Of a stretch of 64,000 nucleotides of DNA, positions 1 through 64,000 are shown piece by piece (positions within the stretch are counted from its first letter, which is position 1; each line of letters begins with the position of its first letter). A program made the translations under genes and the position numbers. The notes under the pieces are model-generated. The model had not been told where the DNA came from and ran no database searches. It worked only from the letters and a program-made list of their open reading frames with translations. The DNA comes from Nocardia cyriacigeorgica GUH-2 (GTDB lineage: Bacteria; Actinomycetota; Actinomycetes; Mycobacteriales; Mycobacteriaceae): contig NC_016887.1 in the NCBI RefSeq assembly GCF_000284035.1, positions 2,728,001 to 2,792,000 of the forward strand, written 5' to 3'.

Positions 1-506
1 ATTACCAGCCCCACCGCCACCATCGGATACACCAGCCACGGCACGCCGAGCAGATGCGGCAGCTGCGCCAGGAAGATCAGGATCGCCAGCGCGTTGACGA
101 AGCCCACCATCACACTGCGCGGAATGAACCGCATCAGCTTGGCCACCCCTGCCACGCTCAGCACGATCTGCAACACACCGGCCAAAAGGACGGTGGCGAT
201 CAGATAATCCACCCCGTGCTCGGCCACCACCGGCGCGATCACCAGCGCGACCGCCCCCGTCGCGGCCGAGATCATGGCGCGCCGTCCGCCGACGATGGCG
301 ATGGTGACCGCCATGGTGAACGAGGCGAACAGCCCGACCCGCGGATCCACCCCGGCGATGATGGAAAACGAGATCGCCTCCGGAATCAGCGCCAGCGCCA
401 CCACCAGCCCGGCCAGCACCTCGGTACGCAACAGCCGCGGACTCCGCAGCGCGGCCAGCACCGAGCCGTCACCGTTTCTGGTCGCGGGCACAGGTGACGT
501 CGGCAT
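1..506 (-). CDS. SulP family anion permease (N-terminal part, truncated by window edge)
   Basis: The reading frame runs from ATG at 506 leftward off the window, so only the N-terminal 168 or so residues are present. It opens with a short hydrophilic stretch and then hydrophobic helices carrying SulP signatures: [31 protein letters not shown], and [19 protein letters not shown]. This is the core-domain start of a SLC26/SulP transporter (sulfate, bicarbonate or dicarboxylate in characterised members); the substrate cannot be read here. A GGAG motif lies 8 nt before the ATG. The STAS domain, if present, lies outside the window. Two more SulP genes follow at 5909 and 17010. Confidence 0.85.
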
Positions 507-650
507 CGGCAAGCTCCAAGGTGGTCGAGCGCACGCGCCTGCGCCGACCTGTGGCCGGTGCGCGTGAACGAGAGTTCAGGAAAAGAGCCGACGACCCGCG
601 AGGCGACATTGCCCGGTCGCGAATCCCGGTCGGCTTCAGCGCCCCGAACC

Positions 651-2582
651 CTACCCTCCCGTACGGGTAGAGTTGCAACTCGCCGCCGCGCCACGTGGTG
701 CGGATCTCATCGCCGGACCACCCGGGCGCGACGAATATCCACGGGTACGGGCCGGTGGGCGACGACGGCGCCGGAGGGCCAGGCAGGGTTCGAGCGGTGG
801 GTAGACCAGGCTCAATGCGGCACCCAGGGTGAAGTAGCTGCGTAGTACCCGGAAACAGAGGTAGGCCGGGATGTACTTGACCGAGCTGGATCGCCAGCAC
901 AGGCACACGATGGCCGCCATGATCATCTGCATACCCAAGACCGTGGCGACGATCGGCTGCCACCGCAGCTCGCCATAAGACGCCCGGAACGCCACCTCGA
1001 CCACCACGGCGAAGATGAGCAGCGGCGCCAGCATGGCCCGGCGGGCGGCGTTGACGAGTTGGAAGGGCAGCACGAAACTGCCCGTCATCGATCGGCGGTC
1101 GAGCAGCGTCGCGCGGTTGTGGCCGGTGATGTGATAGATGCTGCGGAACCAGCGCACCCGCTGCTCGCGCAGGTGAGCGTAGGTGCGAGGGGTCTCGCTG
1201 AAGTAGATGGCCTTCGGGTCGGCGATCGTGTGATAGCCGGCCGCATCCATGCGCAGGCAGATATCGGTGTCCTCGCCGTTCATCCCCTCGACCATCCCGC
1301 CGACCTGCAACAACACGCTGCGCCGGTAGATGGCGAACATCCCGGGAATGCCGAGCACCCCTTGATATCCGTCCAGCGACACCTGGAAGAACCCGTGCCG
1401 CAGATACACCTCCACCAGCCGGACCTTGTCGATCCAGGTCTGCTGCGGCACCGGCATCGGCAGCGGCAAACCGCCGACCGAGCCGACGCGCGGATTGGTG
1501 AAATGACGCATCGCGGTCTGCAGGCAGCCGTCGCCGATCACGGTGTCGGCGTCGATGCGGACGATGAATTCCTCGGTGATGCGCTCGACCCCCATGTTCA
1601 ACGCGATCGCCTTGCCCGGCCGCGGGCATTCGAGCACCTCACCGGTGATCGCGGTGCATTCGCTGATCGCCTGTTCGGCGACGGCGCTGGTGTCGTCGGT
1701 CGAGGCGTTGTCGACGACGTAGAGATGAATTCGCCCGGTGTAGGTGCGTGCGGCGCGATCGACGGCGAGGATGGTTGCCGCGATGTCGTGCGCTTCATCG
1801 TGCGCGGGCACCAGCACCGCGACCGGAGGCGAGAATTCGCCGCGCCGCGAGCGGGTGATCGCCTGCCAGCCGAGCAGAGCCGTCAACGCGGCGAAGATCT
1901 GCTGGGCGAGGAAGACGCCCGGACCCATACCGCCCAGCAATGCCCACTCCCGCAGATCCAGCACCAGCCGGAGGAAGACTTGCTCGAACAGCGCCGCCAG
2001 CGCCAGCGCGAGCGTGAACGGAATGAACAGTTTGACGTAGGCGCCGGCCGGCGTGCGTGGATTGATCGCCATCCGAACCGGTTCGGGCAACCGTGCCTGC
2101 CGCAGCACGGTATGCGGGAATATCGCCAGTGCGACCAGCGCCGAGGCGACCTGCTGACCGAATACCGAGATCCGCAACAGACCGATGTCATCGAGAAACC
2201 ATGCGAGAACGTCGAAGAACACACAGGACAGCAGGAACTTGCCCAGCAGCGAGACACCGAGAAACAGCCGCCGCCACCGATTGCTGTAGGCGTAGTAGGC
2301 GTAGGTCAGGAAGAACACGACGATGAAGATGCGGGTCGGCATCGCGACGTTGCCGCGGTCGCCCGCCAGGATCACCAGGTCGTTGTGCTGGACGAGGTGG
2401 GTCTGGCGCAGGGCCAGCTGGATGCACATGACGACCACGCTCAATCCGGCGAACATGATCAGGAAGCCGTTGCTCGCGCTGGCGGGGCGGTCTACCGAAT
2501 AGCCCGCGGGCGCGCTGTCCACCGAGCGGTAGAAGTCGGCGATGGCCGTGCGCGCCGGGCCTGCGGGCGGTGTGGTGCTCAC
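651..2582 (-). CDS. Membrane family-2 glycosyltransferase (cellulose/hyaluronan-synthase-like)
   Basis: Processive polysaccharide synthase, 643 residues from a GTG that overlaps the stop of the upstream gene (GTGA, 4 bp). N-terminal membrane helices (NGFLIMFAGLSVVVMCI and following) precede a cytoplasmic GT-A domain with the classic D, DxD, D, QxxRW series: VDNASTDD, RIDADT, GEDTDICLRM and QRVRWFRS. More membrane helices follow, as in BcsA or HasA. It is the last gene of the operon with the BcsB-like and SqdB-like genes, suggesting synthesis and export of an extracellular glycan. The C-terminal tail is arginine/proline rich. The donor sugar is unknown; no PilZ c-di-GMP domain was recognised. 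Confidence 0.85.
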   Translation of the reverse strand: MSTTPPAGPARTAIADFYRSVDSAPAGYSVDRPASASNGFLIMFAGLSVVVMCIQLALRQTHLVQHNDLVILAGDRGNVAMPTRIFIVVFFLTYAYYAYSNRWRRLFLGVSLLGKFLLSCVFFDVLAWFLDDIGLLRISVFGQQVASALVALAIFPHTVLRQARLPEPVRMAINPRTPAGAYVKLFIPFTLALALAALFEQVFLRLVLDLREWALLGGMGPGVFLAQQIFAALTALLGWQAITRSRRGEFSPPVAVLVPAHDEAHDIAATILAVDRAARTYTGRIHLYVVDNASTDDTSAVAEQAISECTAITGEVLECPRPGKAIALNMGVERITEEFIVRIDADTVIGDGCLQTAMRHFTNPRVGSVGGLPLPMPVPQQTWIDKVRLVEVYLRHGFFQVSLDGYQGVLGIPGMFAIYRRSVLLQVGGMVEGMNGEDTDICLRMDAAGYHTIADPKAIYFSETPRTYAHLREQRVRWFRSIYHITGHNRATLLDRRSMTGSFVLPFQLVNAARRAMLAPLLIFAVVVEVAFRASYGELRWQPIVATVLGMQMIMAAIVCLCWRSSSVKYIPAYLCFRVLRSYFTLGAALSLVYPPLEPCLALRRRRRPPARTRGYSSRPGGPAMRSAPRGAAASCNSTRTGG

Positions 2583-4480
2583 TCGGGTATGCCCGTGTCC
2601 GCAGGGCCGGGCGGTGCCAGCGCGCCGCCGGGATCGAGGATGAAGTGTCCTGCGGGAGTGATCACCTGGACGCACTCGCGGCCGAACACCGGCAGCGCCA
2701 CGGCATCGGTGTCACCGGCGAAGCTGATCGCGAGCCCCCGCGCGCCGGGCGCGGAGGCGCATTGGACCACCAAGCCCGTCTCGGCAGCGGAGACATCGAG
2801 CACCGCGGCCGTGTCGCCTGCGGTCAGCCGTCCGTCGCGGACGTGGACGAGGGTGTCCACCGCGGGGCTGTCGCCGATCAGCACGAAGGGGGCGCCGCCG
2901 GCGGGTTCGGCATTCCAGCGAAATTGCGGAGGTTGTTGCGCGGGCAGGAATCGCGCGAGGACCGGCACCGCAGCGTCGAGCAGATCCGTGGTGTCGCGAG
3001 AATCGGCCGCGGGCAGGTAGATCACCGGTCCGGCGGCGAGTTCGCGCGCGACGGCGGTGAACCCGCTGCCGGGATCGTCACCGAGTTCGAGCGCCGAGGT
3101 CGCCAGCAACTGGATCGGATAGGAGCTCACCCGCACATCGCAACCGCCGAGGTCGCGATCGCGTTGCACGGTGAGGGTCAGGGTGTTGTCCAGCAGTTGC
3201 GCATCCGGGGGCAGCGGTATCGAGAAGGGCTCGCTCGTGTGCGCGAGCGGACGACTGTCCACCAGCCTGCCGTTGAGTTCGACGTTGAGCAGCCAGGTCA
3301 GATCCGGGGGAGAGGCGGGCAGTTGAAAGGCGACGCGTACGGCCCGGGGTAGCCGGGCGCCGGGGAGCTGCGCCAGCGCGTACCGCGCACGCCAGCGGTG
3401 ACTTTCGGTGATCTGCGCTTCGGACAGATCGGTGCCTAGGGCGTCGAGGCCGACGGCGTCTCCGGTGCGGGCGGCCGTGGCGACGGCCTGCGGATCGGTG
3501 GCCCCTTGGTCGGCGGTGACGACCGCCGGCGTTGTCAGCAACTGCGATATCACGCCCGGATCGGCTTCGACCACCGCCAGCACCGGTGTGTGGCCGACGG
3601 TGCCGAGCGCGACGCCGTCCTCGGTGCCCAGCCCTTCGGCGGCGTCCCAGTCGGTGGTGTCGGCCAGGCGCTGCGCCGGTCCGAGCAGAATCGCGTTGTG
3701 CACCTGCGAATCCGGCAGCTCGTCGCGGTAGGTGACCTCGTAGCCGGCCCGGGTCAATGCGATACCCAGCTCGGCCGCGGTACTGCGCCACTGATCGGAC
3801 AGATCGGTCGGCACGAGCGTGAGGCTGTGGCCCCAGGTGGCGACGGCGTCGCGGACGGTGTGGATGGGCTCGTCGAGCGCGGCCTCCACGACAGTCGCGG
3901 GATCGAGGTGGATCACCATCCCGGCGGCGCGGTCGGAGGTGCAGGTTTCGTGATGCAGGTTGCCGCGGGTACGTACCTGCACACGGACCTGCCCGTCCGC
4001 GGCGGCTCGGCCGGGAATATCGATGAGGTCGTCGAGCGGGTTCTCGCCGCGCGGAAGTTCGCGCTGGTAGATCTGCTGGCCATCGACCGAGACGATCAGG
4101 AAGACGGTACTGTCCTCGGCCACCTGGGTGCTGCCCGACAACTGGATCCGAGTCTGGTCGCGGGCCGAATCGACCGGAAGGTCGACCAGGAAACTCGTCG
4201 AGGGCGCGTCGCTGGTGAGCCAGGTGCCGTCGGGCCGGCCGAGATCGGCCAGGCTCGTGCTGAAGTGCCGCTCCGGCGGGACGTCGAGGCTGGTGTCATC
4301 GGGTGAGCGGGTGAACCACACCGGCCGCACCACGGCGAAGACCAGCAGCAGCAAGCCGGCCAGGCCCAGCACCCACCACGCCGACCTGGGAACCCGGCGG
4401 CCGCGCTCACCGGGAAAGTAGTCGGGTTCCGTGGATTGCTCCGGTGGATCGGTCTGCGGTTCGGCCGTGTCGTCAGCCAT
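2579..4480 (-). CDS. BcsB-like membrane-anchored cellulose synthase accessory protein
   Basis: The 633-residue protein has an acidic cytoplasmic N-terminus, one membrane segment at about residues 36-55 (WWVLGLAGLLLLVFAVV), and a large extracytoplasmic part. That part carries alternating jelly-roll-like and flavodoxin-like segments with the pattern of BcsB (cellulose synthase regulatory subunit): a carbohydrate-binding-like beta region, NAILLGPAQRLADTT, and a later region ending HFILDPGG. It lacks a C-terminal membrane helix typical of BcsB, so anchoring is N-terminal instead. It overlaps both neighbours (8 bp with the SqdB-like gene, 4 bp with the glycosyltransferase), so co-translation and complex formation with the synthase are likely. 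Family assignment is by pattern, not by alignment. Confidence 0.65.
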   Translation of the reverse strand: MADDTAEPQTDPPEQSTEPDYFPGERGRRVPRSAWWVLGLAGLLLLVFAVVRPVWFTRSPDDTSLDVPPERHFSTSLADLGRPDGTWLTSDAPSTSFLVDLPVDSARDQTRIQLSGSTQVAEDSTVFLIVSVDGQQIYQRELPRGENPLDDLIDIPGRAAADGQVRVQVRTRGNLHHETCTSDRAAGMVIHLDPATVVEAALDEPIHTVRDAVATWGHSLTLVPTDLSDQWRSTAAELGIALTRAGYEVTYRDELPDSQVHNAILLGPAQRLADTTDWDAAEGLGTEDGVALGTVGHTPVLAVVEADPGVISQLLTTPAVVTADQGATDPQAVATAARTGDAVGLDALGTDLSEAQITESHRWRARYALAQLPGARLPRAVRVAFQLPASPPDLTWLLNVELNGRLVDSRPLAHTSEPFSIPLPPDAQLLDNTLTLTVQRDRDLGGCDVRVSSYPIQLLATSALELGDDPGSGFTAVARELAAGPVIYLPAADSRDTTDLLDAAVPVLARFLPAQQPPQFRWNAEPAGGAPFVLIGDSPAVDTLVHVRDGRLTAGDTAAVLDVSAAETGLVVQCASAPGARGLAISFAGDTDAVALPVFGRECVQVITPAGHFILDPGGALAPPGPADTGIPE

Positions 4481-5672
4481 GGACCTGCTCCTCGGCGCCG
4501 GCCCGGCGATCCGCGTTCCAATACGAGGTGCACGGAATCCGGTTCACATCCACCCGGTCGGCGTATTTCTGCGCGATGTCGACCGATTCCCGCAGCAGGC
4601 CCGTCGCCAGCCGGGTCGGTTCCAGACCCAGGCCGAGCAACTGGTCGTTGCGGGCGCTCAATTCGTTGGCATCGGCCTCGGCCCGCGGATTCGATACCCG
4701 GTGCACCGTGGCCCCGACGATGCCGGCGACCAGGTCGGCCAGATCCGAGACCCGGTGGGTCTCGGTCACCTGGTTCATCACTCGGACTCGCCCGTCGACC
4801 TCCGCCCCGGATTCGACCGCGAGCCGGATACACCGGACGGTGTCGCGGATATTGATGAAGGCCCGGGTCTGACCGCCGGTGCCGTGCACGGTGAGCGGGT
4901 AGCCGATCGCCGCCTCCACGAGAAACCGATTGAGCACCGTTCCGAAATCTCCGTCGTAGTCGAAACGGTTGATCAGGCGAGGGTCCAGCTCGGTCTCCTC
5001 GGTCTGGGTACCCCAGACGATGCCCTGGTGCAGGTCGGTGATCCGCACGCGGTCGTTGCGGGCATAGAACTGGAACAGCAACTGATCCAGCGATTTCGTC
5101 AAGTGGTAGACGCTGCCCGGTTGAGTGGGATACAGGATGTCGCGGCTGTGCTGGATGCCCTGACGATCGGGATAGCTGACGGTCAGATAGCCCTCGGGCA
5201 GATCGACCGGCACCGATTCGTAGCCGTAGACACCCATGGTGCCGAGGTGGACCAGGTGGGCGTCCAATCCCACCTGGACCAGCGCGGCGAGCACGTTGTG
5301 GGTGGCGTTGACATTGTTGTCGACGGTGTAGCGCTTGTGTTGCGGTGATTTCATCGAATACGGCGCGGCGCGCTGCTCGGCGAAATGCACGATGGTGTCC
5401 GGGCGCTCGGCTGCCAGCAGTTCGGTCAACTGCTGATAATCGCGGGAGAGGTCGAGCTGCACCGTCGCGATGTCGCGACCGGTGGCCGTCCGCCACGCGT
5501 GCACCCGTTCCGGCAGCGAACGGATCGGCGTCAGCGATCGCACGCCCAGTTCGTCATCGATGTGGCGGCGCACCAGACTGTCGCAGATCGTCACCTCGTG
5601 ACCGTGCGCCGACAGGTGCAGCGCGCTCGGCCAACCGCAGAAACCGTCCCCGCCCAGTATCAGCGTCCGCAT
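4473..5672 (-). CDS. SqdB-like NAD-dependent epimerase (UDP-sulfoquinovose synthase family)
   Basis: The 399-residue extended SDR enzyme has an N-terminal nucleotide-binding motif (GGDGFCGW, residues 7-14) and strong SQD1/SqdB signatures: LVRRHIDDELG, SLTPI, EQRAAPYSM, NNVNATHNVL, LGTMGVYG with Thr145, YHLTK (Tyr189, Lys193), DETE-like QTEETELDPR, and GGQTRAFINIRDTV. SqdB makes UDP-sulfoquinovose from UDP-glucose and sulfite. The ATG at 5672 is chosen because GGGAG sits 7 nt upstream and family similarity begins exactly there. It is the first gene of the operon with the BcsB-like protein and the glycosyltransferase. Whether sulfite is really the co-substrate is not provable from sequence; related epimerases have other substrates. 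Confidence 0.8.
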   Translation of the reverse strand: MRTLILGGDGFCGWPSALHLSAHGHEVTICDSLVRRHIDDELGVRSLTPIRSLPERVHAWRTATGRDIATVQLDLSRDYQQLTELLAAERPDTIVHFAEQRAAPYSMKSPQHKRYTVDNNVNATHNVLAALVQVGLDAHLVHLGTMGVYGYESVPVDLPEGYLTVSYPDRQGIQHSRDILYPTQPGSVYHLTKSLDQLLFQFYARNDRVRITDLHQGIVWGTQTEETELDPRLINRFDYDGDFGTVLNRFLVEAAIGYPLTVHGTGGQTRAFINIRDTVRCIRLAVESGAEVDGRVRVMNQVTETHRVSDLADLVAGIVGATVHRVSNPRAEADANELSARNDQLLGLGLEPTRLATGLLRESVDIAQKYADRVDVNRIPCTSYWNADRRAGAEEQVHG

Positions 5673-5752
5673 CTCGGCTCCCTTCGACAGTGGCGGAGCA
5701 GCAGCCGGCATCCCGGGTTCGGGTCAGCCTCGCATTCGCACGGGCCGGATTA

Positions 5753-5771
5753 CCTCACCCTCATTGGGTGA
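5753..5771. promoter_or_regulatory. Palindromic 19-bp box 1 (TTCACCC-N5-GGGTGAR)
   Basis: On the minus strand it reads TTCACCCAATGAGGGTGAG. It lies 80 nt before the SqdB-like start and 137 nt before the SulP start at 5909. It is one of nine aligned copies of the same palindrome in the window, and the only place where two copies share one intergenic region. Confidence 0.6.
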
Positions 5772-5806
5772 AACCACACGGTGGACGGTGGCGCCGCCGT
5801 CTGCCC

Positions 5807-5825
5807 GGTCACCCGCATCGGGTGA
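5807..5825. promoter_or_regulatory. Palindromic 19-bp box 2
   Basis: Reads GTCACCCGCATCGGGTGAT, with both half-sites intact except the first base. It is 83 nt before the SulP GTG at 5909 and 54 bp (about five helical turns) from box 1, centre to centre. A weak -10-like GACAGT follows about 22 nt downstream. Confidence 0.65.
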
Positions 5826-5884
5826 TGCGCACCGAACCCGGTCCGGGCGACAGTCGGAAGGGCCCACCGCGGAAGGAGCCGATC

Positions 5885-5905
5885 ATGACCCACGGGAGTA
5901 GCTGA
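5885..5905 (+). other. Six-codon ORF (MTHGSS) directly upstream and in frame with the SulP gene
   Basis: An ATG preceded by AAGGAG at ideal spacing (about 6 nt) opens a frame that ends at TGA 5903-5905. The SulP coding frame resumes in the same phase at GTG 5909, only 3 nt later. Either this is a minimal leader ORF whose termination feeds re-initiation, or it is the original SulP start interrupted by a nonsense codon. Confidence 0.45.
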
Positions 5906-5908
5906 GCT

Positions 5909-7585
5909 GTGCGGGGGCTGCCGCGGCGGCTGCGGGCCGTGCTGCCACGCGAACGCATGCGTAAGGCGGATGTGCTCGCGGGGTTGTCCGGTGCCATCGG
6001 CAGTGTGCCCGACGGTATGGCGGCGGGGGCGCTGGCCGGGGTGAGCCCGGTGCACGGGTTGTACGGGAGCATGGCGGGGCGGCTGTTCGGCAGTTTCACC
6101 ACGAGTACGCGGTTGATGGTGGTGACCGCGACCAGTGCGTCGGCGCTGGCGGCCGGGTCGGCGCTGACCGGGGTCGCGCCGGAGGATCGGGCGGCCGCGC
6201 TGACGATGCTGACGCTGATCGCAGGGGTGATGATGATCCTCGCGGCCGTCCTGCGGCTGGGCCGGTACACCCGGTTCGTCTCGCATTCGGTGATGACCGG
6301 ATTCCTCATCGGGGTGTCGGCGAACATCGTGTTCGGCCAGCTCGCCCAGCTGACCGGGGTACCCGCCGACGACGATCTCGCGGTCATGAAAGCCGTGCAC
6401 GTGCTGACCCATCCGGGCCAGATCGACTTCGCGTCGCTGACGGTCGGGGTGACGGCGTTCGCGCTGCTGGTGGGCCTGGGCCGGACCAGGTTCCGGCTGT
6501 TCGGGTCGCTGGCCGCGCTGGTGGTGCCCACCCTGATCGTGGTCGTCTTCGGCTGGGATTCGGTGGCGCGGGTCTCGGATGTGGGCCAGATCCCGACGGG
6601 GTTCCCGGTGCCACATCTGCCCGATCTCACGGTGCTCTCTCCCGGACTGATCGTCGGCGCGGCGGCGGTCACGGTCATCGTGCTCGTGCAGGGCGCGGGC
6701 GTATCGCAATCGGTGCCGAATCCCGATGGATCGCATGCGGATCCGAATCGCGACTTCCGGGCCCAGGGTGTCGGCAATATCGCCGCCGCGCTGTTTCGCG
6801 GCATGCCGGTCGGCGGCTCGGTCGGCCAGACCGCGCTCAACGCCACCGCCGGGGCACGCACCCGCTGGGGCGCGATCTGGTCCGGCATCTGGATGCTCGC
6901 CATCCTGGTGGTGTTCGCCCCGCTCGTCGGTGCAGTACCGATGCCGACGCTGGCGGCCGTGCTGATCCTGGCCGCGTTCGGCGCGATGGATCCGGTGCGG
7001 CTCTCGGCGATCTGGAGCAGCGGATCGACCTCCCGGATCGCGCTGGCCACCACCTTCCTGGCGACGCTGCTGCTGCCGGTCACCGCCGCCGTTGGCGTCG
7101 GGGTGGCGCTGTCGCTGCTGTTGCAGCTCAATCGCGAAGCCATGGACCTGAAGGTGGTGCGGCTGGCGGTGCGCGGCGATCATCTGGTGGAAGAACCCGC
7201 ACCGCGCCGGTTGATCGACGGCGAAATCGTCATCCTCGACGTGTACGGCAGCCTGTTCTACGCTGGCGCCCGCACCCTGCAAGCGCGTCTGCCCGATCCG
7301 AAGGGCGCCGACTCGCCGACGGTCATTCTCCGGCTACGCGGCCGCACCACCGTGAGCGCGACCTTCCTTGCCGTAGTCGCCGATTACGTGCGCCGCCTCG
7401 ACGAGGTGGACGGAGCGCTCTACCTCAGCGGCGTGGATCCGCGGGTGCGTGACTTCTGGACCGACGAACTGCTCGACAAACAGGGCGTGCGACTGGAATT
7501 CTTCCCCGCCACCCCGACCATCGGGGAGTCGACGCTGGCCGCTTACGCGCAGGCCCGGCTGCGTTCGGCCCGGCCGGGTGACTGA
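5909..7585 (+). CDS. SulP family anion permease with C-terminal STAS domain
   Basis: The full-length SulP protein has 558 residues. Around 10-12 membrane helices fill residues 20-400, with family motifs DVLAGLSGAIGSVPDGMAAGALAG near the start, GMPVGGSVGQTALNATAGARTR (core anion-site region) and LAALLILAAF-like helix text. A hydrophilic C-terminal STAS domain follows (EIVILDVYGSLFYAGART onward). The GTG start is the first in-frame start after a TGA; GGGAG lies 10 nt upstream, so translation may depend on the short leader ORF just before it. Two copies of the 19-bp palindrome precede it. Transport of sulfate or bicarbonate is typical of the family; the specificity is not visible. Confidence 0.85.
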   Translation: MRGLPRRLRAVLPRERMRKADVLAGLSGAIGSVPDGMAAGALAGVSPVHGLYGSMAGRLFGSFTTSTRLMVVTATSASALAAGSALTGVAPEDRAAALTMLTLIAGVMMILAAVLRLGRYTRFVSHSVMTGFLIGVSANIVFGQLAQLTGVPADDDLAVMKAVHVLTHPGQIDFASLTVGVTAFALLVGLGRTRFRLFGSLAALVVPTLIVVVFGWDSVARVSDVGQIPTGFPVPHLPDLTVLSPGLIVGAAAVTVIVLVQGAGVSQSVPNPDGSHADPNRDFRAQGVGNIAAALFRGMPVGGSVGQTALNATAGARTRWGAIWSGIWMLAILVVFAPLVGAVPMPTLAAVLILAAFGAMDPVRLSAIWSSGSTSRIALATTFLATLLLPVTAAVGVGVALSLLLQLNREAMDLKVVRLAVRGDHLVEEPAPRRLIDGEIVILDVYGSLFYAGARTLQARLPDPKGADSPTVILRLRGRTTVSATFLAVVADYVRRLDEVDGALYLSGVDPRVRDFWTDELLDKQGVRLEFFPATPTIGESTLAAYAQARLRSARPGD

Positions 7586-7590
7586 GTGGT

Positions 7591-7609
7591 TTCACCCCGA
7601 ACGCATGAG
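7591..7609 (+). promoter_or_regulatory. Palindromic 19-bp box 3 with -10
   Basis: TTCACCCCGAACGCATGAG: left half perfect, right half degenerate (GCATGA). A -10 hexamer TAGGGT at 7632-7637 (inside CCTAGGGT) follows 22 nt after the box, placing the box over the -35 region of the GAP gene at 7674. Confidence 0.65.
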
Positions 7610-7673
7610 GTGACCGGCCATCGCCGCTGCCTAGGGTGAGCTGCCGCGGTCGTACCGAGTCGAGGAGCCGAGC

Positions 7674-8339
7674 ATGGCGGACTTGTTGGTGGCGCTGCTG
7701 CCGGAGATGACCGGCCTGGTCGTCACACCCGGCGCGATCGCCGGATGCATCCTGCTGCTGCATTCCCGGCGCCCGGTCGGCAACGCCCTCGCATTCGGTG
7801 GCGCCTTCTTCGCCGTCTACGCGCTCATCGCGATCTCTGCGCTGCTGGGTGGCGCCTCCGATCCCGGCTCGACCTCCAAGGATGTCTCGCACGGCACGGG
7901 GTTGGTCGTCGGGCTGCTGTTCCTGCTCGCGGGTTTGTGGGTGCTGTTTCGCCGCCCGGCCGACCGGGTGCGCACCGAACCGCCGAAAATGCTGCGGGAA
8001 CTCGAAAGCAGCGGCCCGCAGCGCGCATTCGTGATCGGCATCGCTTTGGCTGTACTCAATCCCAACCTGTTCCTGATGATGTCGGGTATGAGCGCCATCT
8101 CCAGCTCGGACGCGAGCCCGTCGGCGGCGCTGGGTGCGACGGCGCTGCTGCTGCTCGCGGCATCACTGGACTTCCTCGTGCCGATCGCCGTCTATGTCAT
8201 TGCCGGCCATCGGGCCCAGCGCTGGCTCGACGCTATGCAGATCTGGATGATCCGCAACTCGCGCCCGATGACCCTGGCGGTGCTGTTCGGCTTCGGCGCA
8301 CTGTTCGCCGTGCGCGGCATCGTCGACTTGGCGGGGTGA
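7674..8339 (+). CDS. GAP family protein (SfLAP/Sap-type, LysE-like membrane protein)
   Basis: The integral membrane protein has 221 residues and about six helices, beginning LLPEMTGLVVTPGAIAGCILLL and containing the conserved NPN turn (IALAVLNPNLFLMM) of the GAP/Sap family. A mycobacterial relative, Sap, is needed for surface transport of sulfolipid-1 and other members act on glycopeptidolipid export, which gives the family its names. Here it lies between a SulP permease and an alkylsulfatase, each with the same palindromic box. The ATG at 7674 has GAGGAG about 7 nt upstream. A distant paralogue is at 18716. Confidence 0.8.
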   Translation: MADLLVALLPEMTGLVVTPGAIAGCILLLHSRRPVGNALAFGGAFFAVYALIAISALLGGASDPGSTSKDVSHGTGLVVGLLFLLAGLWVLFRRPADRVRTEPPKMLRELESSGPQRAFVIGIALAVLNPNLFLMMSGMSAISSSDASPSAALGATALLLLAASLDFLVPIAVYVIAGHRAQRWLDAMQIWMIRNSRPMTLAVLFGFGALFAVRGIVDLAG

Positions 8340-8347
8340 GCGCGCAA

Positions 8348-8366
8348 TTCACCCGGGACGGGTGAG
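8348..8366 (+). promoter_or_regulatory. Palindromic 19-bp box 4 with -10
   Basis: TTCACCCGGGACGGGTGAG, both half-sites perfect. TAGCGT at 8389-8394 follows 22 nt later as a -10. The predicted leader to the sulfatase ATG at 8510 is a little over 100 nt. Confidence 0.7.
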
Positions 8367-8509
8367 CCGCGACCCGCGAGCAGCGGCCTAGCGTTCGCCT
8401 CATCCGCTTCCGGCCGGCAGGCGCCGGGACCGAAACGACCCCGGTGCGGTCTGGTGAATCCGGGTCCTACGCGACAGCACACGTGACGACTCTCGAGGTG
8501 AGGAAACCG

Positions 8510-10327
8510 ATGACGACTCTGGACTTCGGCAATACGACCGACTTCGACAACGCCGACCGCGGATTCATCGGCGCCCTGGATCAGTCCGAGATCCGGACCG
8601 CCGACGGGCGGGTGATCTGGGACATCGGCGCGTACAAGTTCCTCTCCGGGGACTGCCCGCCCACCGCGAACCCGAGTCTGTGGCGGCAGGGCCAGCTCTG
8701 CAACAAACAGGGCCTGTTCGAGGTCACCGAAGGGATCTACCAGGTCCGCAATCTCGACCTGTCGAATATGACGCTGGTCGAGGGGCGCGAGGGCGTCATC
8801 GTGATCGACCCGCTGATCTCGGCCGAGGTGGCGTCCGCCGCCCTGGAGCTCTACCGCAAGCATCGCGGTGATCGGCCGGTGACCGGACTGATCTACACCC
8901 ACTCCCATGTCGACCATTTCGGTGGCGCGCGGGGTGTCGTTCCGGAGGGTCATGATCCGGTGCCGGTCCTGGCACCGAGTGGGTTCCTCGAGCATTCCGT
9001 CAGTGAGAACGTCTACGCGGGCAATGCCATGACCCGCCGCGCGATCTACATGTACGGCGCCGCGCTGGACAAAGCGCCCGACGGCCAGATCGGCTGCGGG
9101 CTGGGCATGACCAACTCGACCGGCACAGTGACCCTGATTCCGCCCACCGTCGACATCACCCACACCGGGCAGGTCGAGGAGATCGACGGTGTGCAGATCG
9201 TCTTCCAGCTCACTCCGGGCACCGAGGCGCCGTCGGAGATGAACTTCCTGTTCCCGGAACGGCGCGCGCTGTGCATGGCCGAGAACGCCACCCACAACAT
9301 GCACAACATCCTCACCCTGCGGGGCGCGCTCGTCCGCGACAGCCGGGTGTGGGCGCACTATCTGGACGAGGCCATCGGCATGTTCGCCGACAAGGCCGAT
9401 GTCGCCTTCGCCTCGCACCATTGGCCCACCTGGGGCAGCGAACAGTGGACCGAACTGCTGGCGGTGCAGCGGGACATGTACGCCTACCTGCACGATCAGA
9501 CCTTGCGGCTGACCAATCGTGGCCTCACCGGCACCGAGATCGCCGAAGAGCTCTCGCTGCCGCCGGCATTGGACGGTGCGTGGGCCAACCGGGGGTATTA
9601 CGGCTCGCTGAGCCACAACGTGAAGGCGATCTACCAGCGGTACATGGGATGGTTCGACGGCAATCCCGCGCACCTGTGGGAACATCCGCCGGTCGAGATG
9701 GCGACCCGGTATGTCGCCGACTACGGCGGTGTCGACGCGGTGGTCGCCAAGGCACGCGACTATGCCGCCGGCGGTGATCTGCGCTTCGCGGCGACGCTGC
9801 TCAACCACGCGGTCTTCGCCCAGCCGGACAGCGACTCGGCGAAACAGGCGCTGGCCGAGGTCTACGACAAGCTGGGCTACGGCGCCGAGAACGGCACGTG
9901 GCGCAATTTCTTCCTGGTCGGCGCCCAGGAGCTGCGGCACGGAGTCACCGCCACGCCCGTCGAAATGACCGATCCGGAAATGATGGCCGCCCTGACCGTG
10001 GACATGATCATCGACTCGCTCGCGGTCCGCATCGACGGCCCGCGCGCCGCCGAACTCAACGGCACGATGGACTGGAAGCTCACCGACGAGAACCGGGTCG
10101 TGCGGCTCACCCTGTCCAACGGCGCGCTGACCCACCGGACCGGAACCGACGCGGCGCCGCTGCGAGGCCCCGCGGATCTCACCCTGACCATGACGAAACC
10201 GCAGCTGCTCGCGCTGCTGACCGGAAAGAGCGAAGGGGTCGCCTTCGAAGGCGATCACTCGGTGCTCACCACCTTGGTCGGGCTGCTCGACACGCCCGAT
10301 CCGAAGTTCCCGATCGTCACGCCCTGA
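8510..10327 (+). CDS. Zn-dependent alkyl sulfatase (SdsA1/BDS1 family, MBL fold)
   Basis: The 605-residue enzyme belongs to the type III alkylsulfatase family, hydrolysing primary alkyl sulfates to alcohol and sulfate. The metallo-beta-lactamase signature is TYTHSHVDHFGG-like (IYTHSHVDHFGGARG, about residues 149-163). A later LCMAENATHNMHNI carries the metal-ligand Glu region, and SHHWPTWG supplies another His. The C-terminal 125 residues form the SCP2-like lipid-binding domain typical of this family. No Sec or Tat signal is seen, so it appears cytoplasmic. The ATG at 8510 is chosen for the GAGGTGAGG element just upstream and because the preceding codons are uncharacteristic. A strong hairpin follows the stop. 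Confidence 0.9.
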   Translation: MTTLDFGNTTDFDNADRGFIGALDQSEIRTADGRVIWDIGAYKFLSGDCPPTANPSLWRQGQLCNKQGLFEVTEGIYQVRNLDLSNMTLVEGREGVIVIDPLISAEVASAALELYRKHRGDRPVTGLIYTHSHVDHFGGARGVVPEGHDPVPVLAPSGFLEHSVSENVYAGNAMTRRAIYMYGAALDKAPDGQIGCGLGMTNSTGTVTLIPPTVDITHTGQVEEIDGVQIVFQLTPGTEAPSEMNFLFPERRALCMAENATHNMHNILTLRGALVRDSRVWAHYLDEAIGMFADKADVAFASHHWPTWGSEQWTELLAVQRDMYAYLHDQTLRLTNRGLTGTEIAEELSLPPALDGAWANRGYYGSLSHNVKAIYQRYMGWFDGNPAHLWEHPPVEMATRYVADYGGVDAVVAKARDYAAGGDLRFAATLLNHAVFAQPDSDSAKQALAEVYDKLGYGAENGTWRNFFLVGAQELRHGVTATPVEMTDPEMMAALTVDMIIDSLAVRIDGPRAAELNGTMDWKLTDENRVVRLTLSNGALTHRTGTDAAPLRGPADLTLTMTKPQLLALLTGKSEGVAFEGDHSVLTTLVGLLDTPDPKFPIVTP

Positions 10328-10342
10328 CGCGGCGTCGGTTCC

Positions 10343-10376
10343 GGGCCCATCCTCGGTGTATGCCGAGGGTGGGCCC
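10343..10376 (+). terminator. Hairpin terminator after the alkylsulfatase gene
   Basis: Arms 10343-10356 and 10363-10376 pair over 14 bp with one G-T wobble and a 6-nt loop. It is GC-rich without a clear T-tract, as is usual in actinobacteria. It separates the sulfatase from the regulator gene. Confidence 0.7.
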
Positions 10377-10515
10377 TTCGCCGTGCCGGGCAACGGTCAT
10401 ACGATCATCCGACGATGCGGAATCGAAATACCGCGACCCATTTTGAAAGGATCGCGTTCCGGTAAACTCCGGCGGGAGCAAGGTAGGTATTGAACCGTCA
10501 CGCGTCGGAGGCATG

Positions 10516-13146
10516 ATGGCTGGTTCGCACGACCTCGATTCGCATCATCCTGTGGGCCCGGCCGGCGGGCCCACTGATATTCCAGCACTGCCTTTCACGC
10601 CGATCCCGCGTCCCGCCCTTTTCACGGCGCTCGATGAATTCACCGCCACCGCCCAGGGGCGAGTGCTGATGATTTGCTCGCCCGTGGGGAGCGGAAAGAC
10701 CGTCCTGCTGGCCGACTGGGCCAGGCGGGTGAATCGCCACGCGCACAATCGGCCTCGCCTCGCCTGGCTCACGATCGCCGAACACCCCTACACCGCCGGG
10801 GGACTGTGGTCGGACCTGCGTCGCCGCCTCGGCCTCACACCGAAAACCTCCGATCGGCTGGCCACCCCCACTACCGAGGCGGCCGAACTCGCCGCCGATA
10901 TCGAACGGCTGGGCCGGCCGCGGATCGTCGTCCTCGATGACGCCCACCTGCTCACCGATCCCATGACCCTGGCCGGCCTCGAGCACCTGCTGCGGCATGC
11001 TCCGGCCAATCTCACCGTGCTGATCTGCGCGCGCTTCGACCCGCCCATCCGCTGGCATCTGCTCGAACTCGAGTCGCGCCTGATCCGCTGGGGCGCCGAC
11101 GAACTGGCGCTCTCGGCCGAGGAGTCGCGGCGCCTGTGCCGCGAACACGGCTGCGATCTCGGCGACGCGGAACTGGCCACGCTGATGGAGCTCACGCACG
11201 GCTGGGCGGCGCTGATCCGGATCGCCGCGATCTACCTGGCCGCCCATCCCGGCGATTACGCCACCGCGCTGGCCGTGCTGGCCCGGATGCCGAATTCGGT
11301 ATCGGATCTGCTGGTCGGCGAGCTGATCGACACCCTGCCGCCGGCCCTGCGCCAATTCCTCACCCACACCAGCGTGCCCACCGAGTTCACCGAGCAACTG
11401 GCCGACGAACTGGTCGGCGGCGGTGCGGCGTTCTGGCTGCATGAGCTGGAGCGGATGAGCTATCCGTTGACCGCCGTCGTCCGCGACGGCACGATCTGGT
11501 ACGCCTATCACCCTTTCCTGCGCGGCTATTTCCTCGCCGAGGTGAACCGCCTCGGCGCCGGCGTTCACGACGATCTGCGGTTGCGCACGGCGCGTTCGCT
11601 GACGTCGTCGGGTGAGTCCAGGCAGGCCGTCCCGCACCTGATCGCCCTGTCGGACCCGCGCCCTTTGCTGGAATTCCTGTCCACCCACGCGCTCGCCGAC
11701 ATCATCGCCGGTGACGGCCCGGCCCTGTTCGACGCACTCGCCCAGTCCGATGCCGTGGTGCTCGAGGACCCGTTCATCCTGCTGCTGCGCACCGTCGACG
11801 CGCTGCTGAGCGGGGATTATCCGGCGGCGCTGGCCTTCCGGGACGCGCTGCGCAGCCGGACCGAGGCGGGCACAACTCTGGCCGCGCCCGAGGTGGTCGC
11901 CGCGCTGACCGGTGCCGTCGACGCCGAAATCACGGTGGCCACGGCCGGTTCGGTGGCCGGACTGGAACTACCACCGATGCGCGTCTCGGCCGAGCGTCCC
12001 GAACTCGAGTGCTATCTCGCCATCGCCGCGGCCACCGTCGCGATCCTGCGCGATGAGATCGACGACGGTGAGCAGCGACTGCGGGTGGCGCTGGCGCTGG
12101 CCGAAACCGGCGCGCATCCGCGTCTGCGATTGCGGGCGACCACCCGGTTGGCGGTGGCGGCAGGGCGGGCCGGAGCCATCACGAATATGCGCCACCGTGC
12201 GGCGCGGGCGCTGGCGCTGGCCGGCGAGTTCGAGCTGTGGCAGACCCCGGACGCCGCGCACGCCGCGGCGCTCGAGGTTTTCGGCGCCTACCTGCAGGGC
12301 GATGTCCCGCCGTCCGGCCTGATCACCGAGTTGCTGTGCGAGTCCACGGGCCTGGACGGACCAGGTGCCGGACTGCCTGCTCGGATCGTGGGCCACCTGG
12401 CGAGCTTCGACCAGGCCACCGACCGGCGCATCACGGCGGATGTCCTGCGCAACGCGGCCGCGGAGCTGCTGGGCGTGCACCCCTCCGCCGCGGTGAGCGG
12501 CGGGTTGATTCCGCATGTGGTGTGGGCGCTGCTGCGGGTGCAGGAACCGCGGACCGCGCATCTGCTGGTCGAGCAGGCCCGCACCACCTTCGGTGACGTT
12601 CCGGATGTCGCGGTGGCCGCCGCCTCCGTGGCCACCGCCGCGCACCGGCCCAAAACCGTGCTGACGCTGCTGGAACCGATGCTGAGCGCGGCCGAACCAG
12701 CGCACCGGCTGCCCTTGGTCGCGGCCTGGTTGCTGACCGCCGGCGCCAACCACGAACTCGGCAATACGACCAAGGCCATTCACGCCATGGAAATGGCGGT
12801 ACGCAATGCGGCCCCCGAACGCCTGGTGCGCCCGTTCTTCGATATTCCTGGCGCGCTCGAGCAATTGGACGAATTCGCCGGAAGTTTCGGCACCGACGAG
12901 GATTTCGTGGCAGCGGTGCGCCGCAATTCCGCCGCGGCGCGTGAGCATCGCCATCCCGCGCTGACCACGACCCAGCAACGGATTCTGCGGCAATTACCCT
13001 CCGGCCGCACCACCCAGCAGATCGCCACCGATCTCGGCGTCTCGATCAATACGGTGAAGACCCATCTGCGCGGCATCTACACCAAGCTCGGCGTCAACTC
13101 CCGGACCGAGGTCCTGGTCGAAGCGCGCCGCAGCGGCCTGCTCTGA
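10516..13146 (+). CDS. Large ATP-binding LuxR-family regulator (LAL/MalT type)
   Basis: The 876-residue STAND-type regulator has a P-loop near residues 55-62 (SPVGSGKT) and a Walker B (RIVVLDDAH). A long helical sensor/TPR-like middle follows, then a C-terminal LuxR helix-turn-helix (TTQQIATDLGVSINTVKTHLRGIYTKLG). MalT-like proteins oligomerise on an inducer plus ATP and then activate promoters. ATG 10513 and 10516 are both possible; 10516 is preferred because GGAGG ends only 1 nt before 10513. It lies in the centre of the cluster carrying the 19-bp boxes but has no box of its own. It is the obvious candidate to read those boxes, but that is inference. Confidence 0.9.
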   Translation: MAGSHDLDSHHPVGPAGGPTDIPALPFTPIPRPALFTALDEFTATAQGRVLMICSPVGSGKTVLLADWARRVNRHAHNRPRLAWLTIAEHPYTAGGLWSDLRRRLGLTPKTSDRLATPTTEAAELAADIERLGRPRIVVLDDAHLLTDPMTLAGLEHLLRHAPANLTVLICARFDPPIRWHLLELESRLIRWGADELALSAEESRRLCREHGCDLGDAELATLMELTHGWAALIRIAAIYLAAHPGDYATALAVLARMPNSVSDLLVGELIDTLPPALRQFLTHTSVPTEFTEQLADELVGGGAAFWLHELERMSYPLTAVVRDGTIWYAYHPFLRGYFLAEVNRLGAGVHDDLRLRTARSLTSSGESRQAVPHLIALSDPRPLLEFLSTHALADIIAGDGPALFDALAQSDAVVLEDPFILLLRTVDALLSGDYPAALAFRDALRSRTEAGTTLAAPEVVAALTGAVDAEITVATAGSVAGLELPPMRVSAERPELECYLAIAAATVAILRDEIDDGEQRLRVALALAETGAHPRLRLRATTRLAVAAGRAGAITNMRHRAARALALAGEFELWQTPDAAHAAALEVFGAYLQGDVPPSGLITELLCESTGLDGPGAGLPARIVGHLASFDQATDRRITADVLRNAAAELLGVHPSAAVSGGLIPHVVWALLRVQEPRTAHLLVEQARTTFGDVPDVAVAAASVATAAHRPKTVLTLLEPMLSAAEPAHRLPLVAAWLLTAGANHELGNTTKAIHAMEMAVRNAAPERLVRPFFDIPGALEQLDEFAGSFGTDEDFVAAVRRNSAAAREHRHPALTTTQQRILRQLPSGRTTQQIATDLGVSINTVKTHLRGIYTKLGVNSRTEVLVEARRSGLL

Positions 13147-13169
13147 GACCGGCAAAGCCCACCCGCGAG

Positions 13170-13188
13170 TTCACCCCCGAGGGATGAA
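13170..13188 (+). promoter_or_regulatory. Palindromic 19-bp box 5
   Basis: TTCACCCCCGAGGGATGAA; the right half carries one G-to-A change. It lies 24 nt after the LuxR gene stop and 88 nt before the small ORF at 13276, the first gene of the pair with DUF389. The -10 is unclear (CACACT about 22 nt downstream). Confidence 0.6.
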
Positions 13189-13275
13189 GCCCTCGGGTCC
13201 GGTGCCGACCACACTCGACCGGAGCCCACCATTGCGCCGCGAGGACAGCACGCACCGAAGGGAGGCCGCGCCCCG

Positions 13276-13482
13276 ATGCCGATCCGCTACGAGTTCATCC
13301 TCGACGGGGAGCTGTCCGAACGCGCGCTCGCCGCGTTCCCCGAGCTCACCCCGGGGCGGCATCGACAGGGCACGACGGTGCTGTACGGGCCACTGACCGG
13401 ACCGACCGCGATGCGCACCATCCTCGCGCGCATCGACAACCTCGGGCTGACCCTGCTCGAGATGCGTCAACTACCCGATTGA
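13276..13482 (+). CDS. Small conserved-looking protein of unknown function
   Basis: The 68-residue protein starts MPIRYEFILDGELSERALAAF and ends LLEMRQLPD. It alternates short beta-like and helical segments (IRYEFIL, SERALAAF, TTVLYG, AMRTILARI, LTLLEM), suggesting a compact ferredoxin-like or ACT-like fold. This is inference; the family is not recognised. GGGAGG lies about 11 nt before the ATG. It stops 11 nt before the DUF389 gene and follows a 19-bp box, so the two are probably one transcript. It has no signal peptide or membrane segment. Confidence 0.65.
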   Translation: MPIRYEFILDGELSERALAAFPELTPGRHRQGTTVLYGPLTGPTAMRTILARIDNLGLTLLEMRQLPD

Positions 13483-13493
13483 AGGGGGCGGCC

Positions 13494-14459
13494 ATGCATC
13501 TGCTGGTACCGGCGAGTCAGCGGCGCACGCTCGACGAACTCACCGATCGGCTCGATCTCGGCGTCGGCGAGACCACCTCCAAGCGGTCGGCGTTCTGGAT
13601 CATGCTCACGCTCTCCGGGATCATCGCCGCCTCCGGTGTGGTGGGCGATTCGACCGCGACGGTCATCGGCGCCATGATCGTCGCACCGCTGTCGGTGCCG
13701 ATCCTCGGGGTGGGGCTCGGCATCGCGACCGGGCGCGGACCGTTGATCGCGCGCAGCCTGCTGCTGGTGCTGGCGGGCATCGTGCTCGTCGTGCTGGTCG
13801 GATTCCTGTTCTCGCAGTTGCTGCCCAACCCGACGAATGTGCTGTCGAATTCGCAAGTGCTGGGCCGCACTTCGCCGAAGCTGATGGATCTCACCGCGGC
13901 GCTCGCCACCGGGTTGGTCGGCGTCATCGCGATCATCCGCCGCGATGTCGGCGATGTGCTGCCGGGCGTGGCGATCGCCATCTCGCTGGTGCCGCCCTTG
14001 GCGGTGGTCGGGGTATGCCTCGGATCCGATGCCCCGGGTCTGGCGCTCGGCGCGTTCGTGCTGTTCGCCTCCAATATGGTCGCGATGATCATCACCGCGA
14101 CCCTGGTGCTGGTGGCGACCGGATACGCGCGCGAAGCCGGCACCGCGGCGGTGCGCCGCGGCCGCGCCTACGCGGTGCTGGCGGCCGGGCTGATCCTGGT
14201 GGCGGTGCCGATGGTGGTGAACTCGCTGTCGTCGCTGTGGGCCGACCAGATCGCCGACGCGGCCCGCTCCTGGCTCGATGACGTCCCCGGCGCCCAGATC
14301 ACCGACGTGAGCCTGCAGAACGACGCGGCGACCATCCACGTGCTGGCCCCGGACCAGTTACCGCCGGTCGACGAGCTCGAGCGCGCGGTCCGCGATCTGG
14401 TGCCGTGGCATCCCGAGGTGATCATCGTGCACACCGTCGGCAGCCGGATCATCCGGTAG
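13494..14459 (+). CDS. DUF389 domain membrane protein
   Basis: The 321-residue protein has a DUF389 core of about six to eight membrane helices. Typical motifs are FWIMLTLSGIIAASGVVGDSTATVIGAMIVAPLSVPILGVGLGIATG near the N-terminus and GVIAIIRRDVGDVLPGVAIAISLVPPLAVVG further on. The C-terminal 60 residues are soluble (QITDVSLQNDAATIHVLAPD). Function in bacteria is poorly defined. The start at ATG 13494 fits GAAGGGGG immediately upstream and sits 11 nt behind the small upstream ORF, so translation is probably coupled. It belongs to the group of membrane genes sharing the palindromic box. Confidence 0.85.
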   Translation: MHLLVPASQRRTLDELTDRLDLGVGETTSKRSAFWIMLTLSGIIAASGVVGDSTATVIGAMIVAPLSVPILGVGLGIATGRGPLIARSLLLVLAGIVLVVLVGFLFSQLLPNPTNVLSNSQVLGRTSPKLMDLTAALATGLVGVIAIIRRDVGDVLPGVAIAISLVPPLAVVGVCLGSDAPGLALGAFVLFASNMVAMIITATLVLVATGYAREAGTAAVRRGRAYAVLAAGLILVAVPMVVNSLSSLWADQIADAARSWLDDVPGAQITDVSLQNDAATIHVLAPDQLPPVDELERAVRDLVPWHPEVIIVHTVGSRIIR

Positions 14460-14465
14460 CGCGGT

Positions 14466-14484
14466 TTCATCCGTTTCGGGTGAC
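14466..14484 (+). promoter_or_regulatory. Palindromic 19-bp box 6
   Basis: TTCATCCGTTTCGGGTGAC; one transition in the left half, right half perfect. It begins 6 nt after the DUF389 stop codon and lies 64 nt before the DUF7144 start at 14548. A possible -10 (CATACCT region) lies 21-27 nt downstream. Confidence 0.65.
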
Positions 14485-14547
14485 GCGGCGGCCACCGGCA
14501 CTGCGGCATACCTGTACTACGGCCGATCACCGAGGAAAGGGCTGGCC

Positions 14548-14961
14548 ATGACACAGATGACAGAACCCCGGCGCAATCCGGTGCGCCAGGGCGTCGCCGC
14601 GGTGACGACGATCGCCGTGGCGGTGCTGCTACTCGTCCTCGGCGTGCTGTCGATCGTCGAAGGGGTCTCCGCGGTCGCGAACGACGAATTGCTGGTCGAG
14701 GGACCGGAATACACCTACCAGTTCGATATGACGACCTGGGGCTGGATCCATATCGTGCTCGGCGCGCTGATCGCGCTCACCGCGCTGGCGCTGATGACCG
14801 GCGCCGTCTGGGCCCGGATCACCGCGGTGTTCCTGGCGGGACTGTCGATCGTGGCGAATTTCCTGTGGATTCCGTACTACCCGTGGTGGTCGTTGCTGGT
14901 CATCGCGCTCAACATCGTCGTGATCTGGGCGGTGTCCACCTGGCGGACCGGAGAGGTGTAG
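14548..14961 (+). CDS. DUF7144 family four-helix membrane protein (copy 1)
   Basis: The 137-residue integral membrane protein has four hydrophobic segments. A conserved extracytoplasmic loop carries YTYQFDMTTWGWIHIVLG, and the last part reads ANFLWIPYYPWWSLLVIALNIVVIWAVSTW. The paralogue at 19443 shares the same TTWGWIHIVLG and YYPxWSxLxIALNIVVIWAV signatures, so the two are clearly homologous. Function is unknown. An AGGAAAGGG element precedes the ATG. It heads a run of three closely spaced genes with DUF6325 (3 nt away) and SHOCT (31 nt away). Confidence 0.8.
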   Translation: MTQMTEPRRNPVRQGVAAVTTIAVAVLLLVLGVLSIVEGVSAVANDELLVEGPEYTYQFDMTTWGWIHIVLGALIALTALALMTGAVWARITAVFLAGLSIVANFLWIPYYPWWSLLVIALNIVVIWAVSTWRTGEV

Positions 14962-14964
14962 CCC

Positions 14965-15387
14965 ATGTCCGATGCAACCGAACTCGGCCCGGTGGAGATG
15001 GTGGTGCTCGCGTTCCCGGGTACTCGCGTCGACGCCGCCGTCACCTCGGCCCTGGCCGAGGTGGTCGACCGCGGTTATGTCACGGTGCTCGACCTCATCT
15101 ATCTGGCCATGGACGACGCCGGCGTGGTCCGCCAGATCGAAGTCGACGAATCGCTCACCGAGACCGGCCTCGACGGCGTCACCGTCGATCCGCGCGGTCT
15201 GGTCAGCGATGCGGACCTCGACGTGGTGCGCGAGGCGATGGACCCGGGGACCTCGGCGGTGGTGATCGTCTACGAGGAGAGCTGGGCCCGCAAGCTGGCC
15301 GGCACGGTACGCGGCGCAGGCGGCGAGGTCGCGTTGCATGTGCAGATTCCGCGCGACGCCGTCGACGCGGCGCTGTCGGTGTCATAG
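14965..15387 (+). CDS. DUF6325 family protein
   Basis: The 140-residue soluble protein has the pattern of DUF6325/DUF1269-like stress proteins: GPVEMVVLAFPG at the N-terminus, a central VLDLIYLAMDDAGVVRQIEVDE, an acidic middle (DADLDVVREAMDPG), AVVIVYEESWARKLA, and a C-terminal helix. It starts 3 nt after the DUF7144 stop, so it is probably co-translated with it. Function is unknown; close family members occur beside SHOCT-domain proteins in many actinobacteria, as here. Confidence 0.75.
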   Translation: MSDATELGPVEMVVLAFPGTRVDAAVTSALAEVVDRGYVTVLDLIYLAMDDAGVVRQIEVDESLTETGLDGVTVDPRGLVSDADLDVVREAMDPGTSAVVIVYEESWARKLAGTVRGAGGEVALHVQIPRDAVDAALSVS

Positions 15388-15418
15388 AGCAGAGTCGATG
15401 GAATAGAGGAGGGCGGCA

Positions 15419-15748
15419 ATGGTTTTCCGTGGAGGACGGGTCGGGCGGCCGGGGCTGCTCGGCACCATCGCGCGCACGGCCGTGATTTCCGGGACCGCGC
15501 GGGCGACGGCGAATGCCGTGGATCGACGTGCGCAGCGGCGCGCGGCGGAGAGCCAGGCCTACGCCGCCCAGCAGCAAGCGCCGCCACCGATGCCCGCCGC
15601 GCCACCGCCCATGCCCGCGGCCCCGCCACCAGTGCCCGCTGGTGGCGACGATCTTGTCGCCAAGCTCCAGCAGCTGGGCCAGTTGCGTGATTCCGGCGTG
15701 CTGTCCGAGGAGGAGTTCGCGGCGGCGAAGCAGCAACTACTGGGGTGA
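15419..15748 (+). CDS. SHOCT domain protein
   Basis: The 109-residue protein has a basic N-terminal third (GRVGRPGLLGTIARTAVISGTARATANAV), an Ala/Gln-rich linker, and three near-identical Pro-Met-Pro-Ala-Ala repeats around residues 58-76. The SHOCT domain at the C-terminus reads LVAKLQQLGQLRDSGVLSEEEFAAAKQQLL. SHOCT is a short helical oligomerisation or targeting module. It follows DUF6325 by 31 nt with GGAGG just before the ATG and is probably in the same operon. Confidence 0.85.
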   Translation: MVFRGGRVGRPGLLGTIARTAVISGTARATANAVDRRAQRRAAESQAYAAQQQAPPPMPAAPPPMPAAPPPVPAGGDDLVAKLQQLGQLRDSGVLSEEEFAAAKQQLLG

Positions 15749-15847
15749 CACCGCGCTGCTTCGCCACGTCGAATCCGCCTCCCACCGGGCACGGCGAATA
15801 TCGCGGCAGGCCGGTGGAATTGGCCTGATGCACCGAGGAGGTCACCG

Positions 15848-16996
15848 ATGGGAGCCCAGGATTCGGCGCGAGTGGTGCGGTCGTCCCCGCCGCCCTGGGC
15901 CATCCCGCGCGGCCTGATCGTCCTGCTGGCAATCGCCGCCGCGGTGATCGTGGTGGCCGGAGCGAAATCGTTCGCGGGCATCATCGGCCCGGTGTTCCTG
16001 GCCTTGATGCTCACCATCGCGGTGCAGCCGGTTCAGGTGTGGGCCCGCAAGCGCGGCTGGCCGGGGTGGCTGGGAATGGTCGGCGCGCTGGTCGCCGTCG
16101 TCGCGATTCTGCTCGGATTGATCGGTGCGCTGCTGCTGTCGGCGGCTCAGCTCGCGACCGAACTACCGAAATACACCGACAGTCTGGACGATCTGCTCGC
16201 GGGCGTGCGTTCGAGGCTCGCGGATGCGGGGATCGACGACGAGCGAATCAACAACGCGCTCAGCGGAATCGATCTCGGCAAACTGGTCCGCCTCCTCGAT
16301 GACGTGCTGGCCGGGCTGCTGGGCATCTTCTCCAATGTCTTCTTCCTGCTGGCATTGCTGCTGTTCATGGCTGTCGACGGGATGACGATCAGCGCCAGGA
16401 TGCGGCTTGTCGAACGGGTCCGGCCCGATATCGCCTACGCGCTGGGCCGCTTCGTGGTGGGCACCCGCAAATACCTGCTCGTCTCCACGGTGTTCGGCCT
16501 GATCGTCGCCGTGCTCGACGGTGGGGCGCTGTGGTTGCTCGGGGTGCCGCTGCCGGTGCTGTGGGCGATCCTGTCGTTCATCACCAACTACATTCCCAAT
16601 ATCGGGTTCGTCATCGGCCTGATCCCGCCGGCGCTGCTGGCGTTGCTCGACGGCGGTCCGATGGCGATGGTCTGGGTGATCGTGGTCTACAGCGTCATCA
16701 ATTTCGTGATCCAGTCGATCATTCAGCCGAAGTTCGTCGGCGATGCCGTGGGATTGAGTGTCACGGTGACCTTCTTGTCGCTGGTGTTCTGGTCCTGGGT
16801 ACTGGGTGCGCTCGGCGCGTTGCTGGCCATCCCGTTGACGCTGCTGGTGAAGGCGCTGCTGCTCGATATCGACCCGTCGACGCGGTGGGTGGACGCGTTG
16901 ATCGGCGGGGGAGCGCCCGAGGACGGCGAGCCGGAGGAACCGGTCGCCTCGCCGAAATCCACTGAAGACAAGTCTGCGACAGCGGATTCGGAGTAG
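15848..16996 (+). CDS. AI-2E family transporter (PerM/TqsA type)
   Basis: The 382-residue protein is predicted to span the membrane seven to eight times. It has the family pattern: paired N-terminal helices (GLIVLLAIAAAVIVVAG, AGIIGPVFLALMLTIAV), a long amphipathic extracellular segment, then AILSFITNYIPNIGFVIGLIPPALLALLDGG and FVIQSIIQPKFVGDAVGLSVTVTFLSLVFWSW. Characterised members export autoinducer-2 or act as Na+/H+ antiporters; the substrate here is unknown. A GAGGAGG element precedes the ATG. No 19-bp box was found in the 100-nt gap upstream, so it may be read through from the SHOCT operon. It is convergent with the next gene, 13 nt away. Confidence 0.85.
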   Translation: MGAQDSARVVRSSPPPWAIPRGLIVLLAIAAAVIVVAGAKSFAGIIGPVFLALMLTIAVQPVQVWARKRGWPGWLGMVGALVAVVAILLGLIGALLLSAAQLATELPKYTDSLDDLLAGVRSRLADAGIDDERINNALSGIDLGKLVRLLDDVLAGLLGIFSNVFFLLALLLFMAVDGMTISARMRLVERVRPDIAYALGRFVVGTRKYLLVSTVFGLIVAVLDGGALWLLGVPLPVLWAILSFITNYIPNIGFVIGLIPPALLALLDGGPMAMVWVIVVYSVINFVIQSIIQPKFVGDAVGLSVTVTFLSLVFWSWVLGALGALLAIPLTLLVKALLLDIDPSTRWVDALIGGGAPEDGEPEEPVASPKSTEDKSATADSE

Positions 16997-17009
16997 GGCT
17001 ACTGCGGAG

Positions 17010-18719
17010 TCAGCGGTCGAGGCGCTCGATGGCCTCGCGCACCGTCGGGTACACCGGCACCTGCTCGGCACCGGAGGCGCTGCGCCCGAGGGCATCGCGG
17101 AATTGGCCGACATCGCGCGCCACCGCGAACTCGATCCGCCGCCGGGCCAGCGTGGTGCGCAGTTCGGCCAGCATCTGCGCGGCGGTCACGTCGATGACGG
17201 GAGAGGTCTCGGCATCGAGGACGACGAGCTTGGTCCGGTCGGTGCACTCGTCCTCGATGTGCTGCTTGACGTAATCGGCATTGGCGAACAACAACCCGGA
17301 CTCCACCCGCACCACCAGCACATCGGGCCGTCGTTCGAGATCCGGGCGGCGTTCGGCGTCCACCCAGCGGCTGCCCTCCTTGGCCAGGGTCGCGATATGC
17401 GGCTGTGAGGTGCGGTAGAGCAGCAGCAACATCGACACCCCGATGCCGATGATCAGCCCGGGCAGGGTGTCGAACAACAGCACGCCCGCCATGGCGGCGA
17501 TGGCGGCGAGGAAATCGGCGCGGGCGGCGTGGCCGTAGATGCTGCCCAGCCGCGCGGTCCACACCCGGTAGAGGCGGCGCAACGCGTCGAGATCGACCAG
17601 TTCGATGACCGCGGCGATCACCACACCGGCCAGCGTCGCTTCCGGCAGGTTCTCGAACAGACCGGTGAGGAACAGCAGCGTCAGCACGACGAGCACGGCG
17701 ACCACCAGCCCGCTCAGCTGGGTTTTCGCACCGGCACTGCCGTTGACGGCGGTCTTGGACAGGCTGCCGTTGACCACCATGCCCGATCCGAGCCCGGACC
17801 CCAGGTTCGCCGCACCGAGCCCGAACAGCTCCCGGTTCGCGTCGACCTCGTATCCCGCCTTGGCCGCATAAGTTTTCGCGGCGCCGAGCCCCTCGGCGAA
17901 TCCGATCAGCAGCACCCCGACCGCGGGACCGAGCAGGTCGATGAGGTCGCCGGCGCCGATTCCGTCCGGTAGGCCGACCGCGGGCAGCCCGGCGTCGATA
18001 TGGCCGACAATGGCGACCCCGTGCTCATCGAGGTCGAACAGCGTCACCGCGGCGATGCCCAGCAGCACCGCCAGCAGCGAACCGGGCACGAGCGGTAGCC
18101 AGCGTTTGAGCCCGAGCACCACCGCCAACGACAGCACGCCGATCAGCAGTGTGCGCCAGTGGGTGTCGCCCAGATGCCGCAGGACGCCCCACGCCTGCTC
18201 GAAGAAGTTGCCCGGCTCCTTCTCGATGCCGAACAGTTTGGGCACCTGGCCGATGATGATCGTCAACGCCAGGCCGACGATGAACCCCTTCAACACCGGT
18301 TCGGAGATGAACGCGGCGATGAACCCCAGCCGGATGAGCCCGGCGATCAACCCGACGATGCCGGTGGCGATGGCCAACGCGGTCGACAAGGCCACGAAGC
18401 GGGCGCCGTCACTGCCGGCCAGCGGGGTGATGATCGCTGCTGACAGCGCCGCCGTCGCCGACATCGGGCCCACCACCAGGTGCCGGGAACTGCCGGCCAG
18501 CGCGTACAGCACCAGAGAGGGGATCGCCGCGTAGAGGCCGACAACCGGAGGCACCCCGGCGATGGAGGCGTAGGCCAGTGCTTCGGGCACCAGCACCGCC
18601 CAGACCGTCAGCCCGGCCAGCACATCCGCGCGCAGCCAGCCGCGGCGGTAGTGCTGCAACGACAGGAACACCGGCCATGACCTGGCCGGTGTCGGTTCAC
18701 CGCGCTGGGCATCCATCAC
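17010..18719 (-). CDS. SulP family anion permease with STAS domain
   Basis: The 569-residue SulP transporter starts RRGWLRADVLAGLTVWAVLVPEALAYASIAGVPPVVGLYAAIPSL and contains LGLGAANLGSGLGSGMVVNGSLSKTAVNGSAGAKTQLSGLV. The C-terminal STAS domain is VLVVRVESGLLFANADYVKQHI to the end, including VVLDAETSPVIDVTAAQML. ATG 18719 overlaps the stop of the GAP gene by 4 bp, so the pair is translationally coupled and expressed from the box upstream of 19375. The transported anion is unknown. Confidence 0.9.
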   Translation of the reverse strand: MMDAQRGEPTPARSWPVFLSLQHYRRGWLRADVLAGLTVWAVLVPEALAYASIAGVPPVVGLYAAIPSLVLYALAGSSRHLVVGPMSATAALSAAIITPLAGSDGARFVALSTALAIATGIVGLIAGLIRLGFIAAFISEPVLKGFIVGLALTIIIGQVPKLFGIEKEPGNFFEQAWGVLRHLGDTHWRTLLIGVLSLAVVLGLKRWLPLVPGSLLAVLLGIAAVTLFDLDEHGVAIVGHIDAGLPAVGLPDGIGAGDLIDLLGPAVGVLLIGFAEGLGAAKTYAAKAGYEVDANRELFGLGAANLGSGLGSGMVVNGSLSKTAVNGSAGAKTQLSGLVVAVLVVLTLLFLTGLFENLPEATLAGVVIAAVIELVDLDALRRLYRVWTARLGSIYGHAARADFLAAIAAMAGVLLFDTLPGLIIGIGVSMLLLLYRTSQPHIATLAKEGSRWVDAERRPDLERRPDVLVVRVESGLLFANADYVKQHIEDECTDRTKLVVLDAETSPVIDVTAAQMLAELRTTLARRRIEFAVARDVGQFRDALGRSASGAEQVPVYPTVREAIERLDR

Positions 18720-19375
18720 AAGCCGCCGATGCCCTTGCCGAGCACCACTGCACCCATCACCAGCAGCACGATGGCCATCACGAGGTGGTTGTTGTCCTGG
18801 AGCCAGACCTTCATCGCGTCCAGCCCGCCGCGCAGCCGGTCGGCAGCCACCGCGTATCCGATGACCGGCACCAGCACCGTCGACGCCGCCAGCACGGTGA
18901 AGATCAGCACCGCGACCACGTCACCGCCGGCCGCGAGCCCGCCCGTGCCGATCACCACACCGGCGGACACGCACAGCAGCAGGTTCTTCGGGTTCACCGC
19001 CGACAGCAGCACCCCGAGCCCGGTGGCCTTGCCGAACCCGAACTGGTCGATGGCTTTCATCCAGCCGGGCTCGGCGGTGTCGGCGCGGTCCATCCACTGC
19101 TTGGCGGCCAGGCCGATGAGCAGCACGCCCAGGACGATCTTGACCCAGGAGGCGGCCGCGGAGGGCTGGTCATCGGTGGAGTCGCTCAGCGTCCCGGACA
19201 ACGCGACGAAGAGGCCGGTCACCACCAGGATGCCGATCACCCAGCCGAGGCCGAAGCCGGTGCTGGTCTTGCCCGCGTCGGCCGACAGCAACATCAGGAT
19301 GGCCGCCACGATCGGAATCGGCGAGATCGCCACTCCGACAGCCAAGGGGAGGAGATCGCCGATTACGGAGCCCAT
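18716..19375 (-). CDS. GAP family membrane protein (SfLAP/Sap-like, copy 2)
   Basis: The 219-residue membrane protein has six predicted helices, starting VIGDLLPLAVGVAISPIPIVAAILMLLS with the conserved NPKN turn (LLSAVNPKNLLLCVSAGVVIG). It is a divergent paralogue of the protein at 7674 and, like it, is next to a SulP permease. The start lies 33 nt inside the 19-bp box, with the -10 hexamer TAGGTT between, so the leader is very short. It is first gene of a two-gene operon with the SulP permease. Confidence 0.8.
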   Translation of the reverse strand: MGSVIGDLLPLAVGVAISPIPIVAAILMLLSADAGKTSTGFGLGWVIGILVVTGLFVALSGTLSDSTDDQPSAAASWVKIVLGVLLIGLAAKQWMDRADTAEPGWMKAIDQFGFGKATGLGVLLSAVNPKNLLLCVSAGVVIGTGGLAAGGDVVAVLIFTVLAASTVLVPVIGYAVAADRLRGGLDAMKVWLQDNNHLVMAIVLLVMGAVVLGKGIGGL

Positions 19376-19408
19376 ACCGGCAACCTAGGTGGACACGGCG
19401 GCCGCCGA

Positions 19409-19427
19409 ATCACACGTTGCGGGTGAA
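19409..19427 (-). promoter_or_regulatory. Palindromic 19-bp box 7 with -10
   Basis: Minus strand TTCACCCGCAACGTGTGAT. On the same strand CCTAGGTT starts 19 nt after the box; the TAGGTT hexamer (19381-19386) is only about 5 nt from the GAP start at 19375, predicting a nearly leaderless transcript. Confidence 0.65.
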
Positions 19428-19442
19428 ACGGCGGCGCCAGGC

Positions 19443-19853
19443 TCACATCCTCGCGGGGTCCCACGTGGTGACGGCCCAGATGACGACGATGTTCAGGGCG
19501 ATGATCAGAATCGACCACAGCGGGTAGTAGGGCAGCCAGAGGAAATTGGCGATGATCGACAGCGCCGCGATGGTCACCGCCGCGACGCGGCCCCAGGTCG
19601 TCCCGGACATCAGGCCGATCGCCGAGATCACCAGCACGATACCGAGGACGATGTGGATCCAGCCCCAGGTGGTGGTGTCGAATTCGTAGACGTATTCGAT
19701 GCCGACGACGAACAGTTGATCCTCGGCGACCGCCGAGATGCCTTGGAGGATCGACAGCACGCCGACGGTGAGCAGCAGAATCGACGCGCCGATGGAGGTC
19801 CCCGCCGCGAAGCCCTGCTTGACCGGAGAGTCGGTTTCCGAGGAGTGCGACAT
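19443..19853 (-). CDS. DUF7144 family four-helix membrane protein (copy 2)
   Basis: The 136-residue homologue of the 14548 protein has the same architecture: a short polar N-terminus, helix 1 (GASILLLTVGVLSILQGI), the loop EYVYEFDTTTWGWIHIVLG, then ANFLWLPYYPLWSILIIALNIVVIWAVTTW. By eye more than half of the residues agree with copy 1. GAAGGGATGAACG lies just before the ATG. It has its own box (19916-19934). It ends 15 nt before the box 7 palindrome of the downstream GAP-SulP operon. Confidence 0.8.
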   Translation of the reverse strand: MSHSSETDSPVKQGFAAGTSIGASILLLTVGVLSILQGISAVAEDQLFVVGIEYVYEFDTTTWGWIHIVLGIVLVISAIGLMSGTTWGRVAAVTIAALSIIANFLWLPYYPLWSILIIALNIVVIWAVTTWDPARM

Positions 19854-19915
19854 CGTTCATCCCTTCGTGGGGTGCGGATAGTGATCCGAATGTGCCCGAC
19901 TCCAGGCGTGATGGC

Positions 19916-19934
19916 TTCACCCGTCGAGGGTGAT
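19916..19934. promoter_or_regulatory. Palindromic 19-bp box 8
   Basis: TTCACCCGTCGAGGGTGAT on the plus strand, both half-sites perfect. It lies 62 nt before the DUF7144 start at 19853 (minus strand) and 186 nt before the mycolyltransferase start, so the DUF7144 gene is the likelier target. Confidence 0.7.
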
Positions 19935-20030
19935 GACCGGGCCGATTCGGCGGTCTGAAGTGGGGAAGGGGCGTCTGGCGGCCCTGCGTTGGCCTTTTTG
20001 TCGCTGATACCAGCCGCGGGGCGAGCGGTG

Positions 20031-20046
20031 TTGGGCCTGTGCCCAA
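20031..20046. promoter_or_regulatory. Short palindrome upstream of the mycolyltransferase
   Basis: TTGGGC-CTGT-GCCCAA, a perfect 6-bp inverted repeat with a 4-nt spacer, 74 nt before the GTG at 20121. It could be an operator or a small RNA hairpin; no family of regulator is assigned. Confidence 0.35.
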
Positions 20047-20120
20047 ACCTCGATCGAACGGGCTCGGCCCAGGGAAGCCGGTCGTAATCTCGGCCGCACG
20101 TATGGCCGTCCGACCCGATT

Positions 20121-21233
20121 GTGAGGTTCCGCGTGGGTATCCACCGGGGTGACCGCGATTGTGCCCGTGCCGCGCGCGGCCGGTGCGCCGTGGTGCTGAC
20201 ACTCGCTCTCGCACTGGGCGGCTCGCACGGCGCGGCGATGGCCACTCCCGAACTCCCGGCCGAACAGTCGATCCCGGTGCGGGCGATGAGCGCCGCCCGG
20301 CCCGCGGACAACGGTTCCCGGCTGCTCACCGCGGTGCAGGGACCCGGGCGCATCCTGGAACTGACGGTGCATTCGGCGGCGATGGGGCGCGCCATCACCG
20401 TCGAAGTGCTCCCGGCAGCGGATAATTCGCGCCCCGCTCCGACGCTGTATCTGCTCAACGGCGTCGACGGCGGCGATGAGAACGGCTCGTGGACGTCGAG
20501 CAAGAACTGGTTCACCACCACCGATGCCGTGGACTTCTTCGCCGGCAAACACGTGAACGTGGTGATGCCGGTGGGCGGGACCGCCAGCTTCTACACCGAC
20601 TGGCGCGCCGACGACCCGCAGCTGGGCCGCAACCAGTGGACGACCTTCCTCACCGAGGAACTGCCGCCGGTGATCGACTCCGCTTTCGCGACCACCGGCG
20701 TGAATGCGGTGGCGGGATTGTCGATGGCCGCCACCAGTGTCTTCCAGTTGGCGATCGAAGCGCCGGAGAAGTTCCGTGCCATCGCCTCCTACAGCGGCTG
20801 TGTGCGCACCAGCGATGCGCGCGGCCGGGCCCTGGTCAATACCGTCGTGCTGGGCAAACAGGGCGATCCCGCGAATATGTGGGGGCCGCCGTCGGACCCG
20901 CTGTGGGCGGCCAACGATCCCTACCTGCGCGCCGAGGAGCTGCGCGGCACTGCCATCTACGTCGCCACCGGCACCGGATGGCCGGGCCCGCTCGACACCC
21001 TCGCCGGGCCCGGAATCCATGGTGACCCGGTGAAACTCGCCGATCAGATCGTGCTCGGCGGCATGCTGGACGCGGTCGCGCACAGCTGCACCCTGCAACT
21101 GCGAGACCGTCTGCGCGAGTTGAACATTCCCGCGACCGTCGATATCCGCCCCAGCGGCACCCACTCGTGGGGTTACTGGCAGCAGGACCTGCACAACTCG
21201 TGGCCGATGATCGAGGACGCGATCAACGACTGA
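20121..21233 (+). CDS. Secreted mycolyltransferase / antigen 85-type esterase
   Basis: The 370-residue protein begins with a signal peptide (AVVLTLALALGGSHGAAMA, about residues 23-41). The mature alpha/beta hydrolase has the Ag85/FbpA pattern: PTLYLLNGVDGGDENGSWTSSKNW, VMPVGGTASFYTDW, the nucleophile in GLSMAA (Ser201), and the C-terminal GTHSWGYWQQDLHNSWP with the catalytic His. Antigen 85 enzymes transfer mycolic acids onto trehalose and arabinogalactan in the cell wall. Nocardia encode several. The GTG at 20121 is used; a second GTG 12 nt downstream is possible. It sits beside MmpL and PKS genes, consistent with an envelope-lipid neighbourhood. Confidence 0.85.
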   Translation: MRFRVGIHRGDRDCARAARGRCAVVLTLALALGGSHGAAMATPELPAEQSIPVRAMSAARPADNGSRLLTAVQGPGRILELTVHSAAMGRAITVEVLPAADNSRPAPTLYLLNGVDGGDENGSWTSSKNWFTTTDAVDFFAGKHVNVVMPVGGTASFYTDWRADDPQLGRNQWTTFLTEELPPVIDSAFATTGVNAVAGLSMAATSVFQLAIEAPEKFRAIASYSGCVRTSDARGRALVNTVVLGKQGDPANMWGPPSDPLWAANDPYLRAEELRGTAIYVATGTGWPGPLDTLAGPGIHGDPVKLADQIVLGGMLDAVAHSCTLQLRDRLRELNIPATVDIRPSGTHSWGYWQQDLHNSWPMIEDAIND

Positions 21234-21251
21234 GTCGCGGTGCGCGGCCGA

Positions 21252-21279
21252 TCATCGCGGTGTATCGAAAACGCGATGA
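21252..21279. terminator. Possible hairpin between convergent genes
   Basis: TCATCGCG (21252-21259) pairs with CGCGATGA (21272-21279) around a 12-nt loop, between the mycolyltransferase and MmpL stop codons. Only 8 bp, so a weak call. Confidence 0.4.
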
Positions 21280-21338
21280 GTGAGTCGCGGGGGCAAACGC
21301 CGGGGCCGGACGCCGTGCGACGGTGGCCGGATCGCGGC

Positions 21339-23546
21339 TCAGCGCAGTCCACCGGCGGCTGGCGCCGGGTCCGCGTCATCGGAGGCCACGGACGAACTTT
21401 CCCACTCGGCGGCCGGCGGCACTCGCCGCATCCACTTCGGCGCCCACCAGCACGCCTCACCGAGCAACCGCATACTCGCCGGCACCAGCAGCACGCGCAG
21501 CACCGTCGCGTCGACGAGCAGTGCCGTCACCATTCCGAAGGCGATGTACTGCATCATCACCAGATCCGAGAGCGCGAATGCGCCGGTGACCACGAGCAGG
21601 ATCAACGCGGCCGCCGTGATGATCCGGCCGGTTTGGGCGACGCCCACTCGGATCGCGGCGGGGGTCGACAGGCCGGACGCCCGCGCCTCGACGATGCGGG
21701 AGAGCAGGAATATCTCGTAGTCGGTGGACAACCCGTAGATCACCGACACGATCACCACCAGCACCAGTGCCATGATCGGCTGCGGGGTGAAACCGAGCAG
21801 ATCCGCGCCGTGGCCGTCGATGAAAACCCAGGTCAGCACGCCGAGGGTGGCGCCGAGGCCGAGCAGGTTCAGCGCGGCCGCCTTCACCGGCAGCACCAGC
21901 GACCCGAACGTCAGCGCCATCAGGATCGTGGTGGCGAGAAAGACCAGCGCGATCATGTACGGCATCCGCTGCACCAGCGCGTCGATACTGTCCTTCTCGA
22001 CCGCCGGCTGACCGCCGACCAGCAGGGTCGTGCCCGGCGGTAATGGCATATCGCGCAGGTAGTCGATGGTTTCCTCGGCATCGGCGGAGGCACCGAGCAC
22101 GGTCTGGGTGGCGAACACATTGGGCTGGGCGGGGCGCTGCATCAGCGCCGGGAACGGTGCCGCCAGGCCCGGCGCCTGATTGGCCCGGGCGAGTACCGTC
22201 TCGCCGGCGCCGGAGTCGAAGGTGACGATGACGAGGTCGACCGGATCGATCTGGCGCAGCGGGAACAGTTCGTCGAAATGCTGCTGGGCCAGCCGGGTCG
22301 GATGCTCCGGCGGCAGGAACCGCTCGTTGATGGAGCCGAAGGTGAGATTGCGCATCGGCAGGATCAACAGCAGCAATCCCAGGCAGACGACGATGCCCAC
22401 GGCCAGCGGCCGCGCCATGACCCGTCCGGCGATGCGGCCCCAGACATTGTCGGGTTCGCGGTTCGGGGCGGTCGCACGGCGGAACCAGGCGACACCGAAG
22501 CGGTCCACCCGGCGCCCGAGCACGGCCAGCATGGCGGGCAACACCGTGATCGAGGTCAGCGCGGCGAGCGAGACGGTGATCATGGCGCCGTAGGCGAACG
22601 ACTTCAGAAAGCCCTGTGGGAACACCAGAATCGCCCCCGCGGCCACGACCACGATGGTCGCGGAGAACAACACCGTGCGCCCGGCCGTCGTCACCGCGCG
22701 CCGTACCGCATCGTCCACCTCGCGGCCGTCGGCCAGCTCTTCGCGGAACCGGCTGAGCACGAACAGCCCGTAGTCGATGGCCAATCCGAGCCCCACCATC
22801 GACACCACCGGGGAGACGAACGAATTCACCTCCGTCACCGTGGTGAGCACCCGCAGCAGACCCCACGCGCCCAGCACGGTCAGCCCGCCGACGACGAGCG
22901 GTAGCGCCGCGGCCACCACCCCGCCGAACAGGAAGAACAGCAGGACCGCCACCGCCGGGATGGCGAACAACTCCATGCGCCGCTGATCGTGGGCCATGGT
23001 GTCGTTGAGCGCGCCCGCCACCGCCTGCCCACCGGCCACTTCCATATCGACACCCGGCAGGGTGAAAGCGTGGGCGACGGCACGGAAGTTGCGCATCTGC
23101 ACGGTGTCGTCGCTGCCGCTGATCGCCACCGAGGCGAAGGCATGACGGCGGTCGTCGGTAGCGAAGATGTCGGGCATGGCCACACCGGTGTCGGTGGGCC
23201 AGTAGGCGCCGTTGACGCGGTCGATCTGCTCGGGGAACCGCTGCGGCAAGGTGTTCAGCCACGCCACGATCGGATCGGCGAACGCCGGATCGTCGATGCC
23301 GACGCCCTCGGGTGCGTGGAACAGCAACAGCACATCGGCACTGTGATCGGTCCCGAACACCTCATCGCGCAATTGCGCCGCGCGCACCGACTCCGAGCCG
23401 GGATCGTCCCAGCCGCTGGAACTGAGCTGCCCGCCGAGCCCGAGCCCGTACCAGCCCAGCGCGAGCAGCCCGGCCACCATCACCCCGATGACGGTGAAGC
23501 GCCGCCGGACCACCACATCGGCCCACTGGTTCAATTCGGCGAACAC
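21339..23546 (-). CDS. MmpL/RND superfamily lipid transporter
   Basis: The 735-residue protein has the MMPL architecture: helix 1, a periplasmic domain, a block of five to six helices, a second periplasmic domain, and another block. Signature residues are GLAIDYGLFVLSRFREEL after the first block and VIYGLSTDYEIFLLSRIVEAR after the second, the proton-relay D-Y pairs of MmpL proteins. MmpL proteins export envelope lipids such as sulfolipid or phthiocerol esters. GTG 23546 is selected because GGGAGG lies 7 nt upstream; a longer frame to TTG 23627 lacks a good site. It is divergent from the PKS operon, so it is a candidate exporter of its product. Confidence 0.85.
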   Translation of the reverse strand: MFAELNQWADVVVRRRFTVIGVMVAGLLALGWYGLGLGGQLSSSGWDDPGSESVRAAQLRDEVFGTDHSADVLLLFHAPEGVGIDDPAFADPIVAWLNTLPQRFPEQIDRVNGAYWPTDTGVAMPDIFATDDRRHAFASVAISGSDDTVQMRNFRAVAHAFTLPGVDMEVAGGQAVAGALNDTMAHDQRRMELFAIPAVAVLLFFLFGGVVAAALPLVVGGLTVLGAWGLLRVLTTVTEVNSFVSPVVSMVGLGLAIDYGLFVLSRFREELADGREVDDAVRRAVTTAGRTVLFSATIVVVAAGAILVFPQGFLKSFAYGAMITVSLAALTSITVLPAMLAVLGRRVDRFGVAWFRRATAPNREPDNVWGRIAGRVMARPLAVGIVVCLGLLLLILPMRNLTFGSINERFLPPEHPTRLAQQHFDELFPLRQIDPVDLVIVTFDSGAGETVLARANQAPGLAAPFPALMQRPAQPNVFATQTVLGASADAEETIDYLRDMPLPPGTTLLVGGQPAVEKDSIDALVQRMPYMIALVFLATTILMALTFGSLVLPVKAAALNLLGLGATLGVLTWVFIDGHGADLLGFTPQPIMALVLVVIVSVIYGLSTDYEIFLLSRIVEARASGLSTPAAIRVGVAQTGRIITAAALILLVVTGAFALSDLVMMQYIAFGMVTALLVDATVLRVLLVPASMRLLGEACWWAPKWMRRVPPAAEWESSSVASDDADPAPAAGGLR

Positions 23547-24040
23547 TGGCCGCCTCCCATATTCATCGCACGGTTCGGCCCGGTCTGCTGCTGCACGTCG
23601 CCGATTCCGCCGGGCATCATCGGACAAGGCGGGATGAAAATGTACTCACGAATTCACTGCCGGTAGCGGCGAATAATCGCGGCCGACGGCTGTGTGTATT
23701 GCGATCGACGCGACGATACAACTCGGTCCGCCGCGTTCTGAGCCGGACCGCTTCGATTTCTGTGACCTCACAACACAGGCCCGTAATCGGTTGTGACGCA
23801 TGTGCATCGGCGCGCCTGGCACGGTCGAGAGCTCCTGAACCTGCGGGCGGTCTGGTGGACGATCACAAGCCGCGCCGGTTTGTGCCCGTGGAGTTGCCCA
23901 ACCTCCGTCGAATCGTTTCCATACCGTTTCATTCGGTCATAGTTTGGGCCGCATCGGTCGACTGCGTAGGGCCGCATGAGACGAGTGTGATCGCCGAGAG
24001 CGTTGGGGCGATCACCATTACCGAGACACCGGAGGAATGT
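23547..24040. other. 494-bp divergent regulatory region between MmpL and PKS
   Basis: No convincing gene lies here, although an uninterrupted frame continues upstream of the PKS start. It contains the 7-bp inverted repeat at 23768-23796, and the sequence drops in GC around 23930-23950 (TTTCATTCGGTCATAG), a plausible PKS promoter. GGAGGAA at 24031 is the PKS ribosome binding site. Confidence 0.5.
23768..23796. promoter_or_regulatory. Inverted repeat TCACAAC-N15-GTTGTGA
   Basis: Perfect 7-bp arms (23768-23774 and 23790-23796) roughly 29 bp apart end to end, about midway between the divergent starts. Arm spacing suits two helical turns, as for a dimeric regulator. No local regulator gene is paired with it. 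Confidence 0.4.
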
Positions 24041-27000
24041 GTGTCTGATATTGCCATCGTGGGTATTGGTTGTCGGTTCGCGGGTGGAATCGACTCACCG
24101 GAGACCTTCTGGGATTTCGTGATCGAGAAGCGGGACGGCGTCGTCGACATGCCCGCCGATCGCTGGGACTACCGCCGCTACTACGACCCCGAGCCACGCA
24201 CGCCGGGCCGTTCCTACACCAAGCGCGGCGCCTTCATGACCACCGATCCGTGGGAGTTCGATCCCGACTTCTTCGGCATCTCCCCGCGCGAGGCGACGGT
24301 GCTCGACCCGCAGCAGCGGTTGATGCTCGAGGTCACCTGGGAAGCGCTCGACGACGCCGGATACGCCGGGCGCGCGGCCGGCTCGTCGGTCGGGGTGTAC
24401 GTCGGCGGGTTCGTGGTGGACCAGTCGGTGATCGGCGTGGTCGGGCCCGCGCTGTTCCACACCGATATGCACACCCCCGCCAGCGCCTCCTACACCATGC
24501 TGTCGAACCGGATCGCCTACGCACTGAACCTGGTCGGCCCCGCGATCACCGTCGATACCGCGTGCTCGTCGTCGCTGGTGGCGTTCCACCTGGCCTGCCA
24601 GGCGCTCGACAACGATGACTGTGAGGTCGCGCTGGCCGGTGGCGTCAATGTGATGTTGCAGCCGGAGACCTTCGTCCTGATGTGCAAGGGCGGCTTCCTC
24701 GCCGCCGACGGCCGCTGCAAATCCTTCGACGCCTCCGCCGACGGCTACGGTCGCGGCGAGGGCGCGGGCATGGTCGTGCTCAAGAAGCTCGACGCCGCCG
24801 TGCGCGACGGCGACCGGATCTACGCGGTGGTCAAGGCGACCGGTTCGAACCAGGACGGGCGCACCACCGCGATCACGGTGCCCAATGTCGATTCCCAGGA
24901 AGCGCTGGCGCGGTCGGTCTGCGAGCGCTCGGGTCTGGCACCGGATTCCATCACCTACCTCGAGGCGCACGGCACCGGCACGCTGGTCGGCGATCCGGTC
25001 GAATTGCGGGCGCTGGGCGCGGTTTTCGGCGCGGCCGCCGGACGCAGCGACACCGTCGGCGTCGGATCGGTGAAGGCCACCATCGGCCACACCGAGGCCG
25101 CCGCGGGCGTGGCCAGCGTGATCAAGGCGGCGCTGGCCATCCAGCACCGCACGCTGCCGCCGCAGGGCTGGCTGGAGAAACAGAACCCCGATATCCCGTT
25201 CGAGGAGCTGGGCCTGCACGTACAGACCGAGGCGCAGCCGCTGCCCGCCGACGCACCGCCGATGTCGGTGGCGGTCAACGGTTTCGGCTACGGCGGCACC
25301 AACGCCCACGCCATCTTGCAGGAGTACCGGGGCGAATCGCCGCAGCCGGTGCAGACGACCCGGACCCATCTCGGCATCCTGCCCATCTCCGCCCGCAGCA
25401 CCGCCGCCGCCCGTGCGCTGGCGGGGCGTTTCGCCGATCTGATCAGCGCGGGCGCCGATCCCGAACACCTCGCCGAAGCCGCGTGGACCCGGATGGCGCA
25501 CCACCCGTACCGCACCGGTGTGCTGCTCGGCGACTCCACCGACGACCTGGTGCGTGAACTGCGCGCCTACGCCGGCGGCGAGGGCCGCGACGCGTCCAAG
25601 ACCATCATTTCCCGTGCCGCCGAACCGGTGTTCGTGTTCTCCGGTATGGGCCCACAGCATTGGAAGATGGGCCGCGAACTGCTGGCCGCCGGCGGGGCCT
25701 TCGCCGACGCTGCCGCCGAGGTCGACGCCGAGTTCCAGAAGATCGCGGGCTGGTCGATCATCGAGGAGCTGAACAAGCCCGAGGAGCAGTCGCGGGTCAC
25801 CCGTACGGAGGTGGCGCAGCCGGCCAACTTCCTCGTGCAGGTCGGACTCGTCCGGGAGCTGGCGCAGTACGGAATCACGCCCGCCGCCATCGTCGGCCAC
25901 AGTGTGGGCGAGGTGACGGCGGCCTACATCAGCGGGATGCTGACGTTGACCGACGCGGTGCGCGTGGCCTACCACCGGGCCCGCTTGCAGGCGAGCACCG
26001 CAGGCACGGGCGGCATGCTCGCGGTCGGCCTGAGCAAAGATCAGGCGCTCGAACTCATCGGCGACGATCCGCGCATCGATATCGCGGCCGTCAACAGCCC
26101 GACCGCCCTCACCCTCTCCGGCGATGTGCAGCGGCTCGACGAGCTGGCCGAAAAGCTCACCGAAGACGGTGTTTTCGCGCGGCGCCTGCGCGTGGAGGTG
26201 CCGTATCACAGCCGCCTGATGGAGCCGATCGAAGCCGAACTGCGTGCGGTGCTCGCCGAGCTCAGCCCGCAGGCGCCCACCGTGCCGCTGTATTCCACGG
26301 TCACCGGCGCGCAGGTCACCGAGGGCGACTGGAATGCCGAGTACTGGTGGTCGAATGTGCGTCAGCCGGTGCGCTTCTTCGACGCCATCGGGGCCCTGAT
26401 GGCCGCGGGCAGCCGGGTGTTCCTCGAGGTCGGACCGCATCCGGTGCTGTCGGGCAATATTCGCGAGGCGATGCTCGGCGCCGACGTCAACGGCACGACC
26501 GTCGCCACCCTCGACCGCGAACAGCCCGACACCGTGAGCATCCGCCGCACCCTGATCGGCCTGCACGCCGCCGGTGTGCTCGATCGCGAGCTGCTGTTCC
26601 CGCCCGATCGCCCGGCCACTCCGCATCTGCCGCTGCCGCGCTACCCCTGGCAGCGCACCCGGCTGCATTCGGCGCTGCCGCTGTTCGAACAGGCCCGCCT
26701 CGGCACCCCGAATTCCTATGCGATGCTGGGCGATCCGGATGTCGAAGGCCGACCCGAGTGGTTGTTGCAGGTGGGCACCGAACTGCTGCCGTGGCTGGCC
26801 GACCACGTCGTCAACGGCATCAAGATCATGCCGGGTGCGGCCTACCTGGACGCGGCGCTCAGTGCCACCGCCTCCCGGATCGGCGCCAAACAGGTGGCGC
26901 TCGAAGGAGTTCGCTTCGTCGCGCCGCTGATCATGGGCGCGCCGGACGTGCCGCTGGTCGCGTTGACCGTGGAGGAGGCCAGCGGCCGCTTCCTGATCCG

Positions 27001-30000
27001 CTCGCGCAGCGCCACCGGCACCGCGTGGACGGTGCACGCCTCCGGCCGGACCCTCACCGGCAGCCATGAGCAGACCGTGGTCCGGGTGCCGTCCATCGAC
27101 GTCGGCGTGGATGTGGATCCGGCGATGTTCTACTCCGGCCTCGCCGCGGCCGGCTTGCAGTACGGCCCGTCGTTCCAGCGGGTGACCTCGGTGCGGGTCG
27201 GCCGCGACGCCGTGGTGGCCACCGTCGACGGCTCCATCGCCGCCGATTCCGGGCACCTCGCCCATCCCGCCGTGGTCGACGCGGCGATGCAGTGCGCGGC
27301 GCTGCTGTTCGCCGACGAACGCATCAACGAGGGCGTCATGGTGCCGGTCGGCGTGGCCGCGGTGCGCCTGCTGGCCGATCTGCCGGACACGATCACCGTG
27401 GTGGCCCGCCGCGATCCGAACGCCCGGCTGCGCGCCGATGTGGACCTGCTGGACTCCGATCACCTGCTGGTCGCGCGGTTGAGCGGATTGCAGATCGGCG
27501 CGCTCAAACCCGGTGACGATCCGCTGCACCGGATGGCCGACTTCTACTACAGCGACACCATGGAGGAACGCGACCCGATCGACCCGGCCGCGCTCGACGG
27601 GGCAGGTACCGCCTCCACCGTCATCGTGCAGCTCGGGGCAGGCAGCCGCGCGGGCGAACTCGCGGCGGCGCTGCCCGGCTCCCGGCTCTACGTCGCCGAC
27701 CCGGCAGGGCAGTCGCTGGAAACCGATCTGGTCGCGAACCTGACGGCGGCGAAGGCCGACGGCCTCGACCGGCTGCACGTCTGCATCGTCGCCGGTGCGG
27801 TGGACGACGATATGGCCGACCTGTGGACGTTGAAGCGCCTCGCGGTCGCCGTGGACGAATTCGCCAACCCACCCGTGGAGGGCGCCGACACGCCGCAATC
27901 GGTGTTCGGCGACGGCGTCGCGCACTGCACCCTCGTCACAGAGGGCGCGTTCAGCCTGCCCGTCAGCCCGGTCCAACCGGATCCCCGCCAGGCCGCGCTG
28001 GCCGGCGCGCGCCGCGTGCTGCTCAACGAGCAGACCCCGCTGCGCTGGCGGCTGATCGACACCGAACCGGGCACCCCCATCGCCGACATAGCGGCCGAAC
28101 TGGCGGTACCCGGCGCCTTCTCGCACGACAACTGCGACGAGGTACTGCTGCGGGCAGGCAAGCGCTGGGCGCCGGTGGTCACCAAACCGCTGCCCGACCG
28201 TCTCGAGGAGCTGGACTCGACCCAGCCGCTCACCGACCCGGAAGCCAACTTCGCCCTCGACATTCCCCGCAACCGGTTGCTGTCGGCGCTGGGCTGGCGG
28301 GAATGCCCGCGCACGGCTCCCGGCGCCGGTCAGATCGAGGTCCGCATGCAGGTCATCGGCCTGAACTACAAGGACCCGCTCAAGATCATCGGCCTGCTCG
28401 GCGAACGTGAGCTGGCACCGACCTACTTCGGCACCGTGCCCGGTATGGAAGGCGTCGGGACCGTGGTGCGGGTCGGCGACGGCGTCGACGACGTCGCGGT
28501 CGGTGACCTGGTGGCGGTGGCGTCCAAGGGCATGATGCGCCGCTACGCCGTGGTGGACCGCCAGCTCGCGGTCGTCCTGCCCGCCGACACCGATCCCGCC
28601 CACTGCACCAGCACCATCGCCTTCGGCACCGCCGAATACGCGCTGCTGGACCTGGCCCGGCTGGAACCGGGGGAGACGGTGCTCATCCACGGCGCGGCCG
28701 GCGGTGTCGGCACCGCCGCCATCCAGGTGGCCAAGGCACGCGGCGCCCGCATCATCGGTACCGCGAGCACCGACGAACGGCGCGCCCACGTGCTGGCCCT
28801 CGGCGCCGATTACGCGGTGAATTCGCGCTCGCTCAACTTCGTCGACGATGTGCTGGCCCTGACCGGCGGCGCCGGCGCCGATGTGATCGTCAGCAGCGCA
28901 CCGGGCGAGATCCTGCGGCAGAACTTCAATGCCGCCGCCGAATTCGGCCGGATCGTAGAGGTCGGCAAGGCCGACATCTACACCGGCGGCCTGCTGGAGC
29001 TGGCCAACTTCGACAAGAACCTCGCCTACTACTCGATGGACCTGGACCGGCTGGTGGCGGTGCAGCCGCAACGGCTGGCCCGGCTGCTGGAGCGGGTGTT
29101 CGAGAAGGTCACCGACGGCACCTACACCCCGCTGCCGTATCAGCTCTACGAAACCGAAGAGGTGAGCAAGGCGTTCGAAGAAACGCTGCGCTCCTCGCGA
29201 CCGGCCCGGATCGCCTTGCGGATGGATTCACCGCAACCACCGGTGCGTCCGTACCTGCCCGAGGTCGAGATCAGCGATACCGCAAGCTATCTCGTGACCG
29301 GCGGGTTCGGCGGGTTCGGCCTGGCGATCGGCCGCTGGCTGGCCTTGCGCGGTGCGCGCCGGCTGGTGCTGCTCGGGCGCCGCGGTCCGGCGACCGAGGA
29401 GGCCCGTCAGCAGCTCGAGGCCTGGCGTACCGTCGGCATCGAGGTGATCGAGGAACTCGCCGACGTCACCGATGCCGCCGCGATCGCCGAGGTCGTGGCC
29501 CGTAACCACAGTGCCGAACATCCGCTGCGCGGTGTGTTCCACGCGGCGGGCGCGGTGGCCGACAACCGCATCTCCAAGATGGAGTTCGAACAGCTCGACA
29601 AGGTGTACCGGCCGAAGGTGCACGGCGCACAGGTGGTGCATCAGGCCGTCGCCGACGCCGGGATCACCCTGGACATGTTCGTGCTGTGCTCCTCGGGCGG
29701 TTCGATGTACGGTATCTACGGCCAGTACAACTACTGCGCGGCCAATGTCGCGGTGGAGGCGCTGGCGGAGAAATGGTCGCGGGCCGGCGAACGCGCGCTG
29801 TGCATCGGCTGGGGCCACCTCTCCGGTGCCACCGGCGGCATGGCCTCGGACGAAACCGCCGAAAAGTACCTCGACCTGGTCGGATTCGGGCCCATCGACA
29901 TGGCCGACGCCACCGCCTACATGGAACAGACCCTGCGCCTCGGGGTCGCACGCGCGGCCATCATCCCCACCGACTGGGCCAAACTGACCGGCACCTTCCC

Positions 30001-30502
30001 GCAGCTGGCCCGCACCGGGCGCACCATCGCGCTGGCCAAGGCCTCCGCCAAGGACACTTCGGAACTGGCGCGGCTGCGTGAGGAACTGGCGGCCATGGAG
30101 GAAACCAAGCGCGGCCCGTACATCGCCCGCAAGATGGCCGAGGAACTGGCCGTGGTGATGGGCGTGCCGGTGGAGTCGATCGACATGACGGTCCCGGTGC
30201 CCGAACTGGGCCTGGACTCGCTGATGGCGGTGGAACTGGGTGCGCGCGTCACCAAGACGCTCGGCATCGACCTGATGTCGTTGCAGATGGGCCGCTCGTT
30301 CAGCCTGGAACAGGCCGGTCCGAAGGTGGCGGAGCTGATTCTCGCGCACGAGGCGGGTCAGTCCCAGCCGGTAGCGGAAGCGCCGGTGGTGGTCGCTGCC
30401 GCGACGAACGGCCACAGCGACGCGGCTGCCGTGCACTCGAATGGGAACGGTTCGGCGGCGAGCGAGATCGTCGACGAATCGTCCATGGCCGTGGCGCGAT
30501 AG
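24041..30502 (+). CDS. Iterative type I polyketide synthase, KS-AT-DH-ER-KR-ACP (mycobacterial Pks2/MAS type)
   Basis: The 2153-residue multidomain PKS is close in length to MAS and Pks2. Domain landmarks: KS with Cys175 in DTACSSS, His310 (EAHGTGT) and His350 (GHTEAAAG); AT with Ser621 in GHSVGE and VPYHS at His723; DH with His922 in HVVNGIKIMP and Asp1080; ER with HGAAGGVGTAA near 1550; KR with VTGGFGGFGLAIG near 1752, and Ser1885, Tyr1898 and Asn1902; ACP with Ser2060 in LGLDSLMAVEL. All catalytic residues are present, so it can fully reduce its chain. GTG 24041 has GGAGGAA upstream; an out-of-frame ATG overlaps. Members make methyl-branched or long acyl chains for envelope lipids. AT specificity is not decided here. 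The C-terminal 60 residues form a loose Ala/Asn-rich tail. Confidence 0.95.
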   Translation: MSDIAIVGIGCRFAGGIDSPETFWDFVIEKRDGVVDMPADRWDYRRYYDPEPRTPGRSYTKRGAFMTTDPWEFDPDFFGISPREATVLDPQQRLMLEVTWEALDDAGYAGRAAGSSVGVYVGGFVVDQSVIGVVGPALFHTDMHTPASASYTMLSNRIAYALNLVGPAITVDTACSSSLVAFHLACQALDNDDCEVALAGGVNVMLQPETFVLMCKGGFLAADGRCKSFDASADGYGRGEGAGMVVLKKLDAAVRDGDRIYAVVKATGSNQDGRTTAITVPNVDSQEALARSVCERSGLAPDSITYLEAHGTGTLVGDPVELRALGAVFGAAAGRSDTVGVGSVKATIGHTEAAAGVASVIKAALAIQHRTLPPQGWLEKQNPDIPFEELGLHVQTEAQPLPADAPPMSVAVNGFGYGGTNAHAILQEYRGESPQPVQTTRTHLGILPISARSTAAARALAGRFADLISAGADPEHLAEAAWTRMAHHPYRTGVLLGDSTDDLVRELRAYAGGEGRDASKTIISRAAEPVFVFSGMGPQHWKMGRELLAAGGAFADAAAEVDAEFQKIAGWSIIEELNKPEEQSRVTRTEVAQPANFLVQVGLVRELAQYGITPAAIVGHSVGEVTAAYISGMLTLTDAVRVAYHRARLQASTAGTGGMLAVGLSKDQALELIGDDPRIDIAAVNSPTALTLSGDVQRLDELAEKLTEDGVFARRLRVEVPYHSRLMEPIEAELRAVLAELSPQAPTVPLYSTVTGAQVTEGDWNAEYWWSNVRQPVRFFDAIGALMAAGSRVFLEVGPHPVLSGNIREAMLGADVNGTTVATLDREQPDTVSIRRTLIGLHAAGVLDRELLFPPDRPATPHLPLPRYPWQRTRLHSALPLFEQARLGTPNSYAMLGDPDVEGRPEWLLQVGTELLPWLADHVVNGIKIMPGAAYLDAALSATASRIGAKQVALEGVRFVAPLIMGAPDVPLVALTVEEASGRFLIRSRSATGTAWTVHASGRTLTGSHEQTVVRVPSIDVGVDVDPAMFYSGLAAAGLQYGPSFQRVTSVRVGRDAVVATVDGSIAADSGHLAHPAVVDAAMQCAALLFADERINEGVMVPVGVAAVRLLADLPDTITVVARRDPNARLRADVDLLDSDHLLVARLSGLQIGALKPGDDPLHRMADFYYSDTMEERDPIDPAALDGAGTASTVIVQLGAGSRAGELAAALPGSRLYVADPAGQSLETDLVANLTAAKADGLDRLHVCIVAGAVDDDMADLWTLKRLAVAVDEFANPPVEGADTPQSVFGDGVAHCTLVTEGAFSLPVSPVQPDPRQAALAGARRVLLNEQTPLRWRLIDTEPGTPIADIAAELAVPGAFSHDNCDEVLLRAGKRWAPVVTKPLPDRLEELDSTQPLTDPEANFALDIPRNRLLSALGWRECPRTAPGAGQIEVRMQVIGLNYKDPLKIIGLLGERELAPTYFGTVPGMEGVGTVVRVGDGVDDVAVGDLVAVASKGMMRRYAVVDRQLAVVLPADTDPAHCTSTIAFGTAEYALLDLARLEPGETVLIHGAAGGVGTAAIQVAKARGARIIGTASTDERRAHVLALGADYAVNSRSLNFVDDVLALTGGAGADVIVSSAPGEILRQNFNAAAEFGRIVEVGKADIYTGGLLELANFDKNLAYYSMDLDRLVAVQPQRLARLLERVFEKVTDGTYTPLPYQLYETEEVSKAFEETLRSSRPARIALRMDSPQPPVRPYLPEVEISDTASYLVTGGFGGFGLAIGRWLALRGARRLVLLGRRGPATEEARQQLEAWRTVGIEVIEELADVTDAAAIAEVVARNHSAEHPLRGVFHAAGAVADNRISKMEFEQLDKVYRPKVHGAQVVHQAVADAGITLDMFVLCSSGGSMYGIYGQYNYCAANVAVEALAEKWSRAGERALCIGWGHLSGATGGMASDETAEKYLDLVGFGPIDMADATAYMEQTLRLGVARAAIIPTDWAKLTGTFPQLARTGRTIALAKASAKDTSELARLREELAAMEETKRGPYIARKMAEELAVVMGVPVESIDMTVPVPELGLDSLMAVELGARVTKTLGIDLMSLQMGRSFSLEQAGPKVAELILAHEAGQSQPVAEAPVVVAAATNGHSDAAAVHSNGNGSAASEIVDESSMAVAR

Positions 30503-30520
30503 GGAAGCGAGGTCACCGCC

Positions 30521-31924
30521 ATGGTCGATTTCGGTCTCATCGATGAATGGACACCGGCGCCCGGCCGGCTCATCACCTGGGTCGCCTCGCCGCGGTCGCT
30601 GGAACGCGCACAGCAGGCGCCGGTGCATCCGGCACCGCCGTCGTTGCAACAGGAACAGTATCTGCGGCTGGCCGACCGGCACGCGCACGCCGAATTCCGG
30701 TTCTCCGGGCTGTGCCTGGTCACCGCGGAAATCCCGATCGCGGACCTGGACCGCGACACGATGACGCGGGTCATCCACCAGTTCCTGCTGCGTCACGACA
30801 CCTTCCGCACCTGGTTCGCCTTCGAACCCGGTGGGGCACTGCGACGGCACCTGGTGCCCGAGGACGCCGTCGAATTCGTACCGATCGACTACGGCATGAT
30901 CGACGACCCGGAGTCGATTCGCACCCACGTGGAGAAGACGACTCCGGGCCCGTTCCAATGGGATTGCTTCACCTTCGGTGCGATCGAGCACGGCGAATCG
31001 ACCACGGTGTACCTCGCCGTCGATCATCTGCATACCGACGGGCTGGGCCAGTACCTGTCCGCCTCCGATTTCGCCCAGCTGTACGCGGGCCAGATGTGGG
31101 GCGAGGCGGAGCCGCTGCCGCCGGCGGCGAGCTACCTGGACTACTGCGTCGCCGAACGCGCGCACGCCGACCAGCTGACCTTGTCCTCGCCGGGCGTGCG
31201 GAAATGGCTCGAGTTGTTGCGCGGCAACGACAACCGGTTGCCATCGTTCCCACTGGATCTCGGCAAGCGCGGCGACGGCTACAACCGCAGCGCCCACCGC
31301 AGCATCCTGCTGCTCGACGAGGACGACGCGGCCAGGTTCGAGCAGGTGTGCCGCGCCCACGACGCCGAATTCGTCGGAGGTGCGTTCGCGGCCGCGGCAT
31401 TGGCCGAACGCGAACTCACCGATTCCGACTACTACTTCGGCATGACACCGATCAGCACCCGGACCTCGGCGGCCGAGGGCAATTCGGTGGGCTGGTACGT
31501 GACGCTGGTGCCGGTCGCCTTCCCGCTCGGACCGTCCACCCCGTACACCCGGGCACTGACCATCGCCCAGCGCGCCTACGAGAACGGGCTCCGGCTGGCG
31601 CCCACCTCGTTCCACCGGGTGCTGGAGCTGTTACCGGCCGATTCCGAGATCAAGGCCGAGCCGGGCTGGGTCACCCCGATGATCTCGTTCATCGACGCCA
31701 GGGATTTCGCCGGGCACGAATTCTTCGACGAGATCACCGCCGGGGTGTACGCCAACCGCGCGGCGTCGGAGGAGGTGCTCATCTGGATCAACCGGCTGCC
31801 GACGGGGACCTGGTTGAGCGTCATCTATCCCGGCACCGAGATCGCGCACGCCTCGGTGGACCGCTACGTCGCCGCCATGAAATCGGTGTTCGTGGCGATC
31901 GCCGCGACCGCGGAAGCCCACTGA
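30521..31924 (+). CDS. PapA-like acyltransferase (condensation-domain fold)
   Basis: The 467-residue protein resembles polyketide-associated PapA acyltransferases, starting MVDFGLIDEWTPAPGRLITW. The condensation-type active site is HLHTD at His169-Asp173 (in VDHLHTDGLG). NSVGWYVTLVPVAFPL resembles the family's second conserved segment near residue 325. PapA enzymes esterify PKS products onto trehalose, phthiocerol or glycolipid acceptors. It starts 18 nt after the PKS stop, in the same operon, and probably offloads the PKS acyl chain. Confidence 0.85.
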   Translation: MVDFGLIDEWTPAPGRLITWVASPRSLERAQQAPVHPAPPSLQQEQYLRLADRHAHAEFRFSGLCLVTAEIPIADLDRDTMTRVIHQFLLRHDTFRTWFAFEPGGALRRHLVPEDAVEFVPIDYGMIDDPESIRTHVEKTTPGPFQWDCFTFGAIEHGESTTVYLAVDHLHTDGLGQYLSASDFAQLYAGQMWGEAEPLPPAASYLDYCVAERAHADQLTLSSPGVRKWLELLRGNDNRLPSFPLDLGKRGDGYNRSAHRSILLLDEDDAARFEQVCRAHDAEFVGGAFAAAALAERELTDSDYYFGMTPISTRTSAAEGNSVGWYVTLVPVAFPLGPSTPYTRALTIAQRAYENGLRLAPTSFHRVLELLPADSEIKAEPGWVTPMISFIDARDFAGHEFFDEITAGVYANRAASEEVLIWINRLPTGTWLSVIYPGTEIAHASVDRYVAAMKSVFVAIAATAEAH

Positions 31925-31936
31925 CCAGGAGGATAT

Positions 31937-32635
31937 GTGCCCACCGTGTTCCGGGATCCGTGGATTCCCGACGGCGAGAAATCGGTGTATTCGGTCCGGC
32001 CCGCCGACCAGCCACAGGGCTTCGAGATGACCAACCTCATCGTCCGCGAGCCCGGCGGGTACCTGTCGACGGTCGAAGCGCGCATCGGCGGGGCCGGACG
32101 CGGTGGCACCGAACTGGCGATGACCATCGAGCAGCGGTTCAAACGGGCCGGTGAGCGGTTGCGCGCCGAGCACTATCGCGCCGAAACGCGTTCCGGCGGC
32201 ACGGTGGTGTCGCGGGAAGAGGCGACCTTCCTGCACACCACGCACTTGCAATTCGGGGCGGGCCCGGCACCGTTCCCGCTGAACATCATGCCGATCGCCG
32301 GTGGTCTGACGCTGCTACGCGGGCTGGAATTCACCGAGGGCCACGTGGAGCAGATCGACGTGTGGCTGGCCTTCTCGGTGCATTGGCCGCTGATCGCCAA
32401 GATCGAGAAACGCATCACCGTCGAGGTGCCCGCCGGCGCGGTGCCGTGCTGGCAGGTGCGGCTGCGACCGGGATTCGCGCAGGTGAACATGTTGCTGGAC
32501 AAGGTGATCGGTGGCATCCTGCCGCCGTTCATCGCTCATTTCGAGGAGGCGGCACCGCATCGGCTGGTGCGGATGAGCTTCCCCACCCAGCTGGCGCTGT
32601 CGGGTCAGCGGGCGCTACTGGAGCTCACCGCATGA
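31937..32635 (+). CDS. Uncharacterised operon protein between PapA and MFS genes
   Basis: The 232-residue protein, GTG start, has an AGGAGG element 4 nt upstream. No signal peptide or membrane helix is obvious. Text such as GGYLSTVEARIGG, ELAMTIEQRFKRAGERLRAEHYRAETR and VPAGAVPCWQVRLRPGF suggests a mostly beta protein, perhaps lipid-handling or lipocalin-like; that is a guess. It overlaps the MFS gene by 4 bp (ATGA), so it is firmly in the PKS-PapA operon and likely acts on the same product. The family is not recognised. Confidence 0.7.
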   Translation: MPTVFRDPWIPDGEKSVYSVRPADQPQGFEMTNLIVREPGGYLSTVEARIGGAGRGGTELAMTIEQRFKRAGERLRAEHYRAETRSGGTVVSREEATFLHTTHLQFGAGPAPFPLNIMPIAGGLTLLRGLEFTEGHVEQIDVWLAFSVHWPLIAKIEKRITVEVPAGAVPCWQVRLRPGFAQVNMLLDKVIGGILPPFIAHFEEAAPHRLVRMSFPTQLALSGQRALLELTA

Positions 32636-34062
32636 CGATGGTGCCGGATCTGGCGACGCTGCGGGCGAAGGTACGCGGCGAGCTGCCGGCCTGGCTGGCC
32701 TTCGCCGGCTGCCTGATCGCGGTGTTCATGCAGATGATCGACGTGACGATCGTCAACACCGCGCTGCCGAACCTGACCGCCGAACTCGGTGCGTCCCGGT
32801 CGGCGCAGCTGCTGGTGATCTCCGGTTACTCGCTGGCCTTCGCCTGCACTCTGCTGACGGCCGCCCGGATCGGCGCCATGGTGGGCCGGCGACTGATGTT
32901 TCTGGCCTCGGTGGCGGCGTTCACGGCCGCGTCGCTGTGGTGCGGGCTGGCTACCGGCGCGATGGAGCTGGTGATCGCGCGCGTGGTTCAGGGTGCGGCC
33001 GGTGCCGGGATGGCGGCCCAGACGATCGCTATTCTGACCGCCAGTTTTCCGCGGGAACGTCATCCGCTGGTGTTCGCGCTGTATGGAGGTGTGGCGGGGT
33101 TCGCCGGGATGCTCGGGCCCATTGTCGGCGGCGCGCTGATCACCCTCGATATCGGCGGCTGGGGGTGGCGGTCGGTGTTCTTGATCAACCTGCCCATCGG
33201 TGTGTTCGCCTTCGCGCTGGCCTGGCGATTCCTGCGGCTGGGGCGGCCGGAGGGTCGTGACCGGCTGGATCTGGGTGGGGTGGCGTTGTCCACGGCCGGG
33301 TTGTTCGCGTTGATCTTCGCGCTCGCCGAGATCCAGCAGCGCGGCTGGCGGACGGAGCTGGTCGCGGTGATCGCTGTCGGTGTGGCGTTGACGGCAATGT
33401 TCCTGGTCCATCAGCGCAGGCGGGCCGAGCGCGATGCGAGTGCGCTGCTGCGGCTGGACCTGTTCGCCGACCGCGGCTTCCGCATCGGATCCGTGCTGGT
33501 CGGCGCGTTCTTCGGGCTGTTCACCGCCTTCGTCTTCGCCGCCTCGATCACCATGCAGGATGTGTTCGGCTATTCGCCATGGCGCGCCGGGCTGGTGATG
33601 ACGCTGTTCGCGGTAGGGGCCGGAACCGGGGCGATCAGTTCACTGATCCTGGTGCAGCGCTGGGGGATTCGCGTCCTCGCCGCAGGCCTCGCGCTGTTCG
33701 GTGGATGCATGGCCGCGGGTGCGACCTACCTGCACCTGAGCGGGGGCGAAATCAATGCGCTGCTGTGGGCCGGGCCGGTGTTCGCCTCCGGTTTCGGGGT
33801 CGGCATTTTCGGGGTGCAGTTGCAGCCGATCATGCTGTCCGGGCTGGACGCGGACCGCATGTCGGAGGCCTCCGGTGTGCTGCCGACGATCGAGCAGGTG
33901 GGGAACGCGGTCGGGCTCGCGGTCTTGACGACGCTGTTCTTCGGTTCCCACACCGTCGGCGGCACCATCACCATGATGGCGGCGATCGCCGTGGTGGCGA
34001 TGGGGCTGGCCGGGTTGACGCTGGCGATGCCGGAGGCCGGCGACCGCGCTCACGTCGAGTAG
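32632..34062 (+). CDS. DHA2-type MFS transporter (EmrB/QacA-like)
   Basis: The 476-residue MFS permease has 12-14 predicted helices. Motif-like segments are QMIDVTIVNTALPNLTAELG in helix 1, GYSLAFACTLLTAARIGAMVGRR (motif A region), ARVVQGAAGAGMAAQTIAILTASFPRER (helix 4) and GPIVGGALI (motif C). The family exports drugs or lipophilic metabolites with proton exchange. ATG 32632 overlaps the previous stop. As the last gene of the PKS operon it may help move the product or a precursor. It stops 4 nt from the convergent msrA. Confidence 0.9.
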   Translation: MTMVPDLATLRAKVRGELPAWLAFAGCLIAVFMQMIDVTIVNTALPNLTAELGASRSAQLLVISGYSLAFACTLLTAARIGAMVGRRLMFLASVAAFTAASLWCGLATGAMELVIARVVQGAAGAGMAAQTIAILTASFPRERHPLVFALYGGVAGFAGMLGPIVGGALITLDIGGWGWRSVFLINLPIGVFAFALAWRFLRLGRPEGRDRLDLGGVALSTAGLFALIFALAEIQQRGWRTELVAVIAVGVALTAMFLVHQRRRAERDASALLRLDLFADRGFRIGSVLVGAFFGLFTAFVFAASITMQDVFGYSPWRAGLVMTLFAVGAGTGAISSLILVQRWGIRVLAAGLALFGGCMAAGATYLHLSGGEINALLWAGPVFASGFGVGIFGVQLQPIMLSGLDADRMSEASGVLPTIEQVGNAVGLAVLTTLFFGSHTVGGTITMMAAIAVVAMGLAGLTLAMPEAGDRAHVE

Positions 34063-34066
34063 CCGG

Positions 34067-34582
34067 CTACTGCGTCGCGGTGCTGCGCTTGGGTAGCTTC
34101 CAGCCCAGGCGCGGGAAGTGGCAGGTGTACCCGTCGGGGAAGCGTTCGAGGTAGTCCTGGTGCTCGGGCTCGGCCTCCCAGAACTCGCTTGCCGGCGTCA
34201 CCTCGGTGACCACTTTGCCCGGCCACAGCCCGGAATCCTCGACGTCGGCGATGGTCTCCAGGGCGGTGCGGCGCTGGTCTTCGTCGAGGTAGAAGATGGC
34301 CGACCGGTAGCTGGTGCCGATGTCGTTGCCCTGGCGATCCTTGGTGGTCGGGTCGTGGATCTGGAAGAAGAACTCCAGCAGGGCGCGGTAGTCGGTCTGA
34401 TCCGGGTCGTAGACGATCTCGACGGCCTCGGCGTGCCCGGGATGATTGCGGTAGGTCGGGTGGTCGTTGGTCCCGCCGGTGTAGCCGACACGGGTCGACA
34501 GGACTCCGGGCTGCTTGCGGATCAGGTCCTGCATTCCCCAGAAGCATCCGCCCGCCAGAACCGCTGTCCGTGGATCGCTCAT
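34067..34582 (-). CDS. msrA: Peptide methionine sulfoxide reductase A
   Basis: The 171-residue MsrA reduces methionine-S-sulfoxide in proteins using thioredoxin. The catalytic motif GGCFWG is at residues 11-16 (Cys13), followed by [21 protein letters not shown], and [27 protein letters not shown]. Length and order match the family. GGAGAAGGAGA lies just upstream of the ATG. It is monocistronic and convergent with the MFS gene; the two stop codons lie within a 14-bp perfect palindrome. Confidence 0.95.
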
Positions 34583-34871
34583 GCCGTCTCCTTCTCCTCA
34601 CCGTTCCGATGGCGAAGTCCGGGGTCTCGAACCCGTGCTTCCGGTCGACCATAGAACGTGTCGCGGCATCGGATAATTCCGCAACCCTCGGGCGAGAGTG
34701 GCTCGGTATACCGTCGCCGGCCAGTCGGTGCAGGGCACTCCGGCCGCCCGATAGCTACTCCTCGGCGAACACCCTTGTGGCGCAACGGTATATCGATGAC
34801 AATGAAACGGGCCGTCATTCGGCTTCAGGGGACGTATCGGCCGTCGCGCCGCACCGACAAGTGGGGATCAG

Positions 34872-35432
34872 ATGAGAGTCAAACGTTTCACCGTCACCGC
34901 TGTACTCGCCATCGCAATGCTCGGGGCAACCACGGGTGTCGTTCAGGCGGAACCGCCGGCCGTCCACACCGTCGCTGTGCAGGGCGCCGACCAGGGCATC
35001 GGCTACACCGCGGGCCCGACCGCCGACGGCAAGGCCGTTTCCGCCACCGTCGACCAAGGCAGCTTCGCCCTCACCACCGGGGGTACGGCCGTCACCCTCA
35101 CCGACGGCGCAGGCCGGGTCGTCGCCACCCTCCCGATGGCCTTCGTCGCCGACGGCCACAAATTCGGCCTCACACCACAGATCACCGACGCGGGCCGCAC
35201 CCTCACCCTCACCCCGGTCGGCGCGCCCGCCGCGACCACCGACCGCATCGCCTCCTTCGTCGACGACGACGCGGCCACCCTGGCCCGCAAACAGCACAAT
35301 GCCGGCGTCGGGGCGCTGATCGGCGCCGGTATCGGCGCGGTCCTCGGATTCTTCCTCGGCGGCGTCGGCGCCCTGGTCACCGTGCCGATCGGCGCGGGGA
35401 TCGGAGCGTTGATCGGATTCTCGACGCCGTAG
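34872..35432 (+). CDS. Secreted glycine-zipper protein
   Basis: The 186-residue protein has a clear signal peptide (KRFTVTAVLAIAMLGATTGVVQA, cleavage around residue 26). A beta-rich mature region follows (ALTTGGTAVTLTDGAGRVVATLP, GRTLTLTPVG). The C-terminal hydrophobic glycine zipper is GVGALIGAGIGAVLGFFLGGVGALVTVPIGAGIGALIG, which could insert into or oligomerise at a membrane. This layout occurs in uncharacterised Nocardia secreted proteins; no function is assigned. GGGGA lies 6 nt before the ATG. A very strong inverted repeat follows the stop. Confidence 0.75.
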   Translation: MRVKRFTVTAVLAIAMLGATTGVVQAEPPAVHTVAVQGADQGIGYTAGPTADGKAVSATVDQGSFALTTGGTAVTLTDGAGRVVATLPMAFVADGHKFGLTPQITDAGRTLTLTPVGAPAATTDRIASFVDDDAATLARKQHNAGVGALIGAGIGAVLGFFLGGVGALVTVPIGAGIGALIGFSTP

Positions 35433-35484
35433 TGTCGCCGGCCCCGCGATCGTGCGGGTGAGGCGCCCATCACGCCGTCACACA

Positions 35485-35525
35485 AGGGTCGCCCGGGCGA
35501 GCTCACGGAGCGCCCGGGCGACCCT
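35485..35525. terminator. Strong bidirectional hairpin terminator
   Basis: A 15-bp perfect inverted repeat (35485-35499 and 35511-35525, arms AGGGTCGCCCGGGCG) with an 11-nt loop lies between the convergent secreted-protein and peptidase genes. Confidence 0.85.
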
Positions 35526-35596
35526 GGCCTGCAGATCGGGTCGCCCGTCATCGGCTGCCGAGCGCGCACTGCGACAGTGGCGCTCGGCTCCGCGAT

Positions 35597-37150
35597 TCAC
35601 CTGGTGAACGGCACGTGCGCCGCCGGGCAGCCACTGTCGGGCAGTACCAGCTCGATCAGATAGCGCTCCTGAACGGCGCGCACGCACGGACTGGTCGGGT
35701 CGTGGCCGTAGCCGGGGATCACCATCAGGTGGGCGTTGCCGAGTTCCTGCTGCGCCCGCTGAGCGGCGGGCAGGGGAGTGGCGGGGTCGAACCGGTTGTT
35801 GATCAGCAGCGCCGGGGTCTGGGTGTGCAGCGTCCACGGTCCGGTGTAGCGCTGCGGGTACTCGGGCACCTGCCAGGAGGCGCACGCTTGCAGCGGGTAC
35901 AGCCAGTAGCCGCCGAAAGTGGGTGCGGTCCGGTCGAGTTCGCGGGTGAGTTCGGGCCAGCGGCCCGGATCGCGCGGCAGGGTGTTGTCGGCGCAAGTGA
36001 TCGCGACGAAGGACTCGAGGAAGTCGTAGCTGAACGGTGCCGCCGCCAGCACCGCGCGGGCGGCAGCCGGATCGCCGAGCGGCCCGCGTCCGAGTTCGGC
36101 CAGCAGCTGGGCCAGTGCGGACCAGCCCTGATCGGGGTCGTAGAGCAGGGCGGCATGCACCAGCATCAGATCGTGGTAGCTGAAAGGCAGGGCGTCGGTG
36201 CCCGATCCGATGACGATCGGGGCCTGCTCGAGCCGATCGAGCAACGCGGTATGCCGTTGCCGTACGTTCGCACCGGCGAAGGCGCATTCGGCGGTTCCAC
36301 TGGCCTCGCACTGCCGGAGAAATTCGGTGAGCACCTCTTCGGTGCCTGCGGCGGCATCACCGAGCGCGGTCACGCTGTCGTTGGTGTACCGCTGCGGGTC
36401 GATCATCGAACCGAGCTGCAACGCGCGCACCCGCTCGGCGAACAGCGCGCCATACACCTGGCCCAGGTAGCTGGCGTAGGAGTACCCGATGTAGTTCATC
36501 TGCGAGTCACCGACGGCGCGCCGCAGGAGATCCAGGTCGCGCGCCGCGTCGACGGTGGTCAGGTACGGCAGCATGGGACCGCTGTGCTCGGCGCACCCCG
36601 CGGCCAATGCACGAGCCGCCGCGGCCGCGGCCTTTTCCTGATCGGGATTCACCGGTGGGATCCGAAGACCGTCCCAGAACTGTTGCTGTGCAGCGTCATC
36701 AGCGAAACACCTGACCTGCCCGCTGCGCCCGATCCCGCGCTGATCGAAGGTCACCACGTCGAAGCGTTGCGCGATCTCACCCGACATCAGATCGGTATCA
36801 CGAGCCCAGTCGTACCCGGACCCACCGGGCCCGCCGACCGCGCCGAACACCGTCCCGATCCGACGTCCAGGATCGGCCGCGGGCCGGCGAATCACCGCCA
36901 GCGACAACGTCTCCCCATCCGGCCGTGCGTAGTCCAGCGGAACCTGCGCCCGCGCACACTCATACCGCTCGAGCCCCGGCTCCCCACACGGCACCCACTC
37001 CAGCCGGGGAGTAGGCGCAGCATCCGCCTCCGCGACCAGCCGCTCACGCTGCGCAGCCCCATCATCCGGGCGATCCTGCTGCCCCGAACTCACGCACCCG
37101 GCCACCACCAAAGCTGTAACCACCGCAAGAACCGTTCGAGTCCACCGCAC
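35597..37150 (-). CDS. Secreted alpha/beta hydrolase lipoprotein, TAP/SlpD-type peptidase
   Basis: The 517-residue protein has a lipoprotein signal peptide (TVLAVVTALVVAGC, lipobox Cys about residue 19). The alpha/beta hydrolase domain has GAVGGPGGSGYDWAR (oxyanion region), the nucleophile elbow GYSYASYLG and a C-terminal TAP-like domain with YPQRYTGPW, LLINNRFDPATP and the His in IPGYGHDPTSPCV. Family members are tripeptidyl aminopeptidases or related serine esterases on the cell surface. The short CPAAHVPFTR tail is unremarkable. It is single and convergent with 34872. Confidence 0.85.
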   Translation of the reverse strand: MRWTRTVLAVVTALVVAGCVSSGQQDRPDDGAAQRERLVAEADAAPTPRLEWVPCGEPGLERYECARAQVPLDYARPDGETLSLAVIRRPAADPGRRIGTVFGAVGGPGGSGYDWARDTDLMSGEIAQRFDVVTFDQRGIGRSGQVRCFADDAAQQQFWDGLRIPPVNPDQEKAAAAAARALAAGCAEHSGPMLPYLTTVDAARDLDLLRRAVGDSQMNYIGYSYASYLGQVYGALFAERVRALQLGSMIDPQRYTNDSVTALGDAAAGTEEVLTEFLRQCEASGTAECAFAGANVRQRHTALLDRLEQAPIVIGSGTDALPFSYHDLMLVHAALLYDPDQGWSALAQLLAELGRGPLGDPAAARAVLAAAPFSYDFLESFVAITCADNTLPRDPGRWPELTRELDRTAPTFGGYWLYPLQACASWQVPEYPQRYTGPWTLHTQTPALLINNRFDPATPLPAAQRAQQELGNAHLMVIPGYGHDPTSPCVRAVQERYLIELVLPDSGCPAAHVPFTR

Positions 37151-37282
37151 GCCCCGATGATCCGCCGCCCCACCCGGCCGAGCATCCTCCTTTGGATCGA
37201 CATCGACCCCTGATTCAGGCCGATATCCACCCGGATCGCTGGAGTTGATCGACCGTACAGCACGCCAGCATGCATCGACTGC

Positions 37283-37641
37283 ACGAGCACGACCGGCGCG
37301 GCAACTACGTGGTTCAAGTCCAGCTTCGCCAAGGAGGCGGCCAACTGCGTGGAGGTCCGTTTCGCGGTGAGTCGGTGCTCATGCGGGACAGCAAGTACCT
37401 GCGTGCGCCAGCGGTCGATCCGGCTCGGCAGCCTGTGATCGAGATGCCGGCCGCGCGGTGGGGGGAGTTTCTCGACAGCGTTGTCGATGGCGAGTCCTCG
37501 GCGGGGACAGGGTTGCCGGTGGTGGCTCGGGGTGTCGATGGGGTGGTGGTGTCCTTCGGTGGGGTGTCGCTGCGGTTTACATGGGCCGAGTGGGAAGCGT
37601 TCGTCTCGGGCATCGCGGTGGGGGAATTCGCTGCGGCATAA
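37283..37641 (+). pseudogene. DUF397 protein gene disrupted by a -1 frameshift
   Basis: The DUF397 N-terminal signature TWFKSSFAKEAANCVEVRF is read in one frame from 37307. The rest (GESVLMRDSKYLRAPAVDPARQPVIEMP, then a second DUF397-like repeat ending FTWAEWEAFVSGIAVGEF) is read in another. The switch falls near 37364-37368 (CGCGGTGAG); a single extra G there would restore VRFAGESVLMRDSKYL. No in-frame start codon with a good ribosome site is seen for the first part, so the gene is probably damaged. DUF397 genes usually pair with XRE regulators; none is adjacent. Confidence 0.6.
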
Positions 37642-37755
37642 CCGCGAGAAGGTTGCTCGACGCGTCCCGGCGGGCAGGGGACGGCTGGCAACTCGAGGCC
37701 ATGGGGTCGATCGCTGCAGATCACGCGTAACGCTACGAAAAGATCTGCCGCATAG

Positions 37756-37761
37756 CATAAT
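37756..37761 (+). promoter_or_regulatory. Candidate -10 hexamer for the ABC operon
   Basis: CATAAT, in the only AT-rich patch of the 160-nt gap before the binding-protein gene. The -35 is not clear. Confidence 0.35.
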
Positions 37762-37803
37762 AGGTCCCCATTCGGAGGAGACCACACCTGGATCTGGGGG
37801 ACG

Positions 37804-39075
37804 ATGCTGGCCCGTCGGACGTTTCTGCATGCGGCGCTGGCCGCCTCGCTGGCCGGGTGCGGTGATGGTGTGCTGGGGACGCCGGGGGCGGTGCGGATCG
37901 CGGTGTCGTGGAGCGGGTCGGAGCTCGCGGCGTTCCGGCGGGTGCTGGAGGCGCTGGGGTTGGCAGGGTCGGTGGATGTGATTCCGCTCGGTGACGAGAT
38001 CGGTACCGCGTTGACCGGGGGACGTTCGGCGCCGGAACTGGTGATGTTGCCGCTGGCGGGGCGTGTGCGGGAGCTGGCGGCGCAGGGGGCGCTGCAGGAG
38101 GTACCCGAATCGCTGTGGGCCGATGAAGCGCAGGAGCCGCGCTATCCGCCGGTCTGGCGCGGGCTGCTCTATCACGACGGACGCCCTTACGGTGTGCCGT
38201 TCAAGACGGCGGACAAGTCGCTGGTCTGGTTCGACCGGGATTCGGCGCGGAAATACGAGATCGGCGATCCGTCCCGGTGGACATTGGAGGACTGGCTGAC
38301 CCGCATCGAGTTCCTCGCCGGCAAGGACATCCACCTGCTCGCGCTCGCCGCCGGCGACGGCTGGGCGCTGACCGACCTGTTCGAAAACCTGCTCTACGCC
38401 GAATCTCCGGACACCTACACCGAACTCGCCGCCGCGGGCCCGGACGCGGTCTGGGAACGCGACGCCGTGCGCGCCGCCCTGCACCGGCTGGGCACCTGGT
38501 CGGTCCACGATGCGGCCTATCCCGGCGGCATCGGCACAGCGTTGACCATGCAGTTCTCGGATGCGGTGCGGGAGGTGTTCGAACGGCGCCGGGCCGTGAT
38601 GGTGGTCGCACCGGATTTCGCCGAGCCGGTCGTGCGCAAAGCCGTCGTGGCCTCGGGCCGCAATCCTTATGACGTCGTGGGGGTCACGGGATTTCCGGCA
38701 GTGGAAGCCGATGGGCCCGAGCCCCGGATCTTCGGCGGCGATGCGCTGGTGCTGAACCGGGCCGCCGACGAGCGGGCAAAGCAGGTGCTCGTCGCGCTGG
38801 CCGCGCCCTCGGCACCGCTGCAGTGGATCAACTCCTTCCACGGCTTCCTCGCCCCGAATCTGGCCACCGACGCCGCCTATTCGCCGTTCTTGCGGATGTC
38901 GGCCCAGCGCCTGCGCGAGGCGGTGGTCTTCGAGCTGCCCGACCGGTTCGGCCCGGCCGGTGGGCGGCACGAATTGTGGCGGGTGCTGACCGAGTACCTG
39001 ATCGCCGTCGACGCCGACCGCGCCCACGTCGTCCGCGCGGTCAATCAGGCCGTTCTCGCGCTGGCCGGACGGTGA
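37804..39075 (+). CDS. ABC sugar-type solute-binding lipoprotein
   Basis: The 423-residue extracellular binding protein (MalE/UgpB-like class 1) has a lipoprotein signal with lipobox LAGC (Cys at about 20). The N-terminal lobe reads RIAVSWSGSELAAFRRVLEALGL, then GRPYGVPFKTADKSLVWFDRDSARKYEIGDPSRWTLEDWLTRIEFLAG, the typical hinge pattern. The gene is first of an operon with the fused permease (adjacent start) and the TPR-like protein. Substrate is not visible; carbohydrates are likely for the family. Confidence 0.8.
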   Translation: MLARRTFLHAALAASLAGCGDGVLGTPGAVRIAVSWSGSELAAFRRVLEALGLAGSVDVIPLGDEIGTALTGGRSAPELVMLPLAGRVRELAAQGALQEVPESLWADEAQEPRYPPVWRGLLYHDGRPYGVPFKTADKSLVWFDRDSARKYEIGDPSRWTLEDWLTRIEFLAGKDIHLLALAAGDGWALTDLFENLLYAESPDTYTELAAAGPDAVWERDAVRAALHRLGTWSVHDAAYPGGIGTALTMQFSDAVREVFERRRAVMVVAPDFAEPVVRKAVVASGRNPYDVVGVTGFPAVEADGPEPRIFGGDALVLNRAADERAKQVLVALAAPSAPLQWINSFHGFLAPNLATDAAYSPFLRMSAQRLREAVVFELPDRFGPAGGRHELWRVLTEYLIAVDADRAHVVRAVNQAVLALAGR

Positions 39076-40890
39076 GTGCACGGCATGACCACGAACCCCG
39101 GTTTCTCCAGCAACGGTGTGCGATTCGAGCTCGCGACGCGACGAATGCGTGGCGCGCTGATCGGCGGCAGGCACCCCTGGCGCGGATGGGAACGCACCCA
39201 GCTCGTGCCCGCGGCGCTGCTGCTGGCCGTATTACTCGTCGCCTCGGCGTGGACGGTGGCGACGGCCGGGGCCCGGGTGGGCGTGCCGCTGGCGGTGCTC
39301 GCGTGCGGGGTCGTCGCGGTCTTCGTGCTGCGGAAGGCGGTGCGTCCGCAGCCGCGAGCGCTCATGTGGACGGTCTATGCCGTGGTGCTGGCGCCCGGTC
39401 CGTTGCTGTTCTGCCGCCTCGCCGGCGCCGACGAGCTCGGGGTGTACGCGCGCACCTTGTTGTTCGTGGCCGCCGGTCTGGTGTTGATGGCGTTGGCGCT
39501 GGCCGCGGCCTGGTTCGGGCGCGGGGTGCGCTGGGTGTGGTTGCCGCTGGTGGTGCCGTTTGGGATCGCCGCGTTCGTCTCGGGTCTGGCGTTCCGGGTG
39601 ATGTTCGACCAGGCGGTGCCCGTGGGCGACGTCGACACGTTCCGCACCGGATATCGGTGGATGCCGCTGTTCGCCTTCTGGTGGACCTGGTTCGGTTTCC
39701 TCGCCGGCATCTTCTCGGCGGCGCTGCGCGCGATCGAATCCGACTCCGTGCGCTGGGGTTACCTCACCGGACCCACCACCTCCTTCCGGCCCGCGGTGCT
39801 GATGTGGCGTCTGCTGCGGCTGATGCAGCCGGTGCTGCTGGTCACCGGCATTGCCGTGGTGGTCGCCGCGGCACGGGTTTTCGACGTGATCCTCATCGGC
39901 GTACCGGCCTCCTATCAGTACCAGCGCGACAGTGCGACCGTGCGCTGGTGGCGACTGGTGACAGGGGAGAGCAGCACCGCCGAGGCAGCGATGTATTCGG
40001 TGCCGTTGGCCGTCCTGGTGGGAATGTGCGCGTTCGCGCTGTGGAAAGCGGGCGGCGCCAGGGAGATTCGGCTACCGCTACGCCCGAATCCGCACGAACC
40101 ATACGGTGTGCCGCGCACCCAGTGGCCCACCACCGTCTTCGCGGTGCTGGTGGCGGTGGTGTTCGCGACGCCGTTGCTCGTCTTGCTGTGGGTGTCGACG
40201 CGCCGGCCGGGTGGCCGCGGCTGGCCCGCGCTCGGCCGGGTCTGGGAGGCGGGCCTGCCGTCGACGCTCGGCCTGACGACCCTGGTAGCAACCGTCGCCA
40301 CCGTGCTCGCGGTCTCGGCGGCGCTGCCGGTGGCACGCTGGCTGTCGACCACCGCCTCGGGCACCTGGCGATTCCGCATCGCCATCACCGGGCTGGTGGT
40401 GCTGGCCGTGCTGCCCGCCCAGATGTACCTAGGGCCGATCGACCAGGTGAGTGGGGCGCTGGGGTTCTCGGGCACGCAGTATCCGTTGATGCTGGTGCAC
40501 GCGGCGGCCGGCATTCCGGTCACCGTGCTGATCCTGCGCGGCGCGCTGCGGGCGGCGGCGGAGAATCCGCGCACCGCGTCGATCCATGGCCTGGCCCGGC
40601 CGGGTGCAGTGGCGCGACGACTGTGGGCCGGGGTCGGCGGCGCGGTGGTCGCGGCCGCGGTGCTGGAGTTCGTGCAGGTGTGGAACGACTTCTTCGTCAG
40701 CCTGATGATCAGCGGCGCGGGGGTGAGCCCGTGGTCGCTGCTGCTGTGGGGCGAGGCCCGCCACTTCGAGGAGAACCTGCCGCAACTGGCCGCCGGTGCA
40801 CTGGTTTTCGCGATCGTTCCGGTCACGCTGCTACTGGCGACCTGGCGACGGTTCCTGGTGCCTGCGCTCACCGGAGGAGTGCTGCGGTGA
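39076..40890 (+). CDS. Fused double ABC permease (MalF-MalG-like)
   Basis: The 604-residue membrane protein contains two permease domains in one chain. The N-terminal half has WWTWFGFLAGIFSAALRAIESDSVRWGYLTGP, with an EAA-like loop and a following LMWRLLRLMQPVLL. The C-terminal half has PSTLGLTTLVATVATVLAVSAALPVARWL, then GIPVTVLILRGALRAAAENPRTASIHGL (EAA-like loop) and VWNDFFVSLMI, typical of MalG-type permeases. The usual arrangement is two separate genes, so this is a fusion. The start is GTG 39076 right after the upstream stop; ATG 39085 is an alternative. No ATPase gene is present nearby. Confidence 0.8.
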   Translation: MHGMTTNPGFSSNGVRFELATRRMRGALIGGRHPWRGWERTQLVPAALLLAVLLVASAWTVATAGARVGVPLAVLACGVVAVFVLRKAVRPQPRALMWTVYAVVLAPGPLLFCRLAGADELGVYARTLLFVAAGLVLMALALAAAWFGRGVRWVWLPLVVPFGIAAFVSGLAFRVMFDQAVPVGDVDTFRTGYRWMPLFAFWWTWFGFLAGIFSAALRAIESDSVRWGYLTGPTTSFRPAVLMWRLLRLMQPVLLVTGIAVVVAAARVFDVILIGVPASYQYQRDSATVRWWRLVTGESSTAEAAMYSVPLAVLVGMCAFALWKAGGAREIRLPLRPNPHEPYGVPRTQWPTTVFAVLVAVVFATPLLVLLWVSTRRPGGRGWPALGRVWEAGLPSTLGLTTLVATVATVLAVSAALPVARWLSTTASGTWRFRIAITGLVVLAVLPAQMYLGPIDQVSGALGFSGTQYPLMLVHAAAGIPVTVLILRGALRAAAENPRTASIHGLARPGAVARRLWAGVGGAVVAAAVLEFVQVWNDFFVSLMISGAGVSPWSLLLWGEARHFEENLPQLAAGALVFAIVPVTLLLATWRRFLVPALTGGVLR

Positions 40891-42533
40891 CCGAGCAGAC
40901 GCGGCGGCCGCGGTCCCCGGTGGTGCGTGCGGTGCCGTCGACCGGGATCCGGCTCCGGTTCGGCGGCGGGGCGCTGGCCGGCGCGATCCTGCTCGGTCTG
41001 GTGATCAATATCGTGTCGAGCCTGTTCCTCGAACGCGGTATCGGCCTGCTGATCTCGGTGGGGCTACTGGTGATCGGCGTGATCGTCGTCGTGGTGCTGG
41101 TGGTCCGGTGGTTGTCGGCCGAACAGCGCAGACTGCGCGAAAGCCCTTATACGGCACGTGAACTCGAACTACTCGCTCAGTTCGACGATGCCGAGACCCC
41201 GATCGGCGTGCACACGTGTGCCCCGCGCCCGGGCGCGGTGCGCGCCGGCTCCGGTGTCGAAGCGAGAGTGCTGGGTGCGCTGCCCGTGCACGAATACACC
41301 GCCGCTGCCTTGCTCGAGGTGCTGACGGCGATACTGGACGCCCCCACCCGCATCCCCGCGGCCGAGGACCCCGCGTACCCGACCGCGCCGCTGCTGCTCG
41401 CCGAACTAGAACGCCAGGGCTGCGTCGAGGTCGCCGGAGTGCAGCAGTACCGCGTCGTCACGATGCCACCGGCGCGCGCGATGGCCGGGATACAGACCCA
41501 AGTCCAGTGGCAAGCCGCGATCACCGCACTGGCACGTCACCACGCCGACCAGGCCGAACGCTGGGCGACCGGTCTCGGCACGCTCCGCTTCGCCGCCGCC
41601 GCGCGAGGCTGGTTCGAGGCGGAAGAATCGTTCCTGCGCCGGCTCGTCCTCGGCTGCGCGGCACACGGAGCTCGACTACCGCGCAGCGCGACACCCGGCC
41701 TGATCCGGATCACCGACGCTCTCGATGTGTGGCACGCGCGCACCGGTGGATACGACGTGGAACTGGCCGAGGCGGTGGCCGAGCTGCCCGGGCTCGACAC
41801 CTTCGGCGCACACGCCGCCCAGGTGACGCTGCGCGCCGGCCGGACCGACCGCACACCCCGCAACGGCGAAGGCGGCCGCTATGCCGATCTGGCGGCCCGC
41901 CGCGAACACGCGACGGCCCTCGCCGAGCTGCCCGATCCGGCAGCGGCAGACCCGGAGCAACTGGAGCTGGGCCGCAAGCGGCTCGAACGAGTCTGGTGGC
42001 TGCTGCCGCGCGAGGACATCCCCGGCGAGGTGTGCGCGCTGGTCAACCTCGGTGTGGTCCTGCTGTGTCAGGGCCGCCTCGACGACGCACAGGATCGCCT
42101 CGAACTGGCCGAGGCGCTGACCAGCCAGGGCCGCGACCCGGGCGGCCGCGCGCACATGCACGAGATCCTCGGTCATGTGTGGTGGGCGCGCGGCGAGGGG
42201 ATCCGGGCGCTGCGCTGCTGGCGCATCTCGCTCACCGCGAACCTCGCGCTCTGCGACGAACACGCGGTGGCCCGCTGCCTCCAGCACCTGGCCGCCGCTG
42301 TGATCGTCGACCCGCGCTGCGCCGACGATGTGCTCGGCCCCGACCCGCAACGCCTACCGCGCGTCGCGGTCAAGGAAGCGACCGGCTGGCTCGCCCACGC
42401 GCTCCGGCTCAACCCGCGCGCGCTGACCGCCGCCGACTACCGTGACCTCGCGATCCGGCAGTACGGCATCGCACCGCGCAGCAGCATCGGCCACTGGCCG
42501 CTGGCGCTCGAAGAGAGCGTGCCGGGCGATTGA
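40887..42533 (+). CDS. Membrane-anchored TPR-like protein in the ABC operon
   Basis: The 548-residue protein has two N-terminal membrane segments (ALAGAILLGLVINIVSSLFL, GLLISVGLLVIGVIVVVVLVV). A long cytoplasmic region has helical repeats similar to TPRs (GEVCALVNLGVVLLCQGRLDDAQDRLELAEAL, GRAHMHEILGHVWWARGEGIRALRCWRISL). GTG 40887 overlaps the permease stop (GTGA) and has GGAGGA 9 nt upstream. Close coupling implies a partner of the transporter, possibly in place of a conventional coupling protein. The family is not recognised. Confidence 0.75.
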   Translation: MTEQTRRPRSPVVRAVPSTGIRLRFGGGALAGAILLGLVINIVSSLFLERGIGLLISVGLLVIGVIVVVVLVVRWLSAEQRRLRESPYTARELELLAQFDDAETPIGVHTCAPRPGAVRAGSGVEARVLGALPVHEYTAAALLEVLTAILDAPTRIPAAEDPAYPTAPLLLAELERQGCVEVAGVQQYRVVTMPPARAMAGIQTQVQWQAAITALARHHADQAERWATGLGTLRFAAAARGWFEAEESFLRRLVLGCAAHGARLPRSATPGLIRITDALDVWHARTGGYDVELAEAVAELPGLDTFGAHAAQVTLRAGRTDRTPRNGEGGRYADLAARREHATALAELPDPAAADPEQLELGRKRLERVWWLLPREDIPGEVCALVNLGVVLLCQGRLDDAQDRLELAEALTSQGRDPGGRAHMHEILGHVWWARGEGIRALRCWRISLTANLALCDEHAVARCLQHLAAAVIVDPRCADDVLGPDPQRLPRVAVKEATGWLAHALRLNPRALTAADYRDLAIRQYGIAPRSSIGHWPLALEESVPGD

Positions 42534-42683
42534 TCAGTCCGGCGGTTCCTGGGCGCCGTCGGTCTCGGCCAGCTCCGGAGCCACTTCGCGGGTCGCCATC
42601 CCGCCGTCGCGACCCTGATCGGTGGGGCCGGGACGTCCGCCCTCGGGCTCGTCGGTGTCGTCGGTGTCGTTCTGTCGCGGCAT
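42534..42683 (-). CDS. Small acidic hydrophilic protein, 49 aa
   Basis: MPRQNDTDDTDEPEGGRPG begins a 49-residue protein rich in Asp, Glu, Gly and Pro, with no hydrophobic segment and probably unstructured. GAGGAGG lies about 6 nt before the ATG, giving it the best start signal in the area. Its stop abuts the stop of the convergent gene with no spacing. A GGGTAC motif about 40 nt upstream on the minus strand resembles a SigB/SigF-type -10, but no matching -35 is clear. Confidence 0.5.
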   Translation of the reverse strand: MPRQNDTDDTDEPEGGRPGPTDQGRDGGMATREVAPELAETDGAQEPPD

Positions 42684-42814
42684 GAGTCCTCCTCGGTGTT
42701 TCCCACGCAGTACCCGCTCCCGACGAGTTCGATCACGCCGGTGCGAGGAACTTTCGCGGTGAACACGGGGCTGCGCTGCCGGGACGAAGACGCAGGGTTG
42801 CGCAGCCGGCCGGA

Positions 42815-44038
42815 TCAGGCAGCCTGGTGGATCTGGTGCGCCGAATCCCCGACGACGGCGGTATCGGCCCCGGTCAGCGTGCGGATGAACGCGATCTGCG
42901 CGGCCCGCCCACGCGCCGCCGAGCGTTCGAACTGGCCAGGAATCACCCGCGCCCACGCCGAGCGGGCGAGGTTGATCGGCGCGCGCAGCATCGGGTACCA
43001 CGGCGGCGTATAGGCGGGCAGGCCGAGTTTCTTCATCGCGTCGGGGCCGAGCAGCATGGTGGCGATCGACAGGTGCTGCGATCGGGCGATGCGGCGGCGC
43101 GGTCCGGCGAGATGGTCGTAATGCCAGCTCAGCGGTTCATCGCGCATCGGCAGCGCCAACTGGGGTGAGGTCTTGTCGGGGTTCGTGATGGCCGTCATGG
43201 TGTGGTACAGGATGCGCACGCTGTCGCGGAAATCCTTGGGCAGGAAGCGTTCTTGCACGCCCATCACCCAGCCGACGTAGCGGGTGAAGTGCGCGACGGC
43301 GTCGGCGTCGCGGGGCGTCACCAGCGCGCCCATACCGATCGCGCCGATCATGGGCGCGATGAGCGCGCCGATCAGGGTGGCGGCCATATCGGTCTGGTTG
43401 ATCGGCAGACCCCACTCCTCGCCACGCCAGTCCGGCTGGGCCGCGATATGGCGGCGGACCATCGAATGGATCATCCGCACATGCACCGTCGACCGGTAGC
43501 CGAGACCGAGCCGGCGCATTCCGTCGGTCGAGGTGACGTCCATCGCCCACTGCGTCGTCTCGGCGAACCGCTTGGCCGGCCCCTTCTCCAAAGCCCCGGT
43601 GCGCAACAGGGTCTTGTTGAACCCGGAGGCCAGGTACCCGCCGAGGAACGACATATCCCGGGCGACGTAGAGCCCGTCACGTCCGCCGAGGCCGAAGACG
43701 AGCTCGGCATGGCGAATCTTGTTCCAATCGACCCAATCCGGAACCGCCTCGACGTAGTCGAAGAACCCCCGCAGCGGCTCGGGGGCTTCGGGCACCGCGG
43801 CGATCCCCTCGCGCAGGGCGCGCTCGAACAGCGGGCGGGTGTTCGCCATTCCTTCGCGGTACATCCAGGCGACCAGCTCGTCCATCGGCTCATCACCGAT
43901 TGTCAGGGCCGCGCCCCATTCGGCGAACTGCGCCGAGGTGGGCTTGTGCAGGCCGAGCGCACGCGCGAACGGTGCCAGCCCGAGCCCCGGGACGGTCTGT
44001 GGTGCGTCCGGGTGGCGGCCGGGGATCGTCGAAGCCAT
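42815..44038 (-). CDS. MpaB/DUF2236-family oxygenase (latex-clearing-protein-like)
   Basis: The 407-residue DUF2236 protein is related to rubber oxygenase Lcp and MpaB. Typical features are GLHKPTSAQFAEWGAALTIGDEPMDELVAWMYREGMANTRPLFERALREG, RDGLYVARDMSFLGGYLASGFNKTLLRTGAL, and HVRMIHSMVRRHI with candidate haem- or substrate-binding His residues. ATG 44038 is used: AAAGGAG lies 7 nt upstream. It is preceded by a tandem 18-bp operator and is divergent from the membrane protein at 44296. The reaction is unknown. Confidence 0.8.
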   Translation of the reverse strand: MASTIPGRHPDAPQTVPGLGLAPFARALGLHKPTSAQFAEWGAALTIGDEPMDELVAWMYREGMANTRPLFERALREGIAAVPEAPEPLRGFFDYVEAVPDWVDWNKIRHAELVFGLGGRDGLYVARDMSFLGGYLASGFNKTLLRTGALEKGPAKRFAETTQWAMDVTSTDGMRRLGLGYRSTVHVRMIHSMVRRHIAAQPDWRGEEWGLPINQTDMAATLIGALIAPMIGAIGMGALVTPRDADAVAHFTRYVGWVMGVQERFLPKDFRDSVRILYHTMTAITNPDKTSPQLALPMRDEPLSWHYDHLAGPRRRIARSQHLSIATMLLGPDAMKKLGLPAYTPPWYPMLRAPINLARSAWARVIPGQFERSAARGRAAQIAFIRTLTGADTAVVGDSAHQIHQAA

Positions 44039-44111
44039 GGTCACTCTCCTTTGAGTTGGCGCGCACAGCGGGCACCGGGATGGATCGACCGGTGCTCTCG
44101 TTCGCAGCTTC

Positions 44112-44159
44112 TGGCAAGAGTCTCTACCAGAAATGACGGTTTGGCAAGACTCTCTGCCA
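44112..44159. promoter_or_regulatory. Tandem 18-bp palindromic operator
   Basis: Two near-identical palindromes TGGCAAGAGTCTCTACCA (44112-44129) and TGGCAAGACTCTCTGCCA (44142-44159) are spaced 30 bp centre to centre, about three helical turns, 74 nt before the oxygenase ATG. This suits a TetR-like dimer binding twice on one face. No TetR gene lies adjacent. Confidence 0.7.
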
Positions 44160-44184
44160 GAGCTGGTTCGGCGGGCATCGGCAG

Positions 44185-44203
44185 TTCACCCGCAGGGGGT
44201 GAT
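44185..44203 (+). promoter_or_regulatory. Palindromic 19-bp box 9 with -10
   Basis: TTCACCCGCAGGGGGTGAT, both half-sites intact. TAGCGT at 44225-44230 follows 21 nt later as a -10. It lies 92 nt before the membrane gene at 44296, 24 kb from the other eight boxes. Confidence 0.7.
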
Positions 44204-44295
44204 TCGCCGGCTGCGGACGGCCCCTAGCGTCGGTTCCGCGCGTGGTGGGTCCGCCCGCTCGCCCAGTGATGGTCCGGCAGTCGAAAGGGGTGCCG

Positions 44296-44919
44296 ATGAA
44301 CGGCATCGTGGTCGCGGTCGTCGGCGTCCTGCTGTGCTTCTACGGCATCCGGTCGGTCCACCTGGGGATCCTGGCCATCGGATTCGGGCTCGGCTGGATG
44401 ATCGCCGACCTGTTCAACGCCTCGTTCTGGTGGCTGCTGCTCATCGGCCTGATCGGTGCGATCTCGTCGTGGGTGGTGACCTCGCTGATCTTCCGGTTCG
44501 CCTCGTATTTCATCGGCGGGCTCACCGGCGCGATGATCGGCACCAAACTGGCGATGGTGCTGCAGCCCGGCGACAAGAACTGGGCGCTGAGCATGATCGT
44601 CGCGCTCGCGGTCTGTGTGGCCGGTGCGTTCCTCGCGCAGAAGTTCCGCGCCCGCGCCCTGCTGTGGCTGACCTCCATCGGTGGCGCCAGCATGATCCTC
44701 AGCGGCGTCGCCCGGATGAGCGACTCGCTCGAGTTCCTGCGCAGCCCCGACCCCGGCTGGCAGCAGGTCACCTCCACGCTGGCCTGGATCGGGCTGTCGG
44801 TGCTCGGCTGGATCACCCAGCGGCACCTGTTCGCGGAGAAGCTCGGCATCGAGCACCTCGCCGGCGACGCCCGCGCGAGCGATATGCGCCAACGCAACGG
44901 CGGCTGGCCCGCGGGCTGA
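44296..44919 (+). CDS. DUF4203-like six-helix membrane protein
   Basis: The 207-residue integral membrane protein starts MNGIVVAVVGVLLCFYGI, with helices at about residues 4-20, 24-42, 45-65, 70-90, 97-112 and a later pair. Glycine-rich faces (IGGLTGAMIGTKLAMVLQ) resemble the DUF4203/TMEM198-like fold. The soluble tail is LGIEHLAGDARASDMRQRNGGW. ATG 44296 is preferred to upstream starts because AAAGGGG lies 6 nt upstream. Its promoter carries box 9. Confidence 0.7.
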   Translation: MNGIVVAVVGVLLCFYGIRSVHLGILAIGFGLGWMIADLFNASFWWLLLIGLIGAISSWVVTSLIFRFASYFIGGLTGAMIGTKLAMVLQPGDKNWALSMIVALAVCVAGAFLAQKFRARALLWLTSIGGASMILSGVARMSDSLEFLRSPDPGWQQVTSTLAWIGLSVLGWITQRHLFAEKLGIEHLAGDARASDMRQRNGGWPAG

Positions 44920-45046
44920 GCCGCGACGGCGTATCGCGGTGCGCGCCATCAGCGGATCTCACAAGCCGGTAGCCGACTCCGGTGATATCACCGGGCCTGA
45001 CTAGCATTTATGCGGCGAACACTTCGATCAAGCCCGAGGATCTGCG

Positions 45047-46510
45047 TTGACGACTGAACAACTCGACCGCTGGAACAGCCAGGAAGCAGCCGCGGAGGCG
45101 ATGATCCCCATCATCGGCACGTTGTACCGAGACAAGGGCGTCACCATCCTGCTGCACAGCCGATCGCTGGTGAACAAGTCGGTGATCAGCATCCTGCGCA
45201 CGCACCGCTTCGCCCGCCAGATCGAGGGCGAGGAACTGTCGGTCGAGCAGACGCTGCCCGTCCTGCAGACGCTCACCGAGCTGGACCTCGGCCCCTGCAA
45301 GATCGACCTCGGTCAGCTGATCATGGCCTACCGCGCCGACGACCGCGGCCTGTCGATCCGCGAATTCACCGCCACGATCCTCGCCGATGTGACCAACGGC
45401 AAGGTGCAGTCCAACGGGCCGCGCGATGTGGTCCTGTACGGCTTCGGGCGCATCGGCCGCCTGGTGGCCCGGCTGCTCATCGAGAAGGCCGGCTCCGGCA
45501 ACGGCCTGAACCTGCGCGCGGTGGTGGTGCGCCGCGGCGGCGCCGACGACCTGGTCAAGCGCGCCTCGCTGCTGCGCCGCGATTCGGTGCACGGCCAGTT
45601 CAACGGCACCATCAAGGTCGACGCCGACAACGACACCATCATCGCCAACGGCAACGTCATCAAGTTCATTTACAGCAACGATCCGTCGGCCGTCGACTAC
45701 ACCGAGTACGGCATCAACGATGCCATCCTGATCGACAACACCGGCAAGTGGCGCGACCGCGAGGGTCTGTCCAAGCACCTGCGCCCCGGCATCGCGAAGG
45801 TCGTGCTCACCGCGCCCGGCAAGGGCGACGTCCCCAACATCGTGCACGGCGTCAATCACCGCAGCCTGGACCTGTCGCAGCAGATCTTCTCCTGCGCCTC
45901 CTGCACCACCAACGCGATCGTGCCGCCGCTGAAGGCCATGGACGACGAATTCGGCATCATCCGCGGCCACGTGGAGACGGTGCACTCGTTCACCAACGAC
46001 CAGAACCTGCTCGACAACTACCACAACGCCGACCGCCGCGGCCGCTCCGCGCCGTTCAACCTGGTGCTCACCGAGACCGGCGCCGCCTCCGCCGTCGCCA
46101 AGGCGATGCCCGATTTCAAGGCCAAGATCACCGGCAACTCCATCCGCGTCCCCACCCCCGACGTCTCGATGGCCATCCTCAACCTGCACCTCGAGCGGGA
46201 AACCACCAAGGCCGAGGTGAACGATTACATGCGCCGGGTCTCCCTGTCCGGCCCGCTGAGCCGCAACGTCGACTACACCGCCGCCACCGACGTCGTCTCC
46301 AGCGACTTCATCGGCTCCCGCGCCGCCTCCATCATCGACGCCAACGCCACCATCGTCGAAGGCGACACCGCCATCCTCTACGTCTGGTACGACAACGAGT
46401 TCGGCTACTCGTGCCAGGTGGTGCGCACCGTGCAGTACATCTCGGGCATCGAATACCCGACGTACCCGCAGCTCGAGGCATCGCAGACGGTTGCGGCCGT
46501 CGCCGGCTGA
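45047..46510 (+). CDS. gapB: GapB-type glyceraldehyde-3-phosphate dehydrogenase
   Basis: The 487-residue GAPDH has an N-terminal extension of about 125 residues, as in corynebacterial GapB (about 480 aa). The NAD(P) Rossmann motif is VVLYGFGRIGRLVARLL (about 127-143). Catalytic Cys286 lies in SCASCTTNAIVPPLKAMDDEFGI, with HSFTNDQNLLDNYH, RGRSA, GNSIRVPTPDVSMAILNL and WYDNEFGYSCQVVRTVQYI following. GapB enzymes favour gluconeogenesis with NADPH. The start is TTG 45047, which has GAGGA at good spacing; family similarity begins there. It is followed by a strong terminator. Confidence 0.9.
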   Translation: MTTEQLDRWNSQEAAAEAMIPIIGTLYRDKGVTILLHSRSLVNKSVISILRTHRFARQIEGEELSVEQTLPVLQTLTELDLGPCKIDLGQLIMAYRADDRGLSIREFTATILADVTNGKVQSNGPRDVVLYGFGRIGRLVARLLIEKAGSGNGLNLRAVVVRRGGADDLVKRASLLRRDSVHGQFNGTIKVDADNDTIIANGNVIKFIYSNDPSAVDYTEYGINDAILIDNTGKWRDREGLSKHLRPGIAKVVLTAPGKGDVPNIVHGVNHRSLDLSQQIFSCASCTTNAIVPPLKAMDDEFGIIRGHVETVHSFTNDQNLLDNYHNADRRGRSAPFNLVLTETGAASAVAKAMPDFKAKITGNSIRVPTPDVSMAILNLHLERETTKAEVNDYMRRVSLSGPLSRNVDYTAATDVVSSDFIGSRAASIIDANATIVEGDTAILYVWYDNEFGYSCQVVRTVQYISGIEYPTYPQLEASQTVAAVAG

Positions 46511-46538
46511 TTCGCCGGTCGGCTCTACGGCAACGCCG

Positions 46539-46580
46539 AGGTTCCCGGGGACCCCATACTCGTGAGGGCCCCGGGGACCT
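46539..46580 (+). terminator. Hairpin terminator after gapB
   Basis: 12-bp arms (46539-46550 and 46569-46580) with one G-T wobble around an 18-nt loop; 28 nt after the gapB stop. Confidence 0.75.
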
Positions 46581-46604
46581 GTCCGCTGCCGGTGCAGCCG
46601 TAAG

Positions 46605-46697
46605 TCACTGCTTGTCCCGATGTTCGGGCAGCGTCAGCGCAAGGATCAGCACGGCCAGCGGCAGGCCGATCGCTATGACATACCCCAGTGTGATCAC
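46605..46697 (-). CDS. Coupled 30-aa membrane micro-ORF
   Basis: GTG at 46697 opens a 30-residue frame that is almost entirely one hydrophobic helix (LGYVIAIGLPLAVLILAL) followed by TLPEHRDKQ. The GTG overlaps the stop of the 116-residue ORF by 4 bp (GTGA), a translational-coupling arrangement that argues it is real. The function is unknown; it would be a single-pass membrane peptide. Confidence 0.45.
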   Translation of the reverse strand: MITLGYVIAIGLPLAVLILALTLPEHRDKQ

Positions 46698-47044
46698 CGC
46701 GTCTGCCCGGTCGGTCCAATTGGTGCGGATTGCCGAGGATGCCGCTCAGCGCCGGTGATCAGGTCGACTGCTTCGGCGATTATCCACCACGGAGCGTCGG
46801 GCTCGAGTGCGCCGACGTGGGGGATCACCACCGCGTCGGCGACGTGGTCGAGCGCGTGCTGCACGGCGATGAGCGCCGCAAGCACGGCAGCTGTATCGGT
46901 ATATACCGTGTAGACGATCCTCAGCCGGTGCCTTTGGATGAGTGCATCAAAGACAGCTGGGTCGTGTCGGCTGTGCAGAAGCGCGATCGCGCGTGTTCGT
47001 TTGTAGGGCCCTGTCGAAGCACCCGATGGTCCTTGAATCAACAT
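46694..47044 (-). CDS. Hypothetical protein, 116 aa
   Basis: The frame starts at ATG 47044 and ends in a GTGA overlap with the micro-ORF. The middle reads coherently: RIVYTVYTDTAAVLAALIAVQHALDHVADAVVIPHVGALEPDAPWWIIAEAVDLITG. Its codon use is poor in the first 40 codons and normal after that, so the true start may be further in. No known domain is recognised. It lies divergent from an XRE regulator region, in an atypical segment. Confidence 0.5.
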   Translation of the reverse strand: MLIQGPSGASTGPYKRTRAIALLHSRHDPAVFDALIQRHRLRIVYTVYTDTAAVLAALIAVQHALDHVADAVVIPHVGALEPDAPWWIIAEAVDLITGAERHPRQSAPIGPTGQTR

Positions 47045-47099
47045 TTCCTGGCCGATCGGGTGCCGGTCGATAGGTTGATCATTGTGAGGCCTCGATGAA

Positions 47100-47411
47100 T
47101 TGCGCCGCGAGCTGGAACCGAGGGCATTTGTGTGGGGCGTGGTCAGCCATCACATGGATCGCGTGCGCTCGGCTGCGGACCGGGCCGGTGCTCTTGCAAG
47201 CTGCCGGATAATCAAGATGACGGAGGCCGGCGGCTACACGCTCGAGCAGATCACGGTCCTGGGTATGCCGGCGTCGGAAGGCCGGCGGGGTCGACTGGTT
47301 GCGTGTGAGTCTGGTGGGAAGTTTCATAGGCTTCTAGATTCGCGGGTGTCGCTTGATCGAAGAACACACCGGACCGCTACCGAGCCCGTACCCTGGCCGT
47401 ACTACAGCTGA
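47100..47411 (+). CDS. Possible protein or gene remnant, 103 aa
   Basis: The frame 47100-47300 has actinobacterial codon bias (G or C at the third position) and reads coherently: DRVRSAADRAGALASCRIIKMTEAGGYTLEQITVLGM. The last 30 codons lose that bias, and the TTG start has no clear ribosome site. It may be a truncated gene. No domain is recognised. Confidence 0.3.
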   Translation: MRRELEPRAFVWGVVSHHMDRVRSAADRAGALASCRIIKMTEAGGYTLEQITVLGMPASEGRRGRLVACESGGKFHRLLDSRVSLDRRTHRTATEPVPWPYYS

Positions 47412-47429
47412 GGGGAGGAAGTCTGCGAG

Positions 47430-48782
47430 ATGGCGATCGTTGTGTGGACCGGGCTCGAAGTCGCCGCACTGCGTGCAGCGTTGCGGGACACACAGGCTCA
47501 GTTCGCCGACCGGATCGGTTGTTCGCTCGAAGCGGTCGGCAAGTGGGAACGGCGGGGTTCCGGCATCACCCTGGGCGCGAAGTACTCCGAGTGCATGGAC
47601 ACCACCCACCGAAGGCTCGACGACGACCAGCGGGAGCGGTTCGAGGCCGCGCTCGAGGGTTGGCGGGAGAGTGCTCCCGCGACAGTGCCGCGGCTTGCCC
47701 CGACCATGGCCGCCCGATCGATGCCACGGTCACGTCTATCGGTGGCTCACCCGGCTGGTGACGTCATACTCGGCAAGCCGAAGCACGAGTCCCCCGAAGG
47801 CATCATTTTTCAAATCCGGCGAATGCTGTTGGGATGCATGCCCGACTCGCCACCCGGCGACCAGCGGGAAGCGGCCGCCTCGGTAATTCGCGCGTGGGAC
47901 CTGTTCTTCTCGGCTCGATTCCACGAATTGGAGCGTGAGCTTCCCGCTGCTCTGGCAAGAGCATGCAGCACAGCGGATTCGGTGGTAGGGGAGCAGCGGC
48001 GCCCGATAAGTATCGCGTTGGCGAAACTGTTGCACGTCTCGTCGAACCTTCTGGGCTACGTAGCACACGAAGACCTGGCCGCCCTGGCGCTACTGCGGGC
48101 AAAGGCGCTTGCGGCGGAGAGCGGAGACGAGCTGTCACTAGCGGCGATCGAGGGCTCGCAGGCATGGCTTCTTGCGAAGAGCGGCATGTATGAAGACGCA
48201 GTAGCCCATGCAGACCAGGCAGCATCTCGCATCGAACCCCGCTTATCGGCGGCCAGCCCGCGGCGTATCGCCATCTGGGGAGAACTTCTGTGTTATGCCG
48301 CATTCGCGGCGTCGGGAGCCGGAGAACATCGCGAGGCGCGACGGTACCTTCGGCTTTGCGAATCCGCCGCGACACAACTGGACGGCAACTACCTCGATAG
48401 GCCTGAACCATCCAATGTTTTCGGGTACACGTCGGTCGCCGGCTTCGGTGTTGTCGTCGAGATCAGTGCCGGCCGCCCGACCGAGGCTCTGAAACTTGCC
48501 CGAGTAATCAGCGATGGCCGCAACGGAATTCCGCCTACGCTCCGCAGTCGCTGGCTCATCAACGTCGCACAAGCTCGAATCAGCAGTCGAGACGATGCAG
48601 GTGCCGTCGATACCATTCGCCAGGCGTGGTCGTTGGCGCCGGAATTCATCGGGCATCTACCTCAGGCACACACGCTCACCAACGAGCTGATCAATAGCCG
48701 GCGTGGGCACAAGCTGGACGGGCTTGTCGACCTTGCCGGGCGCCTGGGTATGTCGGCCCAAAGGGTCGGGACGCGGCCGTGA
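47430..48782 (+). CDS. XRE-family regulator with C-terminal TPR-like region
   Basis: The 450-residue protein has an N-terminal HTH (ALRDTQAQFADRIGCSLEAVGKWERRG, about residues 13-37). A long helical region resembles Nocardia/Streptomyces XRE-TPR regulators (QAWLLAKSGMYEDAVAHADQAASRI, SARFHELERELPAALARACS). GAGGGGAGG lies upstream. GTGA overlap couples it to the GDSL hydrolase. It probably regulates nearby genes; targets are not visible. Codon use is less GC-biased than the flanks, as elsewhere in this segment. Confidence 0.85.
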   Translation: MAIVVWTGLEVAALRAALRDTQAQFADRIGCSLEAVGKWERRGSGITLGAKYSECMDTTHRRLDDDQRERFEAALEGWRESAPATVPRLAPTMAARSMPRSRLSVAHPAGDVILGKPKHESPEGIIFQIRRMLLGCMPDSPPGDQREAAASVIRAWDLFFSARFHELERELPAALARACSTADSVVGEQRRPISIALAKLLHVSSNLLGYVAHEDLAALALLRAKALAAESGDELSLAAIEGSQAWLLAKSGMYEDAVAHADQAASRIEPRLSAASPRRIAIWGELLCYAAFAASGAGEHREARRYLRLCESAATQLDGNYLDRPEPSNVFGYTSVAGFGVVVEISAGRPTEALKLARVISDGRNGIPPTLRSRWLINVAQARISSRDDAGAVDTIRQAWSLAPEFIGHLPQAHTLTNELINSRRGHKLDGLVDLAGRLGMSAQRVGTRP

Positions 48783-49432
48783 TAGTCAACCCCGCGGCAT
48801 TCACCGTCTTGTGCTACGGCGACTCCAACACCTTCGGTCAACCCTCGGATGGGCGCGGCCGATTGCCGTCCGACCTGCGGTGGACCGGGCGCCTCCAGCA
48901 ACGTCTGGGTGCCGGATACGCGATTATCGAGGAAGGTCTCGGCGGGCGCACCACCGACCTGGACGACCCTGATCGGGATGACCGCAACGGCCGCATCTAC
49001 TTTCGGCCATGCTTGCGCAGCCACTCACCGCTGGATCTGGTCGTCATCATGCTCGGCAATAACGATCTCAAGACGAAGTTCAATCGAGAAGCCGACGCGA
49101 TCGCCGCCGCGCTCGAAGGGTATATCGACGACGTAGAGCGCACCGCCTGGACCCGTACCGGTGGGGTGCCCGCGATATTGCTGGTGAGTCCGATTCACCT
49201 CGATGCCGAACAACCCGGATTCGCCGAGCAGAGTTCTGAATACGATGCCGACTCCGTCCGCAAATCGCGCGAACTCAGCGCCGTGATACGCCGCCTCGCA
49301 GACAGGCGCAAGGCCTCGTTTGCAGACGCGGCAATTGTCGCCTGTCCGGGAGTTGACGGTGTTCACCTGAGCGCCGATTCGCACGAGGCACTTTCGCAGC
49401 TCATCGCGAACGAAATCCGCTCTATCGTATGA
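48779..49432 (+). CDS. SGNH/GDSL hydrolase
   Basis: The 217-residue enzyme has all four SGNH blocks: GDSNTFG (block I, Ser about residue 16), GLGGRTTD (block II Gly), LGNNDLK (block III Asn), and the D..H pair in VDGVHLSADSHEAL (block V). The fold is a small esterase or lipase; the substrate is unknown. GTG 48779 overlaps the XRE stop. No signal peptide, so cytoplasmic. The XRE-GDSL pairing suggests a regulator and its effector. Confidence 0.85.
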   Translation: MIVNPAAFTVLCYGDSNTFGQPSDGRGRLPSDLRWTGRLQQRLGAGYAIIEEGLGGRTTDLDDPDRDDRNGRIYFRPCLRSHSPLDLVVIMLGNNDLKTKFNREADAIAAALEGYIDDVERTAWTRTGGVPAILLVSPIHLDAEQPGFAEQSSEYDADSVRKSRELSAVIRRLADRRKASFADAAIVACPGVDGVHLSADSHEALSQLIANEIRSIV

Positions 49433-49439
49433 TCGGGGG

Positions 49440-49687
49440 ATAGCGATTCTGCTGAGGCTTGAGCGCATCGGGGCCGAGCGGCCCGCTGACCTTTCGCGCT
49501 GTACCTCCTCACCCACGCCGCCGCTATCGAGGAGTTCAATGCGCTCGAAGCCGAATTCGATGCGGCGGACAGCGAACTCGATACCACCGCTCGCGAGAAG
49601 ATAGGTGAGGGCTTCTGGTTCGTGGCTCGTGCCTACGGTTTTCGAGGAGGCGAACGTGGAGGAGCTGATCGCCAGTCGGGAATGGTA
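49440..49687 (+). pseudogene. Frameshifted gene remnant
   Basis: Pieces of protein-like text occur in different frames: AILLRLERIGAERPADLS, then YLLTHAAAIEEFNALEAEFDAADSELDTTAREKIGEGFWFVAR, then VFEEANVEELIASREW before a TAG at 49685-49687. No single frame joins them and no normal start is present. It looks like a small protein broken by at least two indels. The function is unknown. Confidence 0.35.
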
Positions 49688-49709
49688 GGCATCGGTGGTC
49701 GGTCGGCGG

Positions 49710-50444
49710 CTACCTATGCTCCGGGTTGGCGAAGTCGGGGCGGCAGCCCGCATCCCATTCGCTGCGGCGGTTGCCTTCGGCGGGGAAGCCGCCGGCGGCG
49801 CGGAGCATGGCGGCCAGGTGCATCAGGTTGTAGGTCATGAAGGTGAGGTTGCGGTTGGTGAAGTCGTTGTCGGGGCCGCCTGAGCCGGGGTCGAGGTAGG
49901 AGGGGCCGGGGCCGGCTTCACCGATCCAGCCGGCGTCGGCTTGCGGCGGGATGGCGTAGCCGAGGTGCTGCATGCTGTAGAGCAGGTTCATCGCGCAGTG
50001 TTTGACGCCGTCCTCGTTGCCGGTGATCAGGCAGCCGCCGACGCGCCCGTAGTAGGCGTACTGTCCGGCGTCGTTGAGCAGGCTCGAACAGGCATACAAC
50101 CGTTCGACCACCCGCTTCATCACCGAACTGTTGTCACCCAGCCAGATCGGCCCGCACAACACCAGAATGTGCGCCGCCATCACTTTCTCGAACAGCGCGG
50201 GCCAGGCATCCCGCTCCCACCCGTGCTCGGTCATATCCGGCCACACGCCGGTCGCGATGTCGTGGTCGATCGCCCGAATGATTTCGACCTGCACACCGTG
50301 CTGGCGCATGATCCCCGCCGAACGATCGACCAGTCCCTCGGTATTGCTGACCTCGGGGGAGGGCTTGAGTGTTGCGTTGATGAACAGCGCTCGTAGCCCG
50401 GCGAACCGGTCGGAAACCTCACCTTCCGTCACCAACGGATCCAC
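49710..50444 (-). CDS. Flavodoxin-family NAD(P)H-dependent oxidoreductase
   Basis: The 244-residue flavodoxin-fold protein reads LRALFINATLKPSPEVSNTEGLVDRSAGIM (the FMN phosphate loop region), HILVLCGPIWLGDNSSVMKRVVERLYACS (second loop) and GGCLITGNEDGVKHCAMNLLYSMQHLGYAIPPQADAGWIGEAGPGPSY. This is the WrbA/NADPH-quinone-reductase-like family with FMN. GAAAGGAG lies upstream of the ATG. The gene stands alone; partners are not obvious. Confidence 0.8.
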   Translation of the reverse strand: MDPLVTEGEVSDRFAGLRALFINATLKPSPEVSNTEGLVDRSAGIMRQHGVQVEIIRAIDHDIATGVWPDMTEHGWERDAWPALFEKVMAAHILVLCGPIWLGDNSSVMKRVVERLYACSSLLNDAGQYAYYGRVGGCLITGNEDGVKHCAMNLLYSMQHLGYAIPPQADAGWIGEAGPGPSYLDPGSGGPDNDFTNRNLTFMTYNLMHLAAMLRAAGGFPAEGNRRSEWDAGCRPDFANPEHR

Positions 50445-50482
50445 GCCAAGCTCCTTTCATAGAAGCAGCCGACTAGCTGTCG

Positions 50483-50962
50483 CTACCCGCGTGGCAGACG
50501 GGCTTCGCATTCCTCGAACGGCACGCCCGACTGGACGCAGTCGTAAAGACCGCTTTGAACGTCCCCGGAGGTTGGTGGCTCACCGCAGAGCAACCCGCAG
50601 CGCTTGTAGCCCGGCACGTCCGAGCCGTCAGGGTAGTGGCAACCGGAGTCGTCGCAGGTGTAGTCGCGCATGTTGGGGTCGTGTGGCCTGAGATTTCGCG
50701 ACAGCGACCACACGTAGGCGTCGGTCTGCGACACCTGAGTGCAGTAGACAGTCCTGCCGTCGGCAAGCTGCGCGACAGCGCCAGGTTCTTCGCAATAGTC
50801 GTTCAGTTCGACCTGTTGCCGGGCGATCGGGGCGGCGGACCCACTGTCGAACGGCGGCGCAGCAGCCACCGCTCCGGTGGATACCGCCGCGAGGGCGACC
50901 GCACCGAAGACGGCTCCGGTGAGCCGGGTGATAAAAGTTGTCTGTGACGCGATGGACTGCAT
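50483..50962 (-). CDS. Secreted cysteine-containing protein of unknown function
   Basis: The 159-residue protein has an N-terminal signal sequence (RLTGAVFGAVALAAVSTGAVAAA). The mature part has eight cysteines (NDYCEE, VYCTQ, YTCDDSGCHYPDG, RCGLLCGEPP, YDCVQ, FEECEARLP), suggesting disulfide bonds outside the cell. No family is recognised. ATG 50962 is used because the signal peptide begins there. Confidence 0.65.
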   Translation of the reverse strand: MQSIASQTTFITRLTGAVFGAVALAAVSTGAVAAAPPFDSGSAAPIARQQVELNDYCEEPGAVAQLADGRTVYCTQVSQTDAYVWSLSRNLRPHDPNMRDYTCDDSGCHYPDGSDVPGYKRCGLLCGEPPTSGDVQSGLYDCVQSGVPFEECEARLPRG

Positions 50963-51419
50963 CGGAAAGGTCCCGTCTGTCGGCCCCGACCCGTCCTGTG
51001 TCGACTCTAGCGCCGAGGGCTCGCGGCCACGCTCGATTCGCCGGCGGGAATTCCGATGCGCTATTCGCGGCCGGCCGTTCGGCGTCCGACCACTCAACGA
51101 AGCCCTCCTCGACGAGCAGCACCGCGCGGCGGGCCCATCGGCCGGCAACGGCCTGCTGTCGCGCACGGTGGGCGTGCGTGACGCGGTCCTACCGTGGGTC
51201 GGGGGGCGCCTGACCTCTGTGGCCGCCGGTTCGACGGCGAGATCGGTTTCGGCAGTTGAGACTCCGGGCGCTGGGGGCCGGGCGATCGGACGTCCCGATG
51301 AGTGAGCATTGACCCACTTCAGCGCACCCGACCCGTGTTAGAACGTGTTCTCATCTTTCGGGATGCGGCAAGAAGATCAGCCTGCTGCCGCCCCGAACAG
51401 TTCCTCCGAGGAGGGTGCA
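50963..51419. other. Divergent intergenic region upstream of kshA
   Basis: No gene with convincing start and codon bias is visible over 457 nt. It contains the KstR-like operator (51339-51352) near its right end and GAGGAGGG just before kshA. Confidence 0.6.
51339..51352 (+). promoter_or_regulatory. KstR-like operator upstream of kshA
   Basis: TAGAACGTGTTCTC fits the KstR consensus TNNAACNNGTTNNA at all but the last base, and AGAAC-GT-GTTCT is a perfect 5-bp inverted repeat. It lies 67 nt before the kshA start. KstR represses cholesterol-catabolism genes in mycobacteria and rhodococci. Confidence 0.7.
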
Positions 51420-52571
51420 ATGAGAGCTCTGCAATCAGATCCGGAAATCCGGGAAATCGAGGCCGAATCCGCACCGGCCCGATTCGCGCGCGGCTGGCAC
51501 TGCCTGGGCCTGCTCCGCGATTTCGCCGACGGGAACCCGCATACTGTCGAAGCATTCGGCACCAAGCTCGTCGTCTTCCGCGGCGAGAGCGGCGGAAAGA
51601 TCAACATTCTCGACGCCTACTGCCGCCATATGGGCGGTGATCTGTCCGAAGGTGAGATCAAGGGGGATGAAATCGCCTGCCCCTTCCACGATTGGCGCTG
51701 GGGTGGTGACGGTCGCTGTAAGCAAATTCCCTACGCGCGTCGTGTTCCTCCCCTCGCCAGGACCCGGGCGTGGACCAGCCTGGAGCAGGACGGAATGCTG
51801 TTCGTCTGGCACGATCCGGAAGGCAAACCACCCACGGCCGAGGAAACGATTCCTCGTATCGAGGGCGCCGAGAGCGACGAGTGGACCGATTGGCACTGGT
51901 ACACCACGGTCGTCGACAACAACTGCCGCGAGATCATCGACAACGTCGTCGACATGGCGCACTTCTATTACGTACACGGCTCTTTGCCGTCGTACTTCAA
52001 GAACGTTTTCGAGGGTCATATCGCCACCCAGTACTTCAAAAGCGAGGCCCGGGAGGACTTCGCGGCGCCGGAGGGACAGCCGAAGCTGCTCGGTTCCACA
52101 TCGGTCGCCTCGTATTACGGGCCGGCGTTCATGATCGACGATCTCACCTATCACTACGAGACCGGCGATCAGCGGACGGTGTTGTTGAACTGCCACTACC
52201 CGGTCAGCTCCGACAAATTCATACTGATGTACGGCATCATCGGCAAGAAGATGCCCGGTGTTCCCGATGAGGTCGCGGTGCAGGCCGCGGTCGCGCTCGG
52301 AGATTACATCCGGCTCGGATTCGAGCAGGATGTCGAGATCTGGCGGCACAAGGCCCGCATCGACAATCCCCTGCTCTGCGAGGAGGACGGGCCGGTCTAC
52401 CAGCTACGCCGCTGGTACAACCAGTTCTATCTGGACCGCGCCGACGTCACCCCGGAGATGGTGGACCGGTTCGAACACGAACTCGACCTCACCAGGGCTC
52501 AGGCGGTGTGGCGTAAGGAGGTCGCCGACAATATGGCTGATCAGGCGAAGTCGACCGGGACGGCGACGTGA
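51420..52571 (+). CDS. kshA: 3-ketosteroid 9-alpha-hydroxylase oxygenase component
   Basis: The 383-residue Rieske oxygenase hydroxylates 3-ketosteroids at C9 with KshB, opening ring B in cholesterol breakdown. The Rieske ligands are Cys68, His70, Cys87 and His90 (CRHMG ... CPFHDW). The mononuclear iron ligands are His181 and His186 (DMAHFYYVHG) and Asp304, with Asn257 nearby; these numbers match the mycobacterial KshA. GAGGAGGG precedes the ATG. A KstR-like box lies upstream, and the stop overlaps the CxxC protein start, so the two are an operon. Confidence 0.95.
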   Translation: MRALQSDPEIREIEAESAPARFARGWHCLGLLRDFADGNPHTVEAFGTKLVVFRGESGGKINILDAYCRHMGGDLSEGEIKGDEIACPFHDWRWGGDGRCKQIPYARRVPPLARTRAWTSLEQDGMLFVWHDPEGKPPTAEETIPRIEGAESDEWTDWHWYTTVVDNNCREIIDNVVDMAHFYYVHGSLPSYFKNVFEGHIATQYFKSEAREDFAAPEGQPKLLGSTSVASYYGPAFMIDDLTYHYETGDQRTVLLNCHYPVSSDKFILMYGIIGKKMPGVPDEVAVQAAVALGDYIRLGFEQDVEIWRHKARIDNPLLCEEDGPVYQLRRWYNQFYLDRADVTPEMVDRFEHELDLTRAQAVWRKEVADNMADQAKSTGTAT

Positions 52572-52837
52572 CCGCGAACCGTACCGACAACCGACTCGAA
52601 GACGTTCCGCTGCAACCGCTGCGTTGCCAGGAATGCGCAGCTCGAGTGCTGGTTCGCAAGAGCAGCCGGGCCCAGACGAGCGTGCAATGGAACGCCGAAG
52701 CGCGCTCGGCGTGTCAAGAGTTGGGAGCATCGCCGTTGCCGGGCCCGGCGCTGGCAGGGTGTTCACGGCTCCGGGAAACCATCGACGCGGCGGTTGCCTC
52801 CGGCGAACTGCACGTTGTCGAAACACAACTGGTGTGA
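52568..52837 (+). CDS. Small CxxC protein coupled to kshA
   Basis: The 89-residue protein, GTG start, overlaps the kshA stop (GTGA). It carries a CQECAARVLV motif (CxxC at about residues 20-23) and two later Cys (SACQELG, LAGCSRLRE), which could bind zinc or an Fe-S cluster. Similar small proteins occur beside steroid genes in related actinobacteria as far as I recall. A role in kshA function is inferred from overlap only. Confidence 0.7.
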   Translation: MTANRTDNRLEDVPLQPLRCQECAARVLVRKSSRAQTSVQWNAEARSACQELGASPLPGPALAGCSRLRETIDAAVASGELHVVETQLV

Positions 52838-52840
52838 CAG

Positions 52841-52872
52841 CTCGCGGGCTCACCGAACGGTGAGCCCGCGAG
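52841..52872. terminator. Bidirectional hairpin terminator
   Basis: CTCGCGGGCTCACC pairs perfectly over 14 bp (52841-52854 with 52859-52872) around a GAAC loop, between convergent genes. Confidence 0.85.
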
Positions 52873-52896
52873 TCGTTGTGCCCAGCTGGGTCGGTC

Positions 52897-53460
52897 TCAC
52901 GGCTTCCAGGTGATCCGTCCACCCTGGAAGTCCTGGGCTTTGCCGCCCTGATGGTCGTATTCGTCGCTGGTCGGATAGCCGTAGCGCCCGTTTTCCGCGC
53001 CGGCGGCGAGCCAGGTGTCGCGGATGGAGCCCCAGATGATGTGGGCGCCGGTGGCCGGGGACCAGTAGATGTCGCCGCCGTTGAAGCGGTTGTAGCGGCC
53101 GTTGTTCTTGGCGACGGCTTCGTCGGTGATGGGGAAGCCGAGGGGGCTGTTCTCCCAGCCGACGGTGCCCCATTTGTCGCGGATGGCGCCGCCGATCTGG
53201 TGGGCGGCGGTGCCGAGGGACCAGTAGATGGAATTGTTGCGTTCGAAGGCCTGGAATTTGCCGCCGTTGGCGTCGAGTTCGGGGGTGATGGGGTTGCCGA
53301 AGGTGTTGTAGCCGCCGGCTTGGTCGTATTTGACTTCGATGGCGCCGCCGACGTCGAAGGGGCCGATGGGGCGGGCGCCGGCGGTGGTGGCGAAGGCGGT
53401 GGTGAGGGCCAGGCCGGTGGCGACCAGTGCGGTGGCGGTGGTGATCTTTCGGCGTGCCAA
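52897..53460 (-). CDS. Secreted LGFP-repeat protein
   Basis: The 187-residue protein has a signal peptide (ATALVATGLALTTAFATTAGA) and tandem LGFP repeats. Each has a hydrophobic pair and a conserved glycine: YNTFGNPITPEL, NSPLGFPITDEA, and NGRYGYPTSDEY, alternating with F-G-x-I-Y-W-S strands. LGFP proteins are associated with the mycolate cell wall. AGGAGGC lies before the ATG. It stands next to another secreted protein gene. Confidence 0.9.
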   Translation of the reverse strand: MARRKITTATALVATGLALTTAFATTAGARPIGPFDVGGAIEVKYDQAGGYNTFGNPITPELDANGGKFQAFERNNSIYWSLGTAAHQIGGAIRDKWGTVGWENSPLGFPITDEAVAKNNGRYNRFNGGDIYWSPATGAHIIWGSIRDTWLAAGAENGRYGYPTSDEYDHQGGKAQDFQGGRITWKP

Positions 53461-53500
53461 GTGAGCCTCCTGGTTCAGGTGGTGCGCGGTCGGATGCGGG

Positions 53501-53839
53501 TCAGTTGCCGGGGTTGAGCCATCCGCCGATCGGCATGGGCGGCAGCGCGCGGACGGCGGCCATCACGGCGTCGCAGTAGGCCGAGGGCAGCGGCTCCCAC
53601 TGGTTGGTGTTGCACACGTACTCGCCGGTCTTGTCGTAATGCGAGGAATGACCCTTATAGCTCCACGTCAGGCCGTCTTCGGAGTGGCTCCAGGGACACT
53701 GACCGGGCTCCAGCCCGACGCACGGACCCTCCACTCCCCACGGACCGACGGGGTATGCGGCGGCCTGCGGAGCGAACGCGAGGGTGAGCGCGCCCGCGGC
53801 GGCAGCACCCGCCAGGACACGTGTGACGGTCGATTTCAT
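53501..53839 (-). CDS. Small secreted protein of unknown function
   Basis: The 112-residue protein has a signal peptide (MKSTVTRVLAGAAAAGALTLAFAPQAAA). The mature part (PVGPWGVEGPCVGLEPGQCPWSHSEDGLTWSYKGHSSHYD) contains four cysteines and many aromatics. AAGGAG precedes the ATG by 7 nt, so the signal peptide start is well supported. No family is recognised. It lies upstream of the LGFP gene on the same strand. Confidence 0.7.
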   Translation of the reverse strand: MKSTVTRVLAGAAAAGALTLAFAPQAAAYPVGPWGVEGPCVGLEPGQCPWSHSEDGLTWSYKGHSSHYDKTGEYVCNTNQWEPLPSAYCDAVMAAVRALPPMPIGGWLNPGN

Positions 53840-53976
53840 CGACGTTCTCCTTCGGCAGATGTGGACGTGTGGCATCCCCGAATGCTCTCCAGCCCTATCG
53901 GCCCGCTGACGGCGACCGTTAGCGTGGCCGTCATCTCGCCGCGTCGACCCGCGCGGCGCGATCACACCGGACGGGT

Positions 53977-54192
53977 TCAGTCCGGTGGGTCGATCCGGAA
54001 CCCGATCTTGACCGTGACCTGGGTGTGGGCGATGGCGCCGTCGACGATGTGACCGCGCACGCTCACCATCTCGAACCATTCGAGATTGCGCACGGTCTCG
54101 CCGGCCCGGGCGACCGCATTGGCGATCGCGGCGTCGACGCCGTCTGGAGAGGAACCGACCACCTCGATAACGCGATAGACGTGATCACTCAT
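53977..54192 (-). CDS. Dodecin-family protein
   Basis: The 71-residue protein matches dodecin, a small flavin- or CoA-binding dodecamer: HVYRVIEVVGSSPDGVDAAIANAVARAGETVRNLEWFEMVSVRGHIVDGAIAHTQVTVKIGFRI. The conserved Trp in NLEWFEM and the C-terminal beta strand fit. ATG 54192 gives the usual length; an ATG 6 nt upstream is also possible. The ribosome site is weak. Confidence 0.85.
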   Translation of the reverse strand: MSDHVYRVIEVVGSSPDGVDAAIANAVARAGETVRNLEWFEMVSVRGHIVDGAIAHTQVTVKIGFRIDPPD

Positions 54193-54241
54193 GACCATGA
54201 GTGTGGCACCTGTCACACGGCGGTGCGCGAAAGTTCGGCGA

Positions 54242-55210
54242 TCAGGTCTCCAGGACGTCGGCGACGGGCCGCCGCGGCGTCGCGGTGAGCGGCGCGGCGG
54301 TGTGCGACATCCAGCCGACCCGGACCATGGCCTGCGGATAGGCACAGTCGTGCAGCAGGCTCGCCCGGATCTCCTGGCGCGGGTCGCTCATGCCGAGCGG
54401 TTCGGTTTGCAGGCTGGTGGCCAGGCCGAGGTCGGTCGCGGCGAGCAGCAAGGCGCTGGTGGCCTCACCGGCGCGCAGCTGCGCCTGCCGATCATCGCGC
54501 AAGGTGGCCACGACCAGCCAGACGGCGGCATCGGGCTGGTTCGCCGGGTCGCTCAGCGTGGCATCGGTGAAGGTGCGGACCGGAATCTCACCGGCGGGGC
54601 GGGGCGGCGGCGCATTCCGGCCGGGCACGCCGTCGATGCTGCGCTCCCCACCGCTCCACCGAGCGATTTCGGCCTGATAGCCGCGGTCGACGGCATGCGA
54701 GGCGGCGGCGCGGCGCATGGGCCGGGCCAGCCGTGGCAACCACGGTTCGGGGACCTGCCGGACCGCCGCGCCACAATTCGCGGCCCGCTGGGTGAGCGCG
54801 CGGATCACCCTGGCCGGAACCGGGCGGTGCAGGTAATGGCGCCGGTCGGTCTGCCGCATCAGGATCGCCGCGGCGAGTTCGATATCGGAGTCGCTCGGCG
54901 GCCGGCGGGTGATGGCGATGCGGGCGAGATGGTCCGGGTGGTGCGGGTCCGGTCCGCGCTCGACGCTGGTCGCCCACCCCAGCGCCGCGAACGCCACGCG
55001 CAGGTGATGGAGCACCACGCCACAGCTGACGACCAGCGCGCGCTGATGCGGATCGGTGACGCCGAGTCCGCGGCTCGTATCGGCGAACAGGTCGATCCCG
55101 CGCCGGCCGATCCGCCACCGCCACGGCTGCTTGTTGTGGATCGATGGCGCGCGGACCGCCAGGTTGAGCGCGATATCGGCGGTCTGGCGATCGAGGCTCG
55201 AGCAGGGCAT
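54242..55210 (-). CDS. Acg-family nitroreductase-like FMN protein
   Basis: The 322-residue protein resembles the mycobacterial Acg/Rv3131 group of the nitroreductase superfamily: LAVRAPSIHNKQPWRWRIGRRGIDLFADTSRGLGVTDPHQRALVVSCGVVLHHLRVAFAALGW. These proteins are often dormancy-induced and may bind FMN without a redox role. ATG 55210 is chosen because GGAAGG lies upstream and the family starts there. No DosR-type box is seen in the upstream 280 nt. Confidence 0.8.
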   Translation of the reverse strand: MPCSSLDRQTADIALNLAVRAPSIHNKQPWRWRIGRRGIDLFADTSRGLGVTDPHQRALVVSCGVVLHHLRVAFAALGWATSVERGPDPHHPDHLARIAITRRPPSDSDIELAAAILMRQTDRRHYLHRPVPARVIRALTQRAANCGAAVRQVPEPWLPRLARPMRRAAASHAVDRGYQAEIARWSGGERSIDGVPGRNAPPPRPAGEIPVRTFTDATLSDPANQPDAAVWLVVATLRDDRQAQLRAGEATSALLLAATDLGLATSLQTEPLGMSDPRQEIRASLLHDCAYPQAMVRVGWMSHTAAPLTATPRRPVADVLET

Positions 55211-55494
55211 CGGTGCGTATCCTTCCGGCCGCGAGCGTCCGGCGCGGCCGATGTCGTCGGTTCCGCGGCCCGAGGGTAGGCCGTTTTCGCAGTTCACGAC
55301 GTCGCCGGGACGAGCGCCGCCCGGTCACACGAGGGATGCGGACACCGCGGAGCATTCGCAACCAGTGGCGAAAGGGGCAGTGGCCGAACGGTTGTGGATG
55401 TACCCGGACGCATACCGGCATTCAGATTATGACATCGCTCATAGAACGGTTTCGAGCTGCCCGAGCCCGCCGTCCCTACCGGGCACCAGCGATC

Positions 55495-57288
55495 TCACAC
55501 GTCGAGCACATGCGGCAACCCCGCCCGGAAACGATCCGCATCCAGTTGCTTGGCGGCCTCGAAGACGGGCAGGCTGACCAGCGGGTGGATGACCGCCCGC
55601 GGCGCGGAGTCGCCTGCGGCGTCCAGGATGGCGTTGGCGGCGGCGCGACCGGCCTCGTTGGCGCCTTCCATGGTGGCCAGGTCGATATTGGTGCGCACGT
55701 GGTCGCCGCCGAAGAACAGATTCGGGATAGCGCAGTGGGCGTCGGGCCGGTGCTGGTACGAGCCGACAGTGTTGACCAGCAGCGGCGTCTCGTTATGGGT
55801 GGTACCGCCGGACCAGCTGATGCCCGGATCGAGATGCCAGGAGTGGATGGCGTCGGCATGCAGCCAACCGGTGCCGGTATTGAGCCACTGCTCGAGCTGC
55901 GCCCACACCTCGGCCGCGATCTCGTCTTTAGTGCACTGTTTGGCGGTTTTGCCGTAGAGGATGCCGGGAGTGTCCCAGTCGGAGACGTCGACGGACAGGC
56001 ATTCGACCGTGCGGCCGTCACCGTAGCGCTGGGCGAAATCGCCGACCCACATCGGCGCCTGCCGCAGCGCGGTGATGGCCCACGGCGAGCCGAGCGCGGC
56101 GATATGGCCCTCCGGGATCTCGGTGGGCCGGGTCAGGTAGTACTGGATCCCGACCATCCAGTCGGTCACCAGTTCGGCCATCCCCGCCAGCCGCGGGTCG
56201 GCGGCCAGGATCGCCGGATTCAGCAGCGGCACCGTACGCTCCACCGGCATCGCGCACACGAACCAATCCGCCTCCACCCGTGACGCGGCGCCCCCGGAAT
56301 CGACGACCGTCGCCCCGGTGATGCGCCCACCCTGAAGATCGAGTGCGGTCGCCCGCTGACCCATCACGAAACGCACACCGCGCCCCCGCAGATACGCGAC
56401 CCACGGATCGATCCACGCCTCATTGGTCGGACGGTTGAGAATGCGGTCGATACCCGCCGCGTACTGCGGAATCAGCCCGGTGCCCGCCAGCACCAGCGCC
56501 TCACCGATCGTGCCGATGGTGCGCGCCGAACTCATATGCGGTTTGGCGGCCACGGTGATCCGGGTCAGCGCCGAGACCAGGTAGTCGCGGTAGGCCTGCG
56601 ATTTCCCGTCCGCCCGCAGGATCTGTTCCCAGGTCAGGTATTCCCACTGCCCGAACCGCCGTTCGGTGCAGGAGGTGAACCACATCGTCATCTGTTTGGC
56701 GAAGAACGCCAGCTCGGCGGGCGGCAGCTCGGGGATGAAGCCGAACGCGGTGATGAGGGTGTTCTGCAACAGTTCCGGGGTGAGCTGCCCGATGGCCGCC
56801 GGTTCGACCGGCAGGAAAACCGGTGGCCTGCCCCGGAATCCGGCGACGGTGCCTTCGACTCGCACCAGGTTGCCCGCCACGCCGTCGGGGTTGCCGGGAA
56901 AAGGGATGCGGCGCATGGTGTCCGGCAGGTTCTGATAACAGCCGGGGAAGAATCGGAAGCCGTGCTCGCCCGGCAGATCCAGCCGTCCGCCGGTGGCGGT
57001 GCCCGGCACGCCGAGGCTGCGGGCCTTGCCGCCGAGATAGGCCGGTTCGTACACCGTCACCGTGTAGCCGCGCTCGATCAACTCGTGCGCAGCCGACAAC
57101 CCGGCGACCCCGCCGCCGAGAATCGCGACCGTGCGACTGCCGCGCGCACCGGGGGAGCGGCGCACGGGGGCCGCGCCGGCGCTACCGGCACCGAGCGATA
57201 GAGCAGCCCCCGCTCCCGCGACGACGGCGCCGCGCAACACATCGCGGCGGGTCCAGGCTGCGGCCGTATTCGATTGCGATTCAGACAT
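55495..57288 (-). CDS. Tat-exported FAD-dependent oxidoreductase (phytoene-desaturase/HpnE-like)
   Basis: The 597-residue protein begins with a twin-arginine signal (TRRDVLRGAVVAGAGAALSLG). The FAD-binding Rossmann motif VAILGGGVAGLSAAHELIERG lies around residue 53. Later ACTIVE-site-like text includes GEHGFRFFPGCYQ and a C-terminal FAD-binding motif LFFGGDHVRTNIDLATMEGANEAGR. It belongs to the amine-oxidase/phytoene-desaturase superfamily. The start overlaps the stop of the upstream FAD enzyme by 8 bp, so the pair is coupled. Confidence 0.85.
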   Translation of the reverse strand: MSESQSNTAAAWTRRDVLRGAVVAGAGAALSLGAGSAGAAPVRRSPGARGSRTVAILGGGVAGLSAAHELIERGYTVTVYEPAYLGGKARSLGVPGTATGGRLDLPGEHGFRFFPGCYQNLPDTMRRIPFPGNPDGVAGNLVRVEGTVAGFRGRPPVFLPVEPAAIGQLTPELLQNTLITAFGFIPELPPAELAFFAKQMTMWFTSCTERRFGQWEYLTWEQILRADGKSQAYRDYLVSALTRITVAAKPHMSSARTIGTIGEALVLAGTGLIPQYAAGIDRILNRPTNEAWIDPWVAYLRGRGVRFVMGQRATALDLQGGRITGATVVDSGGAASRVEADWFVCAMPVERTVPLLNPAILAADPRLAGMAELVTDWMVGIQYYLTRPTEIPEGHIAALGSPWAITALRQAPMWVGDFAQRYGDGRTVECLSVDVSDWDTPGILYGKTAKQCTKDEIAAEVWAQLEQWLNTGTGWLHADAIHSWHLDPGISWSGGTTHNETPLLVNTVGSYQHRPDAHCAIPNLFFGGDHVRTNIDLATMEGANEAGRAAANAILDAAGDSAPRAVIHPLVSLPVFEAAKQLDADRFRAGLPHVLDV

Positions 57289-58702
57289 CTTCGTCTCCAG
57301 CGCGGGAAGGGTGAACTACGGGTGAAGGTGGCAGGGGGAACGCGGAAGGGTGGCGATGGGCGCGCAGCGCGGTACGAGCCTCGTGCCAGTCGGCGGCGGC
57401 ATCCCGCAGTTCACGGGTCACATCGGCCAAGACCGCGCCGGCGGCGGTCGGGGCGTGCCGCAGCGCCCCCGCGGCCAGCCCGACGGCGCGGCGCGGAGTG
57501 AAGACCGCGCCGGGTTCGGTGGTGCGGGAGAAGATGCCGGTCACCGCGGCGGCCAGAGACGGATCGTGCGTCGCGGTGCGATAGAGCTCGATCTCCAAGG
57601 GGTGCATGTCTTCCGCGCGCGCGAGCCGATTGGTCCACTGATAGATCGGCAGGCATTCGCGCAGCCGCCGATCGGCCCAGTGCGCCAGCGCCACGTCGAG
57701 CGCCTTCGGATGTTCGAGCAGCGGGGCCGCGGCCTCGGCGAGCAACCTGCCGTAGCGCAGGGCGTCGCGAATGCCCTGCGCGGTGACCGGATCCTTGAAA
57801 TGGCCCGCGTCCCCGGCCAATGCCCAGCCGGGTCCGCTCGAGCGGCGGAAGTAGGAGGCGATACCTGTCGCGGCACGAACCCGGCCGACCCGCTCGCACT
57901 CGCGCAGGCGCTCGGTGAGGCCGGGGATCCGGGCGATCGCCTCGGTGTAGCGCTGTTCGGCGCGACCCGGGCCGAGGGCGGATTCCGCGCTGACGGGCGG
58001 CTGGACCAGCGACAGGACGAGCCCGTCATCGCAGGGAAAAGCGGTGCCCAGATCGCGCCCCGCCCGCCACTGAGCGGCGATGTGACGCCACGACGGACTG
58101 CCGTCGCGCCAGTACGCGTAATAGCATTCGCGCCCACTCGGCGCGTGCAGGAACGGCTCGATCGCCCCGCACAGCCGCGCCACCGTGCTACGCCTGCCGT
58201 CGGCGCCGACCACCAGCGGCGCCCGCAGTTCGACGACGACGTCCGCGCGATCGCGATACCGCACGCCGGCGCAGCGATCGCCTGCCCACACCAACTCCAC
58301 CACGCGACACCGTTCGCGCACCTGCGCACCCGCGGTGCGCGCGGCACCGACGAGCACCGCGTCCAACCCGGTGCGGCGCACACACATCGCGTAGTCGACG
58401 CCGCCGGCCGGCGCGAATTCCGAGGGCACCCGATACCCGGCACCGGCCGCGAAGGCCGAGGTCAACCGCGGCGCGCCGAGTTCTTCGACCTGCTCGAGCA
58501 CACCGAGCGCTTGCAGTTCGGCCAGACCGCCCGGCCACAGCAGATGCGTCGAAAGCGTGTCGGACGGGAACTGCGCGCTGTCGAGCACGATCACCCGCCG
58601 CCCGGCCCTGGCCATGGTGACGGCGACGGCGGAGCCCGCGCAGCGCGCGCCCACGACGATGACGTCGGCGTATTCGACCGCCGTACTGGGGGAATCGGCC
58701 AT
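57281..58702 (-). CDS. FAD-dependent monooxygenase/reductase (geranylgeranyl-reductase-like)
   Basis: The 473-residue flavoprotein has VIVVGARCAGSAVAVTMARAGRRVIVLD (FAD Rossmann motif, about 14-41), LVVGADGRRSTVARLCG (DG motif) and WALAGDAGHFKDPVTAQGIRDALRYGRLLAEA (GD motif), as in para-hydroxybenzoate-hydroxylase-fold enzymes. The substrate is unknown; cofactor-paired hydrophobic substrates are common. ATG 58702 is selected (GAGG 7 nt upstream). It is the first gene of the operon; a 17-bp palindrome lies upstream, and TetR is divergent. Confidence 0.8.
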   Translation of the reverse strand: MADSPSTAVEYADVIVVGARCAGSAVAVTMARAGRRVIVLDSAQFPSDTLSTHLLWPGGLAELQALGVLEQVEELGAPRLTSAFAAGAGYRVPSEFAPAGGVDYAMCVRRTGLDAVLVGAARTAGAQVRERCRVVELVWAGDRCAGVRYRDRADVVVELRAPLVVGADGRRSTVARLCGAIEPFLHAPSGRECYYAYWRDGSPSWRHIAAQWRAGRDLGTAFPCDDGLVLSLVQPPVSAESALGPGRAEQRYTEAIARIPGLTERLRECERVGRVRAATGIASYFRRSSGPGWALAGDAGHFKDPVTAQGIRDALRYGRLLAEAAAPLLEHPKALDVALAHWADRRLRECLPIYQWTNRLARAEDMHPLEIELYRTATHDPSLAAAVTGIFSRTTEPGAVFTPRRAVGLAAGALRHAPTAAGAVLADVTRELRDAAADWHEARTALRAHRHPSAFPLPPSPVVHPSRAGDEDV

Positions 58703-58725
58703 TCTCACGCCTCGGTCATCGCGTC

Positions 58726-58742
58726 TCGGACACTGTGTCCGA
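58726..58742. promoter_or_regulatory. 17-bp perfect palindrome, candidate TetR operator
   Basis: TCGGACAC-T-GTGTCCGA, 8-bp arms with a 1-nt centre, 24 nt before the FAD-enzyme start and 113 nt before the TetR start. A divergent TetR gene makes it the obvious operator. Confidence 0.75.
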
Positions 58743-58854
58743 TCGATGGTGAACCGCCGCCGCCGCGCTGTCAACGGTTCCCGGCGCGTCGACCGGATAT
58801 CCGCTGCCCGGGGCACAATGGCCGCATGGAGCCCTCCGAGCGAACGAGCAGCGG

Positions 58855-59505
58855 ATGCCCTCGCTGACGCGCGTCCCCCGCGGCGCCCGCAAACCGACCG
58901 ACGACCGTCGCGCCGAATTCGAACGGCGCGTCCTAGCCGCCGTCGAAGACCTGCTCGCCGACGGCACGCCCTACACCGAACTGGCCGTGCAGAAGATCGC
59001 CGCCGCCTCGCACTCGGCGAGATCGACCTTCTACCGCTACTTTCCGGACAAGAGCCGGCTGTTGATCCGGATGGCGGACCTGGCCACCACCGACCTGTTC
59101 GATGCCGCCGAACACTGGTGGACCGCCGACCACACCGACGGCGTCGACGGTGTGGTGCAAGCGATCCGGAGCATGATCGCCGGTTTCCGCAAGCACCGCT
59201 ACCTGCTGCTGGCCCTGACCGAGGTCTCTTCCTACGACCGGGATGTGGGCGCGTACTGGCGTTCCCGGGTGGCCACCTTCGCCGCCATGGTCCGCGCGCG
59301 CCTCGACACCGACCGCGCCGCCGGAAAGATCGACCAGAGCATCGACCCCGCGGCGACCGCGCTGGTGCTGACCTCCATGGTGGAACGCTCGATCGCGGTC
59401 GCGTTCTCCGCCGACACCTGCATCTCCGACGACGTGCTCGCCGACACGCTCGGACGCGCGATCTGGCTCGTCGTCTACGGCGACGCGCCGGGCGCCACGC
59501 CGTGA
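58855..59505 (+). CDS. TetR/AcrR-family transcriptional regulator
   Basis: The 216-residue regulator has an N-terminal HTH (RRVLAAVEDLLADGTPYTELAVQKIAAASHSARSTFYRYFPDKSRLLIRM, about residues 24-73). A C-terminal ligand domain has ALVLTSMVERSIAVAF. It is divergent from the two-gene FAD operon and probably represses it by way of the 17-bp palindrome. The inducer is unknown. Confidence 0.9.
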   Translation: MPSLTRVPRGARKPTDDRRAEFERRVLAAVEDLLADGTPYTELAVQKIAAASHSARSTFYRYFPDKSRLLIRMADLATTDLFDAAEHWWTADHTDGVDGVVQAIRSMIAGFRKHRYLLLALTEVSSYDRDVGAYWRSRVATFAAMVRARLDTDRAAGKIDQSIDPAATALVLTSMVERSIAVAFSADTCISDDVLADTLGRAIWLVVYGDAPGATP

Positions 59506-59604
59506 CGCGCCGCCAGTTCGTGTGTCTTCCCTCCGATGCCGAAGGCGTGCTGTTCAATTGATGCGGTCAGCGTGTTTCCAGCGACGAGCGCACTAGGAGA
59601 CGAC

Positions 59605-59664
59605 ATGGCACGGCCCCCGATGAACGTCGGGCACCGGGCGGACTGCATCGTCAGCCGCAGATGA
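59605..59664 (+). CDS. Possible 19-aa peptide
   Basis: ATG 59605 with AGGAG 5 nt upstream opens MARPPMNVGHRADCIVSRR and ends at TGA 59664. It lies between TetR and the small membrane protein. The ribosome site is the main support; it may be a leader or chance. Confidence 0.25.
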   Translation: MARPPMNVGHRADCIVSRR

Positions 59665-59767
59665 TTTCGCGGCGTCGCGGTCGGTCGTTTCTGCACAGCG
59701 CCGCGATGCCCCGAGTCGTGATACGGAAATCTCCAGCATCACTCAGCATCCGAAAAGGAGCACGAAC

Positions 59768-60064
59768 GTGAGCATGATTCTCGTTGCGCTGCACGACAGC
59801 TACGGCGCGGTGGTAGCACAGATCGGCAACCCCACTCCGGAAGCACCGCCGTTGGCGGACAAGATCATGCAGATGACCCGGTACCTGACCTGGTTCGTTC
59901 TGCTGTCCGGCGTCGCCGCGATCACCTACGGCGGCGGCCGATTCGCCTGGGAGAAGTGGAGCGGCGGCGGCCTGCAATCACCGAAGATGGTGGCGGGCGC
60001 CATGGCCGGTGGCGTGGTCGCCACCAGCGCGGGCACCATCATGAACGCGGTCATCGGCGCCTGA
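59768..60064 (+). CDS. Small two-helix membrane protein, 98 aa
   Basis: GTG 59768 has AAAGGAG at good spacing. The protein has helices at about residues 39-55 (LTWFVLLSGVAAITYGG) and 73-95 (MVAGAMAGGVVATSAGTIMNAVI) joined by a basic-aromatic loop. The layout resembles TrbC/VirB2-like pilin-type small proteins, but similarity is not strong. No conjugation genes are near. Function unknown; a hairpin terminator follows. Confidence 0.6.
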   Translation: MSMILVALHDSYGAVVAQIGNPTPEAPPLADKIMQMTRYLTWFVLLSGVAAITYGGGRFAWEKWSGGGLQSPKMVAGAMAGGVVATSAGTIMNAVIGA

Positions 60065-60077
60065 GGCCGGCCTGTGC

Positions 60078-60119
60078 CGGTATGCGGGCGGCCACGCCCG
60101 CGTAGCCGTCCGCATACCG
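60078..60119 (+). terminator. Hairpin terminator after the small membrane protein
   Basis: 15-bp arms (60078-60092 and 60105-60119) with one G-T wobble and a 12-nt loop; it isolates the nar region from upstream transcription. Confidence 0.75.
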
Positions 60120-60157
60120 CGCACACCACGGACCGGCGCATCGCGACCCCATTGTGG

Positions 60158-60187
60158 CCGAAACGTAATCTAGGTCGGCTGTTTCGG
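60158..60187. promoter_or_regulatory. Inverted repeat upstream of narG
   Basis: CCGAAAC (60158-60164) and GTTTCGG (60181-60187) are perfect 7-bp arms with a 16-nt spacer that contains TAATCT, a -10-like hexamer. It lies 158 nt before narG. A redox or nitrate regulator could bind it; none is named. Confidence 0.4.
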
Positions 60188-60345
60188 ACGCAGCGAAACA
60201 CCGCAGGCATGGTCTGCTGAGACGGTGACGTCAGTCCCCACTGAAACGCACATTCCGGCGCGAGCTAGCGCCGTCACCCCACGCGGTCCCTGCCCCTGAA
60301 CGGACGTTGCGGCGAAACCCGTAGAGCGGACGAGAGGCAGACCAC

Positions 60346-63300
60346 GTGGCGTCGAATGATCTCACCGGTGGCTCGATCGAAGACCTGCTGGTGCGTAGCG
60401 GACGATTCTTCACACCGGGCGACATCTCCCCGGACCGTCGCACCGTCACCCGGGAGGGCGGCCGCGAAGGCGACGTCTTCTACCGTGACCGCTGGAGTCA
60501 CGACAAGGTCGTGCGCTCCACCCACGGCGTCAACTGCACCGGTTCCTGTTCGTGGAAGATCTACGTCAAAGACGACATCATCACCTGGGAAACCCAGGAA
60601 ACCGACTATCCCTCGGTCGGGCCCGACCGCCCCGAATACGAACCCCGTGGCTGCCCGCGCGGCGCCGCGTTCTCCTGGTACACCTACTCACCCACCCGCG
60701 TGCGCTACCCGTACGTCCGGGGCGTGCTGCTCGACCTCTACCGCGCCGCCAAGGCCGAACACGGCGACCCGGTGACGGCCTGGGCGGCGATCCAGGCCGA
60801 CCCCGCGTTGCGGCGGCGCTACCAGCAGGTGCGTGGCAAGGGCGGCCTGGTGCGGGTGAGCTGGGACGAGGCCACCGAGATCGTCGCCGCCGCGCACGTG
60901 CACACCATCAAGACCTACGGTCCGGACCGGATCGCCGGATTTTCGCCGATCCCGGCCATGTCGATGGTGTCATTCGCGGCGGGTTCGCGGTTCGTCGAAC
61001 TGCTCGGCGGGGTGATGACCTCCTTCTACGACTGGTACGCCGACCTGCCGGTCGCCTCCCCGCAGGTGTTCGGCGACCAGACCGATGTCCCGGAATCCGG
61101 GGACTGGTGGGATGCGGCGTATCTGATGGTGTGGGGCTCCAACGTGCCCGTCACCCGCACGCCGGACGCGCATTGGATGGCGGAGGTGCGCTACCGCGGC
61201 ACCAAGGTGGTCAGCGTCAGTCCCGATTACGCCGACAACACCAAGTTCGCCGATGAGTGGATGCCGTGCGCGGCGGGCACCGACGGTGCGATGGCCATGG
61301 CGATGGGGCATGTCATCGCCACCGAGTACTTCGTGCGCCGCCGGGAGCCGTTCTTCGTCGATTACGTCCGCCGGTACACCGATCTGCCGTTCCTGATCAA
61401 GCTCGAGGAGCGCGACGGCCGGCTGGTGCCCGGCAAGAACCTGACCGCCGCCGACCTGGGGGAGAGCTCGGAAAACGCGGCGTTCAAGCCGGTCTTGCTG
61501 GACGGCGCCACCGGCGAACCCGCCGTGCCACCCGGTTCGCTGGGCTTCCGGTTCGGCGCCGAAGGTGTCGGCAAATGGAATCTCGACCTCGGCGATCTGG
61601 TCCCGGCGCTGACGGTCGTGTCTCGTGACGGCGGGACGGCCGTCATCACGCTGCCGCGCTTCGACAGCCTCGACGGCCGCGGCAGCACCATCGAACGCGG
61701 CGTCCCGGTCCGCACCGTGGCCGGGCATCGGGTCTGCACGGTTTTCGATCTGCTGCTCGCCCAATACGGTGTGGCGCGTAAGGGCCTGCCGGGTCGCTGG
61801 CCCAGCGGCTACGACGATGCGGATTCGCCGTGCACGCCGGCCTGGCAGGAGCAGATCACCGGTGTCTGCGCCGCTCAGGTGATCCGGATCGCGCGCGAAT
61901 TCGCCGACAACGCCATCGAGTCCGGTGGCCGGTCGATGATCATCATGGGTGCGGGCATCTGCCAGTGGTTCCACGGCGACGCCACCTACCGGGCGATCTT
62001 GAGCCTGTTGCTGTTGACCGGCTCGATGGGGCGCAATGGCGGCGGCTGGGCCCATTACGTCGGGCAGGAGAAATGCCGTCCGGTGACGGGCTGGGCGACC
62101 GTGGCGATGGGCACCGACTGGCATCGCCCGCCGCGCCAGATGGCGGGCACCTCGTACTGGTACGTGCACACCGACCAGTGGCGCTACGACGGCTACCGCG
62201 CCGACGCCCTGGCCGCACCGACCGCGCGGGGCCGCTTCCGCGACAAGCACACCATGGATGTGCTGGCCTCGGCGGCCGCGATGGGCTGGACCCCGTTCTA
62301 CCCCCAGTTCGACCGGTCCACCTTGGCATTGGCCGACGAGGCGCGCGAGGCGGGCGCCGATCCGGTGACGTATGTGACCGAGAAACTGGCCGACGGCGAG
62401 CTGAAGTTCGCCCTGGCCGATCCGGATGCCCCGCAGAACTGGCCCCGGGTACTGAGCGTCTGGCGGGCCAACCTGCTCGGATCCTCCAGCAAGGGCAATG
62501 AGTACTTCCTGCGGCATCTGCTCGGGACGACGTCGAACGTGCAGGCCGAGGAGGCCGGTCCGGAACTGCGGCCCGCCGAGGTGGTCTGGCGGGAGCAGGC
62601 GCCCGAGGGCAAGCTCGATCTGCTGATGTCGATCGATTTCCGGATGACCTCCACCACGATGCTGTCGGATGTGGTGTTGCCCGCCGCCACCTGGTACGAG
62701 AAATCGGATCTGTCCAGCACCGATATGCACCCCTACATCCACGCCTTCACCCCGGCCATCGACCCGCCGTGGGAGGCCCGCTCCGATTTCGACGCCTTCG
62801 CCACCATCGCCCGCCGGTTCTCGGTCATGGCCGAGAAGCATCTGGGTAAGCGCACCGATCTCGTCCTCGGCACCTTGCAGCACGATACGCCCGGTGCGAT
62901 GGCCTATCCCGGTGGCGTGGAAAAGGATTGGCGCACCACGCGGGTGGCGCCGGTGCCCGGGGCGACCATGGGTCCGCTGGTCGCGGTCGAGCGCGACTAT
63001 CCGGCATTGGCCCAGAAGTGGTCGGCGCTCGGTCCGCTGGTGGAATCGGCGGGCCTGACCACCAAAGGCATTACCGTGCACCCGGATCAGGAGGTCGACG
63101 AACTCGCCCGCAGACACGGAGTGATGAATAGCGGTGTGGCGGCTGGTCGCCCGGCGTTGGACAGTGCGGAGAAGATGGCCGAGACGATCCTCGCGTTATC
63201 CGGCACCTCCAACGGCCGCCTCGCCGTCGAAGGGTTCCGTGAACTGGAGAAACGCACCGGTCGCCGGCTGGCGCATCTGGCCGAGGGCAGTGAGGAACGC

Positions 63301-64000
63301 CGGATCACCTTCGCCGACACCCAGGCCCGCCCGGTCCCGGTGATCACCAGCCCGGAGTGGTCGGGCAGCGAGACCGGCGGGCGGCGCTACGCCCCGTTCA
63401 CGGTGAATATCGAAGAGCTCAAACCGTTTCACACGCTCACCGGCCGCATGCACTTCTACCTCGATCACGACTGGATCGAGGAACTGGGCGAGCAGTTGCC
63501 GATCTACCGGCCGCCGCTGGATATGGCGCTGCTGTTCCAGGAACCGCGGCTGGGGACCGGCCGCGACGGCATCGGCCTCACTGTGCGCTACCTGACCCCG
63601 CATTCCAAATGGTCGATCCACTCCGAATATCAGGACAACCTGCTGATGCTGTCGCTGTCGCGGGGCGGGCCGACGATGTGGATGAGCCCGGCCGACGCGG
63701 CGAAGATCGAGGTGGCCGACAACGACTGGGTGGAGGCGGTCAACCGCAACGGGGTGCTGGTGTGCCGCGCGATCGTCTCGCATCGGATGCCCGAGGGCGT
63801 CGTCTATGTCCACCACGCCCAGGAACGCACCATCGACGTGCCGCTCACCGAGACCACCGGCAACCGCGGCGGCATTCACAATTCGCTGACCCGGCTGCTG
63901 ATCAAACCGACCCATCTGGCCGGCGGTTACGCCCAGACCTCGTTCGCCTTCAACTATCTGGGCCCGACCGGCAATCAACGCGACGAGGTGACCGTGGTGC
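60346..64000 (+). CDS. narG: Respiratory nitrate reductase alpha subunit (5' part)
   Basis: The frame from GTG 60346 runs to the window end, about 1218 residues, roughly the full length of NarG (about 1230) but without a stop. It binds Mo-bisMGD and reduces nitrate to nitrite on the cytoplasmic side of the NarGHI complex. The [4Fe-4S] motif is HGVNCTGSCSW with CPRG further on, and the Mo-cofactor segments are GFSPIPAMSMVSFAAGSRF and MSIDFRMTSTTMLSDVVLPAATWYEKSDLSSTDMHP. No Tat signal is evident. narHJI presumably follow outside the window. Confidence 0.95.
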   Translation, partial: MASNDLTGGSIEDLLVRSGRFFTPGDISPDRRTVTREGGREGDVFYRDRWSHDKVVRSTHGVNCTGSCSWKIYVKDDIITWETQETDYPSVGPDRPEYEPRGCPRGAAFSWYTYSPTRVRYPYVRGVLLDLYRAAKAEHGDPVTAWAAIQADPALRRRYQQVRGKGGLVRVSWDEATEIVAAAHVHTIKTYGPDRIAGFSPIPAMSMVSFAAGSRFVELLGGVMTSFYDWYADLPVASPQVFGDQTDVPESGDWWDAAYLMVWGSNVPVTRTPDAHWMAEVRYRGTKVVSVSPDYADNTKFADEWMPCAAGTDGAMAMAMGHVIATEYFVRRREPFFVDYVRRYTDLPFLIKLEERDGRLVPGKNLTAADLGESSENAAFKPVLLDGATGEPAVPPGSLGFRFGAEGVGKWNLDLGDLVPALTVVSRDGGTAVITLPRFDSLDGRGSTIERGVPVRTVAGHRVCTVFDLLLAQYGVARKGLPGRWPSGYDDADSPCTPAWQEQITGVCAAQVIRIAREFADNAIESGGRSMIIMGAGICQWFHGDATYRAILSLLLLTGSMGRNGGGWAHYVGQEKCRPVTGWATVAMGTDWHRPPRQMAGTSYWYVHTDQWRYDGYRADALAAPTARGRFRDKHTMDVLASAAAMGWTPFYPQFDRSTLALADEAREAGADPVTYVTEKLADGELKFALADPDAPQNWPRVLSVWRANLLGSSSKGNEYFLRHLLGTTSNVQAEEAGPELRPAEVVWREQAPEGKLDLLMSIDFRMTSTTMLSDVVLPAATWYEKSDLSSTDMHPYIHAFTPAIDPPWEARSDFDAFATIARRFSVMAEKHLGKRTDLVLGTLQHDTPGAMAYPGGVEKDWRTTRVAPVPGATMGPLVAVERDYPALAQKWSALGPLVESAGLTTKGITVHPDQEVDELARRHGVMNSGVAAGRPALDSAEKMAETILALSGTSNGRLAVEGFRELEKRTGRRLAHLAEGSEERRITFADTQARPVPVITSPEWSGSETGGRRYAPFTVNIEELKPFHTLTGRMHFYLDHDWIEELGEQLPIYRPPLDMALLFQEPRLGTGRDGIGLTVRYLTPHSKWSIHSEYQDNLLMLSLSRGGPTMWMSPADAAKIEVADNDWVEAVNRNGVLVCRAIVSHRMPEGVVYVHHAQERTIDVPLTETTGNRGGIHNSLTRLLIKPTHLAGGYAQTSFAFNYLGPTGNQRDEVTVV

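Follow-up and report, generated by a model that had tools for sequence, protein, structure and literature searches.

We propose that the palindromic boxes of a membrane-protein cluster in Nocardia cyriacigeorgica GUH-2 are operators of a MalT-like LAL regulator encoded in the cluster itself, which, on the sequence evidence, very probably activates transcription from over the −35 region. Across our window (the whole 64,000-nucleotide stretch of DNA analyzed) and 40 Nocardia loci carrying the regulator, the boxes share the consensus core TCAYCC-N5-GGRTGA, an inverted repeat with a 5-nt spacer. C is more frequent than T at the degenerate position of the Nocardia sites, which mostly carry C/G for one of the two degenerate letters. 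Position 13 of the box, originally predicted always to be G, is G in 98% of 114 sites from the relatives' 40 loci and the window with orientations pooled.

The window holds seven exact cores compared to a mean of 0.05 and a maximum of 2 in 100 shuffles, and nine at ≤1 mismatch compared to a mean of 0.6 and a maximum of 3 in 30 shuffles. Positions 5700 to 20000 alone hold six exact cores, where 1000 shuffles gave a mean of 0.005. When the whole chromosome (6,194,645 bases) was scanned, we found 10 exact cores, six of which fall inside the cluster, while the reversed-pattern control returned 0. Three exact cores lie outside the window (C1:1380951, C1:2893443 near DUF1254/DUF1214, and C1:2275630), and we rejected a broad dispersed regulon in this genome, as the one examined in relatives, the box at C1:1380951 (ABC1-like kinase), has a one-mismatch counterpart in only 1 of 30 homologues. 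Within the 40 regulator loci, inverted half-sites occur in 82 copies at a spacer of 5 and in no more than 2 at any of the remaining spacers of 0–20 nt. With both strands summed, everted half-sites reach a maximum of 2 at any spacer and direct repeats a maximum of 7 compared to these 82. Coding sites were excluded from these spacer counts, as from the −10 offset counts and genome averages given below. The shuffles and the spacer control together rule out a chance origin of the boxes.

All eight boxes of the original prediction exist, although the first two begin at 5754 and 5808 rather than 5753 and 5807. That visual list was nearly exhaustive for the window, since a scan at ≤1 mismatch adds only a ninth box at 44185, which it had missed; a site at 51401 with 2 mismatches is a probable chance match and was left out of our counts. 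The left half-site, described as near invariant, is weaker in box 7 (19409–19427; ATCACAC), and the right half-site is weaker in box 3 (7591–7609; GCATGAG), each of which has 1 mismatch. The reported −10 hexamers are real but start 22–23 nt after the 19-mer, not 20–22 nt.

Box coordinates are given here without strand. Box 1 (5754–5772) has a −10-like GAGGCT on the minus strand (5726–5731), a geometry that makes the NAD-dependent epimerase/dehydratase gene it faces (4473–5711, minus; Pfam Epimerase) a candidate target, and box 2 (5808–5826) has GACAGT on the plus strand (5849–5854) toward a SulP permease gene (5909–7585, plus; Pfam Sulfate_transp). Box 3, with TAGGGT at 7632–7637, precedes the gene of a Sap/SfLAP membrane protein (7674–8339, plus; Pfam SfLAP), and box 4 (8348–8366), with TAGCGT at 8389–8394, that of an alkylsulfatase (8444–10327, plus; Pfam Alkyl_sulf_dimr and Alkyl_sulf_C), whose called start may instead be 8483. 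Box 5 (13170–13188; CACACT at 13210–13215) does not directly precede the DUF389 membrane protein gene (13494–14459, plus; Pfam DUF389), which is only the second gene behind it; the first, missed in the original prediction, encodes a 68-aa protein (13276–13482, plus) that is a conserved neighbor of the regulator. This small protein has no Pfam or NCBIfam match, and a fold search with its model returned ferredoxin-like resemblances, none at E ≤0.001. Box 6 (14466–14484) is the exception that lacks an nAnnnT hexamer at the expected offset; behind it, the genes for a DUF7144 membrane protein (14548–14961, plus; Pfam DUF7144), a DUF6325 protein after a 3-base gap (14965–15387, plus; Pfam DUF6325), and a SHOCT-domain protein (15419–15748, plus; Pfam SHOCT) probably form one operon. 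Box 7 has a minus-strand TAGGTT (19382–19387) that places the predicted start at the ATG of a second SfLAP membrane protein gene (18716–19375, minus; Pfam SfLAP), whose transcript would be leaderless; the end of this gene is overlapped by 4 bases by the gene of a second SulP permease (17010–18719, minus; Pfam Sulfate_transp), probably in one operon. Box 8 (19916–19934) has a minus-strand CACATT (19889–19894) toward a second DUF7144 protein gene (19443–19853, minus; Pfam DUF7144) and away from an esterase gene (20190–21233), which we left out of the targets because there is no hexamer on that side and the box occurs in only 1 of 9 homologues. The distant box 9 (44185–44203; TAGCGT at 44225–44230) precedes the gene of a TM7S3/TM198-like membrane protein (44266–44919, plus; Pfam match at E 2.3e-4, short of the curated cut-off) and is conserved ≤450 nt upstream in 7 of 9 orthologues, in one of them at 401 nt. 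A scan of 20 ORFs from 2579 to 23262 revealed no maltose genes.

The proposed binder of the boxes (10513–13146, plus) is an 877-aa protein with AAA_22 at residues 49–161 and GerE at 816–869 (Pfam), and thus has the features of the LAL class: a size near 900 aa, an N-terminal NTP-binding domain, and a C-terminal LuxR helix-turn-helix. It matches MalT (8bob) with an E value of 3.4e-24, the alignment shows the GSGKT stretch of a Walker A motif, and Pfam TPR_MalT is matched below its cut-off. With Escherichia coli MalT, it shares the NTP-binding domain, a MalT-like repeat region, and the C-terminal LuxR helix-turn-helix; sequence identity is 24% across 368 columns and, at the helix-turn-helix, 34% across 79. 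Unlike E. coli MalT, it stays under the NCBIfam MalT equivalog cut-off (NF003420; 169.3 bits compared to 537). Its recognition helix also resembles that of MalT, a likeness that proves little because LuxR proteins generally have such a helix. E. coli MalT boxes are direct repeats, whereas the Nocardia half-sites are inverted at a fixed spacer. The half-site itself, GGRTGA, is similar to the recorded MalT box core, GGA(T/G)GA (PMC7567727). The Streptomyces LAL regulators SCO0877 and SCO7173 are likewise large ATP-binding LuxR-family proteins; by its title, the work on them concerns phosphate starvation and actinorhodin control, and we found no binding palindrome in the part of its text consulted (PMC3282765).

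The original prediction knew of no described regulon for this motif. In the sections consulted, however, PMC7567727 gives an identical palindrome with equal spacer and promoter placement for Actinoplanes sp. SE50/110, which belongs to another order and family, and the motif is therefore already known as the palindrome of a MalT-like regulon. There, the regulon of MalT (ACSP50_3915), termed the "maltose-regulated large genomic region" (MRLGR), has TCATCC-5nt-GGATGA over its −35 regions at 34.4 ± 1.0 nt from the transcription start; transcription is higher on maltose, and the regulator acts as an activator, since its deletion lowers the transcription of 42 of 51 genes (PMC7567727). Both regions encode a MalT-like LuxR regulator and contain many genes annotated without function, some of them membrane- or transport-related. 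The named functions in Actinoplanes lean to amino-acid metabolism, whereas Nocardia has DUF7144, SfLAP, alkylsulfatase, SHOCT, and the 68-aa protein. None of the genes in Table 1 and the consulted text of PMC7567727 was seen in the window's cluster, and the one overlap is a class II glutamine amidotransferase by a box in a relative's locus (L221). Our literature search, with preprints and most subscription journals outside it, found no article mentioning DUF7144 or DUF6325 and, besides PMC7567727, no account of either the motif or the gene set. The Nocardia gene set may thus be undescribed, and what is new here is this regulon and its genes, the candidate 68-aa partner (13276–13482), the conserved distant target (44185), and evidence that regulator, box, and DUF7144 recur in other actinobacterial families.

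The boxes are strongly intergenic, with 105 in 110,445 intergenic bp compared to 6 in 607,164 coding bp of the 40 regulator loci at ≤2 mismatches; two of these loci (L076 and L081) have none. In 80 named Nocardia loci, partly from the same assemblies, 150 exact boxes are intergenic and 3 coding; 69 loci have at least one and 11 have no exact box. DUF7144 genes have a box at 29 of 33 in regulator loci compared to 10 of 380 for the remaining genes in the same loci, while SulP and AI-2E genes there have one at 4 of 16 and 4 of 15, respectively; these counts omit genes with <120 nt upstream. Since many of the loci compared come from close relatives, counts across loci are not independent events. 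Away from the regulator, 15 of 25 DUF7144 genes in ten chosen regulator-bearing genomes lack a box at ≤1 mismatch.

It is improbable, though more plausible than the other alternatives, that another protein binds the boxes, such as a two-component LuxR-type response regulator or a LAL paralogue, with the cluster regulator merely a co-regulated neighbor. In 22 of 40 loci, the regulator gene has a box upstream of its own, which would be expected of a mere target (in the window, none lies directly upstream), and genomes carry 9 to 16 matches to the regulator, further weaker relatives included. On the other hand, the number of boxes follows the presence of the cluster regulator: the 45 genomes that carry a close regulator (best E ≤1e-100) average 8.2 exact boxes compared to 2.2 in the 14 that do not (p 1.4e-6, kinship not corrected for), while the reversed control averages 0.29 and 0.36, respectively. 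Since 2.2 exceeds 0.36, the motif may also serve another protein. Yet DUF7144 genes have a box at 0 of 16 where a close regulator is missing, the recorded users of such half-sites in the consulted sections of PMC7567727 are MalT-like proteins, and regulator and box co-occur in other actinobacterial families as well. There is sequence evidence that DUF7144 recurs with them, in a sample where 14 of 20 DUF7144 loci were picked since an exact or one-mismatch core had already been seen nearby, two genomes (G416 and G447) were selected for high box counts, and 20 stretches were chosen by hand.

The promoter geometry bears on how the regulator would act. Among 58 one-sided boxes of Nocardia loci (59 before one site with a truncated tail was removed), an nAnnnT hexamer begins 22–23 nt past the 19-mer in 54, compared to a mean of 1.9 and a maximum of 7 for other two-position windows. 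Outside Nocardia, it does so in 27 of 29 rows (26 of 28 when each place is counted once), compared to a maximum of 5 elsewhere. Transcription would be predicted to start about 34–36 nt past the 3′ end of the core, and the predicted box-to-start distance of about 35–36 nt compares with the published 34.4 ± 1.0 nt in Actinoplanes. With the box lying over the −35 region, the geometry by itself would also fit a repressor that keeps RNA polymerase off the promoter until it is released by an inducer. We consider this very unlikely, as a repressor would not need a box-to-−10 distance constant within one base, and the Actinoplanes regulator activates. An activator site over the −35 region, probably for the cluster regulator, finds good comparative support in the intergenic bias, fixed spacer, dependence on the regulator, and fixed −10 offset. 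That these mostly intergenic inverted repeats are RNA hairpins (terminators or leaders) or a selfish short repeat is hardly credible, as their position upstream of the −10-like element places them outside the predicted transcript, the middle bases of their spacer vary, and they are tied to particular gene families.

Under activation by the cluster regulator, two LuxR-type helix-turn-helix domains would each engage one of the GGRTGA half-sites, which are separated by roughly one helical turn, once a small inducer had switched on the MalT-type STAND ATPase. The bound regulator would occupy the place of the −35 element and recruit RNA polymerase to the −10 at 22–23 nt, therefore activating transcription. 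The regulon would comprise the DUF7144, SfLAP, SHOCT, and DUF6325 small membrane proteins, SulP, alkylsulfatase, DUF389, the 68-aa protein, and the TM198-like protein, and may serve an envelope or ion-homeostasis response. More speculatively, the regulator, box, DUF7144 and SHOCT-type membrane proteins, and the ferredoxin-like 68-aa protein could form one ancient actinobacterial stress switch that Nocardia shares with several further families and that has not been described as a unit; the 68-aa protein, encoded beside the regulator, would then tune regulator activity. The fixed geometry lets transcription starts be predicted, leaderless ones included. Our findings supply a predicted operator, regulator, and target list for DUF7144, DUF6325, SHOCT, SfLAP, and DUF389 membrane proteins, for which we found no description of function, and suggest that the experimentally studied Actinoplanes region represents a more widespread actinobacterial regulon whose promoters follow a fixed plan.

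All eight palindromes of the original prediction are present in the window, with the first two beginning at 5754 and 5808 rather than at the coordinates first assigned to them, and the others at 7591, 8348, 13170, 14466, 19409 and 19916. The exact core, TCAYCC-N5-GGRTGA, occurs 7 times in the window, whereas 100 dinucleotide shuffles averaged 0.05 copies and never exceeded 2. Allowing one mismatch, we found 9 copies (mean 0.6 and maximum 3 in 30 shuffles), namely the predicted eight and a further box at 44185. A scan of the whole chromosome (6,194,645 bases), which the original prediction had proposed, revealed 10 exact cores, 6 of them inside the cluster (5700-20000), and no copy of the reversed pattern. 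One exact box elsewhere on this chromosome (C1:2893443; L090:4944) lies 216 nt upstream of a DUF1254/DUF1214 gene, and another box, C1:1380951, is matched by a counterpart at 1 of the 30 homologues retrieved.

Scanning 20 ORFs in the 2579-23262 interval, and further genes, against Pfam identified on the plus strand SulP, SfLAP, alkylsulfatase, a LAL/MalT-like regulator (10513-13146; AAA_22 and GerE), DUF389, DUF7144, DUF6325, SHOCT and AI-2E, followed on the minus strand by SulP, SfLAP and DUF7144. Directly past the cluster, 23699-30502 (+) is a single very large open frame of 2267 aa. The predicted gene list omitted a gene at 13276-13482 (+), which adjoins the regulator gene, sits between box 13170 and DUF389 and encodes a 68-aa protein with no match in Pfam or NCBIfam. 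Its AlphaFold2 model is beta-alpha-beta-alpha-beta (pLDDT 90.7), for which Foldseek returned weak ferredoxin-like resemblances only (best E 0.012). Across 110 loci, the family turned up at 67 places, 55 of them in Nocardia and 12 outside it, one a fragment; 57 of the 67 have a box within one mismatch. In another actinobacterial family (f33; loci L214, L218, L219, L220 and L223), a variant box, TCACCT-N5-GGGTGA, precedes this gene.

To measure conservation, we collected 40 loci around regulator homologues, with genes called by our own codon-usage script; these come from related genomes, so box counts are not independent events. At up to two mismatches, 105 boxes fell in 110,445 intergenic bases versus 6 in 607,164 coding bases, an intergenic bias, and 38 of the 40 loci held at least one. 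Exact boxes in 80 Nocardia loci, partly from the same assemblies, were likewise intergenic (150 versus 3 coding), with at least one in 69 loci. The arrangement is specific: a spacer of 5 gave 82 exact copies, and no other spacer between 0 and 20 more than 2. With both strands summed, at no spacer did everted half-site repeats exceed 2 or direct repeats 7. With orientations pooled, 114 sites give the consensus TCA(C 71%, T 29%)CC-(G 74%)-nnn-(C 74%)-GG(G/A)TGA.

The boxes also stand at a fixed distance from a -10-like hexamer, as originally predicted, but this starts 22-23 nt after the box, not 20-22. Among 58 boxes with a gene on a single side, 54 have nAnnnT beginning 22 or 23 nt past the 19-mer; other two-position windows average 1.9 and reach at most 7. 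The 53 two-sided boxes give 106 directions, in which offsets 22 and 23 each account for 27 and no other offset for more than 12. Of the window's 9 boxes, 8 have the hexamer toward their assigned gene, box 14466 having none at the expected offset on that side; the pair at 5754 and 5808 therefore appears to serve two divergent promoters. Box 8348 has an extra, chance-like hexamer at 24 on its opposite side. If the hexamer spans -12 to -7, the 3' end of the core is predicted to lie at about -35 to -36, and boxes 33 nt before the ATG, such as that of the second SfLAP gene, would yield leaderless transcripts.

Box number follows the regulator. A close homologue (best E <=1e-100) is present in 45 of 59 genomes of the genus, which carry a mean of 8.2 exact boxes versus 2.2 in the 14 genomes without one (Mann-Whitney p 1.4e-6, uncorrected for kinship; reversed-control means 0.29 and 0.36). 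One genome (G028; L041, L070), in which a TAG interrupts the regulator frame and splits it into two gene calls, has two exact boxes. In a search omitting the HTH, all 80 relatives kept of 110 are from Nocardia, the closest from N. cyriacigeorgica (83%). At E 1e-60 or better, the regulator was found in 3 genomes of an order-level sample of 200 (its own and two more Nocardia) and in none of the other 197. At this similarity it looks restricted to Nocardia, with more distant relatives outside the genus. The protein aligns with E. coli MalT and scores 169.3 bits against NCBIfam MalT, below the cut-off of 537. Judging from its sequence, it probably works like MalT, though it is not filed as such.

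Across the 40 loci, boxes precede the 68-aa gene (25/26), PLDc_N-SHOCT (12/14), alkylsulfatase (13/16), SfLAP (9/12), LapA-like (6/8), DUF6325 (3/5), the regulator itself (22/40), DUF1269 (2/4), AI-2E (4/15), SulP (4/16), esterase (1/9), DUF389 (0/7) and the remaining genes (10/380). For DUF7144, allowing one mismatch within 300 nt, a box was found at 29 of 33 genes inside regulator loci, at 10 of 25 away from the regulator in ten hand-chosen regulator-bearing genomes, and at 0 of 16 in 13 genomes without a close regulator. Of these last 16 genes, ten are divergent, sharing 34-38% identity with the DUF7144 of the window, and the other 6, at 55-62% identity, equally lack a box. Among 25 genomes searched, 9 have an orthologue of the TM198-like gene downstream of box 44185 (44266-44919, +); in 7 of these a box lies no more than 450 nt upstream, in one case 401 nt away. 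The orthologue in L269 has an in-frame TGA.

Beyond the genus, DUF7144 (E <=1e-15) occurs in 105 of 296 genomes of the class, and mean exact boxes rise from 0.91 in the 191 genomes without it to 2.89 in the 64 single-copy genomes and 7.29 in the 41 that have at least two copies. The reversed control gave at most 3 per genome. The correlation (Spearman 0.57) has a p of 2e-27, which is overstated because the genomes are related. We took 30 stretches of 3.0-3.3 kb surrounding the top DUF7144 matches, regardless of boxes and with 29 of the stretches from other genera; 12 held an exact core. We also examined 20 longer loci outside Nocardia, 14 picked for a core or near-core already seen and 6 blind. 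An exact box was present in 14 of the 20 (27 sites intergenic, 3 coding), including 2 of the 6 blind picks. A LAL-sized MalT-like protein is present in 12 of the 20 and an HTH match only in two more; regulator and DUF7144 occur without an exact box in L213 and L224, and in L216 and L225 the stretch has a box but no regulator. The hexamer is at the Nocardia offset in 27 of 29 non-Nocardia rows (26 of 28 distinct places), with at most 5 at other offsets. One genome of family f34, selected because it carries 19 boxes, brings together regulator, box, 68-aa protein, DUF6325, SulP, SfLAP, DUF7144 and DUF1269 (BLAST labels) in about 30 kb. One genome of family f41 has exact boxes next to genes for a P-type cation ATPase, a GCS2 ligase and a class II glutamine amidotransferase (L221:10721-16136); the last is a function also named for the MalT-regulated region of Actinoplanes (PMC7567727).

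The original prediction knew of no described regulon with this motif and gene set. The motif has been described: in Actinoplanes, TCATCC-5nt-GGATGA lies over the -35 region at 17 starts, is noted to resemble the MalT box of E. coli, GGA(T/G)GA, and belongs to a MalT-like regulator that activates, with 42 of 51 genes down in the deletion mutant; parts of the region are found in relatives inside Micromonosporaceae (PMC7567727). Starts there lie 34.4 +/- 1.0 bases from the core's 3' end, compared to the -35 to -36 predicted in Nocardia (PMC7567727). The gene set may be new: we found no description of it in the literature searched. Direct binding by the regulator, the direction of control, the inducer and the physiological role are points that we infer. 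Altogether, we regard the boxes as a genuine and conserved operator system that belongs to a known kind but occurs here in a new lineage.
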